From assembly GCA_001683735.1 (NCBI GenBank), contig LUGG01000002.1, positions 3,499,621-3,563,620 of the forward strand: a DNA stretch of 64,000 bases. The letters are read 5' to 3'. A program made the position numbers and the translations under genes. Within the stretch, counting starts at the first letter, position 1, and the number at the start of each line of letters is the position of its first letter. Source of the stretch: Grifola frondosa (taxonomy: Eukaryota; Basidiomycota; Agaricomycetes; Polyporales; Grifolaceae). Shown in pieces: positions 1-64,000 of the stretch. The notes beneath the pieces are model-generated. The model was not told the origin of the DNA. It did not search any database and saw only the letters and a list, made by a program, of their open reading frames with translations.

Positions 1-110
1 AGCCCGGCCCGGTATTCTCAATTTCTCCGTATTATCAGCCCGGCCGGCATTCTGTAACCACAGTCCGGCCGAGTTTCTGAGCACATGTCTTGCGGCCAAT
101 GAATTGTGCC
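1..110. repeat. Left terminal subrepeats of element A (partial)
   Basis: Units CAGCCCGGCCGG or CAGTCCGGCCGA lie at about 1-10, 36-47 and 61-72, spaced 25-35 bp. The same unit type and order occur at 30895-30998 and, inverted, at 16559-16650. The outermost part of the terminus is outside the window. Confidence 0.6.
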
Positions 111-960
111 GTCGGTGAACATCAAATGCGGGAATCACACCCACGTATACCTACCGGCATAGTAAAGCAAATAAAAAGGTTATTGTTGTCCAGTGACCAG
201 ATGAAACGGCAATTCCAATAGGTGCGGCATTTCAGCTCCAAATGCCGCCCCGGTATTATCTCTCGGTATCACATCTGTAATTCATACCACGTCTGGTAAC
301 GGCATTTCCAATCTGGGCTTTTCACATTTCCACACAAACTGCCATCGCAAATACCATTATCGGCCTGAATGTCACAGATAAACATGACATCTATTGAAGA
401 CTACTATTACATAATCAGTAAACAGGGGCATTTCTTGACTATCTCTGCGCGTTGAGTTAACCGCTTGGTGTCCGCATCCAATGCACCGTACGGTACCGAT
501 GCCAAGATATTGCGGTGTTCTATCGGTTGGGCATATGAAACAACAAACAACAATGTTTAGTTTATGCCATCAGCAGTGTATGTGAATGTTTGATAAGAGA
601 AGCACACCTGTTCATGATTATATTATGAGCATAGCAATTGACGATTTCGATAACGGCATTGTGAATGCGGCCTTTGAGATTTGACGTGACCGGTATAATT
701 ACCGGAGCAAATAACATTGCCGGTTGGAACATCCCTGAGGTAAACATCAAATGTATTGAACTATTACCGAAGCGGTAAACGTGAGCTGTCCGACTTTTTG
801 TCCTTAACCGCTCGGTATCGATATTCAATGAACCGTACGGTATGTATGCCATTATGTTGTGGTGTTCAATCGGTCATTTGAGGATTCCAAAATGAAACAA
901 CAAACAATATCCATTGATACAACTGCAGCGTGATACATCGGTAATCGTACACCCGCAAAA
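111..960. repeat. Non-coding left subterminal region with internal direct repeat
   Basis: No convincing gene. A block of about 100 bp at 458-560 recurs, diverged, at 804-905, about 345 bp downstream; both copies contain AACCGCT, ACCGTACGGTA and ATGAAACAACAAACAA. The whole stretch is dense in TRCCG/CGGYA pentamers, for example CGGTACCGATGCC near 490. Confidence 0.5.
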
Positions 961-981
961 TCCTACATCCCTCAACTACCT

Positions 982-1829
982 TCAATGAGGGCCACGATTG
1001 CCGGTCGGTGACGATCCCGCCTCACTGCCGGGATGCTCGACCAATTTGCGCATGAACGCCGTGGGTGTGGAGGGGAGTGCTGCGGAGGGGGGGTCGAAGA
1101 AAAGGGCGGATGAACCACCAGAGTGATTGCCGACGGCACTCGGTGTGGTCGGCTGCACGGCACGCGGTGTGCCAGGTGCCATGTTGGCGATCAGGCTGGA
1201 GGACGGCCCCGGCGTGCCGCTTCGTGATGTCGTAGAATGGCCTTCTTCCTCAAGTTCTCCGACTGGGGAGGACCTGCCCGGCGAGCCGGGTGGAGTGCGG
1301 GCCCAGGGCGAGGGGTGAACGGCCTTTGCGCGGCGCGGATGCCGGGGAGGGAGTGGACAGGGAATGTGAAGACGTCCGCTACGTCCGGTGAAGTCTGCAA
1401 ATCAATGTTCAAATGGATTTACCGCCGGTAAACGACGACTCACCTGCATGACCCGCGTGAATGCGACCGCGGTCACAAAAGCAATGTATGTGTCGAACGG
1501 CGCGGTAAGGTGCGGCGAATCTGCCCATCCCGGTAATGGAGGCGGCGACCTCACGCATTGCCGAGGAGCGCTTGAGCATGTCAACCGCGGTGTTCATCAC
1601 GTCAGACTCCATCTTATTGGCCTTGAGCTGCTCTTCGGCAGTCGGCAGGTCTAGAAACCACTCGGCATATGGACCGTGCCTAGAAAAACCATTAGGAACA
1701 TATTGCCGACGGTACACACTCACGGCATATGCAGGAGGGGCCGCATGCGAAGTGCGCCAGCGCGGCAAAAATGTGAGCGTTGACGTGAAAATCGCGGGGG
1801 TCACAGTTGAAGTGGGTGGGAGATTCCAT
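982..1829 (-). pseudogene. Cassette gene W, copy A (uncharacterised, frame disturbed)
   Basis: I recognise no known family. The central segment, about 1690-1480, reads EWFLDLPTAEEQLKANKMES followed by DMLKRSSAMREVAASITGMG. It aligns with copy B (43.7-43.9 kb: DDLSTDVYSVLRTSTEMEEV) and with copy C at 38.8-39.0 kb. The homologous continuation ADSPHLTAPFDTYIAFVTAV sits in a different frame, so one small indel lies near 1520. The C-terminal part (1182-982) is Ser/Pro-rich and low in complexity, as in the other copies. The start at 1829 is chosen because a short N-terminal exon of similar size opens copy B. It is the leftmost gene in both A and B, next to the transposase and on the same strand. 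Confidence 0.5.
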
Positions 1830-1885
1830 GGTAAAGATGCTGGTTGGATCGATCTGGTGTCAGGTCTATTTAACTGAAGCGACAT

Positions 1886-2437
1886 AATATTTGGGAGGCA
1901 TTTTCAAACTGTATAGAATTCTAAGATGAAGAGGTCTCCAGGGTCCGTGTGACCAGGTACAATGGGGCAGATTTGAATAGATGAATGCTAATCTGCAGAT
2001 AATCATATCGGTAATGATACTGGACAATATATCCCTGCCACGTGGTCAGATTTACTGAGATCATACAGGATTGTAAAAATAGTATCTAAGCGGATTATCG
2101 CAACAGGGACGATGGTGCGATATATTAGGTTCATAATGTGTCACACAAGCTTTACCGGCATGCCCGAGAACTGTCAGCAGAACCAGAAGAAGTCACCGAC
2201 AGAATATACCGTGAACTAAAGAACCATGTCATTGAATATACCGCACATGTGCGGGACCATCCAGATTACCGAGGACCGTGTGGTTTCCTGGTCATGAGTT
2301 GTTATCTGTCTGATATTTGAGAAGACCTCCTCACTTCTCTTCTAAGAAGACAAGAAATTGCAAATTATGGAAGCATCCCGAAGCTGTCAAGTGCCGTTCA
2401 GTCCATCAACTACACATGATCCTTGACTATTTATATA
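1886..2437. other. Intergenic stretch between W and KDZ in element A
   Basis: A 60-codon plus-strand frame at 2138-2320 has no recognisable homologue in the matching interval of element B (44.1-44.7 kb), which holds an unrelated 114-codon frame. I regard both as chance frames. No repeat or RNA gene was recognised. Confidence 0.3.
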
Positions 2438-5400
2438 CTACCAGATAGAATCCCCATAAGAAACCCACGAGGCATTGAGATCACCGAAGGTTGCCGCTGC
2501 GGTATCTGCAAACGATTTCCACATTCCTGCTTGTTTTGCCGCATAACACCGATGACCGGCATTCAAAGCTTTACCGGCCCTGGTTTTCCATATCTCTTGA
2601 TATCGTCGGAAATATCGGATGGTCCAATCCATTTCACACCTCACAATAACAAGCTCCTCCCTCCACCGATCGGCACGTGCTTTCGCTCGAAGCCAGTTGA
2701 CGCGGTGAACTGTTTATCGTTAAAAACAATACTGACAAATGCCTGATCACTCACATTCCCTCATCCATGCAACACCGTTGCTATCGCCGGCCAAGTCGAG
2801 TGTCCAGAACCACGGCAATGGTTTATTCCTCAAGCCCCGGGTGTGTGCCTCAACGAGTGCCGTACCGACTTTCAAATCCTCCGGTGACAATACTTTGTAC
2901 CGCGAGAGAATGAGTTGCCGAGCGTCGTGCCGCTCGGCATTCGGTATATCGGGATCAGAAGGATATAATGATAGAAGGGACCGGCGGGCATGGTGATATA
3001 TACGGGATTGCACGGTGACCTCATTTTGAACGATGTGAACCTCATCGAATGACCGAAGTTTTGTCCGCTGACTTGTTGCTTCACGTACACGTGTCCTAAA
3101 CAAGAATGATTTATATCCCAGCGATAATCGAATCCTGTGAAGGGCATCGTTCATTTGACCCTTTCGAAGTTCGGTTTCATGATCGGCAACATGTTCCAGA
3201 TGAAGTCGCCGAGAGGTATTCCACCCGATCATCGATGGCATATGTAACAGCTGTTTCTCCGGCGGCACATCGTCGCGGAGTTCGACCACTTCATCGATCC
3301 CGGTATTGGTACCGTCTTGAATATCGTACCATCCGGCATTCGTGTCCAATATTACCGAATCATCCCCGATATCAGATTCAGATTCACCGTCGGTGGCGTC
3401 CGGTGAACTGACCATGTGCACTGCGGCACGTCTCTGGAAATTATCGATGCGGGTCTGAAGTCTTTGCCGGCGATCCAGGATTTGTAATTTCTCAGCAGCC
3501 GTCGGATTTCTACCCATATGCCGGATCTCCGCCGCTAGCAATAACCTATGGCAAATCAGATGGAAATCATATATTACCGAACGGCAACTTACTGGCTCTC
3601 TTGAATCCGTATGCCGGAGGAAAGCCAAGCCACAGTTCCACGAGGAAGACCTTTCATCTCCTCAGTCTTTGCAAGTTCAAGCTGAATTTCACTTCGCGTC
3701 GTGCTGAGGAAATGTGAATGTATTGCAGTGGCGTTTCAGGTGATGACTGACCTTCTCGCTTCTTGACTTCAAAAATGTCCATGACTTCAACATCGCGATG
3801 CCGTTCGGTCATCGCCCGGTGATACTGTGCAGTCCACTCGGTCACATCATCGGCATCGGCATTTTCGAGGCAGCGTCGAAACTCTCTCGGTGAAGCTTTT
3901 CTCCGGTGACAGCCTTTCGGTATTTCCGAACTAGTGTCGGTACTGATAGATTTTTGAGTGGTGTATGTGGAAAATATTAGGAGTGAAATTGCTTACTCAT
4001 CCTAGTAAGCTTCTTCCAGTTGGAGTCATTCATGTGGTCATCTATTACTTCTTTCCTGTGTGCCGTGGACATTCCGCGAGTACTACCGGAAATGTGATTT
4101 AGCGGAGCCCACAAGGTTTCGATAATTTCACCGTCGATTTGCCCGGCACCTTCGATAAAATTCGGCGAATATCTGGCAAAGCATTGGTCTTGATGTCCGT
4201 GCACATGGAAAAGGCCGATGCCTTGGAGAATCGTAAGACCGAGCGGCATTGTGAGGTATGGGTTCCCGGCGAATCGCTCCCTCATCCGTTTGCCATATTG
4301 ACACATGATGTCATACAACAGTAATAACAGGGTTATACCGCAAAGTGTTGCCAGAGCACCGTTAAAGACGTAGTCCATGTTTTTTTGCCTGTATCCCGTG
4401 AATATCCTGCGGTGTTGACAGGTACCGAGAACACTCACCGTTCACCCTTTTGAAAGTCGACGACAGAATGCGGAACAAAACAACCATGCCGGGCACAGGC
4501 GGCCGCTCCAATACCGGTGGCCTCAAGATTGTGCCGGTTTGCATTAGCTTGATTCACCGCAGCATGATCGTTACATGTTGACCGCTAATGACCGAAGATG
4601 CAATTACCGGGTGCTCATAAGAATGCCGAAGATAACTGACCTCTCTGGATTCCTTTGCGACTTTCAAATGGTTTTTGTAGTCCCGGTCCTGACCATGAAT
4701 CCTTCACCATCCCGCAATTTCACATCATCGTCCGGATTCCTCATTTTCATGTGCTCTGCGGTGAAGTTCCCATCCATGACAAAACTCCGGGTATATTTCC
4801 ATCTGTGGTTGTTAGAATTACCACCAGCGATGCAATCTTATAGAACACACACCGGTCAGTTTCATCAGTTTCCCAGTCCCTCGGTAGATTTACCCCCGGT
4901 TGGGGGCATGCGGCACAGAAAAGACCATGACTGCCTGGTCCTTTCACACTCTCTGACTCATGGGCTTCCCCCTCCATTTGGCATTTTTCAGCTCTCTCCA
5001 TTGTCGGCTCACCCTTAACAGCTCACGATACCGATCCTTTGCGGGGAATAAATACATTGCCTTCCGGTATATCATATAACTCACCGGAACAGCGTGAGGA
5101 AATGCCGGTGATGTCACCCGGCGAAGCTTGTTATAGTAATTCAATGCCGCGGTCTTGCATTCCTTGTTTTCCAGAAGAAAATCGTCCAGAACCCGGAACG
5201 TGAATGCCGTGCGGGGATATTTGGCACTGGCCGGATATAATCCGAGATCGAGTAATTGGATGTCTGGCTGCACGGCATTTGGACAACCGCACCAGTGTGC
5301 CTCAAGGTGGTGGATGCCGTTGATATCCACTACAACCAAAGTCCGGGTGGTTGGGTTGACCGTCGCATAATATTCGGCATTGTGTCCATGCTGTCTTCAC

Positions 5401-6041
5401 CTTCCCCGGCATCTGAATCTGATTCACCGTCAACGGTACTCTCACTCGGGCAAGCTAAGCCACCGTGACCGAGGTACAGCTCCACCCCGGTAGACCGAAG
5501 TGAGCCAGGCCGAAAGTATTCGCCGGTCCAAGATTCCACACGGTGAAATGGTAGTCCAGAATGTTTTACCCTCGTGCAATCCAGACATGTGACCGGAAAT
5601 CCAAGGCATTCAAGACATCTCCATGTACCCTCCCTCACTTTGCATCCGGCACATTGAAGTCCACCTTCGGGATGCTCCAAGTCGACGATGCGGTGCAAGA
5701 ATTCGGCCTTTCGTGGTAGCCATTCCCGCATGAAGTCATTTTGGCTCTACAATCCTCCGGTAATTACTCATATCATTTACCGAAGCTTTTCTCACGGCAC
5801 TCACTTTTGTCTTTCGTCCCTTTTTCCCGCAGGCTGCATCGAGGTTATCGTTGATATCCCAATATTCTTCACGTTCTTCAGGTACTTGTTCACTATTACC
5901 GCGGTCTCGTACCGGTGCGGCCGTCACCGGGCTTTCTGTGTGGTTTACCTTGATCCGTTTGCCGGAGATGTCAGATTCACCGTGTCGTATACCGCTCTTT
6001 GATATCACATTCCGCCGGGGAATTATGTTTTTTTTTGACAT
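2438..6041 (-). CDS. KDZ transposase with CxC cysteine clusters, copy A (one frameshift)
   Basis: Predicted DDE/RNase H-fold transposase that would cut and join the element's DNA. Start MSKKNIIPRRNVISKSGIRH at 6041 matches copy B. In order: a Cys-rich block near 5660-5560 (CAGC, CLEC, CLDC); CAACPQPGVNLP near 4900; MDGNF, the likely first catalytic Asp, near 4775; a CNDHAAVNQAN/ATGIGA/CARHGCF/VVDFQKGE block at 4590-4440; YDIMCQYGKRMRERF, likely second Asp, near 4300; HVHGHQDQCFARYSPNFIEG then GEIIETLW with the likely catalytic Glu at 4210-4090; and a helical C-terminal region (ELRKGQMNDALHRIRLSLGY near 3150) ending at 2438. Relative to copy B one A is missing near 4692, in the codons before DRDYKNHLK, which breaks the frame. 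Either the gene is dead or the base is an assembly error. The family call is secure; full exon borders were not mapped. Confidence 0.85.
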
Positions 6042-6121
6042 GGTGCGGCTGGTTGGTAGGGGTAATTCAGTGTGGGGATCAGATTTATATACCAATAGAC
6101 ACGTGTTGAATGAATATGTAA

Positions 6122-7400
6122 CTACTCCGTACAATGTATGTAATATTCCATGCTCATCCAATGAGGATACTGGACTCCGGCACGACCAAGGACATCAACA
6201 GACATGAAGCATGCATAACATAACCTTTCTCCATCCACTGCCTTGACCCCATGACGAACGACCTTACCGCACAATCCCACCACCGATCCGGGATTATACG
6301 TTGCCGAAACTCCCATCGTCGGCAATTCCAATACCGCATGTTCGTACCGCCCCAAGGTTACGAGAAGGTCCATCCACGGTGCTCTGCCAGATGTATCGCG
6401 GTGAAGCGGTGTTTCCCGGTTAGAGATGACCTGAATTGCGGTAAATGTTGATGCCCATAGGTCAATCGCCGGCTTTAGACTCGGATCACCGGACATATGC
6501 CGCAGGGATCGAATGCCTGCATTGTACAAATCTGGTTGCATAACCCGCAATATGCCGCTGAGAACGGCGTCAGATTCTCCAGACAACTCCAACCAACGCA
6601 TGCATTCAGGGTGTTTTTGCAAGGAAGCCGAGGTTTCCGGCATGTATGGTGGGGTCTTAATTTCATAAGTTCCATATATCTTTTACAATCTTATCAAACT
6701 CACCTTATGTCCCATTTGAAACCAGGCTGCGGACATCGTAATAATTCCCGGAGGGAACCAGTGACAATTCTCGGGTTTCCTATATAAATCCCGGTTCTCT
6801 CGCCATGACGTTGCCTTCCCGCCCGGTATCTTTATGACATCTTTCATTTGCCCGATCGAGTTTTCCATGGCTTTCTGTGATGTTAGGTGAGATCCCAGTA
6901 ATTAATACCGAAAGTCGTCAATGATACACGCACCTGTCGAATGCCGGATAGAATGCCGGGGAGTATCCAGCACAATATCCGCAGGTGCTTGTCGACTATC
7001 ACCGCCGGGCTGCTAACATGAGATGACGGAATGCCGGGAGGAAACCTGGTATTCATTTTGTTCTCCAACTTTTCGCTTCGGCCCGTCGGTTTTGTCCCGA
7101 TTCCATCGGCATATTGATCTGCGTCCCATTCTACCGAGACTTCCCGTAGATTTGTGAGTGCCGTATAGAATTGCCGCAGGATTACCGAGACTTACTAGGG
7201 TTTTTGTAGGCTTGTACCAGACCATGTGCCAAACCCATGCACTCATATACCATGTCCACACTCAGCATGATATTTGGAAGGGGCCTGGACATGGTAATGG
7301 GTTTTGTTGGGCTCCTAGTATTCACATGCAATGTATATTTGAACAGCTCTAGAAGATACAGAGACAATGCCTCTGTATATTCCAGATTGTATGCTTGCAA
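6122..7400 (-). CDS. TET/JBP-family 2-oxoglutarate/Fe(II) dioxygenase, copy A (intact)
   Basis: TET/JBP enzymes oxidise 5-methylcytosine or thymine in DNA; a Coprinopsis homologue is known to oxidise 5mC. Four exons fit: 7400-7196, 7139-6934, 6874-6704 and 6655-6122. They total 1116 nt, a complete 371-aa protein with phases that join cleanly. The catalytic core is in the last exon: HRDTSGRAPWMDLLV supplies the Fe-binding His and Asp, VVRHG the distal His, and ERLCYACFM the likely 2OG-binding Arg. The N-terminal exon (NLEYTEALSLYLLELFKY) is strongly conserved in copy B although it matches nothing I recognise. The protein lacks any CXXC domain. It lies directly upstream of and co-oriented with the transposase, and diverges from the HMG-box gene across a 590-bp gap. 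Confidence 0.88.
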
Positions 7401-7988
7401 ATACTAAACCAAACAGAGGGTTTGGTTGCTGAACTGTTTATTGTAAAACCTGCTTACCTTTCTATTGGAATCCATATTGTCAGAATTGATGAGGGAATCA
7501 AGTGAAGCAATTTGAATGCAAGAAGTGACTAAAGCAGGAAGATGAACATGCATGATTGATGTTGTGATGTAGTTAAAAAAACACTGCATGGACAAACATA
7601 GATATACTGCTGTACACGAAACTGTGGCTGAATGTAATACCGAAAATGGAGCAACATGGTGGTCATATTGGTACACTGATGAGTGATGTTTCCCCAGTGT
7701 AAATTAACTGTGACATTTTAAAAGTGTTATCAAATTACAGGTTACCTATGTACTACATCACGGCAAGGTGAATGAATAATGTAGAATATGACAGAGGGAG
7801 AAGAATGCTGCAGAAAAGGTGATTCAGAGACATGTGTTGAATGACCTTGATCAAACTTCAAAAGATCTCGTTGCCATTGGTGGAGATTCGATCAAGGTCG
7901 GAATTTAAATTTCACATTCAAATCTCGTATCATGAGTAAGCCAGCAATCCAAACAAAGAATCAACTTTCCCTCCTTCATCCTTCTACA
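7401..7988. promoter_or_regulatory. Divergent TET/HMG intergenic region with a conserved non-coding block
   Basis: TET(-) and HMG(+) start on either side, so this likely holds both promoters. A block of about 37 bp at 7586-7622 (ACAAACAT..ATATACTGC.GTACACGA) recurs at about 49738-49776 upstream of the TET gene of element B, although the surrounding DNA has diverged. No TATA box is called with confidence. Confidence 0.4.
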
Positions 7989-10749
7989 ATGCCCTCCAAC
8001 ATGGTGTTTACTGAGGCTGAGCTTCTGAAGCTGCAAAATGCTGCTGAGGAGCATTTGACAGGATTGAAATCTGACAGAAGGACACTTAGGAAAAGACTGG
8101 CAGCTGAATTCTGTCAATCTCGGGGTGAAAGTGACAAAGGTTTCGAACAAAAAATATTGCAGGTGTGTATTGTTCGATTGCTTCGGTAATAGGGTCTCAC
8201 ACCGACATAGGAAATCTGGACATGGTATTCGAAACGGGAGAAAACCCGCCGTCATAAAAAACCGAAACCTGTGGACGGGCATTACCTGCTCAGAAAGTGG
8301 ACGGCATATAGAGTGTGGCGAGCGGAACATGCCCGGGAGATTATCGAGAGAGCAAAAGAAATTAGCGGCGCGGAACCAGGAGCCGATCGCCGATTCATCC
8401 AGGCATATCAACCGGCAGCAAGTGAACTTTGGAACAAAATCGGCAAGAAGGAACAAAAGGAATACGAACGAACCGCAGATAAGTGGAATGCCACCGGACC
8501 GCCGACGACCGTCCAGCAAATGTAAGTGACCGAATATCAGCATTACCGAGGATACTAATGCCGAACAGTATCGCCGACGAACAACTTACCGAGATGTGCG
8601 CTAAGTTTGCCCGCATGGTAAAACTGCAAACAAATGCCAACTTTTTATCTTAACGGGACATCAAGATTCCGGCGGCGATATGGTGGTAATCAGGTATGGT
8701 ATTTGTTCCTAAATGTCATGACATTAGCTTCATCCCAGCATAGACATGACTTTCAACGACCGATACAGTCAGCTACATCAAAAATTTACCACCGCCTGTC
8801 CGAAATGGGCCACTGAGACATATGCCTCCTGGGTAAAATTTACCAGGAAGTGCTTCAGTGAGCAATTAGTTCCTACGGTTAAAATGGTATTTACCACGGT
8901 GAACATAGATACCGACGGTGATAACGAAAGTTCCGACGATGAGGAATACCTGGCCATTAACGGTGAAGCCGAAGCTTTTACCGTATCCTTTCAAACGGGA
9001 TCATAGCGGCATTCCTGTCATTCCCGCTTCGGTAGAACTGAATCTGCTTGCACTACAAAATTTCATCCGGACATTCCTCACGATGCATTGGAGTGTGTTC
9101 AAATTTCTGTCTTCAATAAGAGGTGCTGACACGTGGCGGTATTTCAGATCTTGCAGCGCAATATGACCGGCCGATTACCTTGGGATCGCCTGAATAAGGA
9201 AGGATTCCACCGATATATTGTGCCTGGATCGGTACCGGAAGGAATGGTGTTCTGTGACCCTTCCAAAATCAAGAAGGAACAAGCCGAACAACTGTTACGA
9301 TACTGGCAAGACCGACAGAAGAATCCTGATCAAGAGGTTTTCAGGTTCAGTCACGGTATTGTGAATGCCGAGCGGTGTGCAGCGATATATGCCGTTGGGA
9401 AGACAGCGATGCCGATGCGGATGATGAGCATTCCCCTAGATATGCCGAGGTATCGAAGAAGTCGAAGTCGAGGAAGGCAAGAAAGAAAGGTAAAGGAAAA
9501 GCCAGGGCAGTTACCGGGACTGACGGTGAGGACGATGGACCGATGGACAATAATTTGGACCGATATGAAGACCGCGGGAATAGGGATCCAAACAACCCCG
9601 CGATTCCTGACTGGGACTTGAGAGCGGCAAAAGACCAGCCACCGTCTTGGGCCGGTGATGTGTATCGGAAACGTCGGATATTCCTTGCATCTTTGTCACA
9701 GGAGGCATTTTACCAGACCTTGATCAAGGTCATCCTGGAAAGACCGGTATGTCATATGTACCGCATATATGTACCGTAGCTAATGCCACCCAGGGAATGT
9801 TGAACTTGAAACTGCGGGATGCCCCTGGCAATTTCTGGGCCAACTGGAAATATGACCAGTCATGGCTTCCTGAGGATTTTCATCGGCATTCGAACCGACT
9901 GACGCGGTCATCGAGTTTTGGAAAGAGGAGATTGTCGACTACAGGAGCGGCACAAAGACCGTCGATGTGGATGAAATCGTTCAAGCGGCATTGGTGTTCG
10001 GTCTCATACTACGGGACCTGCACCGCGCACAATTCTCGTTCAGTGATCCCGAAGATGCAGTTGCCGCACCCATCCCGACATACATCTCCACCTCGCCGCA
10101 TTCATTCGAGCAGATTACCGAAATCTCAACTCTTTGCGGTGATCTTGTCAGGATTTATGTGGAACGTCAAGACCTTGATGAGGCATCGCTCATGCTCCCA
10201 ATCACAGCCCGGCATGAATCATTACAGATTCCAGCTTCACCCATCCAATCCACATCAAAAAATCAATTGATATCCTATGTACATATCCCGGTGTATGTTC
10301 CGTCGATATCGACAGGACCTCGGCAAACGAACGGTACCACACCGGTGGCCACGACGAATGCCATTGATAACATTGACGATGTACCGCCGGTGATTGGATG
10401 GGATGCTGAATTATCACCGCAAGTCACCGCACGTCGAATTACCTCCAATGAGATTACCTTGAAGGCTCAGGAGATATCGAAGGTGAAAGAGAGGTATCCA
10501 GCTTCACAGGGTGCGGAAGACCAGAATACATCTGGAACTCGCAAGCGGAAGAAATCGTCGGAGCTGGTCACTCCGGCAAAGAGGTCGCGGCGTAGTGAAC
10601 CCACTGGTGCAGCACCGCGGATAACCCGCAGTGTTGCCCGGCAGAGTCAACCGATGACACGTAGTATGGCGGCAAAGAGGAATGCCGCGGTGACATCCCT
10701 CAAGGCAATGTACACATGCCGAACAAGCGGAGATAAAGGGCTGCGGTGA
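7989..10749 (+). CDS. HMG-box DNA-binding protein, copy A (multi-exon, frame broken once)
   Basis: Exon 1 (7989-8162) gives MVFTEAELLKLQNAAEEHLT, matched by copy B. Exon 2 starts at 8211 (EIWTWYSKREKTRRHKKPKP) and contains an HMG-box-like region, YRVWRAEHAREIIERAKEIS to SELWNKIGKKEQKEYERTAD-KWN, about 75 aa. Later parts include FNDRYSQLHQKFTTACPKWA (8746 on), LPWDRLNKEGFHRYIVPGS (9175 on), a Lys/Arg-rich stretch (9450-9500), ALVFGLILRDLHRAQFSFSD (9990 on) and a basic C-terminus with repeated TRS motifs (10612-10680) that looks like a nuclear localisation or DNA-contact tail. In the exon near 8600-8690 one T is missing relative to copy B, moving MVVIR out of frame. The likely role is DNA binding within the cassette. 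Confidence 0.72.
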
Positions 10750-10855
10750 CTGGTATTTGTAAACACCGCAGGTTCTTATATAAATGGTGAATGCATATTT
10801 GGTATATACAACTTTGAAACGTTTTTGAAAGTACACGAGGTAAAGGTAAAGATAT

Positions 10856-12345
10856 TTACGATGACGATGACCGAGCGGCATCTGTTCCCGGCGACGGATA
10901 TCTCGGCGGCTGCACCTCCCATTCCTTCAGAGCCTTTTCGTACCTGTGCCGCCTGCGGACTATCTTTGGCCAGGAAATGAGCTGAGTTTCCAGCTCAGGC
11001 TTTGCCGCGAGTAAACCTTGAACGCTGTCCATGCAAAGGCCCGCGGCTCTCGTGTGAACCATTTCCCGCAGGTCACTCAACTCCTGCCGCCAACTATTTA
11101 CCCTCAGCGTCTCCTCCCTCATCCACTGCAACATCTCCGCCCGGTATTGAAGAAGGTCGCCGCCTGCGACATTTGCGTCCTTCACCTCCGAGTGGATGCA
11201 CCACATCGGCAATGTCTCCGGCATCCATCCCTCCACAGCCTCAGGCATGTCACCGCGAAAATGCGCTAACATTGCACCGCCGGTGCGGCTCGAGGAACCG
11301 CGGTTGTGGACGTACCAGCGGTAAATGTCGAGCGGGTCCGTATCTGCATCGGAGAGGGTGCTCGGCTCATTGTAGGCGTTTCGATTGCCCAAGTCATCGG
11401 ACGTTGCACAGTCGGCACGGTGCTTGACTGTTGCGGCATATCCTGCATGAGAGGTTGCAGGAGAGCCGTGGCTCCATGACCGGTGCGCTCTGTGTTTACC
11501 AATGATGGCAGATGGGAGAGACTGGGACAGATGGTGGGAAGACTGCTTGCGGCAGTGGGAGCTGCCCCCATTGCAGCGGCGGCAATGCGTTGCCTGCAGT
11601 ATCGCCGGTGGCCAGCGGTACCGTGGACGGTGCACGGGATTGAGTGCGAGGGACTTCAACATTGGCTTCAGGAGGCTGGCTCATGGGAGTTCCCCATTGG
11701 TGGGGAGAGGTGGTGCGCCAATCTGGTCAAATCTCCTGCAGGTGCAGGAGAGTTGAATTGCACAGGGGAATCGGGACGAATGTCGGGCGATTCGATAAGC
11801 CATGTGTTTTGTTTGCCGACTGGGGAGTGTGCCGGTGTGTTACCGGGTGACGGTGTCTCGAGATTGAATGACCGAACAGGTGCCGTGGTGTGGATCGTTG
11901 CCGGGGTATTACCGCGGGATGGAGTTTCAAGGGCAAAGGTCAGGACTGGTTGAAGACCGTGAATAGGTTCCGGGGTGTTGCCGCGTGACTGGTGTCTCCA
12001 GATTGAATGACCGAATGCCTTGCATTGGGTCGATGTTTGCCGGAGTGTTGCTGCGCGATGGTGTCTCGATGGCAAAGGACATGAGTGGTCGAGGGGCATG
12101 CATCACGGGCGGGGTGTTGCCGCGAGATGGTGTTTCCAGATTGAACGACCGAGGTGCATCGACGGTATTCTCGTTTGCCGGACTGTTACCGGGGACGGCG
12201 TTTCGAGTTGGAAGGACCTGGTGACGTGGGCCGGGTTCTGTATTGCCATTGCGTTCAGGCGGGACGGTACAGAATGACTATCTACGGTGATCTCGCTAGG
12301 CTGTGCCGGAGTCCACTCCATGGCGTCCGACTGGTCTACGTCCAT
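10856..12345 (-). CDS. Cassette gene U, copy A: SP/TP-repeat protein with helical C-terminus
   Basis: Unrecognised family. The start MDVDQSDAMEW at 12345 matches MEVDAWKTDSPP in copy B. The N-terminal half is made of about six units of roughly 23 aa with the core FxLETPSxGNTPA, rich in Ser-Pro/Thr-Pro. The C-terminal 100 aa (11150-10880) read RVNSWRQELSDLREMVHTRA, then KPELETQLISWPKIV and RYEKALKEWE. These align with copy B (RTRSWDRELRRIAKMIHDRG, HPDLVDDLISWSEIG, KYEEWMESR). The conserved skeleton is SW..EL..L..M-H-R..G...D.V ... P.L...LISW..I. At least one frame shift separates the repeat units, so the exon structure is uncertain. Confidence 0.6.
11838..12205 (-). repeat. Tandem coding repeat of about 69 bp inside gene U
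   Basis: On the plus strand the unit reads roughly TTGCCGGGGTGTTACCGCG, then GGTGTCTCGAGATTGAATGA, and recurs five to six times with substitutions and a few indels. On the minus strand it encodes the FxLETPSxGNTP unit. Each unit contains several TRCCG/CGGYA or CCGGGG motifs. Confidence 0.6.
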
Positions 12346-12802
12346 TGGGAGATCTGTAAACAAATGGTCAGTATACCCATGAGATACCGCAAACGTTTGC
12401 CGATGTAATACCATTCGATAAAGCTGCGATACAACAAATAACATAATTGAGGAATTATCGAAAGCGGCATTTATGAAGAGAATATTTACCGGACATTTTG
12501 CGACGGGTTTCTGCGGCTATTGGAACGTAAATACCTCAGTTGCGATTTTACAGAGAAGAGACGACTTGCCTGATGGGTGAGAGGAGGGGGCAAAATTTGA
12601 ACTTGTTCGGTGGGAGTTTTATGTACCTTCCGACGGAATTTTACGTCAACATGTGATCTAGATTGATGGGCTAGGGCAAAGAAGTGATCACGTGATCGCT
12701 AACCGGCAGTCCTCAAATACCTCTCTCTCAGGCTCTCAGGCCAGTCTGCTTCCTCATTCCCCCAAGTCCCTCACCTCACTATACCGTTAATCAACTCCCC
12801 GC
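12346..12802. promoter_or_regulatory. Divergent U/X intergenic region, element A
   Basis: U(-) and X(+) diverge here, as in element B (58127-58587). Both intervals end in a pyrimidine-rich leader (CTCTCTCTCAGG-type, then TCACCTCAC) just before the X start codon. Nothing else was recognised. Confidence 0.35.
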
Positions 12803-15293
12803 ATGGCTGCTCCTACTCTGTCTGAAGCGGATGTCCAGCTTGCTCTCACGGCACTCGACGTCACCGCGGCACGGCTCTGCGGTGAATACGATCACCGTCC
12901 CGACGTCACTGCCGCCGGCAACGAGGTATTCGTCGCTACTTGGTGGAATCAAGTGGTGAGCACATACATTGCCATTAGTGTGAATTGTCTCATCGCTCCC
13001 AGCAAAGTCTTTATCAGGATGCGGTGAAACTTCGGCGATCCAACAACGTTCTGTGGTCCTTCCCGCGGATTCTTCTCAGTGCCGTCGCCGAGGTGGAGAT
13101 GCCGAGGCGAAGCGTGCTCAGCCAAACATGGACAATCTCCGCAAGGATGACCCGTGGCTGGATCAATACCGCAAGTGGAATAAGGTTGCGAGGGACGATC
13201 CGCCGGTAATACATGAGCCAGGTATGCTTCAACGCTTTTTACATGAATTACCTAACCGGTACATGAAGCGATTACTGTGCCTACACCCGTGCCGACGTTC
13301 CCAAGGATGTTCCTGTGCCGCCGGTTACCGCTACGATCTTGTGCCGCCGGTGTCCACAGATGTTCCGGTCTCTACCACAGAGGTTAAGCCTGAAACACTG
13401 CCAGAAGTGACCGAGGAAGATAAGCATGCCGCTGCGGCACCCATCGTGGATGTGCCATGAGTGGTTGTTGTCGCTGAAGCAGGTTTGTATTTATCTATAT
13501 TTATTTGACTATTGTTACATAAGCTGAGATACCGCTTTACATTTATAGCTGCCAGGAGTGAAGCATTGAAAACCTTGCGGTTCAAGAAAAGCCGAAGGCG
13601 GGCGGTGCAAATGCCGGTGAAAGTACTGGTGTGTACGCGCAATATCCAAGTACCTGAACTAACATTCCCTCAGAGAAGCCGAAGCTGACATTGAAATTGC
13701 CCGCCAAACATGTCCTGGAGGAAACCGCGGAGGAAGAGGTTCAGGTTCAGATCAAGAAGCCGCGAACGACCGCGGTGAAGCGATCTACCGCCGGCAAACA
13801 GGCCACCGGCAAAGGCAAGGAGCCTGAAGATGTCGAGATGGCGATCGAGGATGATGAGGACAGTGAGGACGACATGCAGCTGGACAGCGAGGACTTCGAC
13901 GAGAGTCCGCCACCGAAAAGTACGCATGGTTATTTGGTTTCGATTCCTGCTGACCGGCATTCTTTGTTCATAGAGGCAAGCAAATCGTCGAAGAAAAAGC
14001 CGGCACCGAAGTCGGTCGAAATCATCGAGGAAGACGACGACGCACCGCAGGCACCCACAGGTCCCAAGACGGCGATGACACTGTCGAGAGTGTCGAGGAA
14101 GAAGAAGATGCCGACGATGACACCGGCCACAAATATACCCCGGAGGACATTTACCCCGTGGTACGTAGATATAACTGTATTTGCCGCTGCGGTACACTAA
14201 CGAGTATCTGTAGGAGAAGACTTGCACGAAATGCCGCAAGGAGGAAAAGGTGTGTTATCTCCTGAATACACACGCGACCGCATGCATTGGGTGCCGTGTG
14301 GTAAAGCAGGCGTGCAGCCTCACGCCGCGGCCCGACACCGATAATGGCCTCAGCGCCAAAGACGTTCAATACCTCATGTTTCGCAAAGCCAAGGGAAGCG
14401 CGAGGCGGAGGGCAGATCGCTGCCTAAGCGAGACCTCAAGTTCGAGCTCGGTCTCCTCACCGAGTTCCAGCGTACCCAGGACCTTGCGAGAAAGCTGCGG
14501 GAAAGCAAGGCAGCCCAAGTCGCACCGAAGCCGCCACGAGGTGCCGGTCGCAGGTCCCGCAAGACCAAGGCCGTGCGGGTTAACACCGGTAAATCGATCG
14601 ATTTACCTTATTCACCGCGCTCCATTTTTTAGCTTTTGTTCTTATAGGTCACACTAAGCCAGACTCAACCGCCGCAGCGACCGGTGATGAATCATCGGCT
14701 GCGGTAAAGATTGATCGCGTCACCGGTAAGCAGACCGCAGTCGCACCTCCGCGGATGCGCTTCGGTCTTCTCGACGCAGATACCGATGTCGACACCCCAC
14801 AGGTAGCGAGTCGAATACCGTCGGCACCATGGTCCTCGCTGGCGATTCCCGCAAAGAGCTGGTGAGAGATGTCGCACGGGAGGCCATGGCATTTTTTGTG
14901 GAGGAGTTCAAGGACGTTTTGGCCATGCCGAAGGCGATGCAAGTGATGCAAGCGATGCACGAGGACCTTAGCGGCCAGTTGGCCCCACTGCGCACCATTC
15001 CCGCAGACCTTGAGAAGGTCAGCCAGGGTCAAACGGTCCTTCAAGACTTTTCGCAGGTGAACAAAGAGATTACCGATATCAAACTCGGTAATCTCGAGAC
15101 CAGCACCGCATCGTTGGCCGCGGTGACGGAAACGCTACGCCTTGAGCTCCATGCACTGAAATTGGCGAAGACTTCGAATACCGTGGAGGATACCGCAGGG
15201 ATGCCGCAGGCTGTCGTTGAAAAGCCGGGGGAGAGTTCAGGATCTGGACCGCAGGCAAAGCCGGGGGTTTCTGGTGAAGTGGCAAAGGACTGA
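12803..15293 (+). CDS. Cassette gene X, copy A: Zn2Cys6 cluster and coiled-coil protein
   Basis: Exon 1 (12803-about 12956) gives LDVTAARLCGEYDHRPDVTA, matching AITVRLCDEFDHRPAPDAAD in copy B, and ends at a GTGAGC donor. Later exons are acidic/basic low-complexity (13691-14150). At 14215-14320 an exon encodes CTKCRKEEKVCYLLNTHATA followed by CIGCRVVKQACSL, a CX2CX6CX9CX2CX6C pattern that fits the fungal Zn2Cys6 (Gal4-type) binuclear cluster. That fold typically contacts CGG triplets. A C-terminal helical region (14829-15200: KELVRDVAREAMAFFVEEFK, LETSTASLAAVTETLRLEL) is likely a coiled coil. The frame changes once near 13080 without an obvious intron. Neighbours U(-) and Y(+) are as in B. Confidence 0.65.
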
Positions 15294-15628
15294 TTCTCCA
15301 GCTAGTCACACGTGTCGCGGTTTTTGTCTTTGTACGATAGTCGATGTTCGGTATATTCGTTTGTCTTGGCTTATGCAATTTGCTTCGGTTATTGGTACCG
15401 TCGGTCATACTGCTATGGTAATCATGGTACCGCTGGCCATACTGCTACGGTAATCATGTGTGCTTGGTAACTATGTTCTTTTGTAAATGACTTATTGTTT
15501 TCCTGACTATTGTTTATCGGAGTTTCAACCTTATTAACCGCAGCTTTTTAAGTCCAGGTTTTTATCACTACAAAATAGATCATTTTCTTCATTGAAGTAT
15601 TCCTAATTACCTATCATCCTCTTACACA

Positions 15629-16342
15629 ATGTCTACCACAGAAGACCAGTCTCAAAAATCGAAGGAACTTTATTTCCGTTGTGCCGCTACGGAAATGCAA
15701 ATTCGGGAATGGCGCATCTGGCATGCGATGAAAGTCTATCCTCAAGATCCCGACGAGCTCACGCACCTTCGGTGGTCTCAAGGCCTGCAAAATGAGATGG
15801 TAACGGTATTTGCCTATGGTATATCGCGGTGAATGTTCTCATCATGCTGCAGATTCATATCAGAGACCTTTTGGGGAAGATGTACCTCACTGGTTTCGAA
15901 CCGCATGTGCCGCAGCTGGTGGGAATGTTGATTCACGTTGGCCAGATTTGGGCGAACGGTCTTCCGTATTCAAATGCCGCTGCATTGCCCGCCCAACCGG
16001 CAACCCTCCTGATTTGCCGCAGGCATTTGAAGGTATCGCGAAACGCTTTGCCTGGTGGACTTGGTTGGAGCATCCGCACCCGGATCCTCCTATCTGGTGG
16101 AAGGACCCTACGGTGAATTATGTAAGAATTTAATTTTATATTGTGCTCTGTTCTTACGGCCTTTTCAGCGGGATCCTACGCGGATTATGCGCGGTGAATG
16201 GCAGGACCTGAGCGAGAGAATGCTGGCAGTGGAGAACGATGTTAGGAACTTCTACACTGCACAGAAGGCAAACATCACGGAGTTGAAGATAAAGATGCGG
16301 GGTGCCGAGGAGATTCTGCTCAAGAAGACAAATGCCGATTAG
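15629..16342 (+). pseudogene. Cassette gene Y, copy A (single frameshift)
   Basis: Three exons are conserved with the intact copies at 41.3 and 62.4 kb: 15629-15799, from 15853, and from about 16170 to the stop at 16340-16342. Conserved motifs are CAATEMQIREWRIWHAMKVY, GKMYLTGFEPHVPQLVG, NPPDLPQAFEGIAKRFAWWT with WLEHPHPDPPIWWKDP, and a helical C-terminus. The frame shifts by one base near 15970, between IWANGLP and ARPTGNPPDLP. Function unknown; I recognise no family. It is the last gene before the right terminus. Confidence 0.6.
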
Positions 16343-16558
16343 TTAAACATGAATTGATTGTCTGCGTGGTACATGTATGGTAGTTCCGATACATATTCTC
16401 TGGTGAACCGTGGCACGCGATATATTTAAACAATCTGCGCCGGTAAAAAGCGATGCCGTGCGCGGTAAATAGGCCGATGACCAAGGCATTTTTCCCCTTC
16501 GGTAAAGGATTTAAATGGTACATTCGCGGCAAACATGGGTCAAAATACTGCCGTATAT

Positions 16559-16705
16559 ACTGGCCGGACTGTTAGCACAGGCATTCGGCCGAGCTGTAAT
16601 TATAGAGAATACCGATATTCCGGCCGGGACCGGCTGGCCTGTGACAACAGCCGGTATTTGTCACCGGCTGCCTGTAGGTCACAGGTGGTATGACTGAATG
16701 GGCTC
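16559..16705. repeat. Right terminal inverted region of element A
   Basis: Contains TGGCCGGACTGTTAGCACAG, TTCGGCCGAGC, CCGGCCGGGACCGGCTGGCC and TGTGACAACAGCC, ending ATGACTGAATGGGCTC. Reversed, it aligns base for base over long stretches with 30787-30930. The last 16 bases also end the small element at 32081-32096, so the terminus is probably at 16705. Confidence 0.6.
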
Positions 16706-17189
16706 CTTTGGTGGACACAGTTGCCGATCATCCTGTGATGTGCAAAATATGTGGATTTGCTGATATGACACACAACGAGGTGCCATGCATAAAGGGGTTG
16801 GCAAAGCAGAAGGATCTTTTCTCAAATAAGTGTCTTTATGAAGATATGTACCCATGGTAGAGCCTATGAATCAGCTTATTTGCTAATGGATTGGGAGCAG
16901 ATTGCTGATTTCGAGATGGAAATGAACACAGAGCCTGCACTTTTGAGTGAAAGCCCTTATCCACTGTGCAAGAGCATGAAAAGTATTTTCGCAAATATGG
17001 TGTGCACTGGATGGAACTTGCACATCTCCCATATTTCGACATTGTGCGAATGACAATGGTCAATCCAATGCACAATTTCTTACTTGGTACACAAATCAGT
17101 GATGCATCTCATCTATAATTATAATCAAACTTGCAGACATTGTGAAGAATTAGTGATATAATTGCTGGATCAAGACACATACACTGAGC

Positions 17190-17571
17190 TAATGTTGCTG
17201 CAGCTAAGTCAGGCATAAATGATATATGACTCATATCTTGGACAGTGTTTTAGATATCATAGTGATTTTACATTCATTTCATAGCCTATATATAGCCGCA
17301 TACTCTTGCCAAATATCAAAATGGTATACCTCATATTGATGGAGATATAGCCAAAAAGCCGATTGCAAAGTCCAACTTTTTAGTCAGCTTTTTTACCAAT
17401 GTAACTGAAATTGAAACATATTAAAGATAATTATGCAAATGGTGGTGGCACATTCAAATACATATAACATCTTAGCTATTAATTTCAATTAAGATCATAT
17501 CATTATCTGCAAAATTCATGTCAAAATATCTAAAAAGCTGAAACAGGTGTGACTAAGCCGTGGCAACACTA
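17190..17571. mobile_element. hAT-type MITE, copy 1 (382 bp, perfect 8-bp TSD)
   Basis: The ends are TAATGTTGC and GCAACACTA, imperfect terminal inverted repeats of the hAT type. The sequence CACTGAGC is duplicated exactly at 17182-17189 and 17572-17579. It has no coding capacity. The interior contains TAGCCAAAAAGCCGATTGCA and is shared with copy 2. Confidence 0.88.
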
Positions 17572-18034
17572 CACTGAGCACTGATATGGAGGTTAGAAAA
17601 TGTGAATTGTCAATGATGCACAAATTTCTGGAGACAGTAAGATGTTTATCTCTCTAATATGCAGTCAGCTAACATCACTTCCAGTTCGAATCACCACCAT
17701 GGGTTGGTTGCCTCCCTATTCACGTTGGAGAGCTAGCGGGGGGCTCCCTAACTACAGATGAATACAAACTGCTTTGCATTGGTCCTGGTGCAATTATAGT
17801 GCATCTCATACTATCATCTTATTATGTTCATAATCTCTACTATAGTTACCGATTGTATGGGAACACTTCGAAGCTGAGGCTAACACAGATCACAAATGGG
17901 ACATGAAGAATCACAAAAAGGCACTTGCATCTTGGAAGAAAAAGCAATCAGCAGATGATGGGCCAAGCACACAACTGAAGAGCAAAGGTAAACTGACTAG
18001 TAAAACTCCCTTGCCTCCAGATCCACCAGCTGCA

Positions 18035-18415
18035 TAGTGTTGCTGCAGCTAAGTCAGGCCTAAATGATATATGACTCATAACTTTGGCAGTTATTCAGAT
18101 ATCATTGTGATCTTACATTCATTTCGTAGCCTATATATAGTCGCATACCATTGCAAAATATCAAAATGTTATACCTCATATTGATAAAGATATAGCCAAA
18201 AAGCCGATTGCAAAGTCCGATTTTTTAGTCAGCTTTTTTACCAATGTAACTGAAATTGAAACATATTAAAGATAATTATGCAAATGGTGGTGTTACATTC
18301 AAATATATATATGTCTTAGCTATTAATTTCAATTAAGATTATGTCATTATCTGCGAAATTCATGGCAGAATATCTAAAAAGCTGAAACAGGTGTGACTAA
18401 GCCATGGCAACACTA
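18035..18415. mobile_element. hAT-type MITE, copy 2 (381 bp)
   Basis: Same element as 17190-17571 at roughly 90-95% identity by eye, with ends TAGTGTTGC and GCAACACTA. The flanking octamers (CAGCTGCA and AGCTCTTA) do not match, so the duplication has decayed or the copy arose by local rearrangement. Confidence 0.85.
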
Positions 18416-19795
18416 AGCTCTTAAGGCCTTGCTGGGTAACAAGATTGATGAGAGCCAGCGAGTGTGAGGCCACACTCTTTTATGTGAGTATCTCAAGGCA
18501 TTCAAAAAGATATGATTTATTTCATTTTGAATTTATCAATATGGTGATTTGTACTATTTTAGTTATACAGCGAGGACACTATACAGCCAAACCACCATTT
18601 TGCAGCTCATGTCATGGTGCAAATCAAAGACTATGGACCTGTTTATGGATTTTGGGTGTTCCTGCCAGAACAGTTGAATAGTGTTCTTAAGGCCATTAAC
18701 CTAAACAACTGGGGAGGGGGCCAGCTTGAAATTACCATGATGCACTCTTTCAATCAAGACATCCAATTTCAATCTCTCGTGAGTACATTTCCCGAATTAA
18801 TATATAATTGTAAGCTTATTTTCACAAATAGCTACATTATGTTGTGTGAACAGAATGTCACCCATAAGACAGTGGAGGTGATATCTCACAAGAGCTTGCA
18901 TGCCACTTTTTAAAGGAGATGTGAGAAGCTCATGGGATGGTAGAAGCAGCTGCACATACTGATGATGTTCTTAATGACAGTGAGCTTCTTTGATGTTTGA
19001 TTGTATCACTAATTGCTTGCTTGTAGCACACTATATTTTGCCAGTTTTCTTAGGACCGATGGGAACAGCAATACAACTAGAGCCTTTGATCTGGGCCATT
19101 TTTCTTACATACTATAATGCTCCACTTCCTGAAGCACAATGCCTCTATCATGCCCATAATTCTTCGGCCCCTCTTAGTGCTACATTTCTGTCTCCATCTG
19201 CACAGATTTGCACTTACATTCTTCTTGACAGTCAGCATATTATGCTGCACAATACCTCACTGAAGATGTCAGGTTCTGCTATTGTAAAGGTCAAGCTCGA
19301 TGGCAAAATGTTTGGCGGTAAGGTCATACACTTCATTCACCACCACCAGCATGGATTTGATAGCTCGATGACATTCACAGAAATACTTTGGATGATAAGG
19401 GAAGATGTTAGTCCTGTGGAAAATGATCATTGGTCTGAATAGCAAGTCATACACACCTTTCTTAGAGCCTTGCTTACCATTGAAATTTAGTCCAAAGCTT
19501 GAGATCGAATGCTGGCAATATCACAAGTGCTGAAAACTTTATGGTCCTGCTACCCCCCTCCAATCATATCCATCAGCTCGATTCATTGTCAACTTGCTTG
19601 AGGAATATGCCACATGAGAAAGCTAAAGCTTTGGATTACAACAACACTTGAATGTGTACGTGCTCAGCACTTTACATGAAAGTCACTAGTACTCTCTTAA
19701 CATTCAGTTTCATTGGAATCTGTGCTCGTATAATTTCATACTGTTCACATTGGCATTTATTTCGATGTAATACATTATTTGTGAGTTTCAAACTA

Positions 19796-20340
19796 CAACT
19801 ACTTGGTTTTAGAGGGCCATTGCTTTGCATGGCAGGTACGATTGATGAGGAAGATGATTAATTTTATGATTATTTAATATTTTGTTTATTTTAAAATATT
19901 ATATATGACCTTCTCCCACCCTCTCGACAATATGTCTATCTTTGTAGAGTGCTAAACTCATGATTTAAACTATTGACTATCAATTAATCCATTATATATT
20001 GTAAATAAAATAATTGTAGAAACATAGTATAGATCATTCACATGTATATATTGAAGCATGTGGATTTAACTAACATGTTAGCATTTTTACAAGGCAATTG
20101 AATATTAATTATATTATTATTTAATCTATGTTTATTCTAATATATTATAGATAATCTTCTCTTACTGTTTTTACAAGATGCCTGCCTTTGCAAAGTATCA
20201 AACTTATTATGTAAACTATTGCTTGTTAATTCATTTTTTCTACATTATAAATAAGTAATTGTAATATTATGGTATGGATCATCGACATTCATAAATTGGA
20301 ACACTTAGGTTCAACTAATACATTAGTATTTTTACAAGCT
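19796..20340. repeat. AT-rich repeat block, two diverged units; first unit also at 26.56 kb
   Basis: 19796-20090 begins ACTTGGTTTTAGAGGGCCAT and continues through CATGGCAGGTACGATTGATG and TTTATTTTAAAATATTATAT. From about 20100 a diverged version of the AT-rich part repeats (TATTATTTAATCTATG, CTTTGCAAAGTATCAAACTT). A third version lies at 26557-26750 in the same orientation. The pair brackets the Helitron/LINE block. A short frame ending MAGTIDEE is shared, suggesting the 3' end of a common element. Confidence 0.5.
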
Positions 20341-20689
20341 TGATATGATACAATATACAAATTTGGAGTCATTCACATTGAATCTTACAACTTAGTATAT
20401 ATAGCTACACTACTCTTTCTCTTTTTAGCTCTACTAAGTTTTGTTGCATCCATTCATCAATTTTCCCTTGAAATTTTGACCTTCTGCCTAATTCCACACC
20501 ATCATTATACTAAGTCTTACCATCTGTCTCGATGATTCTGGATGTAAAGTGAAAATCACCAAAGTATATAATTTCACACAATCTGTATGCCTCTGTGTCC
20601 TCATTCAGATTAATCATATGATTAAATTTAATACGTGTACCATTAGTAATGAAGCATACAAAGTTTGGATTTTGTGAAAATTCAACTCG
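20341..20689. other. AT-rich spacer downstream of the Helitron helicase
   Basis: Very AT-rich with almost no CpG. No frame or repeat was recognised. It probably holds the eroded 3' end of the helicase element. Confidence 0.3.
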
Positions 20690-23600
20690 TTAAAATATGT
20701 TGCCTTTACATTTGTCACAATTTTGAGCAATGGGTCGGTTGAATAACGGAGTAAGCCACTCTTTCATAGTCCTCTCTTTATGTGAGCCAAGCTTTGTAGG
20801 ATATTCATTCCATATGACTTTTGAGCAATCCCATAAAATGGTATTATCCTCTTCAGCTTCCAAGTCAATATGACAATGCTGACAGCAAAGAGTACGTTCA
20901 ACACAGCGTTCACTTCTAGCATACATTTTAATAGTGAAAAAAGTTCACTGCCACGATGTCCTGTGAGTGGAAATGATTCTGCATCTATATCATGTAAGAT
21001 TTGCCTTTCGTTGAAATGCAGCCGTAAATGATCTCAAAAGTCCATTCTGATTAACCACTTCTGACATCCACCTTTCTGTAGATTCACAGTATACTGAAAA
21101 TAAGATAAAGAATAAAGTATCATATGCACAGCTATAGTTATCAGCATCCCACTGAAAAGCGATGAGTGAAGCATAAGTTAATAAATCAGATTGCCTATGT
21201 AATCTAGACTTTTTAATTTTACGTTCATCTGTGTCTTTCATAGTTTCAGACTTCACATCTCTTTTGCGCTTGCCACTTTTTAGACCACCTTGATCGATGC
21301 TTATGGTGTTTAAAGTGCTAGTGCCTTTAGCACTTACAAAAAGACTAATATCCTTTTGACCACGAGGTAAAGATATTTTCTCCTCAGGTTGCTCTTGATT
21401 TTTAGTCTTTTTGTCTGCCTTCTGACGTGTAACAATGTTCCAGGGCAACTCTGATTCAGGTTCCTCATTTTGAAATGGCTCAGATTTGGTCCATTTTAAT
21501 GCTCCATGCATTGATTTAGGTACAAAGAGGGAACCTTTCCAGGCTCTGAACGAGTGGATGAGTGCATTTCTTGTGGAGCCTGTAACTTTAGCTGGAAGTT
21601 TCTTCAAGTATCGAAGTTTTGTGATCTCATCCAATAATTCAAGCTCACGAAATTCTTGTCTAAGACTACCAGTGATACCACCTGTCATTTTACGTTCATC
21701 AAAAGGTTGAACAATAATTGTTCCCTCATATGTTGATCCACGAGATAGACAAGTGTAAATAGACTGATGAGATCTGCAATTCTGTAAGTCACAAACATTA
21801 TTGAGACGAGTACGACCCTGAGAGCCAAAGTCAGTCATGGCAAAGTTTGGAATTACAGCCACCTGGTCCCGAGATATTGCAAGCTCCTTTCCATTGGGCA
21901 TCTTGCATCATATCTTTTTAATGCTATGACTTATTGGAATGACATTTTCAGGCAAGCCTTCCAGTTGAATCGATGTTGGCACAGCAGTTAATTTTATAAA
22001 TAGAGTGTCTAACCCTAGTTTATCATTTGGCAATGGACGTGACTTCCATCCAACCACTATACCTTCAGCACCATTTGTGACTGAACATTCTGTTGCCTCA
22101 TTTGTCTTTATCATTACTGGAAGACCCAGGCATAATGTTAATTTTCCAGCATGATTATCTGTACTATTATGAGACGGATTCCATAGACATTCCTGGAGAA
22201 TAGGATCAATGACATTGGATGATCGTTTAGGGTCTACTTTCTTTTTTCTAGATTTTTTATCCTTCTCATCATTATCTGTTCCCCATTTATCTAGGGAATA
22301 GAATGTAGTCAATGGTTGTGATGTCTCTCGAGCAAATCTAGCACATCCCATCTCATTGATTTTATCCCTGTGTGCATTCCATGCAGTAATAACTGACACA
22401 TTTCTAAATTTGCGTTGATTCAACTTGGGTTTACCAGGTCCACGACCAGCTACTCGGGAACTGATATGCTTTATATCTGTCTTTGTGCAAGACTTATACC
22501 GAAGATTGTCCAATGCTGTGCGCAACTTAGCATCATCTGAATTTTGTGCTCGCTGTCTCATATTTTCTCTCAATATAACAACAGTTGTTACCTGATGCCA
22601 GAGTGCTTTACCAATAGAGGCTTCCTGTTGAGTATAGCTACTAGTGGTATGTATCACACGTCCCACTTTGTGAGAGAAAAGAGTGTTGCTATTCAACTGG
22701 AGGTGGAAGCTGTGCAAAGTCACCTGCAAATATCATATTGATTCCACCAAACGGTTGACCTTCATTTTTGAGCGCTTTGCACATTTTCTCACAAATGGTA
22801 TATAAGCTATTACAATCAACCATCGATACCTCATCCAAGAATATATATTCAACATTTTGTAGTCTCTCTCTGACTGCAAGTAAAGTTGCTACAGATTCTG
22901 ACCCATGTTGATGTAATCCTAATATGGAATGATAAGTTGATCCACCAATTAATGCAGCAGCAGAGCCTGTTGGTGCAAGACATATAAATCTATATCCCTC
23001 CTTACGCTCACCAAAGAAATGTATCAAGGCTTTGATCACCTGAGATTTTCCTGTTCCAGCCATACCACCCAGATACATTTTTAATTGTTCGCCACTTTGC
23101 TGAGATGCATGATTGGCCACAATTCTAAATGCACGTTCCTGAGCTTCATTCAGGCTGAACTTCTTGACTGTATTATCAATAAGAGCTTGGGCATGTTTGT
23201 CCTTAGCTTTGAAAGATTTGTCCAGATAAGATTGATCAATAACTTCAACGGTGTTGACAAACTTATTTTCTGGAAGGCCTGTATTTGGATCGACAGGATT
23301 CTTCTGGCTTGCTTGAGCTTCTTGTGCATTGAGAATTTCTTGTCGTTTGTTTGCCAGCAAGGTCTTGCATTCAGTAGCTGTTTTTCCATCTCTATTTTGA
23401 AATTGATCTGGTGCTAGATTAGACTGTGATTCAGAACCATCAATCATTGGATCCATCCATCCAGCACCTAACATTATGCATTCAGCTTGTAGCATGTGAC
23501 TTTGTCGAGTGAGCTCTGATTGACTGACATTAGTCCAAAGGTTATCATTCAGAGTGTCCATTAACTCTCATACATCAATGTTGTTACTTTCATTTAAATA

Positions 23601-24134
23601 TTGAGTGTCAAAGTCATCAAGTAACTAATTATCTGCTTCAAAGGGAAGATCATTGTTTCCATTATTATGTTTATGCATGGCAGAAAAATCATCTCTTGCA
23701 TCATTGCATTCATATCGTATATAAAAGAATTTCATGATTTCTAACTGACGATCATCAAATGTATGCTCTGTGAAAATATCATTCCATCCCAAATCTTTGT
23801 CAGGTTTTAAGTCATGACCAGTGCGCCATGGCTTAAATAAAGCTAACATTGTCATACAATAATCTTCACAGTTGCCAGTGTCCTGTCGGGGTAATGATCA
23901 TTCTACAAAGTTAGGCACAAAACTGTCTTCCTCTGATAATAAAGAAACATGATGTGTCTGATATTGAGGATGATCACGAGTAAATGGTGCATACTTGGAT
24001 TCATTTTTATTATGTGATTCAGCATTTGAGATATGTATAGCTTCTTTTGCACTTTTAGAAGTAAGTAGGAGTTCATCCTCACTCTCATCATCATAATTAG
24101 CTATTGTATCCACATCATTATCACCCATCAACAC
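20690..24134 (-). pseudogene. Decayed Helitron-type PIF1 helicase with C-terminal protease-like tail
   Basis: On the minus strand, from high to low coordinates: an N-terminal fragment (24134-23898); a fragment with LALFKPWRTGHDL and FFYIRYECNDARDDFSAMH (23855-23625), typical of fungal Helitron helicases; then the PIF1 core with NEAQERAFRIVANH, MYLGGMAGTGKSQVIKALI (Walker A), CLAPTGSAAALIGGSTYHS, FLDEVSMVD (Walker B) and FAGDFAQLPPP (23560-22690). Next come LRENMRQRA (about 22560) and FAMTDFGSQGRTR to CRSHQSIYTCLSRGSTYEGT (21850-21720). The end is QWDADNYSCAYDTLFFIL (about 21130), a Cys-containing motif seen in related basidiomycete proteins, and a Cys pair tail to 20690. The frame is broken near 23620, near 22710, and by one in-frame TGA at 21908-21910. 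No Rep domain is visible, so it is partial. Confidence 0.8.
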
Positions 24135-24200
24135 AGATTGAGAATAATTGATATCAAATGTAAGATTAATATCATAATCATCTTCAAAGTCATCGCATCC

Positions 24201-26566
24201 ATTTTATTTTATTTTATTTTAATTTTTTTGGCTCCTCGTTTATTGTCCGTGAGGGCAGCGCCCTATGGTAGACAATACATGCTAGTAGCTATGTTGCATG
24301 TAAAATATGATCAAAAAATGAGGGCTGTACATATCCTCGAGGGGAGTGGAGCTCTGTGTGGGTTAATGTCAGTAAGGTAAAATTAAGGCAAGCTCCTGGT
24401 GATTCAATGCTAGAATCCGGGCTAAAACCTTCCGTGCTTAGAGGTGCGTATGATGCCCTGGGCTTTTGCCACTTGCCACAGGTAGGCATGGCAGCATCAG
24501 CGGTCCCCCGCTGGCCAACAGAAATCCCCTGGACCCTGGAGCTGTGAAGTATGTACGTAGAAACGTAAAAAGGGTCAAGAAAGAACAGGAAAATGGAAGA
24601 TGGAAATGATGTTCTTGACGCAGTGTATTCTGTCGAGGGAGGTCAGCACAGTCATAGGATTCAGCCATGGGTACTTCGCTGTGCGGGCCACTTTGTGGCA
24701 TGTTTGCTCGACGCGATGTTTCCGAATGTGGGGGCCAGTCTTCCAGTCACATTAATGTAGTTCAGGAGGGGCTTCAGGATGGTCGATGTGTTGAGTAGGT
24801 TGCTGAGGGAATGTCCTGCATGGCCTAGGAAGTGATCAAGGTGTTCCCAACGGTGGCAGTTATGCGCTGGGCATGTGAGTAGAAAGTGGTGGACTGTCTC
24901 CAGTGCTGCTAGGCATGATAAACATAAGGGGCTGTCAGCTTTCCATATGCGATGAAGGTGTTTCTGCAGGGGGATGTGTTCAGTGTGAAGCTGGAAAAGA
25001 ATGTTTGCTTGCCGTCTCGGTAACTTTCCAATAAGTTTCTCATATTTCTTGGATGGAAGCCCCTTGTCAAGGCGGGCAAAGTTCTTGCCCCATCGTGAGG
25101 TGGTCCACACCTTCTTGGCTTTGTCTTGGAGGCTGGTCAGGAAGAGCTGCTTCATCTTCATCACGCTGCGTGGGAGGCCTCCTCGCAAGGTGCCGGGGAG
25201 GACTTCATCGGGGCTGGAGTCTCCCTGCGCTGCATGCTTCACTTCGCGATCGGCTGCCTCATTGCCTTCCAGATTGACGTGGCCCAGGACCCAGTAGAGA
25301 GTGACTTTGGCATCGTAGTGTTTCCTACCAAGTGTGCACAGGTGTCGGTGAAGACTGTCTAGCAGGTGGTGTCCAGGCGTTGGCCGCCGGAGTTTAGTGG
25401 CCTGAATCGAGGATTTGTTGTCAGCCACAATGGAGGCGTCCTCGACTGTTCGTTCTTCCTTCAAGAGCTCGGCGCCGAGGAGTTCTACAACCTCGGCTTG
25501 ATATATGGTGTGATCATCGGAAGAGCCTAAGTGGAAGCATAGGACCTTGTAACCTGGTCTGCCCGGCTTGAACAACACTGCAGCCGCTCCTACTCCTCCA
25601 TCTAGGTCAGATCCGTCTGAGTACACCCAGATGCCGCGTCGGCAGCACCAGTCCCCTTCATTGCGGATAGCCTTTTCCTTGTCGCTGGCGATCTCAGTCT
25701 CGTGAGGAGGTTTCCAGCATGGGTGAAACCTGATGGGTAGAATAGTTTCAGTAACTTCAATGTGGATATTGTAAGTGAAAATTAGCTCGGTCAGAGCTGA
25801 GCAGTGGTTGGCTATGAATTTCCTGCCGGCCCATCATATGTGATGGTGCAGCGGGTGTGTCTGCGGGAGCGTGCAGATGCAGGTAATGGTGCAGTGGCAG
25901 ACCTTGTCTACAAGGAGTATGAAGGGTAGGAGGTTGGCGTGGGTGCCCATCACGTCTGTCGCGGTGGTCCGCATAGCTCCAGTCATTATTAGCAGGGCCT
26001 GTCTTTGCACGTGCTCAAGCTTCCGGACCACGCCTACAGAGCCGTGTAGCCTTTTGCTGCCCGGGAGCATGCATACTGGAGTTAAGAAGATGTCGGCTGC
26101 ATATAGCATGCTGGGAACTGCGACTGCGAGGTAGAGCTTCTTGACCAGCCCGAAGGTGAGACCATACCGTGATTTGGCGAGGCATCGGAACTGTGCGACC
26201 CAAGTAGTCCTTTTCACCAGGGCGTATGTGACATGTTCATGGAAGTAGAGTTTGTGGTCCAGTAGGATGCCTAGGAACTTGTGGTGGTGGGATGGCTAAC
26301 GACTGTGTCGTTCATCTGAAGGGACAGTTCGAGGTCTTTTAGCTTGCAGCTGCAGTTGAGGAGACTGAGCTTGTCGAAGGAGAACTCTGAGTTATGGGAC
26401 TTGGACCAGGTCAGTGCTCCTTTACGGTGAGTCATGAAACTACGTAGCTTGTTATGTGTCTCCTCGAAGGTCTTCCCCATAGCGATGATCGCGACGTCGT
26501 CCATAGTTCCAACCATGAGTTCTCCATTTTTGAGATGGACGCTGCTGACGAGGTCCGAACTTGGTT
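24201..26566 (-). mobile_element. 5'-truncated LINE retrotransposon (RT C-terminus, RNase H, zinc knuckle)
   Basis: Oriented minus, with a (TAAAA)n-like tail at 24201-24230. From the 5' side: the RT active-site region GTMDDVAIIAMGKTFEETH (about 26520), with T where Y or F is usual; the RT/thumb region ALVKRTTW..LAKSRYG and VPSMLYAADIFLTPVC (26217-26040); RNase H (25626-25100) with YSDGSD, QAEVVELLGAELL, VADNKSSIQA and GNEAADREVKHAA giving D-E-D-D; and a zinc knuckle CLSCLAALETVHHFLLTCPA ending at 24661. One frameshift near 26285 and a stop at 25834 break the frame. It keeps CpG dinucleotides, unlike its neighbours, so it inserted recently. The 5' junction abuts the repeat at 26557. Its RNase H suggests a Tad/I-like fungal clade, not certain. 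Confidence 0.82.
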
Positions 26567-26750
26567 TTAGAGGGCCATTTCTCTGCATGGCAGGTACAAT
26601 TGATGAGGAAAATGATTAATTTTATTATTATTATTTAAGTCTTATTTATTTTAAAATATTATATATAACCTTCTCCTATCCTGTTGACAACGTCTACCTT
26701 TGCAAAGTATCAAACTTATTATTTAAGCCATTAATTACTGAAGCTTAAGG
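26557..26750. repeat. Third copy of the AT-rich GGCCAT/MAGTIDEE repeat
   Basis: Starts ACTTGGTTTTAGAGGGCCAT and continues GATGAGGAAAATGATTAATT, TTTATTTTAAAATATTATAT and CTTTGCAAAGTATCAAACTT. It is in direct orientation to 19796-20090 and marks the right side of the Helitron/LINE block. Confidence 0.55.
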
Positions 26751-29700
26751 GTCCTAACTTACTCAAAGCTAATCAAGGACCTGAGCCCCGTCAACATAAT
26801 CCTCTGTGCATCATGTGATCTGCATGCTTCTCATCCTCTTTGTGGGCTACAATGCCTCTTGTGCATTGTCATGCTGATTGTTTCACTTCACAGTGGGCTG
26901 TAGTGTCTCCTGCATGTGACCACTGATATGATGGCCTCAGCTATGCAAATTAAATTATTTTCACATTTTGAACATCTGACAATTTTTCAGAAGCTATGCT
27001 TAAATCCAGTAGGATTGCATCTGTGATTACATCATTGCAGGTCATTTAAGCAATAATCTTATATCTTATTGTGATGCACAGCCAGCCGAATTACATCCAC
27101 TGTTAGCTTCGATGCTTGCACACTTAATATTCATGCAATATGTCATATCTCTATTATGACAACATGTGATGCATCCAAATACTTGCTACCCAATTGTTCA
27201 GTGTCCAACATGCATTTGCCTTGCAGATCACACATGTTGAACCTGATCCTAGTCTTTTTAGCTCTTATCCAGTCTCAGATTAATTCTAAAACCCAGTGAC
27301 TCATGTCACATGATTCCACACATCAATATGATGTTGCAACTATTGTTTGCAGCACATCTTGGACCATACCCCTGATGTAACACATCTCCCTTTCAAATTG
27401 ATGCCCTGAGAAGGCCACATGTCTACTCCCATGTGACTTTGCATATTTTGCATGCTGGTGTAGTGCATGACTATATGCAGCAGGTGTAGTAGTTCAGCCA
27501 CCATATATTCTGTATTTTCCTTCACCCCAATTTCTCATAGCTTATTTGTGTCACATTTCACCCCAGACCTTCATTAATATTGCCACTGACCTTTTCCTTT
27601 CTAGTTAGTATATTTCACAGGATATGTTCATTGCAAGGCACTTGCAATCAGCTTTTGATTCATAATGAGGTCTTTTTCTGTTTCAGATGCATAAAATAAT
27701 TTATAAAAATTCATGTATAGTATGATATGAACCAGATACAAGTTTCCCCCACAAGTACAGTATTCAAAATTGTCAGCTTCACTTGCAATTGCATATACTC
27801 CACACTTAACTCAACCTATACTATAAAACTGTGACTGCGATACTTGCAACTCTATGTGTAGATTGTTATACAAACTGTAACTGCAAACCCTATGATCAAG
27901 AAGACCTCATTAGTCATGATATGCATGGAGCACATGGAGAAACTACATTGTTAAGCATTCCTTTTATATTGTTTTGCATTTTCCAACCCTCCAGGACACA
28001 TGATTCACTTGCAACTTGTGAGTATAATTAACCATTCAGGTTAGTGCAAGGAACTTATGCAAGAAATTGGGAGCCCATTCACACTGTATCTCATTGCTAC
28101 TGACTTGACAATTTGTAGAATACATATTAGGTATTTTATAGGTCAGAGTTGGCAAGAGAGTATCACTGCAACTCATTATTTCTGCTCCAGCATGAACTCT
28201 CGGTGGAAGCCCTCACCTGGATGCAGCAGGGTTAAGAGAAGCTTAGCAAGCTTGCTTTCAACTATCAGCTCTCATATTCATCAGGTGAGCTGCAACTTCA
28301 TCTCCTGTCACAGACTTGTTTGACAGGTATGTACTCAGCATTGGAGCCACTAAACTCATAATTAAACACTTCCATTTACTAAGTCAATGCTGTCTTGAGC
28401 TTTAGGCTGCCTCTAACCATTATGAGTGATGCCATTGCAAGCTACACCCAGTCTATGTCTGAGAATATGGAATACAGCATCAGTTTGCTTGTCAATCTCA
28501 CCAATGCAGTTGAGCACTACAAACATGAGGAGTTATCCAAGTTCAAAGCTGTTTTCACCATCTCAGAACTCCTTCTTTCAACTGAAAATTTTTCTTCACT
28601 CAGAGCTGCAGATGAAGCACTCAAAACATATCTTGGAATGCTTCAAGAGGTCAATCAGGAGAACAGTGGATGCAAGGCCCCGGAGAGACTGACTGGGGCA
28701 CATGAACATGACTTTGTTGAATACATGGCCAATACTTCTTGACTAACTTAATCACACAAATTTTTATCTGAATCAATGATCATGACAGCAAGTGCAGATA
28801 CACTAAACTCTTCAAGTTCATCTGGGCTATGTGAGATTTCATTGAGAGCATCTTAGTGAGACCAGAAGTTAAGAAAATAGTTTGCCTCCTCCATGAATAC
28901 TTTGTTACCCTAAGCTTGCAAAAGTCAATCTGCTCAACTTATATGGAGCCCCAGAGTTTCTTAATGCAGAGTGAACAAACCTTCTGGCAGGCAGAGCTAT
29001 TAACCTTAATTACATTTTTGCTGGCCAGTACTCCACAGAACAGGATGAGAAGCATATCAAAAAAGTTGGAGATATTGAACTCTTCTATCAAGTTGCAGTT
29101 CCTTCTAAATGCATTGTCACCTTTGGAGACTGGGTTTTCACATGCCCTGCAACCATCTATGTGTTCCCCCACAGACATAATGAACTCACTCACTATGAAA
29201 AATATATCACCAACTTGTTTGGGGTCCTTGCTATTCCCCTTCATTGCCATATTCTTAACTTTAATCACACCCTGCAGAAACATGCCAGTTCAAGGCAAGA
29301 CCTCCCTACTTATTGACTATCCCAAGTTTGCTGACCTTTAAATCCAGTTTTGTGACTCTTTGGACACCAACATCTATTATGAAATATGAATGGAAACCCT
29401 GTCACAAAGCTCTGGCAACTCAAAGCATGAAAAGGATGCATGTTAAAGATGGAATGCTGAAAACTGTCTGAATCATACTATCACCACATTTGTTCTGACT
29501 GCTATATCCTGGGTGTGCCTTAGACTAATGCTCTAAGACTTTACTTAAGTAACCTAGTCAATGCTAGCTATTCTCAAATATCTCAGAGACTTTATATGGA
29601 GCTAAGTGCTTGGCTGCTGAATCTTAGATTCTTGGCAAGCATACATTTATAAGCACCTAGTACTCCTCAATGCTTTTCTCTTTGACCAGCATGCTATCCT

Positions 29701-30780
29701 TAACCATTCTGCTTTTTTGCACATCTCACCCTCTCAAACCATCATTCCAAACACCTTTCATAGCCTTCTTAGCATTTTCTGTGCAAAAAATGTGAGTTTC
29801 TTGACAGCAAGCTGTGGTGGGCCTAAGCCACCTGGCCATGTCTGGTTTGGCTATTAATGTTGAACTTCCAGATTAGAGGAGACATACAATAACCTTGGGT
29901 GGTAGTTGCCACACTGATCACCCAATATTCTTCCATCCAAGTGCTCCTTTTTTATAATTTTTGTATACATTTTTCATTGTATCCCCCTATCAGACCAGTC
30001 TTCTATCTTATTATTTGAGGCACAATTGATGATACTGCATTTCAAACACTGAAATGTGATACCCCCTGCTAGGTAATTTTCTGGCAGCTTTAAAAATATA
30101 GAAAGTGCCAAAAATATAGTAGTTATATATACCTACAATATACAACAAATATCACAAGAATCCATGAGGAAGTGGGGAAGATGTGAGGAGAATATCCAAT
30201 TGTGGCTAAAGTCTCAATACTGTATGGTGAATCAGGAACAAATATGCTGATTCCTCAATACCTCCCTCAGTTCCTCATCATATTTTATGATCATGGGCTT
30301 TGTTGAAGCCATAATATACCTCCATCACATCCTGCAATCTGATCTTTAACTACATTTCATGTAGTAGAGCAATTATATAATCTATAGAGGCAGCTGATAA
30401 GGATTCTACCACATGGGGTCATCTTTGATAAGCATGATGTGTGGCTCATAAAAATACTCAAATACGTAGAAATATGCCACAAAATTCTGCTTGAAATTAG
30501 GGGCAAATTCCATTCAGGAAGGATGGAGGAAATGCTTCAGCCACCCCTGAATACTGCTTTGTGTGCTCTGAGGCGAGCACTGGACAGAATCTTTCCACAT
30601 AAACATCACCTTATTAGCATAAAATACACCTCTCAGAGGGTGCACTTCGCTCCAGATTCTGTCCAATATTGGTTTTCCAAATTAGGAGGGATCTCTGCCA
30701 GCAAAGCAGGAGGAGATGACATTTTATCATTGTTTGTGGCTATTTACTGTACATAAAATTGAACTACACATATGTAGGAC
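26751..30780. other. AT-rich, CpG-depleted stretch without recognisable genes
   Basis: Rich in TG/CA and poor in CG, the pattern left by loss of methylated CpG. Plus-strand frames at 28395-28742 (115 codons, helical composition, SENMEYSISLLVNLTNAVEH) and 28856-29341 (161 codons) are the longest. They match nothing I know, have no sister copy in the window and lack a clear intron pattern. I see no terminal repeats. Probably an old element eroded beyond recognition. Confidence 0.45.
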
Positions 30781-30786
30781 TAACAC

Positions 30787-32096
30787 ACCTTTCAGTGAAG
30801 TGTTTCTGTTACTTACAGACAGCCGGTCAATGGCATGGGCTGATGTCACAGGCCAGCCGGACCCGGCCGGGATTGTAACTTGTTCCGTAGTTACAGCCCG
30901 GCCGGGGTTCTGTATTTTCAGTCCGGCCGGATGTCACTCCGGAACATCTGTCTCCTTTTCGTCAGTCCGGCCGGTGCTCAGGTTCACAGCCCGGCCGGAT
31001 GCCAATCGGAGCAGGATGTGTCCATGATCAGTGTGCCCATGCCGGAGGGATGTCTGGTATAACACCTGTCCAGACAACGTTGGAGCACACCCCACCTATC
31101 TGGGATGACAGCCAACCTGCATGCCGAACGTCAGCATCAATACTGCCCTCAGCATGTTTGTTGTCCGTTTCAGCGAATATTGTTACTGTGCAGCTGGAGT
31201 TCGTCGGTGGGCTAGGCCTTACATTCATAGTATACGTGTATGCCAATCGGAGCGGCACGGTGGGTCTGCGATTTGACAACAATAGGATAGAGGGTTACGA
31301 CGGTCCGGTCTGATGTGATTTCGACAATAAAGAAGGCCTGTAAATTAACGGAAGATGATGTATTTATCCAGGATGAAAAATGAGTTGCACAGCACCCTTC
31401 TGCATCAGCACTTCTTACATCGAAGTTACGATCTGCCAAGTCGTCGCCCTACTCCGGTGACGATTTCCTGAATTCGTCATTCATGGGCCACCGGCCACCC
31501 ATCAAAGTAGTACAGGATGCATTCCATTTGGAGCTAGAGAGCGACATAGAATGTACGGATGGGACTCATTCTCCGGACCGGATCGGGACGGAACAACGCT
31601 TACAAAATAGAGGTGTTCATGAAGACCCCTTAATATCGTGAGAACCAACCGCAGGCAGTGGCTGTATTGATCTCCCCAATATTCACCTTGCATCGTGTTC
31701 GTCTGAACCTGCTATCGGAATGTGCATTATATTCAGGAGCATGGGTGGAGTGTCGGACCGGAAAGAACTGTCCCGGAGTAGACATACAGACCGGGGCAGA
31801 CATCCGGATGGAATGGTCATTCCGGAGTATAGGTTGACTGTCCGGATGACAAAGGCTATCACGGTGTTCAAACAATGAGTCAAATGAGATCTTTGATGTC
31901 AAATATGAGTGGACATTGCAGCCCAATAGTTGGAAGAATGCTCAGAGCCTTCTGGCCGGTGTAATCATGTACTCCGGCTGGACTGCAAATACGCAAGATG
32001 AACAGGCCGGCCGGTCGGGTCCGGCTGGCCTGTGATAACAGCCTAAATTCGTACCTGGCTGGCCTTTGGGAACAGCATATATGACTGAATGGGCTC
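30787..32096. mobile_element. Non-autonomous 1.3-kb element with KDZ/TET-type inverted ends
   Basis: The left end (30787-30998) has ACAGACAGCCGGT, GTCACAGGCCAGCCGGACCC and repeated CAGCCCGGCCGG/CAGTCCGGCCGG units. The right end (about 31958-32096) is its inverse (GGGTCCGGCTGGCCTGTGAT) and finishes ATGACTGAATGGGCTC, exactly as element A does. The interior has no gene; 31330-31975 is the right subterminal repeat R1. This looks like an internal-deletion derivative mobilised in trans. No clear target duplication could be read. Confidence 0.7.
31330..31975. repeat. Right subterminal repeat R1, copy 1
   Basis: Nearly identical to 39965-40610 (GATGTATTTATCC, TGAGTTGCACAGCACCCTTC, CATTCTCCGGACCGG). 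The pair differs by few substitutions but many one-base indels. Dense in CCGGA/TCCGG. Confidence 0.75.
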
Positions 32097-32428
32097 GCTA
32101 AGGACCCGCTATTCGCCACCCGGTCGTGGGAAGCTGTGGAAGTCTCATAGGACGGATCCGTGATGTATCACGGACGAATCTACGTGTGAGTTGGTGCCAC
32201 AATGCCGGCTTAATTTGACCAGGTGGGGCCTAGTGCGCATAAGTGTTGACTTGTGACCACGCAATGAGCCAACTCCAGGCTCCACGTGCTCAGGCTACTG
32301 ACCCCGAAGAGAAAAAGGACTTGCCAAGCCACCTTTCTCTAAATGTCGCCGACCCACGGATATAAATAATCGCTTAAGAGATAGAACTTGAGAAGTACCA
32401 ACTACACGAGCCTCAGCCTCTGCACATC

Positions 32429-33169
32429 ATGTTCTCCACACCCCATGAGGACCCCATCTCCTTCATTCAGGATGCTTTGATGCTCTTCCACGCCATAGAT
32501 GAGCGAGACGTCATGTCAGGAATGAGGGCGTGGAGCGGGATCTTGGTGTATGTCGCCCGGGACAACTTAGGTAAGTGACTAAATGACTAACCAGAGGTTG
32601 ATGATCATAACTGATCTCCTGCAGCCTTGCTGGACTTTTTCGATCTAGGTCCCCCCATCGAGGATGCGGAAGGCGTGCGTCGGGTGATGATTGGGGCGTT
32701 GGAACGCGCGCTCGAGCTTATTCAAACGGACACGCCGCAACAGCTGATGGCAGCGCGGGTGGCGGCCGGAGCGGGCCATTGGTGGAATGAGCATATGGAG
32801 GACGGTGAGTTGCCCAAACACGCTTAGTCATGACTATTAATACAATCTTCAGCCAACGCGGATCCCGTCGACTCGGATGAAGAGATGGAGCCTCGGGAGA
32901 TTGAATTGCAGGCCATGCGGGCAGGGCGAGATGAATGGGAGGTGCGTCAGGAACACCCGGGGCAATCCGTGCATAGCGCCCCGGGCCCAATGCATTTGGA
33001 CGGCGCTCCTTCTGCAGGCCCGTCCAACCGCGCCGCCCGCCCGTCCCCCACCCGTTCGGAATCTCCTCGCATGCGCGGTCATCGCGGTCGCGGTCGTCCG
33101 CGTGGCCGCGGTCGTCCGCGTGGCCGTGGTCGTCCGCGTGGCCGACCGAGGCGTGACGCCGAGGAATGA
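32429..33169 (+). CDS. Gene Z, copy at 32.4 kb: AT-hook protein (intact, 212 aa)
   Basis: Three exons (32429-32570, 32625-32804, 32853-33169) with GTAAGT and GTGAGT donors join in frame to 213 codons including the stop. The N-terminal domain has MRAWSGILVYVARDNL, FERALELIQTD-like helices and AARVAAGAGHWWNEHMED. The Z genes at 50.5-51.4 and 51.9-52.7 kb share this skeleton (RAWSGI..YA.RD and A+.AAAAGHWWN). The C-terminus is three tandem RGRGRPRG units ending RPRRDAEE, which are AT-hook cores (GRP) that bind the minor groove of AT-rich DNA. The N-terminal domain is unrecognised. It lies just right of the 1.3-kb element's end and is the only complete gene of this fragmentary zone besides Y. Confidence 0.8.
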
Positions 33170-33569
33170 GGTGAAGCAGGCGAGAAATTTCTTGAACCGC
33201 GCCCGATCAATATCTTCTCCAGTATCTACGTATTGTGTATGTACTTATAGCGGATAGCTGCATCTTGAACCTTGCTTGCGTTTAGTGTTGATACTTGTGG
33301 TATTTGTGTATTTCTAAGACATTCATCAACCATCCGGCGCACCATCAACAATGAAATCATTCCGGGACCAGGACGGACCCGTCTGTCCTAATATTAGAAT
33401 GCGGCCGGGGAGCTTCTGCAAATTCCGTAGCACCGTTACGACGGGTCTGGTCGATATGGGTCATCGACACTGATCTCACGGATCCGGATGGTTTTCTCAT
33501 AGGACATCCGGCCGATGTTTTCACACAGACTGGCATTCACTGGAAGGAACAGGATATTTTATCTACCTA

Positions 33570-33878
33570 CTACTCAAAGTATCGGCTTCTTTCCATCCAA
33601 TGAGGGAGTTTAACGTCAGCATAGGTTAAAACCTCCATGCAAATAAAATTGGCAAAGCAGACCATTTCGCCTGCAACGGCTTCAATCTCGTGTCCCAATA
33701 CTTTTCCGCAAAGGCCGATCACGGTCCCGGAACTGTAGCACTTGTCCATCCCCATGGTCGGAAGCAGTAGCCGCCCTCCAGAGTATGGTCCGACCGTCAC
33801 CAAAAGATCCATCCAGGGTGCCCGGCGGAATGGGCTCGGGCCACCGCTGGGGTTGTATAGGATACAGTCCATTTGTAG
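33570..33878 (-). pseudogene. TET/JBP remnant (C-terminal half only)
   Basis: Reads RRAPWMDLLVTVGPYSGGRL, GTVIGLCGKVLGHEIEAVAG and ADVKLPHWMERSRYF, aligning with the last exon of both TET genes. The HRD iron-binding motif is missing: the sequence before APWMDLL departs into unrelated DNA at about 33840. It keeps the distal His (GHE) but the usual ERLCYA Arg segment is altered to GEMVCFA. Non-functional as a dioxygenase. Confidence 0.8.
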
Positions 33879-33934
33879 CTATGGACCACATTATCGAATG
33901 CACGGAGCGGACTCATACACGGGCCGGAGCGGCA

Positions 33935-34165
33935 CGGACCAACACGTATGAAAGGGGGCATTCGCGAAGACCCCTCGATATCTGGAGAACTAACAAGCAA
34001 GAATGGCTGTATTGTATGTTGAAATCTACACAATATTCACTATGCCTGGTGTTCGTCCGAAGCTGCTATCGGAATGTCTGCTATATTCACCGGCGCAGCC
34101 TAGATTGTCGGACCGGAAAGAACCATCCCGGAGTAGACGTACAGGTACCAATGGGAGTCGCACGG
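33935..34165. repeat. Right subterminal repeat R1, partial copy 2
   Basis: Shares GCATTCGCGAAGACCCCTCG, TGTTCGTCCGAAGCTGCTAT, TGTCGGACCGGAAAGAACCA and CCCGGAGTAGACGTACAGG with the copies at 31.6, 36.1, 40.3 and 42.2 kb. Confidence 0.65.
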
Positions 34166-34461
34166 ATCCCGCAAAGGTTCTTATAGCGGTTGCCGCACGA
34201 TATCTGAGGGACCTTACTCAAGGTGGCTGATAGCCATCAGTGGGTGGCTCATTCTTATTTGCAGTCAGGCTTAGATATACCCAGAATGAAAATGTGCATC
34301 GCTATCGTGCGGAAATACATGATACAACTAAAGAATACCACCAGCGTACTGCCCGCATCATCCCTACTCGCTCTCCCGCTCCTCGAGCCTCTGCTGGAGC
34401 TGCTCAATCTCGTCTCTCTGGCGGACCACTTCATCGACCAAAGCGGGATAGGCCGCGATGG

Positions 34462-35462
34462 CTACTCCCCGTGGAGTAGGAGGGGGAGCCAGTCGGAGAC
34501 GTCTTCACCCTCCCTCTCGGCAAGGGCACGGAGCTTCCTTTCTGCACGCAGGAGTTCCTGGGCACAGACGATGAGGTCAGTCTGGATTTGCACTTGACGG
34601 TTCCGCAGGAAGTGGAGGCGAGCATGAGCGATGCTGTCGATGATGATGAACCGAGAGGAGTAGGATCCGGTGGAAGACGTTGCGAGCGGGGCAACGCCGG
34701 TGCTCGGTACGCCAACGTCCCCGGGGGTACTCGAAGACGACGCAATGGTTTGAGCGTCGAGGGCAGGCCCGGAGGTCTCCGGCAGGGCAGGGACTGAGTC
34801 GCTAATGAGCTGGGCGAGGGCGACACTGGCCTCATCATTATCTTGAACTCCCGGCTTCATAACACGGCTAGGGGCGCTTTTCCCACCAGGATGGTGAAGA
34901 ACAGCCGGGTGGCACTGATGGAAGGAGCGAAAGTCGCATCGGCCATGGACACGTCTTCGCTCCCAGCCGAAGTACTTGCTACCAAGGAAGACACCCGGTG
35001 TTTAGCGTGATTCGACAAAGCAAATGCAACGACCTACGGATGTTGAATGATGACACAGCAGGAAGGGCATCCACAGGATTGGCCATCTTTAGCTCAGGCA
35101 GGATGTCGGCACCCCACGACAGCCATGATACGTGGGAGATCTGCTCATAGAAAGGCCGTGCGGAGGCCAGCATTTCTGCCACAATGGTGTCAGACTCAGG
35201 AGTTTCCATGGAGCGGAGATCTGCCTGCGTGAAACCGTCAGCCTGTCCGCAAACTGCGCAAGCAGCCTAAGCTCACCACTGGCTCCATGAACGCTTTCCC
35301 TGCCGCCTCCAGATCATCCTCGGACTGCGCATCACGGATGACCTGGAGTCTTTGCTTCACGAGGTCGTGAAAGCCAACGATGACCTCCCGACGTTCATCA
35401 GCATCCAAGCGTTCAAAATAAGCGCGCATGTCGAATGGTGCATTGCGTGAGGGAGTCGACAT
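34462..35462 (-). CDS. Gene V: uncharacterised three-exon protein with coiled-coil end
   Basis: Exon 1 is 35462-35277 (MRAYFERLDADERREVIVGF, helical). Exon 2 is 35242-35038 (ADGFTQADLRSMETPESDTI). The last part is 34978-34462 and ends in HFLRNRQVQIQTDLIVCAQE, LLRAERKLRALAEREGEDV and WLPLLLHGE, a likely coiled coil. The GT-AG junctions of exons 1-2 fit in phase. The reading frame near 34870 changes and would need a further short intron. There is no counterpart in A or B and I recognise no family. It sits between a TET remnant and a KDZ remnant, so it may be a cargo gene of a third element. Confidence 0.45.
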
Positions 35463-35540
35463 GTGCGAGGGAGTACTGGGAACGGAGTGAGAGAGCAGAA
35501 GAGCCTGAGAAGGTGAACCAGAAAACCTCGGGTTTAAAAG

Positions 35541-36104
35541 TCAACTGTTCACATGCCTTCTCGCCATCACGCGATTAACCCAGCTGACGGCGTGTTCGAC
35601 TTCTTTCCCCGAGCATCGTTGTATGGCTCCCACGACTTGCGACTTCCCCCATTGATGCCTGAGGACCGGGGATGGTCCAGATTGCAGCTTGACGCATCCT
35701 GGTGATCTGCGATTTCTCAATTCTCGACCCACCTCATCACCAATATTACTGAGTATGGGCCCTAACCAGCTGTGGAACTCCCACAAGATGACTCGTCTCA
35801 CATTAAATTCAATTGCATGCACTTGATAGGAGCGTAGAACTCTTGTGAGGCCTTTGTCAGATTCTGTAGTGACAACCGGGTGAGGATTCTCAGTGCGTAT
35901 CTGCGACAAGCACCGATACTAGGATGGGGTCGGTCGACGTTCCACATGGCCCCACATGCTTGAGGACACCCACTCACTGGAGAAAGGTAGCGGGGCAATC
36001 TGTTTTCCCTTCAAAGCATATGACTTTAACAGGACTGTGTGCCTTTCGAAATATCAATTATCCCCCTTCAGAATTAACCACCGCCTCGTCCAGTAAAGTC
36101 CCCG
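35541..36104. other. Stretch with one doubtful minus-strand frame
   Basis: A 122-codon minus frame at 35909-35541 (VRRVILWEFHSWLGPILSNI) has plausible composition but no homologue in the window and no recognised domain. No repeat or terminus was seen. Confidence 0.25.
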
Positions 36105-36235
36105 GGAATGTCCGTTATATTCACCAGCGTGGCCTAGATTGTCGGACCGGAAAGAACCATCCCGGAGTAGACGTACGGGCCGGGGCAGACATCAGCGTTG
36201 AACGAGTATTCCGGAGTATGGGTTGAGAATTCAAC
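36105..36235. repeat. Right subterminal repeat R1, partial copy 3
   Basis: Contains GCGTGGCCTAGATTGTCGGA, CCCGGAGTAGACGTACGGGC and TTCCGGAGTATGGGTTGA. It ends about 140 bp before the KDZ remnant starts. Confidence 0.6.
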
Positions 36236-36374
36236 TGGAACTAGCAAAGGCTGTGGAGACAAAAGGCCTTCCAAGAGGAACGGTAGCTTGGGATGCGTAT
36301 TCAAGAGACGCACTATGTTGATATTCGAATATATATAGCTGATGCTAAATATTTACCCATTATCCCTTCGTGTG

Positions 36375-38140
36375 GATATCCGGAGCATGGGAAAAAACTC
36401 AACGCCGGCAGAAAGACTTCAAGTACGCGATCGCCATTAGAGACTGCAAACTCGGATTGATAATTTTCGGAAGAGCGCCGAACTCCACATGGTCCTTTCA
36501 CCAAAATATGAGGACCTTGATCCCACATCCGACGATGAAGGGGGTCACCTCGGCCATCGTAGTGCTGGATGGTGTGATGTTGAAGACGATGATCCGCTGA
36601 ACGCCGAGGCAGTTATAGAAGTCCGAGATGATATTCCCCCTGAGAAACTACTCCTGCATATGCCGTCCACTTTGGGCTTGCATGGTGGCCGGAATGACCA
36701 TGAAGATGTTGCAGACCACGAGATCGAACTTCGCAAAAGTCAAATGAATGATGCACTGCATCGGATCAGACTCTCGCTCAGGTACAAGACATTTTTGTTC
36801 TGGACTCGAGTCAGACAAGCCAACAGCCAACGCACAAAACTCCGGTCATTCGACGAAATTCACATCGTCGAAAATGAAGTTAAGGTTCAGGCGAGGATAT
36901 ATAATCATGTCCGTAAATGTCTACAGGACCTGTTTCCAGATGAACCGAATGGACTGAACGCTGACAGGCAGCAAGACCGAAAGATGTTGTTTTACTGGTA
37001 CAAAGTACTATCTCCGGATGACTTTAAGGTCAGGACAGCACTTGTGGAAGCTCACACTCAGGGTTTGCGAAATAAACCATTGGCTTGGTTCTGGACGATT
37101 AACTTGGCTGGAGATAGTGATGGTGCTGCAGGGATGAGAGAATGTAAGCGAATTTTGTCATCAGTGAAAGAGGCTTGATTGCTCAATGTTCATAGTGCAT
37201 CGGGTGAACTGGCTGAGAGTGAAAGCCCGGGCGGAGCATTGGAGAGAGGAGCTGGAGATCAGAGTGTTACATGGTCCTGCCCTAGGACTGACCCTGGGAC
37301 TGAGGACAAAGAAGGACTGGACTGACAAGGACTGGACTGCAACCCAGTATTTTTGCAGTCCAGTCTTGGTCCTGGTCCTCAGTCCTCATATTTTCGAAAA
37401 TCTCAGACGACTGCATAAGACTGGTCAGGACTGGTCCTAAACAGTCAGTCTCAGACCATTCCTGACCAGTCCTATAACCCATTCTAGTATGGTAAGCCAA
37501 GCTTTGCTTATGGTAGCTAGCTATAGGTTCCATGCTTATTCCCAATGTGGTCAGATACCTACCTTTTTTGTATCTCTATTTCTTTTTCACTATTGTTTGT
37601 GTCTACACGAATTTGTCCCTTATTAAATGGGTAGTTACATGTTGACTCCCTCTCAGATGTATAGTAGAGTATGTCTAGATATGATATCTGTATATACAAG
37701 CAGTTCTTGGATGAAAATAACAAATTCATTCCAATATATTACTCCTCAGACCTGGTCCTGACCAGTTATGACTGGTCCAGGACTGACCAATGGTCCCGGA
37801 CCAGTCATGACTGGTCTCGAGACTGCAGTTCTTCCGCAGTCCTCGGATGACTGCAGTCTCAGTCCGGTCCTACTAAATTTGAAGTGGTCCGGTCCCAGTC
37901 CCAGTCTCCAGTCCCAACTTTGTCGGATAAAAGACCGGACCGGACCGGACCCTGCAACACTAGGTGATCGCGAAATTCGAGACGGATTGAACCATTCGAG
38001 TTTTCAACAATCCCGAGAAGATTTGGAAATCGAGGGCGGAAAGCTCTACGCAGAATGGCCTTCGGTGCTATGTGTTCAGACAGGCTTCTATGTGGAAAGT
38101 CTTCTCTGATCATGCAGGACAAATGTTCAGTGACTTGTGA
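36375..38140 (+). pseudogene. KDZ transposase remnant (C-terminal third), interrupted by a MITE
   Basis: Starts DIRSMGKNSTPAERLQ, has an in-frame TAG at 36438-36440 within what is DRRQRLQTRID in copy B, then continues HEIELRKSQMNDALHRIRLS, RTRVRQANSQRTKLRSFDEI and AGDSDGAAGMREC (to 37178). The next exon, VHRVNWLRVKARAEHWREEL (from 37187), is split by the hAT-like MITE at 37262-37962. Reading resumes at 37965 with VIAKFETDWTIRVFNNPEKI and RQASMWKVFSDH, as in MDWTTRFFRHSERIW and RQAGMWKAFGDQ of copy B. It lies on the opposite strand to the A and B transposases and belongs to a third, fragmentary element whose W remnant follows it. Confidence 0.82.
37262..37962. mobile_element. hAT-like MITE (701 bp) with GGACTG/CAGTCC subrepeats
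   Basis: The ends are GAGTGTTAC and GCAACACTA, imperfect inverted repeats of the hAT type (compare TAGTGTTGC at 18035). The flanking octamers GGAGATCA (37254-37261) and GGTGATCG (37963-37970) match at 6 of 8 positions. Removing the element restores the transposase reading. Both arms are filled with GGACTGG/CCAGTCC words in alternating orientation, and the right arm grades into ACCGGACCGGACCGG. The centre (37500-37740) is AT-rich and non-coding. Confidence 0.78.
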
Positions 38141-38635
38141 CTGCACTAGACACTGCGTTTATAGTTTAATGGTCCTGAGTTACGCCAGATCAATAGAGTT
38201 AAGAATATTCAGTACTATGTATTCCTCTACGCTCTTCCACCGCTTAAGAACGGGGTGTGGTATTAGTATGTTGTCATTACTAGATTGTTTCCCCAGCTTT
38301 CTGAACACCGTGTGCCTGTCAGATTGACATCGAATTTGTGGCCACGCCATATCTATTTCGGAGATGCAGCAGGACAAACGTGCGAATGCTAAAGGCCTGG
38401 ACCCTGCCAGAGGCTGATTGTGGCGTAGGTAAATTATTTTTGTAGCACAACTTCTAGATCTGGAAAAACGATCATCAAGATTGTGTGCCACTGGCTATCT
38501 CGGCACGGTTTCTGTGTCCGGACCCCCAACCAATCACATCGGCATCATGAAGTTTATTGTGACTGCGAAGATCACCATTGCGATTCATATAAAACCCTCC
38601 TAGCCGTGAACGACCCTCATCGACCCTTTCTCCAT

Positions 38636-39487
38636 TATGTCAGTCACTCCCTTCACCATGATATTCCAAAACAGGGTTTTCCCCAGGTCCGGGACCTGTT
38701 ACGATTGCCGTACGTATCTGTCACGTGCTCTTCCTGCTGACTGATTTTTTTTTTTAGACACACGGGCGGTATGCGCCGCATACTGCCGGGCTCTCCCAAA
38801 CCGAGCTCAGCGGTCTGATCGGAGACGTCACGGTGAAGGTCTTGGCTGAGCTTCAAGGCCTGAAGAGGATGGCGAAAATTGCGGGAGTATGGACTTGGAT
38901 GGGAAGTTGGAGGAGGTGTTAGAATTAGAGTTTCAATCGTACTTCTACCCGCTGCTCCAGGATGCACTTTCAGCATTGCGTCCATCATCGGTGCGTTGCT
39001 ATTTTTTATTTCGGTGTTTTCGAACACCGACATTACAAACTAGCGCGGACCGGTTGCAGATGAAAAAGCCGGTTCCCCGGCGGTCGCCTCGGAAGGCAGT
39101 CCGAGTGGAATGGGCGAGGCGGAAATCTCTCCTCAGTCCGTCGTCATTTCGACCGACCTCTACGCCACGGAAGATGAAGGTGTCGTCGACCACTCGCCCC
39201 TCCAGTCTCCGGAGGCTGGTCCTGCTCCGAGAAGCTCGCCATTCCCGTCGTACAACGATTACTGTGACAGTTCGCACCCCAGACGCCCAGGCCTAACCGA
39301 GTCGCAACTGGAGCAATACTTCGCGTCGGGCTTCTTGATTCAGCGTCCGCGTGGGCAGAGGAAGGAAGGGCAGGTTTGGGCTGGGAACAAGCTGGATGCC
39401 TTCGCCGAGAATTCGGAGGGTGAATGGAGCGACCACACTCCCGACCCTCGGTCATCCCCAACGCCGGGTGCTCGTGGAGACCGCTGA
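38636..39487 (+). pseudogene. Cassette gene W, copy C (frameshifted)
   Basis: A first exon (38636-about 38707) ends at a GTACGT donor. The second runs HTAGLSQTELSGLIGDVTVK, LAELQGLKRMAKIAG, then after a one- or two-base shift at about 38889 continues MDLDGKLEEVLELEFQSYFY and LLQDALSALRPSS. This parallels KALDAAVDDLSTDVYSVL, TEMEEVAAVMEAGGELHRSV and FTPVFEWACK in copy B. The last exon (39050-39487) is Ser/Pro-rich, like the W tails of A and B. It follows the KDZ remnant on the same strand, the order expected for an inverted cassette. Confidence 0.55.
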
Positions 39488-39925
39488 ACGCCGACGCCCA
39501 TCATTTGACTGTATCGCTTAGCTTGTTGTTAGTTCTGTACGTTTTCGTCTCACCTGTACAAGTAGTCGATCGCAAAAGGACGATCTAAATCAAACATCTT
39601 TCCTCCACCTTCTGTATGGTTTTCAATGATTGAATGGCCCTTTGTTTCTGTGTGTGGTGTTGGTGATCAGACATATGTACCACAGTCTGGGTGTTAGCCT
39701 TCTTGTGTTCATAATTGGACTGATGAATTATGTTTTTATCTGTCAGAGGTCCCAAACACACACCAACCCTCGGTCATCCCCAATGCCGGGTGTGTGTGGG
39801 GAGTGCCAAGTATGGATGCCAGCCACTTTATTGTATGTTGTAGCTTATCATTAGTTCTATACATCTACAGCTGAGGTGTACTGCTAGTCTATTATGAAAG
39901 GACTATCGAAATCCTAGTTATCCAT
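39440..39925 (+). repeat. Tandem duplication of the W 3' end, second unit CpG-eroded
   Basis: 39440-39605 and 39765-39925 share CCTCGGTCATCCCCAA.GCC and the following untranslated stretch. In the second unit most CG of the first have become TG or CA (AACGCC to AATGCC, GCTCGTGG to GTGTGTGG), the pattern of methyl-cytosine deamination. Confidence 0.55.
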
Positions 39926-39964
39926 AGTTGTCATTTATTATTTGCTCCAATTGCTCGGTCCCAG

Positions 39965-40610
39965 TAACGGAAGACGATGTATTTATCCGGAATGAAAAAT
40001 GAGTTGCACAGCACCCTTCTGCATCAACGACTGCTTACATCGAAGTTGCACGATCTGCCAAGTCGTCGCCCTACTCCGGTGACGATTTCCTGAATTCGTC
40101 ATTCCATGGGCCACCGGCCACCCATAGTAGTACAGGATGCATTCCATTTGGAGTAGAGAGCGACATAGAATGTACGGATGGGACTCATTCTCCGGACCGG
40201 ATCGGGACGGAACAACGCTTACAAAATAGAGGTGTTCATGAAGACCCCTTAATATCGTGAGAACCAACCGCAGGCAGTGGCTGTATTGATCTCCCCAATA
40301 TTCACCTTGCATCGTGTTCGTCTGAACCTGCTATCGGAATGTGCATTATATTCAGGAGCATGGGGTGGAGTGTCGGACCGGAAAGAACTGTCCCGAGTAG
40401 ACATACAGACCGGGGCAGACATCCGGATGGAATGGTCATTCCGGAGTATAGGTTGACTGTCCGGATGACAAAGGCTATCACCGGTGTTCAAACAATGAGT
40501 CAAATGAGATCTTTGATGTCAAAATATGAGTGGACATTGCAGCCCAATAAGTGGAAGAATGCTCAGAGCCTTCTGGCCAGACTGTTATCAGGTGAAGTAT
40601 ATTATTTGAG
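39965..40610. repeat. Right subterminal repeat R1, copy 4
   Basis: Near-identical to 31330-31975 but continues as TGGCCAGACTGTTATCAGGT instead of entering a terminus. It shows at least eight one-base indels against copy 1. Confidence 0.75.
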
Positions 40611-40766
40611 GCATGCAACTCTACACAATAGAAGTATTTCTACGATAGAATTTTTTGACATTTTCAAAGACATGCTGCTCCGAGGAGGCCTTCCATTACA
40701 AACTCATAAACGATCACTGAGTGGTATCCACTCATAAGCAGAGCGGAGCGGATCAAATGCCGAGCT

Positions 40767-42067
40767 AAGAGGTCGCTCACCTGGGGGACCCGAGAGCTGA
40801 CGGTTGCGAGAGAGGCTGCAATGCCCATCTCGACCCTCACTATGGCCAGGTGAGGGGCTCCTGCCTGAACATCCTTGTCGGAGCCAGAATGACGGGATGC
40901 GACGGAGTGTGAGGGTCCCACAGCACACGGTGGAGTGGAAAAATGAGCCGGATGACAGCGGACGGAGCGTTGCCACTGCACTCGAGGGACAAGTGAGTAG
41001 AGTGGGTGCGAGCGTGAAAACATGCTTTCGCTCGATTGGGTTTTCGAAACCAAGCCTGCCAGGCTCAATTTATTGTATTCCCAAAATGGGAAGGTTTTCA
41101 GCCAAGTTTATATTGTACCGGAGTGAGACAACAATAAAAGAAGTCGAATGTCGTCTTGAGTTTGTTGTTTTCTATCCGGAGGAGCACTTGTTCTCCTGAT
41201 ATAGCGGCTGTTATTTGTCGGAGTTAGAACCGGCTTTGCTGGACCATTTAATCGCCATTATTCTTGCATTTCATCGTTCTTTCGTCCACCTCATCCGGTA
41301 CCATACTCGCTAGTCATCATGTCATCTCAATCTGAAGAGCAAAAATCCAAAGATATCTACTTCCGGATCGCAGCGACTGATATGCAGCTCCGTGCATGGA
41401 GGATCTGGCAGGCTATGCAAGCTTACCCCGACTCTGCGGATGAGATCACAGAGCTCCGGTGGGCTCGAGGATTGGAGAATGAGATGGTATGTGTTCGATT
41501 GTACTGATGATCGTTACTGACGTCTTTCAGTATCATGTGAAGGATTTGATCGGCAAGATGTACCTCACCGAGTTCAAACCGTACATCCCCGAGATGGTGT
41601 ACTGCTTGATTCACGGAGCGCTCCTTTGGCGTGGAAACGCATATGTCGTCGACATGAAAAAGATGGTGTACCGAACAGGGAATCCTCCAGACCTTCCGAA
41701 ATCATTTGCGCATATTGCGAAGAGACATGCCTGGTGGACTTGGCTCGAGCATCCCAATCCCAATCCACCGGCATGGTGGAAGGATCCGCTTATAGATTAT
41801 GTAAGTGAAGCTTGCTCCGGGGGTTCTTTGACTGACATTCTACAAGCGGGATCCCACTCGAGTTTCGCGCGGCGATTGGCAGGGGCTCAGTGAGACGATT
41901 TTGGATGTGGATTCCGAGATTCGGGACTTCATCAGGAAGCAGGAGGCAAGGATTGATGAGCTGGAAGTATTGGTCCGGAAAATGGAGGAGGTCGGTACTG
42001 CTATCGGGGATGGAAATTGAGCTGCACGCCGAAGATCTGTATCAATATTGTCTTGCACATCAATGTT
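40767..42067 (+). repeat. 1.3-kb duplicated segment containing gene Y, copy 1
   Basis: Matches 61848-63149 with only a handful of differences by eye over the first 1275 bp (for example AATGCC/AACGCC, one inserted T near 41245, GCGAAG/GCGGAG). It includes about 550 bp upstream of Y, the whole gene and about 45 bp downstream. Flanks differ on both sides. Confidence 0.9.
41319..42020 (+). CDS. Cassette gene Y, copy B1 (intact, 203 aa)
   Basis: Exons 41319-41486, 41531-41800 and 41847-42020 join in phase to 204 codons including the stop. Predicted soluble protein of unknown function with Trp-rich conserved blocks (AWRIWQAM, HAWWTWLEHPNPNPPAWWKD) and a C-terminal heptad-like helix (EIRDFIRKQEARIDELEVLV). 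There is no signal peptide or membrane segment. It differs from the 62.4-kb copy by a single K/E residue (HIAKRHAWW versus HIAERHAWW). Here it is detached from gene X and followed by R1, so it marks the right end of another element copy. Confidence 0.78.
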
Positions 42068-42164
42068 CTCGGCTCCATCGATAGAATTCGGTCTTCGATG
42101 CCCCGGTTGTACTGAGATAATGCCGGATATGTAATGACCGGACTGACGGGATCGGGACGGAGCA

Positions 42165-42600
42165 ACATATATGAGATCGGGGCATTCACGAAGACCCCTT
42201 AATATCTGGAGCATTAACAAGTGAGAACAGCTGTATTGTAGGTTGAAACCAACACAACATTCACTTCGCCTGGTGTTCGTCTGAAGCTGCTATCGCAATG
42301 TCCATTATATTCACCATAGATTGTCGGACCGGAGAGAACTATCCCGGAGTAGACGTACGGGCCGGGGCAGACATCACTGTTGAATGATCATTCCGGAGTA
42401 TGAGTTGAATGTCCGGATGAACAAAGGCCGTCACTGGCTTTCGAACGATGAGTGAAATGGGATCTTTGATGTCGGAATATCAGTCGATGTTTCAGCCCAA
42501 TAGTTGGAACGATAATGCTCAAGCCCTTTGACCGGACTGTTATCATGTGAAGTATATTATTTGAGCAATGCAATTCTACACAATTGGATATTCCCATGAT
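42165..42600. repeat. Right subterminal repeat R1, copy 5, downstream of Y
   Basis: Shares GGGGCATTCACGAAGACCCC, TGTTCGTCTGAAGCTGCTAT, TTCCGGAGTATGAGTTGAAT and ACCGGACTGTTATCATGTGA with the other R1 copies. Its place right after gene Y shows that R1 is the normal 3' flank of the cassette. Confidence 0.7.
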
Positions 42601-43018
42601 TCCCATGACACAGAATCGTCTGACATTTTTTTAATGTTTTTATATTTAAATCCATTAGAGTCCGCTGAGGCAATGCCCTATGTTGGACGGAATGTGTCCG
42701 CTGCCCGTTCCCGCTATTCCCTCTCTGCATCGCAAGGTAATTTCGCCCCATACTTTTCCTCTGACCAAGCTTCCTGGATCCCAGTTCTCCCCTCACCATC
42801 TGACATTTTCAAACACATGCTTCTCTGAGGACATCAATTACACACTCTTAAACAATCACTCAGTGTTATCCACTCATAAGCAGACCGGAGCGGATCAAAT
42901 GCCGGTCCAGGCTCATCAGAGTCGTAGCCGCCATTCAGACACAACGAAGTCAATTCGCTCTACACCTATTCTTACAGGAGATACGTCACAGTACAGATCC
43001 TAACAATGCGGAGACGAG
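42601..43018. other. Junction between R1 and element B left side
   Basis: No gene. 42785-42905 (AACAATCACTCAGTG, ATCCACTCATAAGCAGACCG) matches 40655-40765, so two copies of a second subterminal segment exist. The exact left terminus of element B was not found; no CCGGCCGG array is visible. Confidence 0.35.
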
Positions 43019-44083
43019 TCACAAGGGAGCAACATAAGTGATGGGGAGAGCCGGGAAGGAGGAGACACAGAGAACGGGCACAGAACACACAACTACTACG
43101 ACGTGCCAGCTACTCGGGGACATGGATGGGAGGGGGTTTCGGGGATCGTACGCCGCATTGCGGTTTGGAGTAGGAGACCAAACTGGCTCACCAGATGACA
43201 CCTCCCCGCTGGACACATCCTCTGCAGCATCATCGACGTTCCCATCCAACGTAAGTCTCCGAACCTTCGGTGGAGGGTGGAGGGTGTAGACTCGGCTCGC
43301 CCTCCGCGGAGCCCTCGACGAGAGGAAACTCGTAGCTACGTCCCCCCTCTCATCCTCCGACGATGTCCATCCGGAGCCGACCGCTTCTCCGATCTCTGAA
43401 ACGGCAGCCGAGTCGTTGGAGCGCACCGAGGGTGCCGATCGGCAGCTGGGGTACAGAGACGACTCGCTTCCCGGAGGAGAATTGTCCGCCGAAAGACTCT
43501 GAGAGCGAAAGGAACCCGATACGCGGTACCCCTTCATTGAAGGCGGAGGGGGGGTATTCGAGCCGAGAGGGGAGGGCCGGCGGTCCCATACCACCAGGCG
43601 GCGCCTGTGGCGTTTGCGTCCCGGAGACCTGCGGGACTACAGGCCAGGGGCGCTATGGTTCGGATTGTGGGCTATGTGAGTGATGAACGAGTATGGGGAC
43701 TTACCGGGTTGAAGGTCTGCTTGCATGCCCATTCGAAGACCGGAGTAAAGTGCATAATGAACCGAGTGTAAACCGAGCGGTGCAGCTCGCCACCAGCTTC
43801 CATAACAGCTGCAACTTCCTCCATCTCCGTGGAGGTCCTGAGGACCGAATAGACATCTGTGGAGAGGTCATCCACGGCCGCATCCAAGGCTTTCGGTGTA
43901 AGGTCTTTCACACAAGGTCGCCACAGGCGTCTGTAGAGTCGGAGTGAGCGGACCGCGAACTGGACTGGAGACACTTACTCATTGCGGAGCCAGTCGAGAG
44001 ACAAGCTCCTGGACTTGGGCCCGGAACTTTTCATCGCCAGCGGGGAAGGGGATGCGGTCGCGTGTGTAGCTGGAGTAGTCCAT
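43019..44083 (-). CDS. Cassette gene W, copy B
   Basis: Start MDYSSYTRDRIPFPAGDEKF at 44083. A short intron (GTAAGT donor near 43985) is followed by LWRPCVKDLTPKALDAAVDD, TEMEEVAAVMEAGGELHRSV and FTPVFEWACKQTFNP, ending at a GTAAGT donor near 43700. The last exon (about 43670-43019) is Ser/Pro-rich with acidic patches (VDDAAEDVSSGEVSSGEPVW). In the simplest reading a TGA falls immediately before the first donor, so exon 1 needs revision or carries an indel. Function unknown; it shares its skeleton with 982-1829 and 38636-39487. Confidence 0.5.
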
Positions 44084-44680
44084 GGTCAATTGACAGAGGG
44101 ATGGCTTGATACGCGAACAACATGCGGCTTATAAGCACGTAAGCAATCACGATTATATTTAGATCTGCCTATCTAAAGTTTATGTGAAAAACTAATCGTC
44201 CGAGATCCATCGGCTAATGTTCGGAGAAGCTACATGCGGTAGCCGCGGCACGATCAATCGGCAGATTGCGAATAGGCATTGGTTAGATCAAAGCCGACCA
44301 TCGGCAAATACCGGTGCAGACAGAACTAGAAGCATTGCTCAACATGTGTATGGGAGACTGCTCCGGGAATTCCAAAATTGTCCCGGAGCACAGTCCGAAC
44401 ATCCGAGTTCTTCTCACCTACATGTGGTGAACGGAAAAAATACATGGAAAGAGTTCATTGGATGTCAGACGTTGAACGAATACAAGGCGAGAGACTGGGA
44501 TGAATGTCGAACTATTGCCAACTTCTATTCCGGTACTCTAGACTTACAGATTCATCGCTGAAGAACACGGGGATAATGTCTGATGCATCGACATGACTCG
44601 CATCGTTTCAAATGTCCAGAGTGCTGCAGGCAAATATTTGCAGCGTAGTTGTCGACCTGAGCTCAGTATTACATGGAAAT
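44084..44680. other. Intergenic stretch between W and KDZ, element B
   Basis: A 114-codon plus frame (44217-44561) lacks a counterpart in element A and has no recognised domain. CpG- and CCGGA-containing, otherwise featureless. Confidence 0.3.
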
Positions 44681-47600
44681 TTACATGGAATTCACAACAT
44701 TGACGAAGGTATCTCTGGCTTGATCTCCGAACGCCTTCCACATCCCGGCCTGACGACGCACGTAACATTTATGTCCTTTGTCTGATATCTGTTCCGACCG
44801 TCTCTGCCAAATCCTCTCGGAGTGCCTGAAAAATCTAGTCGTCCAATCCATCTCCGATGTCACAATCACCAGCTCCTCTCTCCACCGGGCAGCCCTGGCT
44901 TTTGCTCTCAGCCAGTTCACTCGATGGACTGTCAATGATTAGAAAATAAATGCGTACATATGCCTGTAATTGCTCACATTCTCTCATCCATGCAGCTCCG
45001 TCGCTGTCTCCAGCTAAGTCCATCGTCCAGAACCAGGCCAGCGGCTTGTTTCGCAAACCCCGAGTATGAGCCTCCACCAGTGCTGTTCCCACCTTGAAGT
45101 CCTCTTGAGTTAGAGATTTATAACGTTCCAGCAATTCCGTCCGTTGTTGCTGCCGGATGATATCTGAACCATCAGGGTCGGTGGGGAATAGGGCCTGTAG
45201 ACATCGCCGGGCATGATTATATATCCGGGATTGGGTCTTGACTTCATTTTCGACAACGTGGATTTCATCAAATGATCGTAGCTTGGTCCGCTGACTGTTA
45301 GCCTGCCGAACTCGAGTTCGGAATAAAAATGCTTTGTATCCTAGTGCCAGTCTGATCCGATGGAGGGCATCATTCATTTGACCTTTTCGTAGTTCGATCT
45401 CTTGATCCGCGACGTGATCCAGGTGACGTCGCCGACATGCGCTCCAGCCGATGGTGGATGGTATGTGAAGTAACATCTTCTCCGGTGACAGATCCTCTTC
45501 GTCCACGAATTCATCGTCATCGGCGTTTACATTATACCAGCCCAAGTCATCATTGATGGTTGAGTTATCCTCTTCATCATCGGATCTAAGATCGGTATCA
45601 ACAGCGTCCGGCGAATGGACCATATGCGCTCCGGCGCGTTTGTGAAATTTATCGATCCTGGTTTGCAACCGTTGTCGACGATCAAGTATTTGAAGTTTCT
45701 CAGCAGCGGTAGGAGATTTTCCCATGCTCCGGATGTCCGCAGCGAGGGATAGCCTGACAGGAATGAGATTCTGCCAACATTTGCACTGGTGAAAACGCAC
45801 TGGGTCTCCTGAATACGCATTCCGGAGGACAGCCATGAGATGGTGCCCCGGGGCAGGCCTTTCGTCTCCTCCGCAGTGGCAAGTTGAAGTTGAATTTCAC
45901 TCCGGGTTGGAGCTGCACATGGTGAGATCTCAAGGTCAATGTCGCATAAATCCAGACTTGCCTTCACGTTTCTTCACTTCAAAAACGTCCATGACCTCCA
46001 CGTTTTGATGCCGTTCCGCCATTGCCCGGTCATATTCTTCCGTCCATTCGGCGATGTCCTCTGGATCAGCATTCTCGTTTGCCTCTTGTAAAACATCCCG
46101 GTGCAGTTTTTCACCAGCAACTGCCTTTCTGTATTTTCGGACCAAAGTCGGTACTAATGGATTTGCGGGTTTAGTAATGAGGCATATGCTCCGGAATGAA
46201 CTCACGTACCCATTCTAGTCAGCTTCTTCCAATTCGAATCGTTCATATGGTCATCGATGACCTCCTTCCGGTGTGCAGTCGACATACCCCGAGTGCTACC
46301 GGCGATGTGATTCAACGGCGCCCACAACGTCTCGATGATCTCTCCATCAATTTGTCCGGCACCTTCTATGAAGTTGGGTGAATATCGTGCGAAACATTGG
46401 TCCTGATGTCCATGAACGTGGAACAGTCCGATACCATGCAGAATCGTCAGTCCGGCAGGCATCGTGAGGTATGGGTTTCCAGTGAACCGTTCCCTCATCC
46501 GTTTCCCATATTGACACATGATATCGTACAAGAGCAGGAGAAAGGTCAATCCGCATAGCGTCGCGAGGGCTCCATTGAAAACATAGTCCATGTTCTTTTG
46601 TCTGGATCCGAAGTTAACTATATTCAAAATTTGAGAATACCAAAATCTTACTTTTCCCCCTTCTGAAAATCCACGACAGAGTGTGGCACGAAACATCCGT
46701 GTCGGGCACATGCCGCTGCTCCGATTCCGGTGGCTTCTAGATTGTGCCTGTTGGCTTCGCCTGGTTGACTGCGGCGTGATCATTGCAGGTCGACCGCTGG
46801 CACAAACCCATTGAATATCGGGCAAGAGCAATGTGACATTTCCAACAAAGCTCACCTCCTTCGATTCTTTGCCACCTTCAGATGATTTTTGTAGTCCCGG
46901 TCCTGAACCATGAATCCTTCACCGTCCCGTAATTTCACGTCATCCTCCGGTCTTCGCATCTTCATGTGCTCCGCAGAGAAATTTCCATCCATGACGAAAC
47001 TCCGGGTATATTTCCACCTGCCAGGGATAATTATCAGTCACATTCATGCATGAGGAGCATTCGCACCGGTCGGTTTCATCATTCGCCCAGTCCGTAGGAA
47101 GATTCACGCCAGGCTGGGGACATGCCGCACAAAAAAGAACATGGCTGCCTGGTCCATTCACCATTTCAGGTTCATGCCCTGCACCGCTCCATTTCGCGCT
47201 TTTGAGCTCTCGCCATTGCCTGCTCACCCGGAGCAGCTCACGGTATCGATCCTGTGACATCATTCGAACGGTGTTCGATCGGATACTCAAATTACGCACC
47301 GGGACTGTATGAGGAAATGCAGGAGAAGTGACCCTCCGAATTTTGTTATAGTAGTTTGACGCTGACGTTTTACACTCCTTGTTTTCCAGCAAAAAGTCAT
47401 CTAGAAGTCGGAACGTGAAAGCAGTCCGCGGATATTTTGAACTCGCGGGGTATAATCCCATGTCGAGGAGCTGCATGTCTCGTGCGGGAGCATTCGGACA
47501 ACCGCACCAATGAACGTCTAGATGATGGACCCCACTAGTATCCACCAATACTACCGTCCGTGTTGATCGTTGCCCTGAAGGTGAGATATCAGGGAATGGT

Positions 47601-48267
47601 TCTTCAACGCATGACTCCGCCCCTGCCTCTTCGTCGGAATCGGTATCCACTTCTGGATCCCATCCGGAGACTTCTATTGGGCAGCTAGACCCCCCATGAC
47701 CTAAATGTAATTCCACCCCGGTGGCCCGGAGTGATGCAGACTGGAAGTATTCACCATTCCAGGCCTCCACGCGATGAAATGGCAGACGGGAATGCATCTC
47801 CCGCGTACATTCCATACACGTCACAGGACGCCCAAGGCATTCGAGGCACCGCCAGCTACCCTCGTGAACTCCGCATCCGGAACATTGCATTCCCTGTGCT
47901 GGATATTCAGTTTCAATGATGTGGTTGAGAAAATCCAATTTTCTGGGAAGCCATTCTCGCATGAAGTCGTTCTGATTCTGCAGGAAACCACCTCAGTGAA
48001 GACCAGAATATGATGCACATTCTACAAACCTTCGTCTTCGCCTGCTGCGCTCCTGCGGCATACCTGGCATGTCCTCCACCATCGGTGAATTTGTACTGTG
48101 TTCGACAGCTCGTCCATTCCCATATAAACCGCGGATGACGGGCCAGGTTCCGTCAGATCTGATGCATGCGTCACCTTTATTTTCTTGCCCATGACCTGCG
48201 ATTCTGCATGCCGGATTCCATGCGTTGATATGACGTTTCGTCTTGGAATGTGCTGTTTTTTAGACAT
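44681..48267 (-). CDS. KDZ transposase with CxC cysteine clusters, copy B (one frameshift)
   Basis: Start MSKKQHIPRRNVISTHGIRH at 48267. Landmarks: CSGCGVHEGSWRCLECLGRP with CMECTREMHSRLPFHRVEAW (about 47890-47770); WCGCPNAPARDMQLLDMGLY; FCAACPQPGVNLP; MDGNF (about 47000, likely first Asp); CNDHAAVNQ then ATGIGAAACARHGCFVPHSV; YDIMCQYGKRMRERF (likely second Asp); HVHGHQDQCFARYSPNFIEG and GEIIETLW (likely Glu); ELRKGQMNDALHRIRLALGY; and the last exon with MDWTTRFFRHSERIWQRRSE, ending at 44681. Near 46767 one base is missing between CNDHAAVNQ and NRHNLEATG relative to copy A, so the frame is broken once, at a different site from copy A. The two copies together show every motif intact. Exon borders were only partly mapped. 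Confidence 0.87.
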
Positions 48268-48345
48268 GACTACAGAACACGTCCGGTCGGTTTCGACGTC
48301 TTATATCTCTTTTGAAACTTACACGTGGTACAATGACATAAAAAC

Positions 48346-49636
48346 TCACACCGTACAATCTACGTAATGCCTCATGGTCATCCAATGTGGAAACTGCACT
48401 CCTGCATGGCCCAATACGTCAGCGGACATGAACCCGGCATAGCATATCCTCTCCCCATTCGATGTATTTGCTCCATGTCGGACCACCTTTCCGCAAATAC
48501 CAACGACCGTTCCGGGGATGTATTTTACCGATAGCCCAAATGTGGATAATTCCAGCCTCGCGTCTTCATATGGGCCAATCGAGGCAAGCAGGTCCATCCA
48601 CTGGGACCTTCCTGATGTATCTCGATGTAACGGAGTGTCCCGGTTCGAGATTATCTGGATGGCTGTGAATATAGAGGCCCACATTCCAACACATGGATGC
48701 AGCACATTCGGCTTCTGCATCAAGCGTCGGAGAGACTCCACCCCGGCAGTATATAGGTCGGGCTGCATGACCCGGAATATTGCGCTGAGAAGCGCGTCTG
48801 ATTCTCCCATGCACCGCAATGACTCCCGACATTCCGGACGTTTTTGCAGTACGGCTGAGGTCTGCGGATGATACGACGATGTCTACTCCGGTTAGTATTC
48901 AAAGCTCGTCCCGAGAACCGATACGACCGACCTTGTGTCCCATCTGGAACCAACCCGCAGAAAGAGTAATAATCCCCGGGGAAAACCAGGAGCACTGCTC
49001 CGATGGCTTGAACAACTCTTTGGTCTCCCGCCAAATTTTAGTTTTCCCCTTTGGAATCTGAAATAGGTTCTCCATGTTACGGAGCGCATTTTCCATGAAG
49101 AGCTACAATAATTCAGGATGAAGCTGGTTTATATTTCTGCAAATTCACTCACCTGTCGGCGTTCTGATAGAACTCCGGGAAGTATCCAGCATAATATCCT
49201 GTCATGTTTGTCCGTGATGATGCTCGGAGTGTCGATCATAGTGAAGTGGTTCAATGGTGGAAACCGGAGGCACATGTTGTCCTCCCATTGGCTGTTTCGC
49301 CCGGTCGGCTTAGCTCCCAACCTATCTGCATATCTATCTGCATCCCAGTCGGTCTGGACTGTGACATCTCTAGAGATCGACGACCGGACTTCGACTCCGA
49401 GATATATATTCACACTTACTTTGATGTGTGTAGGCTTGCACCAGGACTTCTGTCACAGCCATACATTCACAAACCATGTCCAGGCTCAATATGATATCTG
49501 GAAGTGGCTTGAGCATGGTGGGTGGCTGTGTGGGTGTTCTAGTCTTTAGGTGTAATTTGTACTTGAAGAGATCAAGAAGGTACAGAGATAAGGTCTCTGT
49601 ATATTCCAGGTTGAATGTTTCATGTAATGAGGACAT
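48346..49636 (-). CDS. TET/JBP-family 2-oxoglutarate/Fe(II) dioxygenase, copy B (intact)
   Basis: Four exons (49636-49420, 49367-49153, 49102-48932, 48882-48346) sum to 1140 nt and join in frame to 379 aa, with intron positions equivalent to copy A. Core motifs: HRDTSGRSQWMDLLA (Fe-binding His and Asp), VVRHG (distal His) and ERICYAGFM (Arg for 2-oxoglutarate). The conserved N-terminal exon (NLEYTETLSLYLLDLFKYKL) and FFSPGIITLSAGWFQMGHKV-like exon 3 are shared with copy A. The likely reaction is oxidation of 5-methylcytosine in nuclear DNA, inferred from family. It lies next to the transposase, same strand; the upstream neighbours here are two Z genes rather than HMG. Confidence 0.88.
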
Positions 49637-50513
49637 ATGTATCTATGGGGGGAGAAATGAATAGATGTAGTGAAAATGGGAGTTAAAATAGGGAAAGCAA
49701 CTGGGGGCACACAATCCAAAGATGAAATGTCGGCACAATGCATGAACAAACATCAGTATACTGCAGTACACGACGGGAAGTGGCTAGCATGTGGACAAGA
49801 TGCCATCGTCTGCATGACGTTGTTCCAGGGCCGGACAACAAAACATGGCATATTGAACTTATGTCTAGCTCATGAAAGGTGATATAAGATGTGTGAATGT
49901 ATTTGACCCATTGTCAATACAGAATCTTTGGTAAAATTACAATGTAGAAATACATCCGTGTATCCGAGAGCATCTGTGTGCTACGAGGAGATATTCATCG
50001 GTCAGCGAATGCACCATGACACTATTGCATGGCTGGGCGAAAATGAACTGTTCTTGAAATTTTATGTGCACAGATTCTAATCATGCCTAAGCTACGGAGC
50101 GGCACATTCAAACTTCAAAAATGAAAAATCAGCGACGTGCCGGTCCGGTTGATGGACCCGCTTCCGGCGTGGCAGACCGGCTCCGACGAGTTCCTCTCGA
50201 GACCCCATGGGCAGTACGTGCTGACAAAGACCAGGGAGTGGCATTGTTCATTTCGTGAAGACGTCGAGATACATCGGGCCACAGTCTCATAGTATTACAA
50301 TATCCGGCGCGAAACTCATCGCATTCTCTTTTCCACCAATTCCTGCTGCCTCGGCCACCGCCAAACCGTCGAACATTTCGTGACATCAGCGACGTCCCAG
50401 TCCGGTGGATGGACCCGCTTCCGGTGTGGGAGACCAGCTCCGACGAGTTCCTCTCGGGACCCCACGGGGACGGCCACGGGGTCGTCCACGGGAGGGTCCA
50501 CTGGGTCGTCCAC
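49637..50513. other. TET upstream region and duplicated Z 3' segment
   Basis: 49738-49776 is the block conserved with 7586-7622. From about 49890 the sequence parallels 51640-51860, and 50085-50215 is almost identical to 51827-51960 (GCCTAAGCTACGGAGCGGCA, GACGTGCCGGTCCGGTTGAT). This is an extra copy of the Z 3' end next to the equivalent part of Z1 at 50390-50480. It reflects local tandem duplication. Confidence 0.55.
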
Positions 50514-51392
50514 TCAGGGTCCACGGGGTCGTCCGCGGGGTCGTCCTCTGGGGCGACCCCGAACTACCTCGTCACTATGAGCGGGGCGAGGAGACGAAGA
50601 CCGGCGGAATCGTATATCTGCAGGACGACTCGATGGGCCTGCGGACGGAGGTCGCTCCAAGAGCTGTCCGTGAGTGACGGTACGGTGAGAAGGGCCCGGT
50701 CCTTCAGCAGGATGGGCTGAGAGAGTTGGGTCCTCCATCCTCACCTGCCCCGATCTGTCCTCTCCCTGTCGCTGGGTCCGTCCAATATGTCCTTGTCCAT
50801 TGGTTCTTCGTCCGAGGTGTCGTGTCTCTCTCGTGGATCCACATTCATGGGATGATCTAACCAGGGAGTTAACCGAATTCGATAACAATGTATTTGATTA
50901 AACAAACCTCCGATCACGCGGACATTCCACCAGTGGGTTCCCTCCGATACCTCGTTCGCTCCTGCTACCTGCAGCTCGATGCCCAGCTCTAACACTGGAA
51001 TTAATGAAGGTATAGAAATGTGGTTGAAACTGACCTTCCATAACGTCTTCGTTCCACCCCTGTCCGGAGGCTGCGGCGACTCCTGCCGCAAGTGCCCAGT
51101 CTCGATCGTTAGCCTCCACACCTGTCTTGGCTATCTCTAATTGATCTCGGAGTACCATGCGGAGCCAGGAGGATGGCATCATTCTTTCAAGTTCCAAAAT
51201 ATCAGGTAAATCTGTAAAGAAGTCAGTAAGAATTGGGAGTGATGTTTGCGACTCACCATGTCCGTCCCGGAATGCATACATGATTATGCCACTCCAGGCT
51301 CTAAAACCATTCCTCACCTGCTCCCCATTGACCAATTCGATGAGCCGGAGTGCCTTGGTGATGGCTACCAGAGTGTGTCCCTGAGTGATCAT
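50514..51392 (-). CDS. Gene Z1: AT-hook protein, element B
   Basis: The exon 1 frame begins at 51392 (LIELVNGEQVRNGFRAWSGI, IMYAFRDGHG) and ends at a GTGAGT donor near 51258. Exon 2 has LPDILELERMMPSSWLRMVL and ALAAGVAAASGQGWNEDVM. The last exon (about 50850-50514) is acidic, then Pro/Ser/Arg-rich, and ends in RGRPRGRPRGRPRGP, three overlapping AT-hook cores, followed by a TGA. Downstream in the same frame VDDPVDPPVDDPVAVPVGSR continues, as in Z2 where no stop intervenes, so the TGA may be a recent truncation. Function unknown beyond probable binding to AT-rich DNA. Confidence 0.62.
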
Positions 51393-51860
51393 GTTGAGAA
51401 TGTTGGGTTGAGGCGGTTGATGGTTCTGAAGTTGGGTCTCTTATGAGACGGGTTATTAATATCGACGGTCCGGACTGGTTGACATTTCAACTGCGAACCC
51501 CGGAAATGGTGGTCCAGTGAGTCGTTGTTCACACCGGATGCAATAGGTGAAGCAGACCAGACTGCTCTGGGCCTTGCAATACCCAGTCATTGAAGGAGAT
51601 TAACTGTACCGGAGTGAGGAGATAATGATTCGGACTAGCTCGTGAAAAGTGATATTAGATGGATGGATATACCTGATCAAGTTTTCAATACAGAAGAGCG
51701 TTTCATAAAATTGCACTATAGAAATACATCTGCGTAGTACAAGTAGATCTCGATGGGTGAGCGAAACGCTACCGCATGCCTGGGTAGAAATGAACTGTTC
51801 TTGAAATTCATGGGCAGAGATTCCAAACATGCCTAAGCTACGGAGCGGCACATTCAAACT

Positions 51861-52735
51861 TCAAAAATGAAAAATCAGCGACGTGCCGGTCCGGTTGATG
51901 GACCCGCTTCGGCGTGGCAAACCGGCTCCGACGAGTTCCTCTCGAGACCCCATGGGGACGGCCATGGTGTCGTCCACGAGAAGGTCCGCGGGTCGTCCTC
52001 GGGGTCGTCCTCTGGAGCCACCGCGAACTACCTCGCCGCTGTGAGCGGGACGAGGAGACAAAGACCTGCGGTACGGCATGCGCGCAGGACGGCTCGATGG
52101 ACCTGTGGACGGAGGTCGTTCTAAGGGCTGTCCGTGAACGGCGGTATGGTCGGATGGACCTGTGTCTCCATCACGATGCTCCGATCTGCTGTCATCCTCT
52201 ACCTCCATCTGCGCCGATCCGCTCTGCTCCCATCCTTCCAATTCCTCTGATCCGACATGGCTCTGTTCATCCCCAGATGTGGTAATCACTGAGGAGTATG
52301 TTAATTAAAGAAAACAGAAAGAAAATAGAACCTCACATCCCAGCATTTGCAGGTTCCACCAGTGACCGGCTGCTGCAGCGATCTTCGCTCCAAGGAAAAG
52401 ATCCGGACTGTCTGTCTCGGCGTAGCGTAGCGCTCGTTCGAATGCCAAACGCATGTCCTTCCGTGTCTCTTCGGCTGTGAGGTGAGTGAGATGTTCAAAA
52501 TTTAGGAGATCTACAAATACAAATCAGCAAGGATAGGGATCGACATTAACCACATACCCAGGGCATCCCGGTAGGCGTACACGAAAATGCCACTCCAGGC
52601 CCTGAATGCGAGCTTGAGGTCTTGTTCATCGGCGAATTCAATCAAATCGGCTGCTTGTCTGATGATTTCGACAGTGTGTTGTGGGGCATGATGGTGAGAG
52701 ACGGGCGCGGACGAGATTGATTGTTCTAAAGTCAC
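51861..52735 (-). CDS. Gene Z2: AT-hook protein, element B (tandem paralogue)
   Basis: Exon 1 from 52735 includes AADLIEFADEQDLKLAFRAW then SGIFVYAYRDALG. Exon 2 (about 52505-52330) includes DLLNFEHLTHLTAEETRKDM, RLAFERALRYAETDSPDLFL and AKIAAAAGHWWNLQM. The last exon (to 51861) is acidic (QMEVEDDSRSEHRDGD), then RGGSRGRPRGRPADL, a weaker AT-hook, and VPMGSREELVGAGLPRRSG. It lies about 470 bp from Z1 in the same direction; their 3' flanks are homologous. Confidence 0.62.
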
Positions 52736-53327
52736 ATCTCTTATGAAACTCGTTATTAATATCCACGGTCCGGACCGGTTCGGATTTCAACTGCCGACCA
52801 TGTCAATTCTGGTCCGACAAGCTGTTTTTGACACAAGACTCAATAACTGAGGAGGTCCGGATTGCTCTGGGTCTTTAACTAAGAAGTCACCGGAGCAGAA
52901 GATCCCCTTCGTGGGACGGAAGAAATAAATAACATAATCCACATGATGATTCCATTATCAGATCAATAATAGTTGACTTCTTCCAAATCAGGCTGTCTTG
53001 AGGTTGAGACTATTTTATATTACATCATTCAGTCTCTTCAAGATGGTTATCCTGTCAATAACGCTCTCACATATATAGGCAATCGCCCTGAGCATTGTCA
53101 AAGCAGATGTTTGAGATGTCATGACCGTGTACAATACCATGCATGAAAATACTGCACTTATTACTTTCCGGATCTTGATTTCGAATCTGTCGATCGTTCA
53201 AAAAGTCAGCCGATTGGTTCGGATGTCGATCAATCATCGGGGATTAAATCTAACGTCAATTCATTCGTGTTGTAACCGAAGGCGAAAAATCAGACCAGTC
53301 AACGTTTCTCCTGCTTTCTCTAGTAGA
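52736..53327. promoter_or_regulatory. Divergent Z2/HMG intergenic region, element B
   Basis: Z2(-) and HMG(+) face away from each other here. No conserved block with 7401-7988 was found, and nothing else was recognised. Confidence 0.3.
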
Positions 53328-56271
53328 ATGTCCGCAAAAATTGTTTTCTCCCAGACAGAGCTCGCAGAGTTAAATAGTGCCGCAGAAGAGCACTCTATCG
53401 GTTTGAAATCTGAACGGAACGTCCTCCGGAAAAATCTAGCTGTTAAATTCTGTACTGCTCGGGACGAAAGCGATGAGGAATTCAAACACAAAATTTTACA
53501 GGTTCTATTCCTATTTTCTCTCACATCTCACCTTTGACCTATCCATGTTGTAGGAGATAAGGAGATGGTTTTCGAAAAGAACGAGGAAACCATCGTCGTA
53601 AGGGAAAGTCGATGGATCCAAGTTATCTTCTCCGAAAGTGGACGCCATACAGAGTTTGGCGAGCAGAGCATTCTCGTGAGATCATCGAAAGAGCAAAGGA
53701 AATCAGCGGCGCTCAGCCCGGAGCGGATCGACGGTTCATCGAAGCGTATCAACCGGCGGCAAGTGAGCTTTGGAAGAAAGTTAGCAACGAAGAGCAAAAG
53801 GAATATAAGAGGACCGCGGAGAAATGGAACACGAAGGGACCTCCGGTAGCTATCCGACAAAGGTAAGTATTCAGTGTTCGGAGACATCTGTCATCATTTC
53901 ACTGACCAGAAAATAGTGTTGCAGATGAGCAATTGGGGACATGTGTGCGAAATTTGCCCGGACCGTCAAAATGCAGACCGGTGCCAATATTTTTATGTTG
54001 ACCGGTCATGAAGATGCCACTGGAGATATGGTGGTCATCCGGTAAGCTACAGTGAATTGCTGAGAATGGCGGTGTTGACTTTTGTCCCGTGGACTAGCCA
54101 TGATTTCAATGACAAGTACAGTCAGTTAGGGCAGAAGTTCATCAACACGTTCCCGAAATGGGCAACAAACACGTATGCTTGTTGGGTAAAGTTCACCCGG
54201 AAGTGCTTCAGTACGTGATATCAACCGAGAAAGTAACCGTTCTGACCATCGGCTTCAGATCCGGAACGAGATCAAGATGAGAGCTCTGAGGATGACGAAG
54301 ACCTCCGGCCTAAAACTGTGAAACCAAAACTCGCTCCGTATGCATTCAAACGAAATTCAAATGGAATCCCCATCATTCCGGACACCTTGGAGCTCAATCT
54401 GCTTGGGCTGCAGAATTTCATTCGAACCTTGTTTACCATTCATTGGAGTAAGTCTCAAGTGATCATATGGGTTCTCCGCCGATGATTACCTGTTCATAGA
54501 TCTAGCTTGCGGAACTCTGTCAGGACGTGTGCCTTGGGACAGACTGAACAAAGACGGATTTCACCTGTATATTGAGTCCGGCTCACTCCCAGATGGGATG
54601 GTCATCTCGGACCCATCGAAGATCAAGAAGGATGATGCGGAGAACCTTCTCCGATATTGGCAGGAACGTCAGCAAAACTCAGACTTGGAATTTGTATTCC
54701 GGTTCAACCATGGAATTGTCAACTCCACACGTCGACCGGCACTGTATGAGGTACTAGGGAACAGCGATGACGATGCAGATGATGAGATGCGTGGCAAAAT
54801 GATACCACCCGAGAAGAATGCACCGTCATCTAGGCGAAGAAAAGGCAAAGGGAAGGCGCGAGCCATAATTCTGTCAGAAAGTGATCCGGACGTTGCAGGT
54901 CCTATCCCCCATGTCGATCCGGAGTCTCACACCGGAAATCGACAGGACTCTCCTGGATCTGTGATAGAGCCATTGAAGATTCCGGAGAAAGAGGTCCGGA
55001 TTGCAACAAACCAGCCTCCGTCATGGGCTGGGGAGGCGATAGGAAAACGCCGCATTTTCTTAAACTCACTCTCCGAGGAAGGTCTGTATCAAACATTAGT
55101 AAGAGTCATCTTGCAGGCCAAGGTAAGCTAGTTGTGTGTGTCAATGATGGTATCCTTGAGCTTTCATTCAGGGATCACTGGACGTTAACCGGAACGAGGC
55201 GCCGGGGAGCTCATGGGCAAACTGGAAATACAAGCATCAGTGGCTCCCGGAGGAGTTTCATCGAAACTCAGATCACCTCATGGACATCACCAAGTTTTGG
55301 ACGTTCGAAATCGAGGCTTACAGAAGTCAGACGAAGCGTATTCACGTGGAAGATGTCGTCCGAGGGGCGCTGACTTTTGGACTTGTGCTCCGGGACCTCC
55401 ATCGTTCGCAATTCTGCATTGCAGACCCAGATGAAGACATCCCCACCAAATTCCCTGCATACATATCTAGCACGGTCCATGCATTCCACAGTATCACGAT
55501 TATCACTGATTTATGTGGGAAATTGGTCCGGGCATGGTGGAACGTGATGACATGGAGGCGGTCCCTCATCAACATGGAAAACCACTTCAGAGCTCTTCAC
55601 AAGCAGTCATTCAATCCACGAGATATCGTGTGGAGTCTCCACCGATACCTGGTCCATCCGGGATACAGCAGGAGGACTCTCCGAAGATCAATGGTGCATC
55701 TGGAAGAGACTGCTTGGAGTGGTCTCCGATACCCAGTCTGTCCCAAATACAGCAGCGTGGCCCTTCACAGACCAATGGCGTACCCGGAAGACGTATCCCA
55801 GAATCGCATACCGCCGACATGTTTGGCCCGTTGATGGCTGACTTTGCTATCGCCATCGAGTCCATCTCATCAGCACGCAACAACACGGCCAATCGAAATG
55901 TATTTGATGACGATGGAGGATTGGGTACGCCCACAAGTCGAGTCGTGCACATGCCAGCCATCCAGGAGATGTCAGGCTCCTCCGCTCCGCCGGAAGCTTT
56001 AGATGCCGCTGTGATACAAAACACACCGGAGAAATATGGTCTGAAAACTAGGAAAAGAAAAATCGTTCCGGTCGTCGAGATCTCACCCTTAAAACGCCGT
56101 AAAGTGAAGGCGGAACCTAGAATAGGTGGCATCATTACTCGGAGCAAAGCTAGGGACCAAAAGAGGGTGACTCGGAGTGTTGCAGCAGCGACTGGTGTGA
56201 GAATCCTTGCCCCGATGGACGTTGGTGCTCGGAAACATAATTTGAAAGGGAGAAAAGCGGGGAGAAAGTAG
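53328..56271 (+). CDS. HMG-box DNA-binding protein, copy B (frame broken twice)
   Basis: Exon 1 (from 53328) gives MSAKIVFSQTELAELNSAAE then HSIGLKSERNVLRKNLAVKF. The second exon holds the HMG-box-like domain (YRVWRAEHSREIIERAKEIS to SELWKKVSNEEQKEYKRTAE-KWN, 53630-53850). Later exons: MVVIR; DKYSQLGQKF..KWATNTYACWVKFTRKCF; LELNLLGLQNFIRTLFTIHW; VPWDRLNKDGFHLYIESGSL; a basic RRRKGKGKARA stretch; NQPPSWAGEAIGKRRIFLNS; ALTFGLVLRDLHRSQFCIAD; and a C-terminus with PLKRRKVKAEPR and repeated TRS motifs. One base is out of step near 53595 (RTRKP versus HRRKGKS) and another near 55536 (LVRA/MVERDD). Neither breakpoint coincides with those of copy A, which lets the two copies correct each other. Confidence 0.72.
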
Positions 56272-56841
56272 TTCCAAGTGTGAACACTACTGGAGCAATG
56301 TCTTCAGCTTATGGTAGAATCGATTTGCTTCATCTAATCTTGTATGCTGAGGGGACGTCTTCGATGCAGGAGGAGATTGGCCAGGCCCAGTTCGACCAGG
56401 TGGCTAGTGCACACATCGCTGCCCGGAATATATTTTGAGCGGCAGTTGCTCGAAATATGAGGTAAGAAGGGATGGTGGACGAATTAAATAGAAGTAGCAC
56501 AAAACGTGACAAGAGCTAGACAGACGTAAGACTGATAAGGACGAAAGCTCGGTCGGGAGATGCAGACTGACAGCTTACCTGGTAGGTGCGAGCCGGAGGA
56601 TGAAAGCGAGGCTTACACCGCTCTCTCGCTCAGCTGCAGTCAGGTAGGGTGCACCGTGCTCCACAACTGAGGGTCCGCTCCGATTTAGATTGGGCGGGAC
56701 GAAGATTTCGCCAGTGCGCAGGTGGCGCTGTGAGTCCGGAGCGATGCTGGGACAGTGAATTATTCGATTAAATTCATGTAAAAATCATTCTTTAACTTCA
56801 TTGAAACGGAAATGAGTATCTTTGGATTTACATATGACGAA
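56272..56841. other. Convergent HMG/U interval, element B
   Basis: HMG(+) and U(-) end facing each other, as in A where the gap is only about 100 bp. No gene or repeat was recognised in the extra sequence. Confidence 0.3.
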
Positions 56842-58126
56842 CTACTCCGCGTCATCCATGTCCAATCCGTCTCGTTCGATGGCAATGCTACGACTCTCCA
56901 TCCATTCCTCATACTTCTGCTGTGCCACGCCAATCTCGGACCAAGAAATCAAGTCGTCCACGAGATCAGGGTGACGGTAGACTGCGCTTTCGACAGCATC
57001 CGTCGCGGTTCCGCATCCTCGGTCATGGATCATTTTCGCGATCCGCCTCAATTCCCGGTCCCAGCTGCGCGTGCGAATGAGTTCACGCCGGAACCATGCC
57101 AATCCCTCTGACCGAACTCGAAGAACTCCGATTGGCGGCAAGGTTCCTGAAAGGTCAAGGAAGGCAGGATGGACCTCACTCTGCCACCCGAGTTCCTCAC
57201 CATCCTTCGCCCCAGTGCGACGGTTGAAGAATGGCAGCTCCGGCGGTGTTCCGCCAAGAACGCCATCCCGCTCCTCATCGTCCCTCCTTCAGGTGGTCCA
57301 CGATTGATCCGGATGAGAACATTGAGAATTTCGTCTCGGAGTTCGGCTGATGCCTTTGCTTGGTCCTATCGACAAGAGTCAGATATGACGATGGGGAATG
57401 AAATAGCCTATGCACCGAAGCAGAGGACGTCCCAACCAGGGGCTCGCCATGATTCGTGGTCGAGGTTCCAGATCGATCGATGTATCGGTCTGGTGGGGAG
57501 TCGGTCTGCCAGCTGGGAAAGTCGATCTGAGTCTCAGGTTGATCCTATGGACAGAAGTCAGCAGCTGGATGTGAAGCGAGAGAAGAACTGACTATGATGG
57601 ACGTATCACTCTGGGGCTCCGGGGCAATGTGTAGAGTTTGAACTGGTCCAGCGTGGTCAGCTGGGGACTGCAGAGGAACATCACTGGGGGGGCATAGTAA
57701 ACCAGTGGACCGAAACGCTTCGTCGTTGCCGGTCGGACCATGCATCTCGGCATCCAGCTCATCCGATCCTCGGGATGAGTCCAGTTCTTGATAACGGCCC
57801 AGCGGGGAGTCGGAGGAAAATGCGATGGTGGGCAGCGCATTGCCGGACTGCACATCTTGACTAACGCGGGGCGGCGAATTCGTCCTCACCTGCATCTCGC
57901 CACCCAGCTCATCCGATCCTGGGGATGAGTCCAGTTCTAAATAACGGCCCAGCGGGGAGTCGGAGGCAAACACCATGGGGCGAAGTGTATCATCGGACTG
58001 GAATTGCTGATCATCTCGGGGCGGCGAGTTCGTCCTCATCGGCATGTCAACGTCCGGGCCATCATCGACGTCGGAATCCTCATAGCGATCCGGCGGGGAG
58101 TCTGTTTTCCATGCGTCAACTTCCAT
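56842..58126 (-). CDS. Cassette gene U, copy B: SP-repeat protein with helical C-terminus
   Basis: Start MEVDAWKTDSPPDRYEDSDV at 58126. Two full repeats of about 60 aa follow, with MRTNSPPRDDQQ or VRTNSPPRVSQD, then FASDSPLGRYLELDSSPGSD or FSSDSPLGRYQELDSSRGSD. A third partial TDSPPDRY unit opens the second exon (after a GTCAGT donor near 57593 and an acceptor near 57546). The C-terminal domain, RTRSWDRELRRIAKMIHDRG, HPDLVDDLISWSEIG and KYEEWMESR, matches copy A. The repeat unit differs completely in sequence from copy A's LETPSxGNTP unit, yet both are Ser/Thr-Pro arrays. The frame changes once near 57285. Function unknown. Confidence 0.6.
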
Positions 58127-58587
58127 AGGAACGTCTTGAACAGAAAAAATTAGTGGTAGTGAAATTGAAGTAAATTCCGGACTACCTCCGGAAGCTCCTG
58201 TTAACCGTACGAAACGTCAGACGATATTTCGAGAACGAGGTATGAAAAATGACCTAGTGCAGAATGCATCAAAGGCATAGAGAGAAATTGTTATGTCGGA
58301 CTGGCACAGAGATCTGCTTCACTGGCAGGCTTACTTTGTTGCATTTTCAGAAAGAAAGCGCTTGAAGGGATCTCCGGCCTGTGAGAGACTTTATGCGTCC
58401 CGCGTTACCAAGTTTACGTCAGAATCTAATTTAGGTGTATCTCGGCACATCGCATACTCACACGTGATCCGGACCGTGTGGTTGTCAAATAGCCCGCTTA
58501 GTTTGAGCTCCCGGCTGGTCTACTTCGTCCTCTTTTAACGGTGTTACCACTCCTGCTGTCTGAATTTCCGTTTGTCCTGCTGTCACC

Positions 58588-61382
58588 ATGTCTGAAACCG
58601 TCCTCCCTATCGAGGTATCTGAACAATTCAAAGCCTTCGAGGCTATCACCGTGCGTCTCTGCGATGAGTTCGACCACCGTCCCGCTCCGGACGCTGCCGA
58701 CTATAAAGATCGTGAATCTGCATGGTGGGTCGAAATGGTATATTTCTACCTTTTTTTGTTTATGAAATTGCCCTCACTCACATTCTAACAGACTAAGCTA
58801 TACAACCAGGCAGACTCCGTTCGCCTTCGCACCGGCTTTTTCTACTCCTTCCCAGAGATTCTGGTCAGCGCCCTTGTCGAAGGACTCACCGCCTTTCAAG
58901 CCCAGAGCGCCAAAATGGGCCAATGTACGATACAACGACCGTCGGGCCACGCTCAACAAGTGGCGCAAGAATTGGCGTCCTGGACCGCTGGTCAGATCCA
59001 CCGCTGACGGAGGCGACTCCGTGGCAGCCGAAGTGAACACTGCACCGAACGATGTTGTCATGGCGGACCCATTGGTCGTGGCACCCCCATGGATGTCCCA
59101 AGGAGGTGACTGTGACGGCCAGTTCCACGACCCCGGGCAAGGTCCCCCGGTGAGCAGTCCCTTGGAGACCGTCCCGAGTGTGGTGGACAGTGCCGGTATG
59201 TTCCCATAAATTTCTCATGCGTCTCCCCCTCACACTGCCATGACGTCCCTCAACACCAGATATAGTGATGGCGGACCCACCAGTCAAAGCGTCCCCGGTG
59301 GACATGGCTGTTAAACGTACGCCGAATACGTCCCGTCCAGCCAACCCGCAAATTCTTCATCCCGTGCAGGCCGACGCGGGGATGGATGAAGATGCTCGTA
59401 AGTTTACATAAATCATGCATTCACCGTTGCTGATATTCATGTAAAGGTGTCCCCATTACTGACACTGCGGCATTGCCGATATCGCCTCTTGTGGCATCTG
59501 ACGAGCCCATCGGCGCTGAGACAAGTCCGGGAGTAAGCGCGCCCGGGATGAGTCCACCCCGCCACCTAGCAAATCGAAGAAGGCCCGCAAGAACCGTAAG
59601 AAAAGCCGGACTCTGACATCGAGATCGTTGAGGCACCGAGTGGCAAAGGCAAGGAACGTGCAATCGATGTCGACGTGGAGGCGATCATCGTCGATGCCGA
59701 TCTGGGTCGTAGTTCGTCTGAACCGGAGATGGTGGAAGACGTGATTGAGGAGGTTCAGAAGCAAGGTATGTGCCAAGTGCCCTTACATCGTGCATGTCTG
59801 ACCATGATGTTTAGAGAAGCGAAAGGGCAAGAAGAAGAAGACGCCAAAGTCCCCGGAGGTTGTCTCTCCTCCGGAGACGAGAAAGAAGACAAGAAGGCCG
59901 ATGCCATCGTGTATCCTCCGGACAAGGAGCTCCGCGTGTCGTTCCCGCTCCGCATGTCGGTAAGTCTTGTATGCCTATGTATTATCGATTCTTCTTGGCT
60001 AATAATTCTTACAGGAAATTACCTGCAATCAGTGCAAGAACGCCAAGAGGGTGTGCTACTTGGTTCAATCTGGTGGATCGCTTGCATGCGCGAACTGCCG
60101 CATCGCCAAGTCATCGTGCAGCCTGACGCCGAAGGGTTTCCGCGGGTCGCAAGCCCAAGGCCTCCAACACCAGGCACAGATGGAGGCGCAGGCAGCCGCG
60201 AGTCTAAGGGGCAGAAGCTCCCCCATCCTGACCCGAATTCGGAGGCAAGGCTCCGGAGGGGGCTCTACACTCTGTGGATGAAGACGGACATCAGCAAGGG
60301 TCAGCGCAGCGGAGAACCTGGCCAAGCGTCAAGCGTCAGGGCGGAGTCCATGGGAGCGACTGCGGGGCGAGAGTCTAGGGAGCCATCGGTTGCGGCGGAG
60401 GTACAGATGCCATCCCCGATCCTTCATGTCAAGACGCCACCTGGAGTAGGAGAGATGACGACGAACAACCCTCGTCCGAAGCCGAGGAAGGTCCCACCTC
60501 CCGGTGAGTAGCGTTTTTGCTTTCATGTGCCAAGCTGACCTTGTTTTGTTTTCAGCACAACACGGTGCAGAGCAGGCCACGTCAGCTGCCCCGGGACCCT
60601 CCATCAAACTCAACCTCTTAAAGGTTCCACCGAGGACTCTCAGAGTGACCCGGAGCGGCAGGATGACGAGCGACGATAACGTCGTCAAGTTCACGGCACT
60701 GGACAAGGAAGCAGATGAAAGCCAGGCGACGGATTCGGAGTCGGAGGTGGATCAGTTGAAGACTCCGGAGGAGAGCGAGAAGGAAGACCACGCTGAGCAA
60801 GCTTCGAAGCCGGCTCACCCGGATCCACCTCTCCAAATCACGCTCTCTCAGGCAGCCAGGGAGAGGCATCAAAGCCGGGTGTTGCGAAAGGCCCTCCGCC
60901 AGGTCACGCGGAAAGCAGATGCCAAGGGCGAGGTCGATGAGCTCGCGAAGAAATTCTACTCATTGTTCGCGATCCCGGCGGAACTGGGATCAGTCAACGC
61001 GAAGATCCCAGACATGCAGGATCTTCCAGCACAGGTCGCCGCGCTGAGCCAGTCGCAAGCAGTCACGAACGACTTTTTGAAGACGCTGATGGACCGTGAC
61101 AAGGAGTGGTACGGGGCGTACCGCAAGGATTACGAGTACCTCCTCAATCAAAACGCTGGGATGGCCAGCGTGGTGGAGACCATTCGGCGCCATGTTCTTG
61201 CCCAGAAAGAAGGCGCCCTGCACAGAGATGTCGGATCGCAGGCTGGGGGAAGTGTGAGCAGTCCCGGTGCGGGGCCGTCCGAGGAACGAGTTGACCTCGG
61301 AGCGGCAATAATCGATAGCGAGACGAAGTCTGGTGCTCCGGAGAAGGGTGACTCGATGGACTCCAGTGCCGGAGCGGCTTAA
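58588..61382 (+). CDS. Cassette gene X, copy B: Zn2Cys6 cluster and coiled-coil protein
   Basis: Exons: 58588-58737 (FKAFEAITVRLCDEFDHRPA); from 58792 (LYNQADSVRLRTGFFYSFPE); 59260-59397; 59447-59765; 59815-59959; from 60015 the zinc exon; and about 60556-61382. The zinc exon encodes CNQCKNAKRVCYLVQSGGSL then ACANCRIAKSSCSLTPKGF, CX2CX6CX10CX2CX6C, a canonical Zn2Cys6 pattern expected to read CGG triplets. The last exon is an open frame with an acidic part (DKEADESQATDSESEVDQLK) and a helical part (ARERHQSRVLRKALRQVTRK to SVVETIRRHVLAQ), likely a dimerising coiled coil. Frame changes near 58870, 59610 and after the zinc exon lack clear introns. Known Zn2Cys6 proteins are nuclear transcription factors; a role in the element's own expression is inferred. 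Confidence 0.68.
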
Positions 61383-61847
61383 TCGGATTGGTATCGTTCT
61401 AGCCATGTACCAGTAGTTCATGCCCAAAATGGGAAGTCTTCACTATGCAGGGAATGATCCTACCACAGGGCAGGTCGCATGATACCGGAGTGAGAAGAAA
61501 ATGAAGGCGGAGCGGCGTAAGTCCCTTGTGATGATTCCTCATGCAGCTCATCTCACACACGCATCGATGCCTGACGTGTGGCGAGCATGGAGTCAGGCCG
61601 ATGGGTGGATTTCGCCTATCATGGCTGGCCGACAAACATAAATTTGAATCCAAGCATACTGTTACATGCATAGCCTAGTTGTCAATGACGGATTAGAAGG
61701 GAGAAATAGGTGAGACGATCGGAAGAAGTAAATTTCAGGAGATTGGCGTTGTGGTTGGATGGTGGGCTGTGCAAATCGCACAGCACGAATCCGTTGGAAA
61801 TGCATGAGCCATACGGTTGGAGTATGAGTGAGGCAGCAGGGGGATCC

Positions 61848-63149
61848 AAGAGGTCGCTCACCTGGGGGACCCGAGAGCTGACGGTTGCGAGAGAGGCTGC
61901 AACGCCCATCTCGACCCTCACTATGGCCAGGTGAGGGGCTCCTGCCTGAACATCCTTGTCGGAGCCAGAATGACGGGATGCGACGGAGTGTGAGGGTCCC
62001 ACAGCACACGGTGGAGTGGAAAAATGAGCCGGATGACAGCGGACGGAGCGTTGCCACTGCACTCGAGGGACAAGTGAGTAGAGTGGGTGCGAGCGTGAAA
62101 ACATGCTTTCGCTCGATTGGGTTTTCGAAACCAAGCCTGCCAGGCTCAATTTATTGTATTCCCAAAATGGGAAGGTTTTCAGCCAAGTTTATATTGTACC
62201 GGAGTGAGACAACAATAAAAGAAGTCGAATGTCGTCTTGAGTTTGTTGTTTTCTATCCGGAGGAGCACTTGTTCTCCTGATATAGCGGCTGTTATTTGTC
62301 GGAGTTAGAACCGGCTTTGCTGGACCATTTAATCTGCCATTATTCTTGCATTTCATCGTTCTTTCGTCCACCTCATCCGGTACCATACTCGCTAGTCATC
62401 ATGTCATCTCAATCTGAAGAGCAAAAATCCAAAGATATCTACTTCCGGATCGCAGCGACTGATATGCAGCTCCGTGCATGGAGGATCTGGCAGGCTATGC
62501 AAGCTTACCCCGACTCTGCGGATGAGATCACAGAGCTCCGGTGGGCTCGAGGATTGGAGAATGAGATGGTATGTGTTCGATTGTACTGATGATCGTTACT
62601 GACGTCTTTCAGTATCATGTGAAGGATTTGATCGGCAAGATGTACCTCACCGAGTTCAAACCGTACATCCCCGAGATGGTGTACTGCTTGATTCACGGAG
62701 CGCTCCTTTGGCGTGGAAACGCATATGTCGTCGACATGAAAAAGATGGTGTACCGAACAGGGAATCCTCCAGACCTTCCGAAATCATTTGCGCATATTGC
62801 GGAGAGACATGCCTGGTGGACTTGGCTCGAGCATCCCAATCCCAATCCACCGGCATGGTGGAAGGATCCGCTTATAGATTATGTAAGTGAAGCTTGCTCC
62901 GGGGGTTCTTTGACTGACATTCTACAAGCGGGATCCCACTCGAGTTTCGCGCGGCGATTGGCAGGGGCTCAGTGAGACGATTTTGGATGTGGATTCCGAG
63001 ATTCGGGACTTCATCAGGAAGCAGGAGGCAAGGATTGATGAGCTGGAAGTATTGGTCCGGAAAATGGAGGAGGTCGGTACTGCTATCGGGGATGGAAATT
63101 GAGCTGCACGCCGAAGATCTGTATTACTACTGCCTTGCACATCAATGTT
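61848..63149 (+). repeat. 1.3-kb duplicated segment containing gene Y, copy 2
   Basis: Partner of 40767-42067, nearly identical through the Y stop codon and then rapidly diverging after GAAGATCTGTAT. Here Y stands in its expected place after gene X. Confidence 0.9.
62401..63102 (+). CDS. Cassette gene Y, copy B2 (intact, 203 aa)
   Basis: Exons 62401-62568, 62613-62882 and 62929-63102, 612 nt in total, with clean GT-AG borders. Blocks: KDIYFRIAATDMQLRAWRIW, GKMYLTEFKPYIPEMVYCLI, YRTGNPPDLPKSFAHIAERH, WTWLEHPNPNPPAWWKDP and a C-terminal charged helix. No known family recognised. The start MSSQSEEQKSKD is chosen over an upstream in-frame Met at 62296 because it matches copy A (MSTTEDQSQKSKE). 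Last gene of the cassette, about 1 kb after X and co-oriented. Confidence 0.8.
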
Positions 63150-64000
63150 GATACCCGATTGTAGTGCAATAATGCTAGACATGTAGTGACCGGCCTACAG
63201 GGAAGAAATAAATTCTACTCACAAACCAGAGGCTAAGTTTTACTCCGTCATTTTTATCACTCAACATCCGTCGGTGCGAAAATATTTGCACCGGTTGCTG
63301 CTGCTACACTTCGGGTCACATCGCAATCTTTGTCTCCCTTGTGGTACTCCGGGTCACTACACCAGCTTTCTTTCACCCTCCACCACCGTCGCCACTTTTC
63401 GTTGACAATGTCTCACCATTCAGCACCGTTATTTCCTTTCTCTTTGATGGAATATTCTTTGCAAGGACCTTTTTAATTGAAGGTCCAGGTTGCCTGTCAC
63501 TGATATCTCCTGGGTACTTCTTTCCAAGTCTGTCAGGTGATTTCTCAAGTTAATCTCCTCACTGCAGCCATTCTTCTAATTGCTCCATGTAGCGGAACTT
63601 GGCGCCACCGGAACAGTGAAGCGTCCCCCGTGTGACAACCTGAAATCACATTCGGAGTGAGGAGCGGGTTACATGACGTATTACCCGTATTAAAGTAGAA
63701 AAATAATCAAGTCGCAGGAATGCAGAGGTTGCTAGAAGTATTAAAGTAGAGAGATAAGAATGCAGGCATGGACAAAAGGTGAAGATTAGCGGAGTCGAAT
63801 ATCTGACGTGCTGAAATTGAAGATGGTTAGCGGATGACTCCAGAGGAGACATGCCTGTACGCTCACCTGGCGAGTTCCGTAGCTGGTGGTTGAGAATGAC
63901 AGCCAGCCCCTCAAAGGGAACCAGCGCCAGCAGAAGTGCTCCAGTGCTGAAGTGTGCCAGAGTGGAACACGAAAATATCCCGGAGTGGCACGGCATAATT
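63150..64000. other. Right flank, no gene recognised
   Basis: The first 60 bp still resemble the sequence after Y at 42.1 kb (TGTAGTGACCGGCCTACAGG versus TGTAATGACCGGACTGACGG). After that it diverges, with no R1 and no CCGGCCGG array before the window ends. Frames of 70 and 116 codons here look fortuitous. Confidence 0.35.

Follow-up and report, generated by a model that had tools for sequence, protein, structure and literature searches.

Why should related transposons in a single fungal genome each be saturated with a short DNA word of its own? The question was raised by a 64,000-nucleotide stretch of the Grifola frondosa genome (C2:3499621-3563620, hereafter the window), for which an earlier note had described two elements, A and B, that favor different CGG-containing pentamers, TRCCG/CGGYA in A and TCCGG/CCGGA in B. 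We located the edges of A and B by word density and repeats alone, and the features to which we refer below are as follows (coordinates within the window).

1 to 16700, no strand: element A, assigned as a TET-carrying KDZ transposon and saturated with CGGYRW; 265 TRCCG/CGGYA, falling to zero density in the bin after 16.75 kb
3980 to 5746, minus strand: KDZ transposase segments and cysteine-cluster region of A (PF18758, E 3.5e-31; homology with B)
6128 to 6655, minus strand: TET/JBP dioxygenase segment of A (PF12851, E 1.3e-21)
14214 to 14345, plus strand: six-cysteine cluster of protein X in A (pattern search and alignment)
16701 to 30800, no strand: unrelated spacer almost free of either word (11 A-type and 5 B-type)
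30801 to 63150, no strand: element B, including a composite left arm; its word is CCGGAG/TCCGGA; 241 TCCGG/CCGGA
31670 to 42433, plus strand: dispersed word-rich repeats in the left arm of B (R1; a 107-nt unit present five times, 61 to 78% alike; repeat families D1 and D6)
46193 to 47977, minus strand: KDZ transposase and CxC2 cluster of B (PF18758, E 5.6e-32; PF18803, E 3.4e-25)
48352 to 48882, minus strand: TET/JBP dioxygenase segment of B (PF12851, E 3.4e-18; CcTet in PDB, E 3.9e-22)
60015 to 60146, plus strand: six-cysteine cluster of protein X in B (pattern search; Zn_clus E 0.034, below threshold)

In both elements the KDZ transposase and the TET/JBP dioxygenase lie on the minus strand and score above the curated cut-off, and the plus-strand genes include protein X. 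On the strength of both domains, we assign A and B to two families of large DNA transposons of the KDZ (Kyakuja-like) type that carry TET/JBP. The TET segment of B matches the Coprinopsis enzyme CcTet; a TET query of a protein database returned two matches, one of them named Lentinus brumalis, and relatives were not found in viral contigs scanned with the KDZ and TET proteins. The label HMG, which the earlier note had given to one region common to A and B, proved weak, with a match at E 0.1 in B and none in A.

The left end of A lies beyond the start of the window, and B, judged by word density, has a sharp left edge at ∼30.8 kb and a less sharp right one. The spacer between them is mostly CpG-poor; at 20990-26295 a PIF1-like helicase segment (E 3.1e-23) is accompanied by an RNase H/zf-RVT segment below cut-off, and from their sequence both are assigned to other CpG-poor mobile elements. 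The left arm of B (30801-42600) has a composite appearance, with a second, partial TET at 33573-33827 (minus strand, E 0.00097, below cut-off), an inverted KDZ-element segment at 36255-37148, and 300-nt blocks at 40762-41553 that are 99 to 100% identical to the right end of B at 61843-62635. B may thus be two elements with one dialect. Related sequence rich in CCGGCCGG was also seen at the right edge of A (16617-16697) and the left edge of B (30806-30990), and these stretches are perhaps terminal transposase sites.

We recounted the words over the whole window, and the local counts of the earlier note were correct to within one or two sites. A-type and B-type words numbered 14 and 1 at 2401-3000 and 6 and 2 at 8271-8880 in A, and 3 and 4 at 53601-54200 in B, where 2 and 5 had been noted; R1 at 42301-42540 held no A-type word, five CCGGA and two TCCGG. 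Over their full lengths, A (16.7 kb) contained 265 TRCCG/CGGYA and 46 TCCGG/CCGGA, B (32.35 kb) contained 108 and 241, respectively, and the spacer (14.1 kb) 11 and 5. When all 5- and 6-mers were ranked against a Markov background, the check that the earlier note had proposed, each element's own word came out on top. Against an order-1 model, the leading 5-mers of A were CGGTA (56, expected 11.6) and CGGCA (76, expected 19.4); those of B were CCGGA (122, expected 40.8) followed by CGGAG, and its leading 6-mer was TCCGGA (55, expected 12.3). The pentamers are cores of longer motifs, CGG-Y-R-W in A and CCGGAG(C) together with the palindromic TCCGGA in B. The words run the whole length of both elements, exons included, rather than clustering near the ends, and the A word is about as dense in conserved coding segments (15.5 per kb) as in the rest of A (16.2 per kb). 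No strand bias was significant (lowest p 0.06, in B), on which ground we rejected a signal acting at the RNA level, and no fixed spacing between words was found except that of the B palindrome, a pattern to be expected of many single sites on DNA.

We then asked whether codon choice or base composition could produce such a pattern. In 2000 synonymous-codon shuffles over the 6.4 to 6.5 kb in which segments of A and B are homologous (3 of the 26 B segments have in-frame stops and are imperfectly framed), the A word occurred 104 times in A compared to 45.7 ± 5.7 in the shuffles (z = 10.2), and the B word 60 times in B compared to 26.9 ± 5.1 (z = 6.6); in neither case did any of the 2000 shuffles reach the observed count. 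The word of the other family was at expectation in both elements (B word in A, 29 versus 27.1; A word in B, 26 versus 26.2). The remaining DNA agreed under order-2 simulation: the rest of A held 158 A words (77.1 ± 9.4 expected) and only 17 B words (38.7 expected), and the rest of B held 176 B words (116.2 ± 13.0 expected) and 81 A words (105.5 expected), so that the foreign word was below expectation in each. Codon choice and dinucleotide composition were thereby rejected as the cause, and the claim of element-specific dialects in coding and noncoding DNA alike is upheld by this double dissociation. Amplification of internal repeats was likewise rejected as the main cause in A, where 247 of the 265 words lie outside repeats, and in families C and D (described below); it contributes in B, where 148 of the 241 words lie outside repeats and 93 within.

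We further searched the genome (39.06 Mb in 64 contigs) for related elements and obtained at least 94 KDZ matches, at least 31 TET matches and at least 30 matches to each X cluster. Clear words were found in five families, A, B, C, D, and G, the words having been picked on data pooled per family (the pooled C and D sets double-counted 115 and 20 bases, respectively, at locus overlaps). CGGYRW in A reached 3.4 to 4.5 times expectation, CCGGAG in B 4.2 to 6.0 times, CCGGCRA in C 12.7 to 19.3 times, CGGDGCA in D 12.8 to 16.9 times outside a nested retrotransposon, and CGGSWTT in G 7.9 to 11.0 times; further copies of A and B, being 99% alike, are not independent of those in the window. The excess in all five families consists of a CGG core whose immediate 3′ neighbors are specific to the family. 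In D these bases depend on each other, AGCA following CGG 37 times compared to 14.9 if the flank positions were independent. The words overlap to some extent: A segments are also rich in the C and G words, C segments in the A and G words, and B and D segments in each other's. Five host stretches scored for the five words gave none of 25 word-by-segment cells flagged.

The specificity of the CGG flanks was assessed with models trained on the part of each element toward X. All 12 other segments scored best with the model of their own family. In bootstraps, three segments each of A, B, and G did so in at least 499 of 500 replicates and one of D in 437, but the two C segments returned their own family in just 339 and 263 of 500, with A a close second and hardly separated. 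The B model was also the best for L025 (+0.01) and for two of the four host segments, C1 (+0.00) and C7 (+0.08), compared to +0.17 to +0.28 for B itself; with the host scores near zero, B and host differ in this test only by degree. The dialect test also kept families E and F and the loci I, H, J, L057, L051, and L053. E and F showed weak dialects, and the X-like loci I, H, J, and L057 showed none, even though a TET gene is found within 6 kb of I, so the presence of X alone does not predict a dialect. None was found either at the one KDZ locus without a listed X or TET within 100 kb (n = 1). A locus at C2:3325892-3340744 (L052, L065, and L073), where two X-like genes flank a TET gene, showed no dialect and has no KDZ match nearby among the matches listed; it is perhaps another type of transposon.

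An insertion in one D element separates the sequence of the transposon from its chromosomal surroundings. An LTR retrotransposon with gag, integrase, and chromodomain (L074, C8:1394501-1400600) is nested there, and its 7250 bp held 1 D word compared to 76 in 14011 bp of flanking element DNA, with p = 6.4e-13, a value that is optimistic because the borders (C8:1394250-1401500) were set after the word profile had been seen. The 6.1-kb stretch of L074 chosen before the profile was seen likewise held one D word. Since the nested retrotransposon is nearly free of words, a regional effect of the chromosome was rejected, and the dialect belongs to the element's own sequence.

The CpG in every word offers a second view of their history. 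A has a CpG observed/expected ratio of 1.04 and 49.6 CGG/CCG per kb, compared to the ∼31 expected at 50% GC, which indicates that words were gained. In a decayed relative of C that shares 89.5% identity with L011, most CpGs have become TpG or CpA, and those within words were kept no better than others (6 of 33 versus 36 of 128; 19 of 68 versus 23 of 93 with words defined as CGGYR; 22 of 101 versus 20 of 60 with any CGG taken as a word), none of the differences being significant. Living families appear to acquire words and retain them, and in the dead copy the words have worn away. These figures bear on the idea that the CpGs inside words are simply shielded and persist, the rest being lost to methylation and deamination. 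The CpG observed/expected ratios of 0.83 in C, 0.68 in G, and 0.73 in D (counted with its nested retrotransposon), all less than 1, would suit such passive retention, but the undiminished CpG and surplus of CGG/CCG in A and the indifferent loss in the decayed C copy speak against it, and we regard it as very improbable.

If the words are read, protein X is the candidate reader. In all five dialect families the TET and X matches lie on opposite strands, 6.5 to 11.1 kb apart. The earlier note had called X a Zn2Cys6 protein, and the pattern part of this assignment stood: the X clusters of A and B have the spacing C-x2-C-x6-C-x9/10-C-x2-C-x6-C, and the six cysteines and one tyrosine are invariant across 12 aligned X loci. 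The profile part did not, as Pfam Zn_clus matched 5 of the 12 loci, every match shown falling below threshold (E 0.0062 at best; 14.7 bits for B compared to a cut-off of 21). A PDB profile search with the 12 clusters gave nothing significant (best XPA, E 0.44, and LEU3, E 1.1), and an AlphaFold model of the cluster, built with two sequences, had a mean pLDDT of 58.1, too low to confirm a binuclear-cluster fold. In 10 of the 12 loci the second half of the cluster has the form C-R-x2-K-x2-C, and it is with this half that the start of the Zn_clus profile aligns in B; the first half is variable. We infer from this pattern that the second half may read the common CGG and that the first half may help to set the flank. 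Near-identical X copies in families A and B (L036/L037 and L041/L043) are out of frame with each other for a few codons, or from there on, right after the zinc cluster, which from the sequence is attributed to an intron or small indels.

The earlier note had also proposed that each element's word may have co-evolved with its X. Similarity of X did not track similarity of words significantly (Mantel r = 0.26; 29 of 120 permutations as high with five families and 801 of 5040 with seven, the other X-like loci being left out), and KDZ distance tracked words about as well as X did (rho 0.37, p 0.10). The assignment of the words to X as candidate reader therefore depends on the CGG core and the co-occurrence of the two.

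Taken together, these data show that each family carries a dense, strand-symmetric, CGG-based word along the whole element, including synonymous positions in exons, and they suggest a model in which its putative reader X would bind the CGG core and the family-specific 3′ bases. Many X-bound sites would then mark the entire element and keep anti-silencing to members of the same family; plausibly, the element's own TET would bring this about by oxidizing 5-methylcytosine. We put the probability of this reading, in which a family's own X binds its word and anti-silencing is thereby restricted to that family, at about 0.48; the data establish the dialects, their family specificity, their independence of codons and dinucleotides, and the genes in common, and X as reader, the recruitment of TET, and an anti-silencing outcome are the parts that we infer. 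Since every word contains a CpG, silenced copies would be expected to lose their words to methylation by the host and deamination, and the single decayed copy tested did so. The strand symmetry, the even density through exons, and the lack of fixed spacing fit a landing pad better than a promoter role. A more specific version, which we offer tentatively, is a distributed address code, in which hundreds of CGG-plus-3′-flank sites per element, rewritten in each family, synonymous codon positions included, would steer a transposon-encoded demethylase to its own family only by way of a transposon-encoded zinc-cluster protein. If true, a selfish element would have evolved TET demethylation that is targeted by sequence.

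Three other explanations of the words have to be weighed. They could be bound, at sites scattered along the element, by a different protein that it encodes, for example the CxC2-bearing KDZ transposase or the HMG-like protein, and so serve recognition or assembly of the element. The transposase is family specific too and its distances follow the words as X does, and A and B have one CCGGCCGG-rich edge each; against this, the words occupy the entire element and its exons rather than the ends, CGG is a classic zinc-cluster target, and no dialect is seen at the single KDZ locus for which neither X nor TET is listed within 100 kb (n = 1). We consider this explanation unlikely. A second possibility keeps X as the protein that binds the words but makes it an activator of the element's own genes with no part in demethylation. 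Zinc-cluster proteins are mostly transcription factors, and the presence of X alongside family-specific CGG words in five families would be expected of an activator as well; the density of words, however, is nearly equal inside and outside the conserved coding segments of A and far above what a few promoters would need, and this role seems to us rather unlikely.

The words could also be a neutral signature, left by a family-specific mutation bias or by an origin of the families in different hosts, with no reader at all. Each family does carry its own word over its whole length, much as a genome signature would be carried. The excess, however, is confined to a single CGG-anchored motif with joint flank dependence, seen in D, instead of a general shift in composition, and the off-family word stays at expectation under synonymous shuffling. 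A neutral origin is in our judgment distinctly improbable, and we continue to favor binding of each word by the family's own X in the service of anti-silencing. If that is true, it would explain how several TET-carrying families, each self-serving, coexist in one fungal genome, and it would mean that, by synonymous changes, kilobases of coding sequence can be made to carry a DNA-binding code. The five word-X pairs in this one genome offer ready material for testing the DNA specificity of zinc clusters and targeted demethylation.

Elements of this kind have known relatives. The original KDZ-TET paper is reportedly that of Iyer et al. 2014. TET-positive Kyakuja (KDZ) transposons of Agaricomycotina are described by Kojima 2025 (PMC12730594), with 7-bp target duplications and 5′-CA..TG termini, and A and B resemble them in combining a KDZ transposase and a TET/JBP dioxygenase within one element. 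That paper speculates that the TETs of Kyakuja are without target specificity (PMC12730594), and the terms Zn2Cys6, zinc cluster, and HMG were absent from it by term search. A literature search, with most subscription papers outside its coverage, found no report of word dialects in TET-carrying KDZ elements and nothing on Kyakuja with HMG and zinc, on transposon-encoded fungal Zn2Cys6 proteins, or on a KDZ transposon with an HMG or C6 finger. Compared to fungal Zn2Cys6 proteins of the GAL4 type, X has a similar six-cysteine spacing and every dialect word contains CGG, but the profile matches of X are below threshold and the words lack a fixed half-site spacing.

A close parallel, to which the earlier note had pointed, is with the VANDAL transposons of Arabidopsis, where related transposons have different motifs that are read by their own VANC proteins (PMC5735166, PMC10398659). 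The parallel does not extend to detail. VANC21 sites are described as lying in noncoding regions, often in tandem repeats (PMC5735166), whereas the words here are as dense in conserved coding DNA as elsewhere (15.5 and 16.2 per kb in A) and lie mostly outside repeats in A (247 of 265), C, and D. VANC has domains of its own, in contrast to the six-cysteine cluster of X, and TET is carried by the elements here. Reading and demethylation are proven for VANC only, X being a candidate reader. The logic is nevertheless alike in the two systems: related transposons within one genome carry different short motifs, each with its own candidate or proven reader, and host methylation is the likely opponent.
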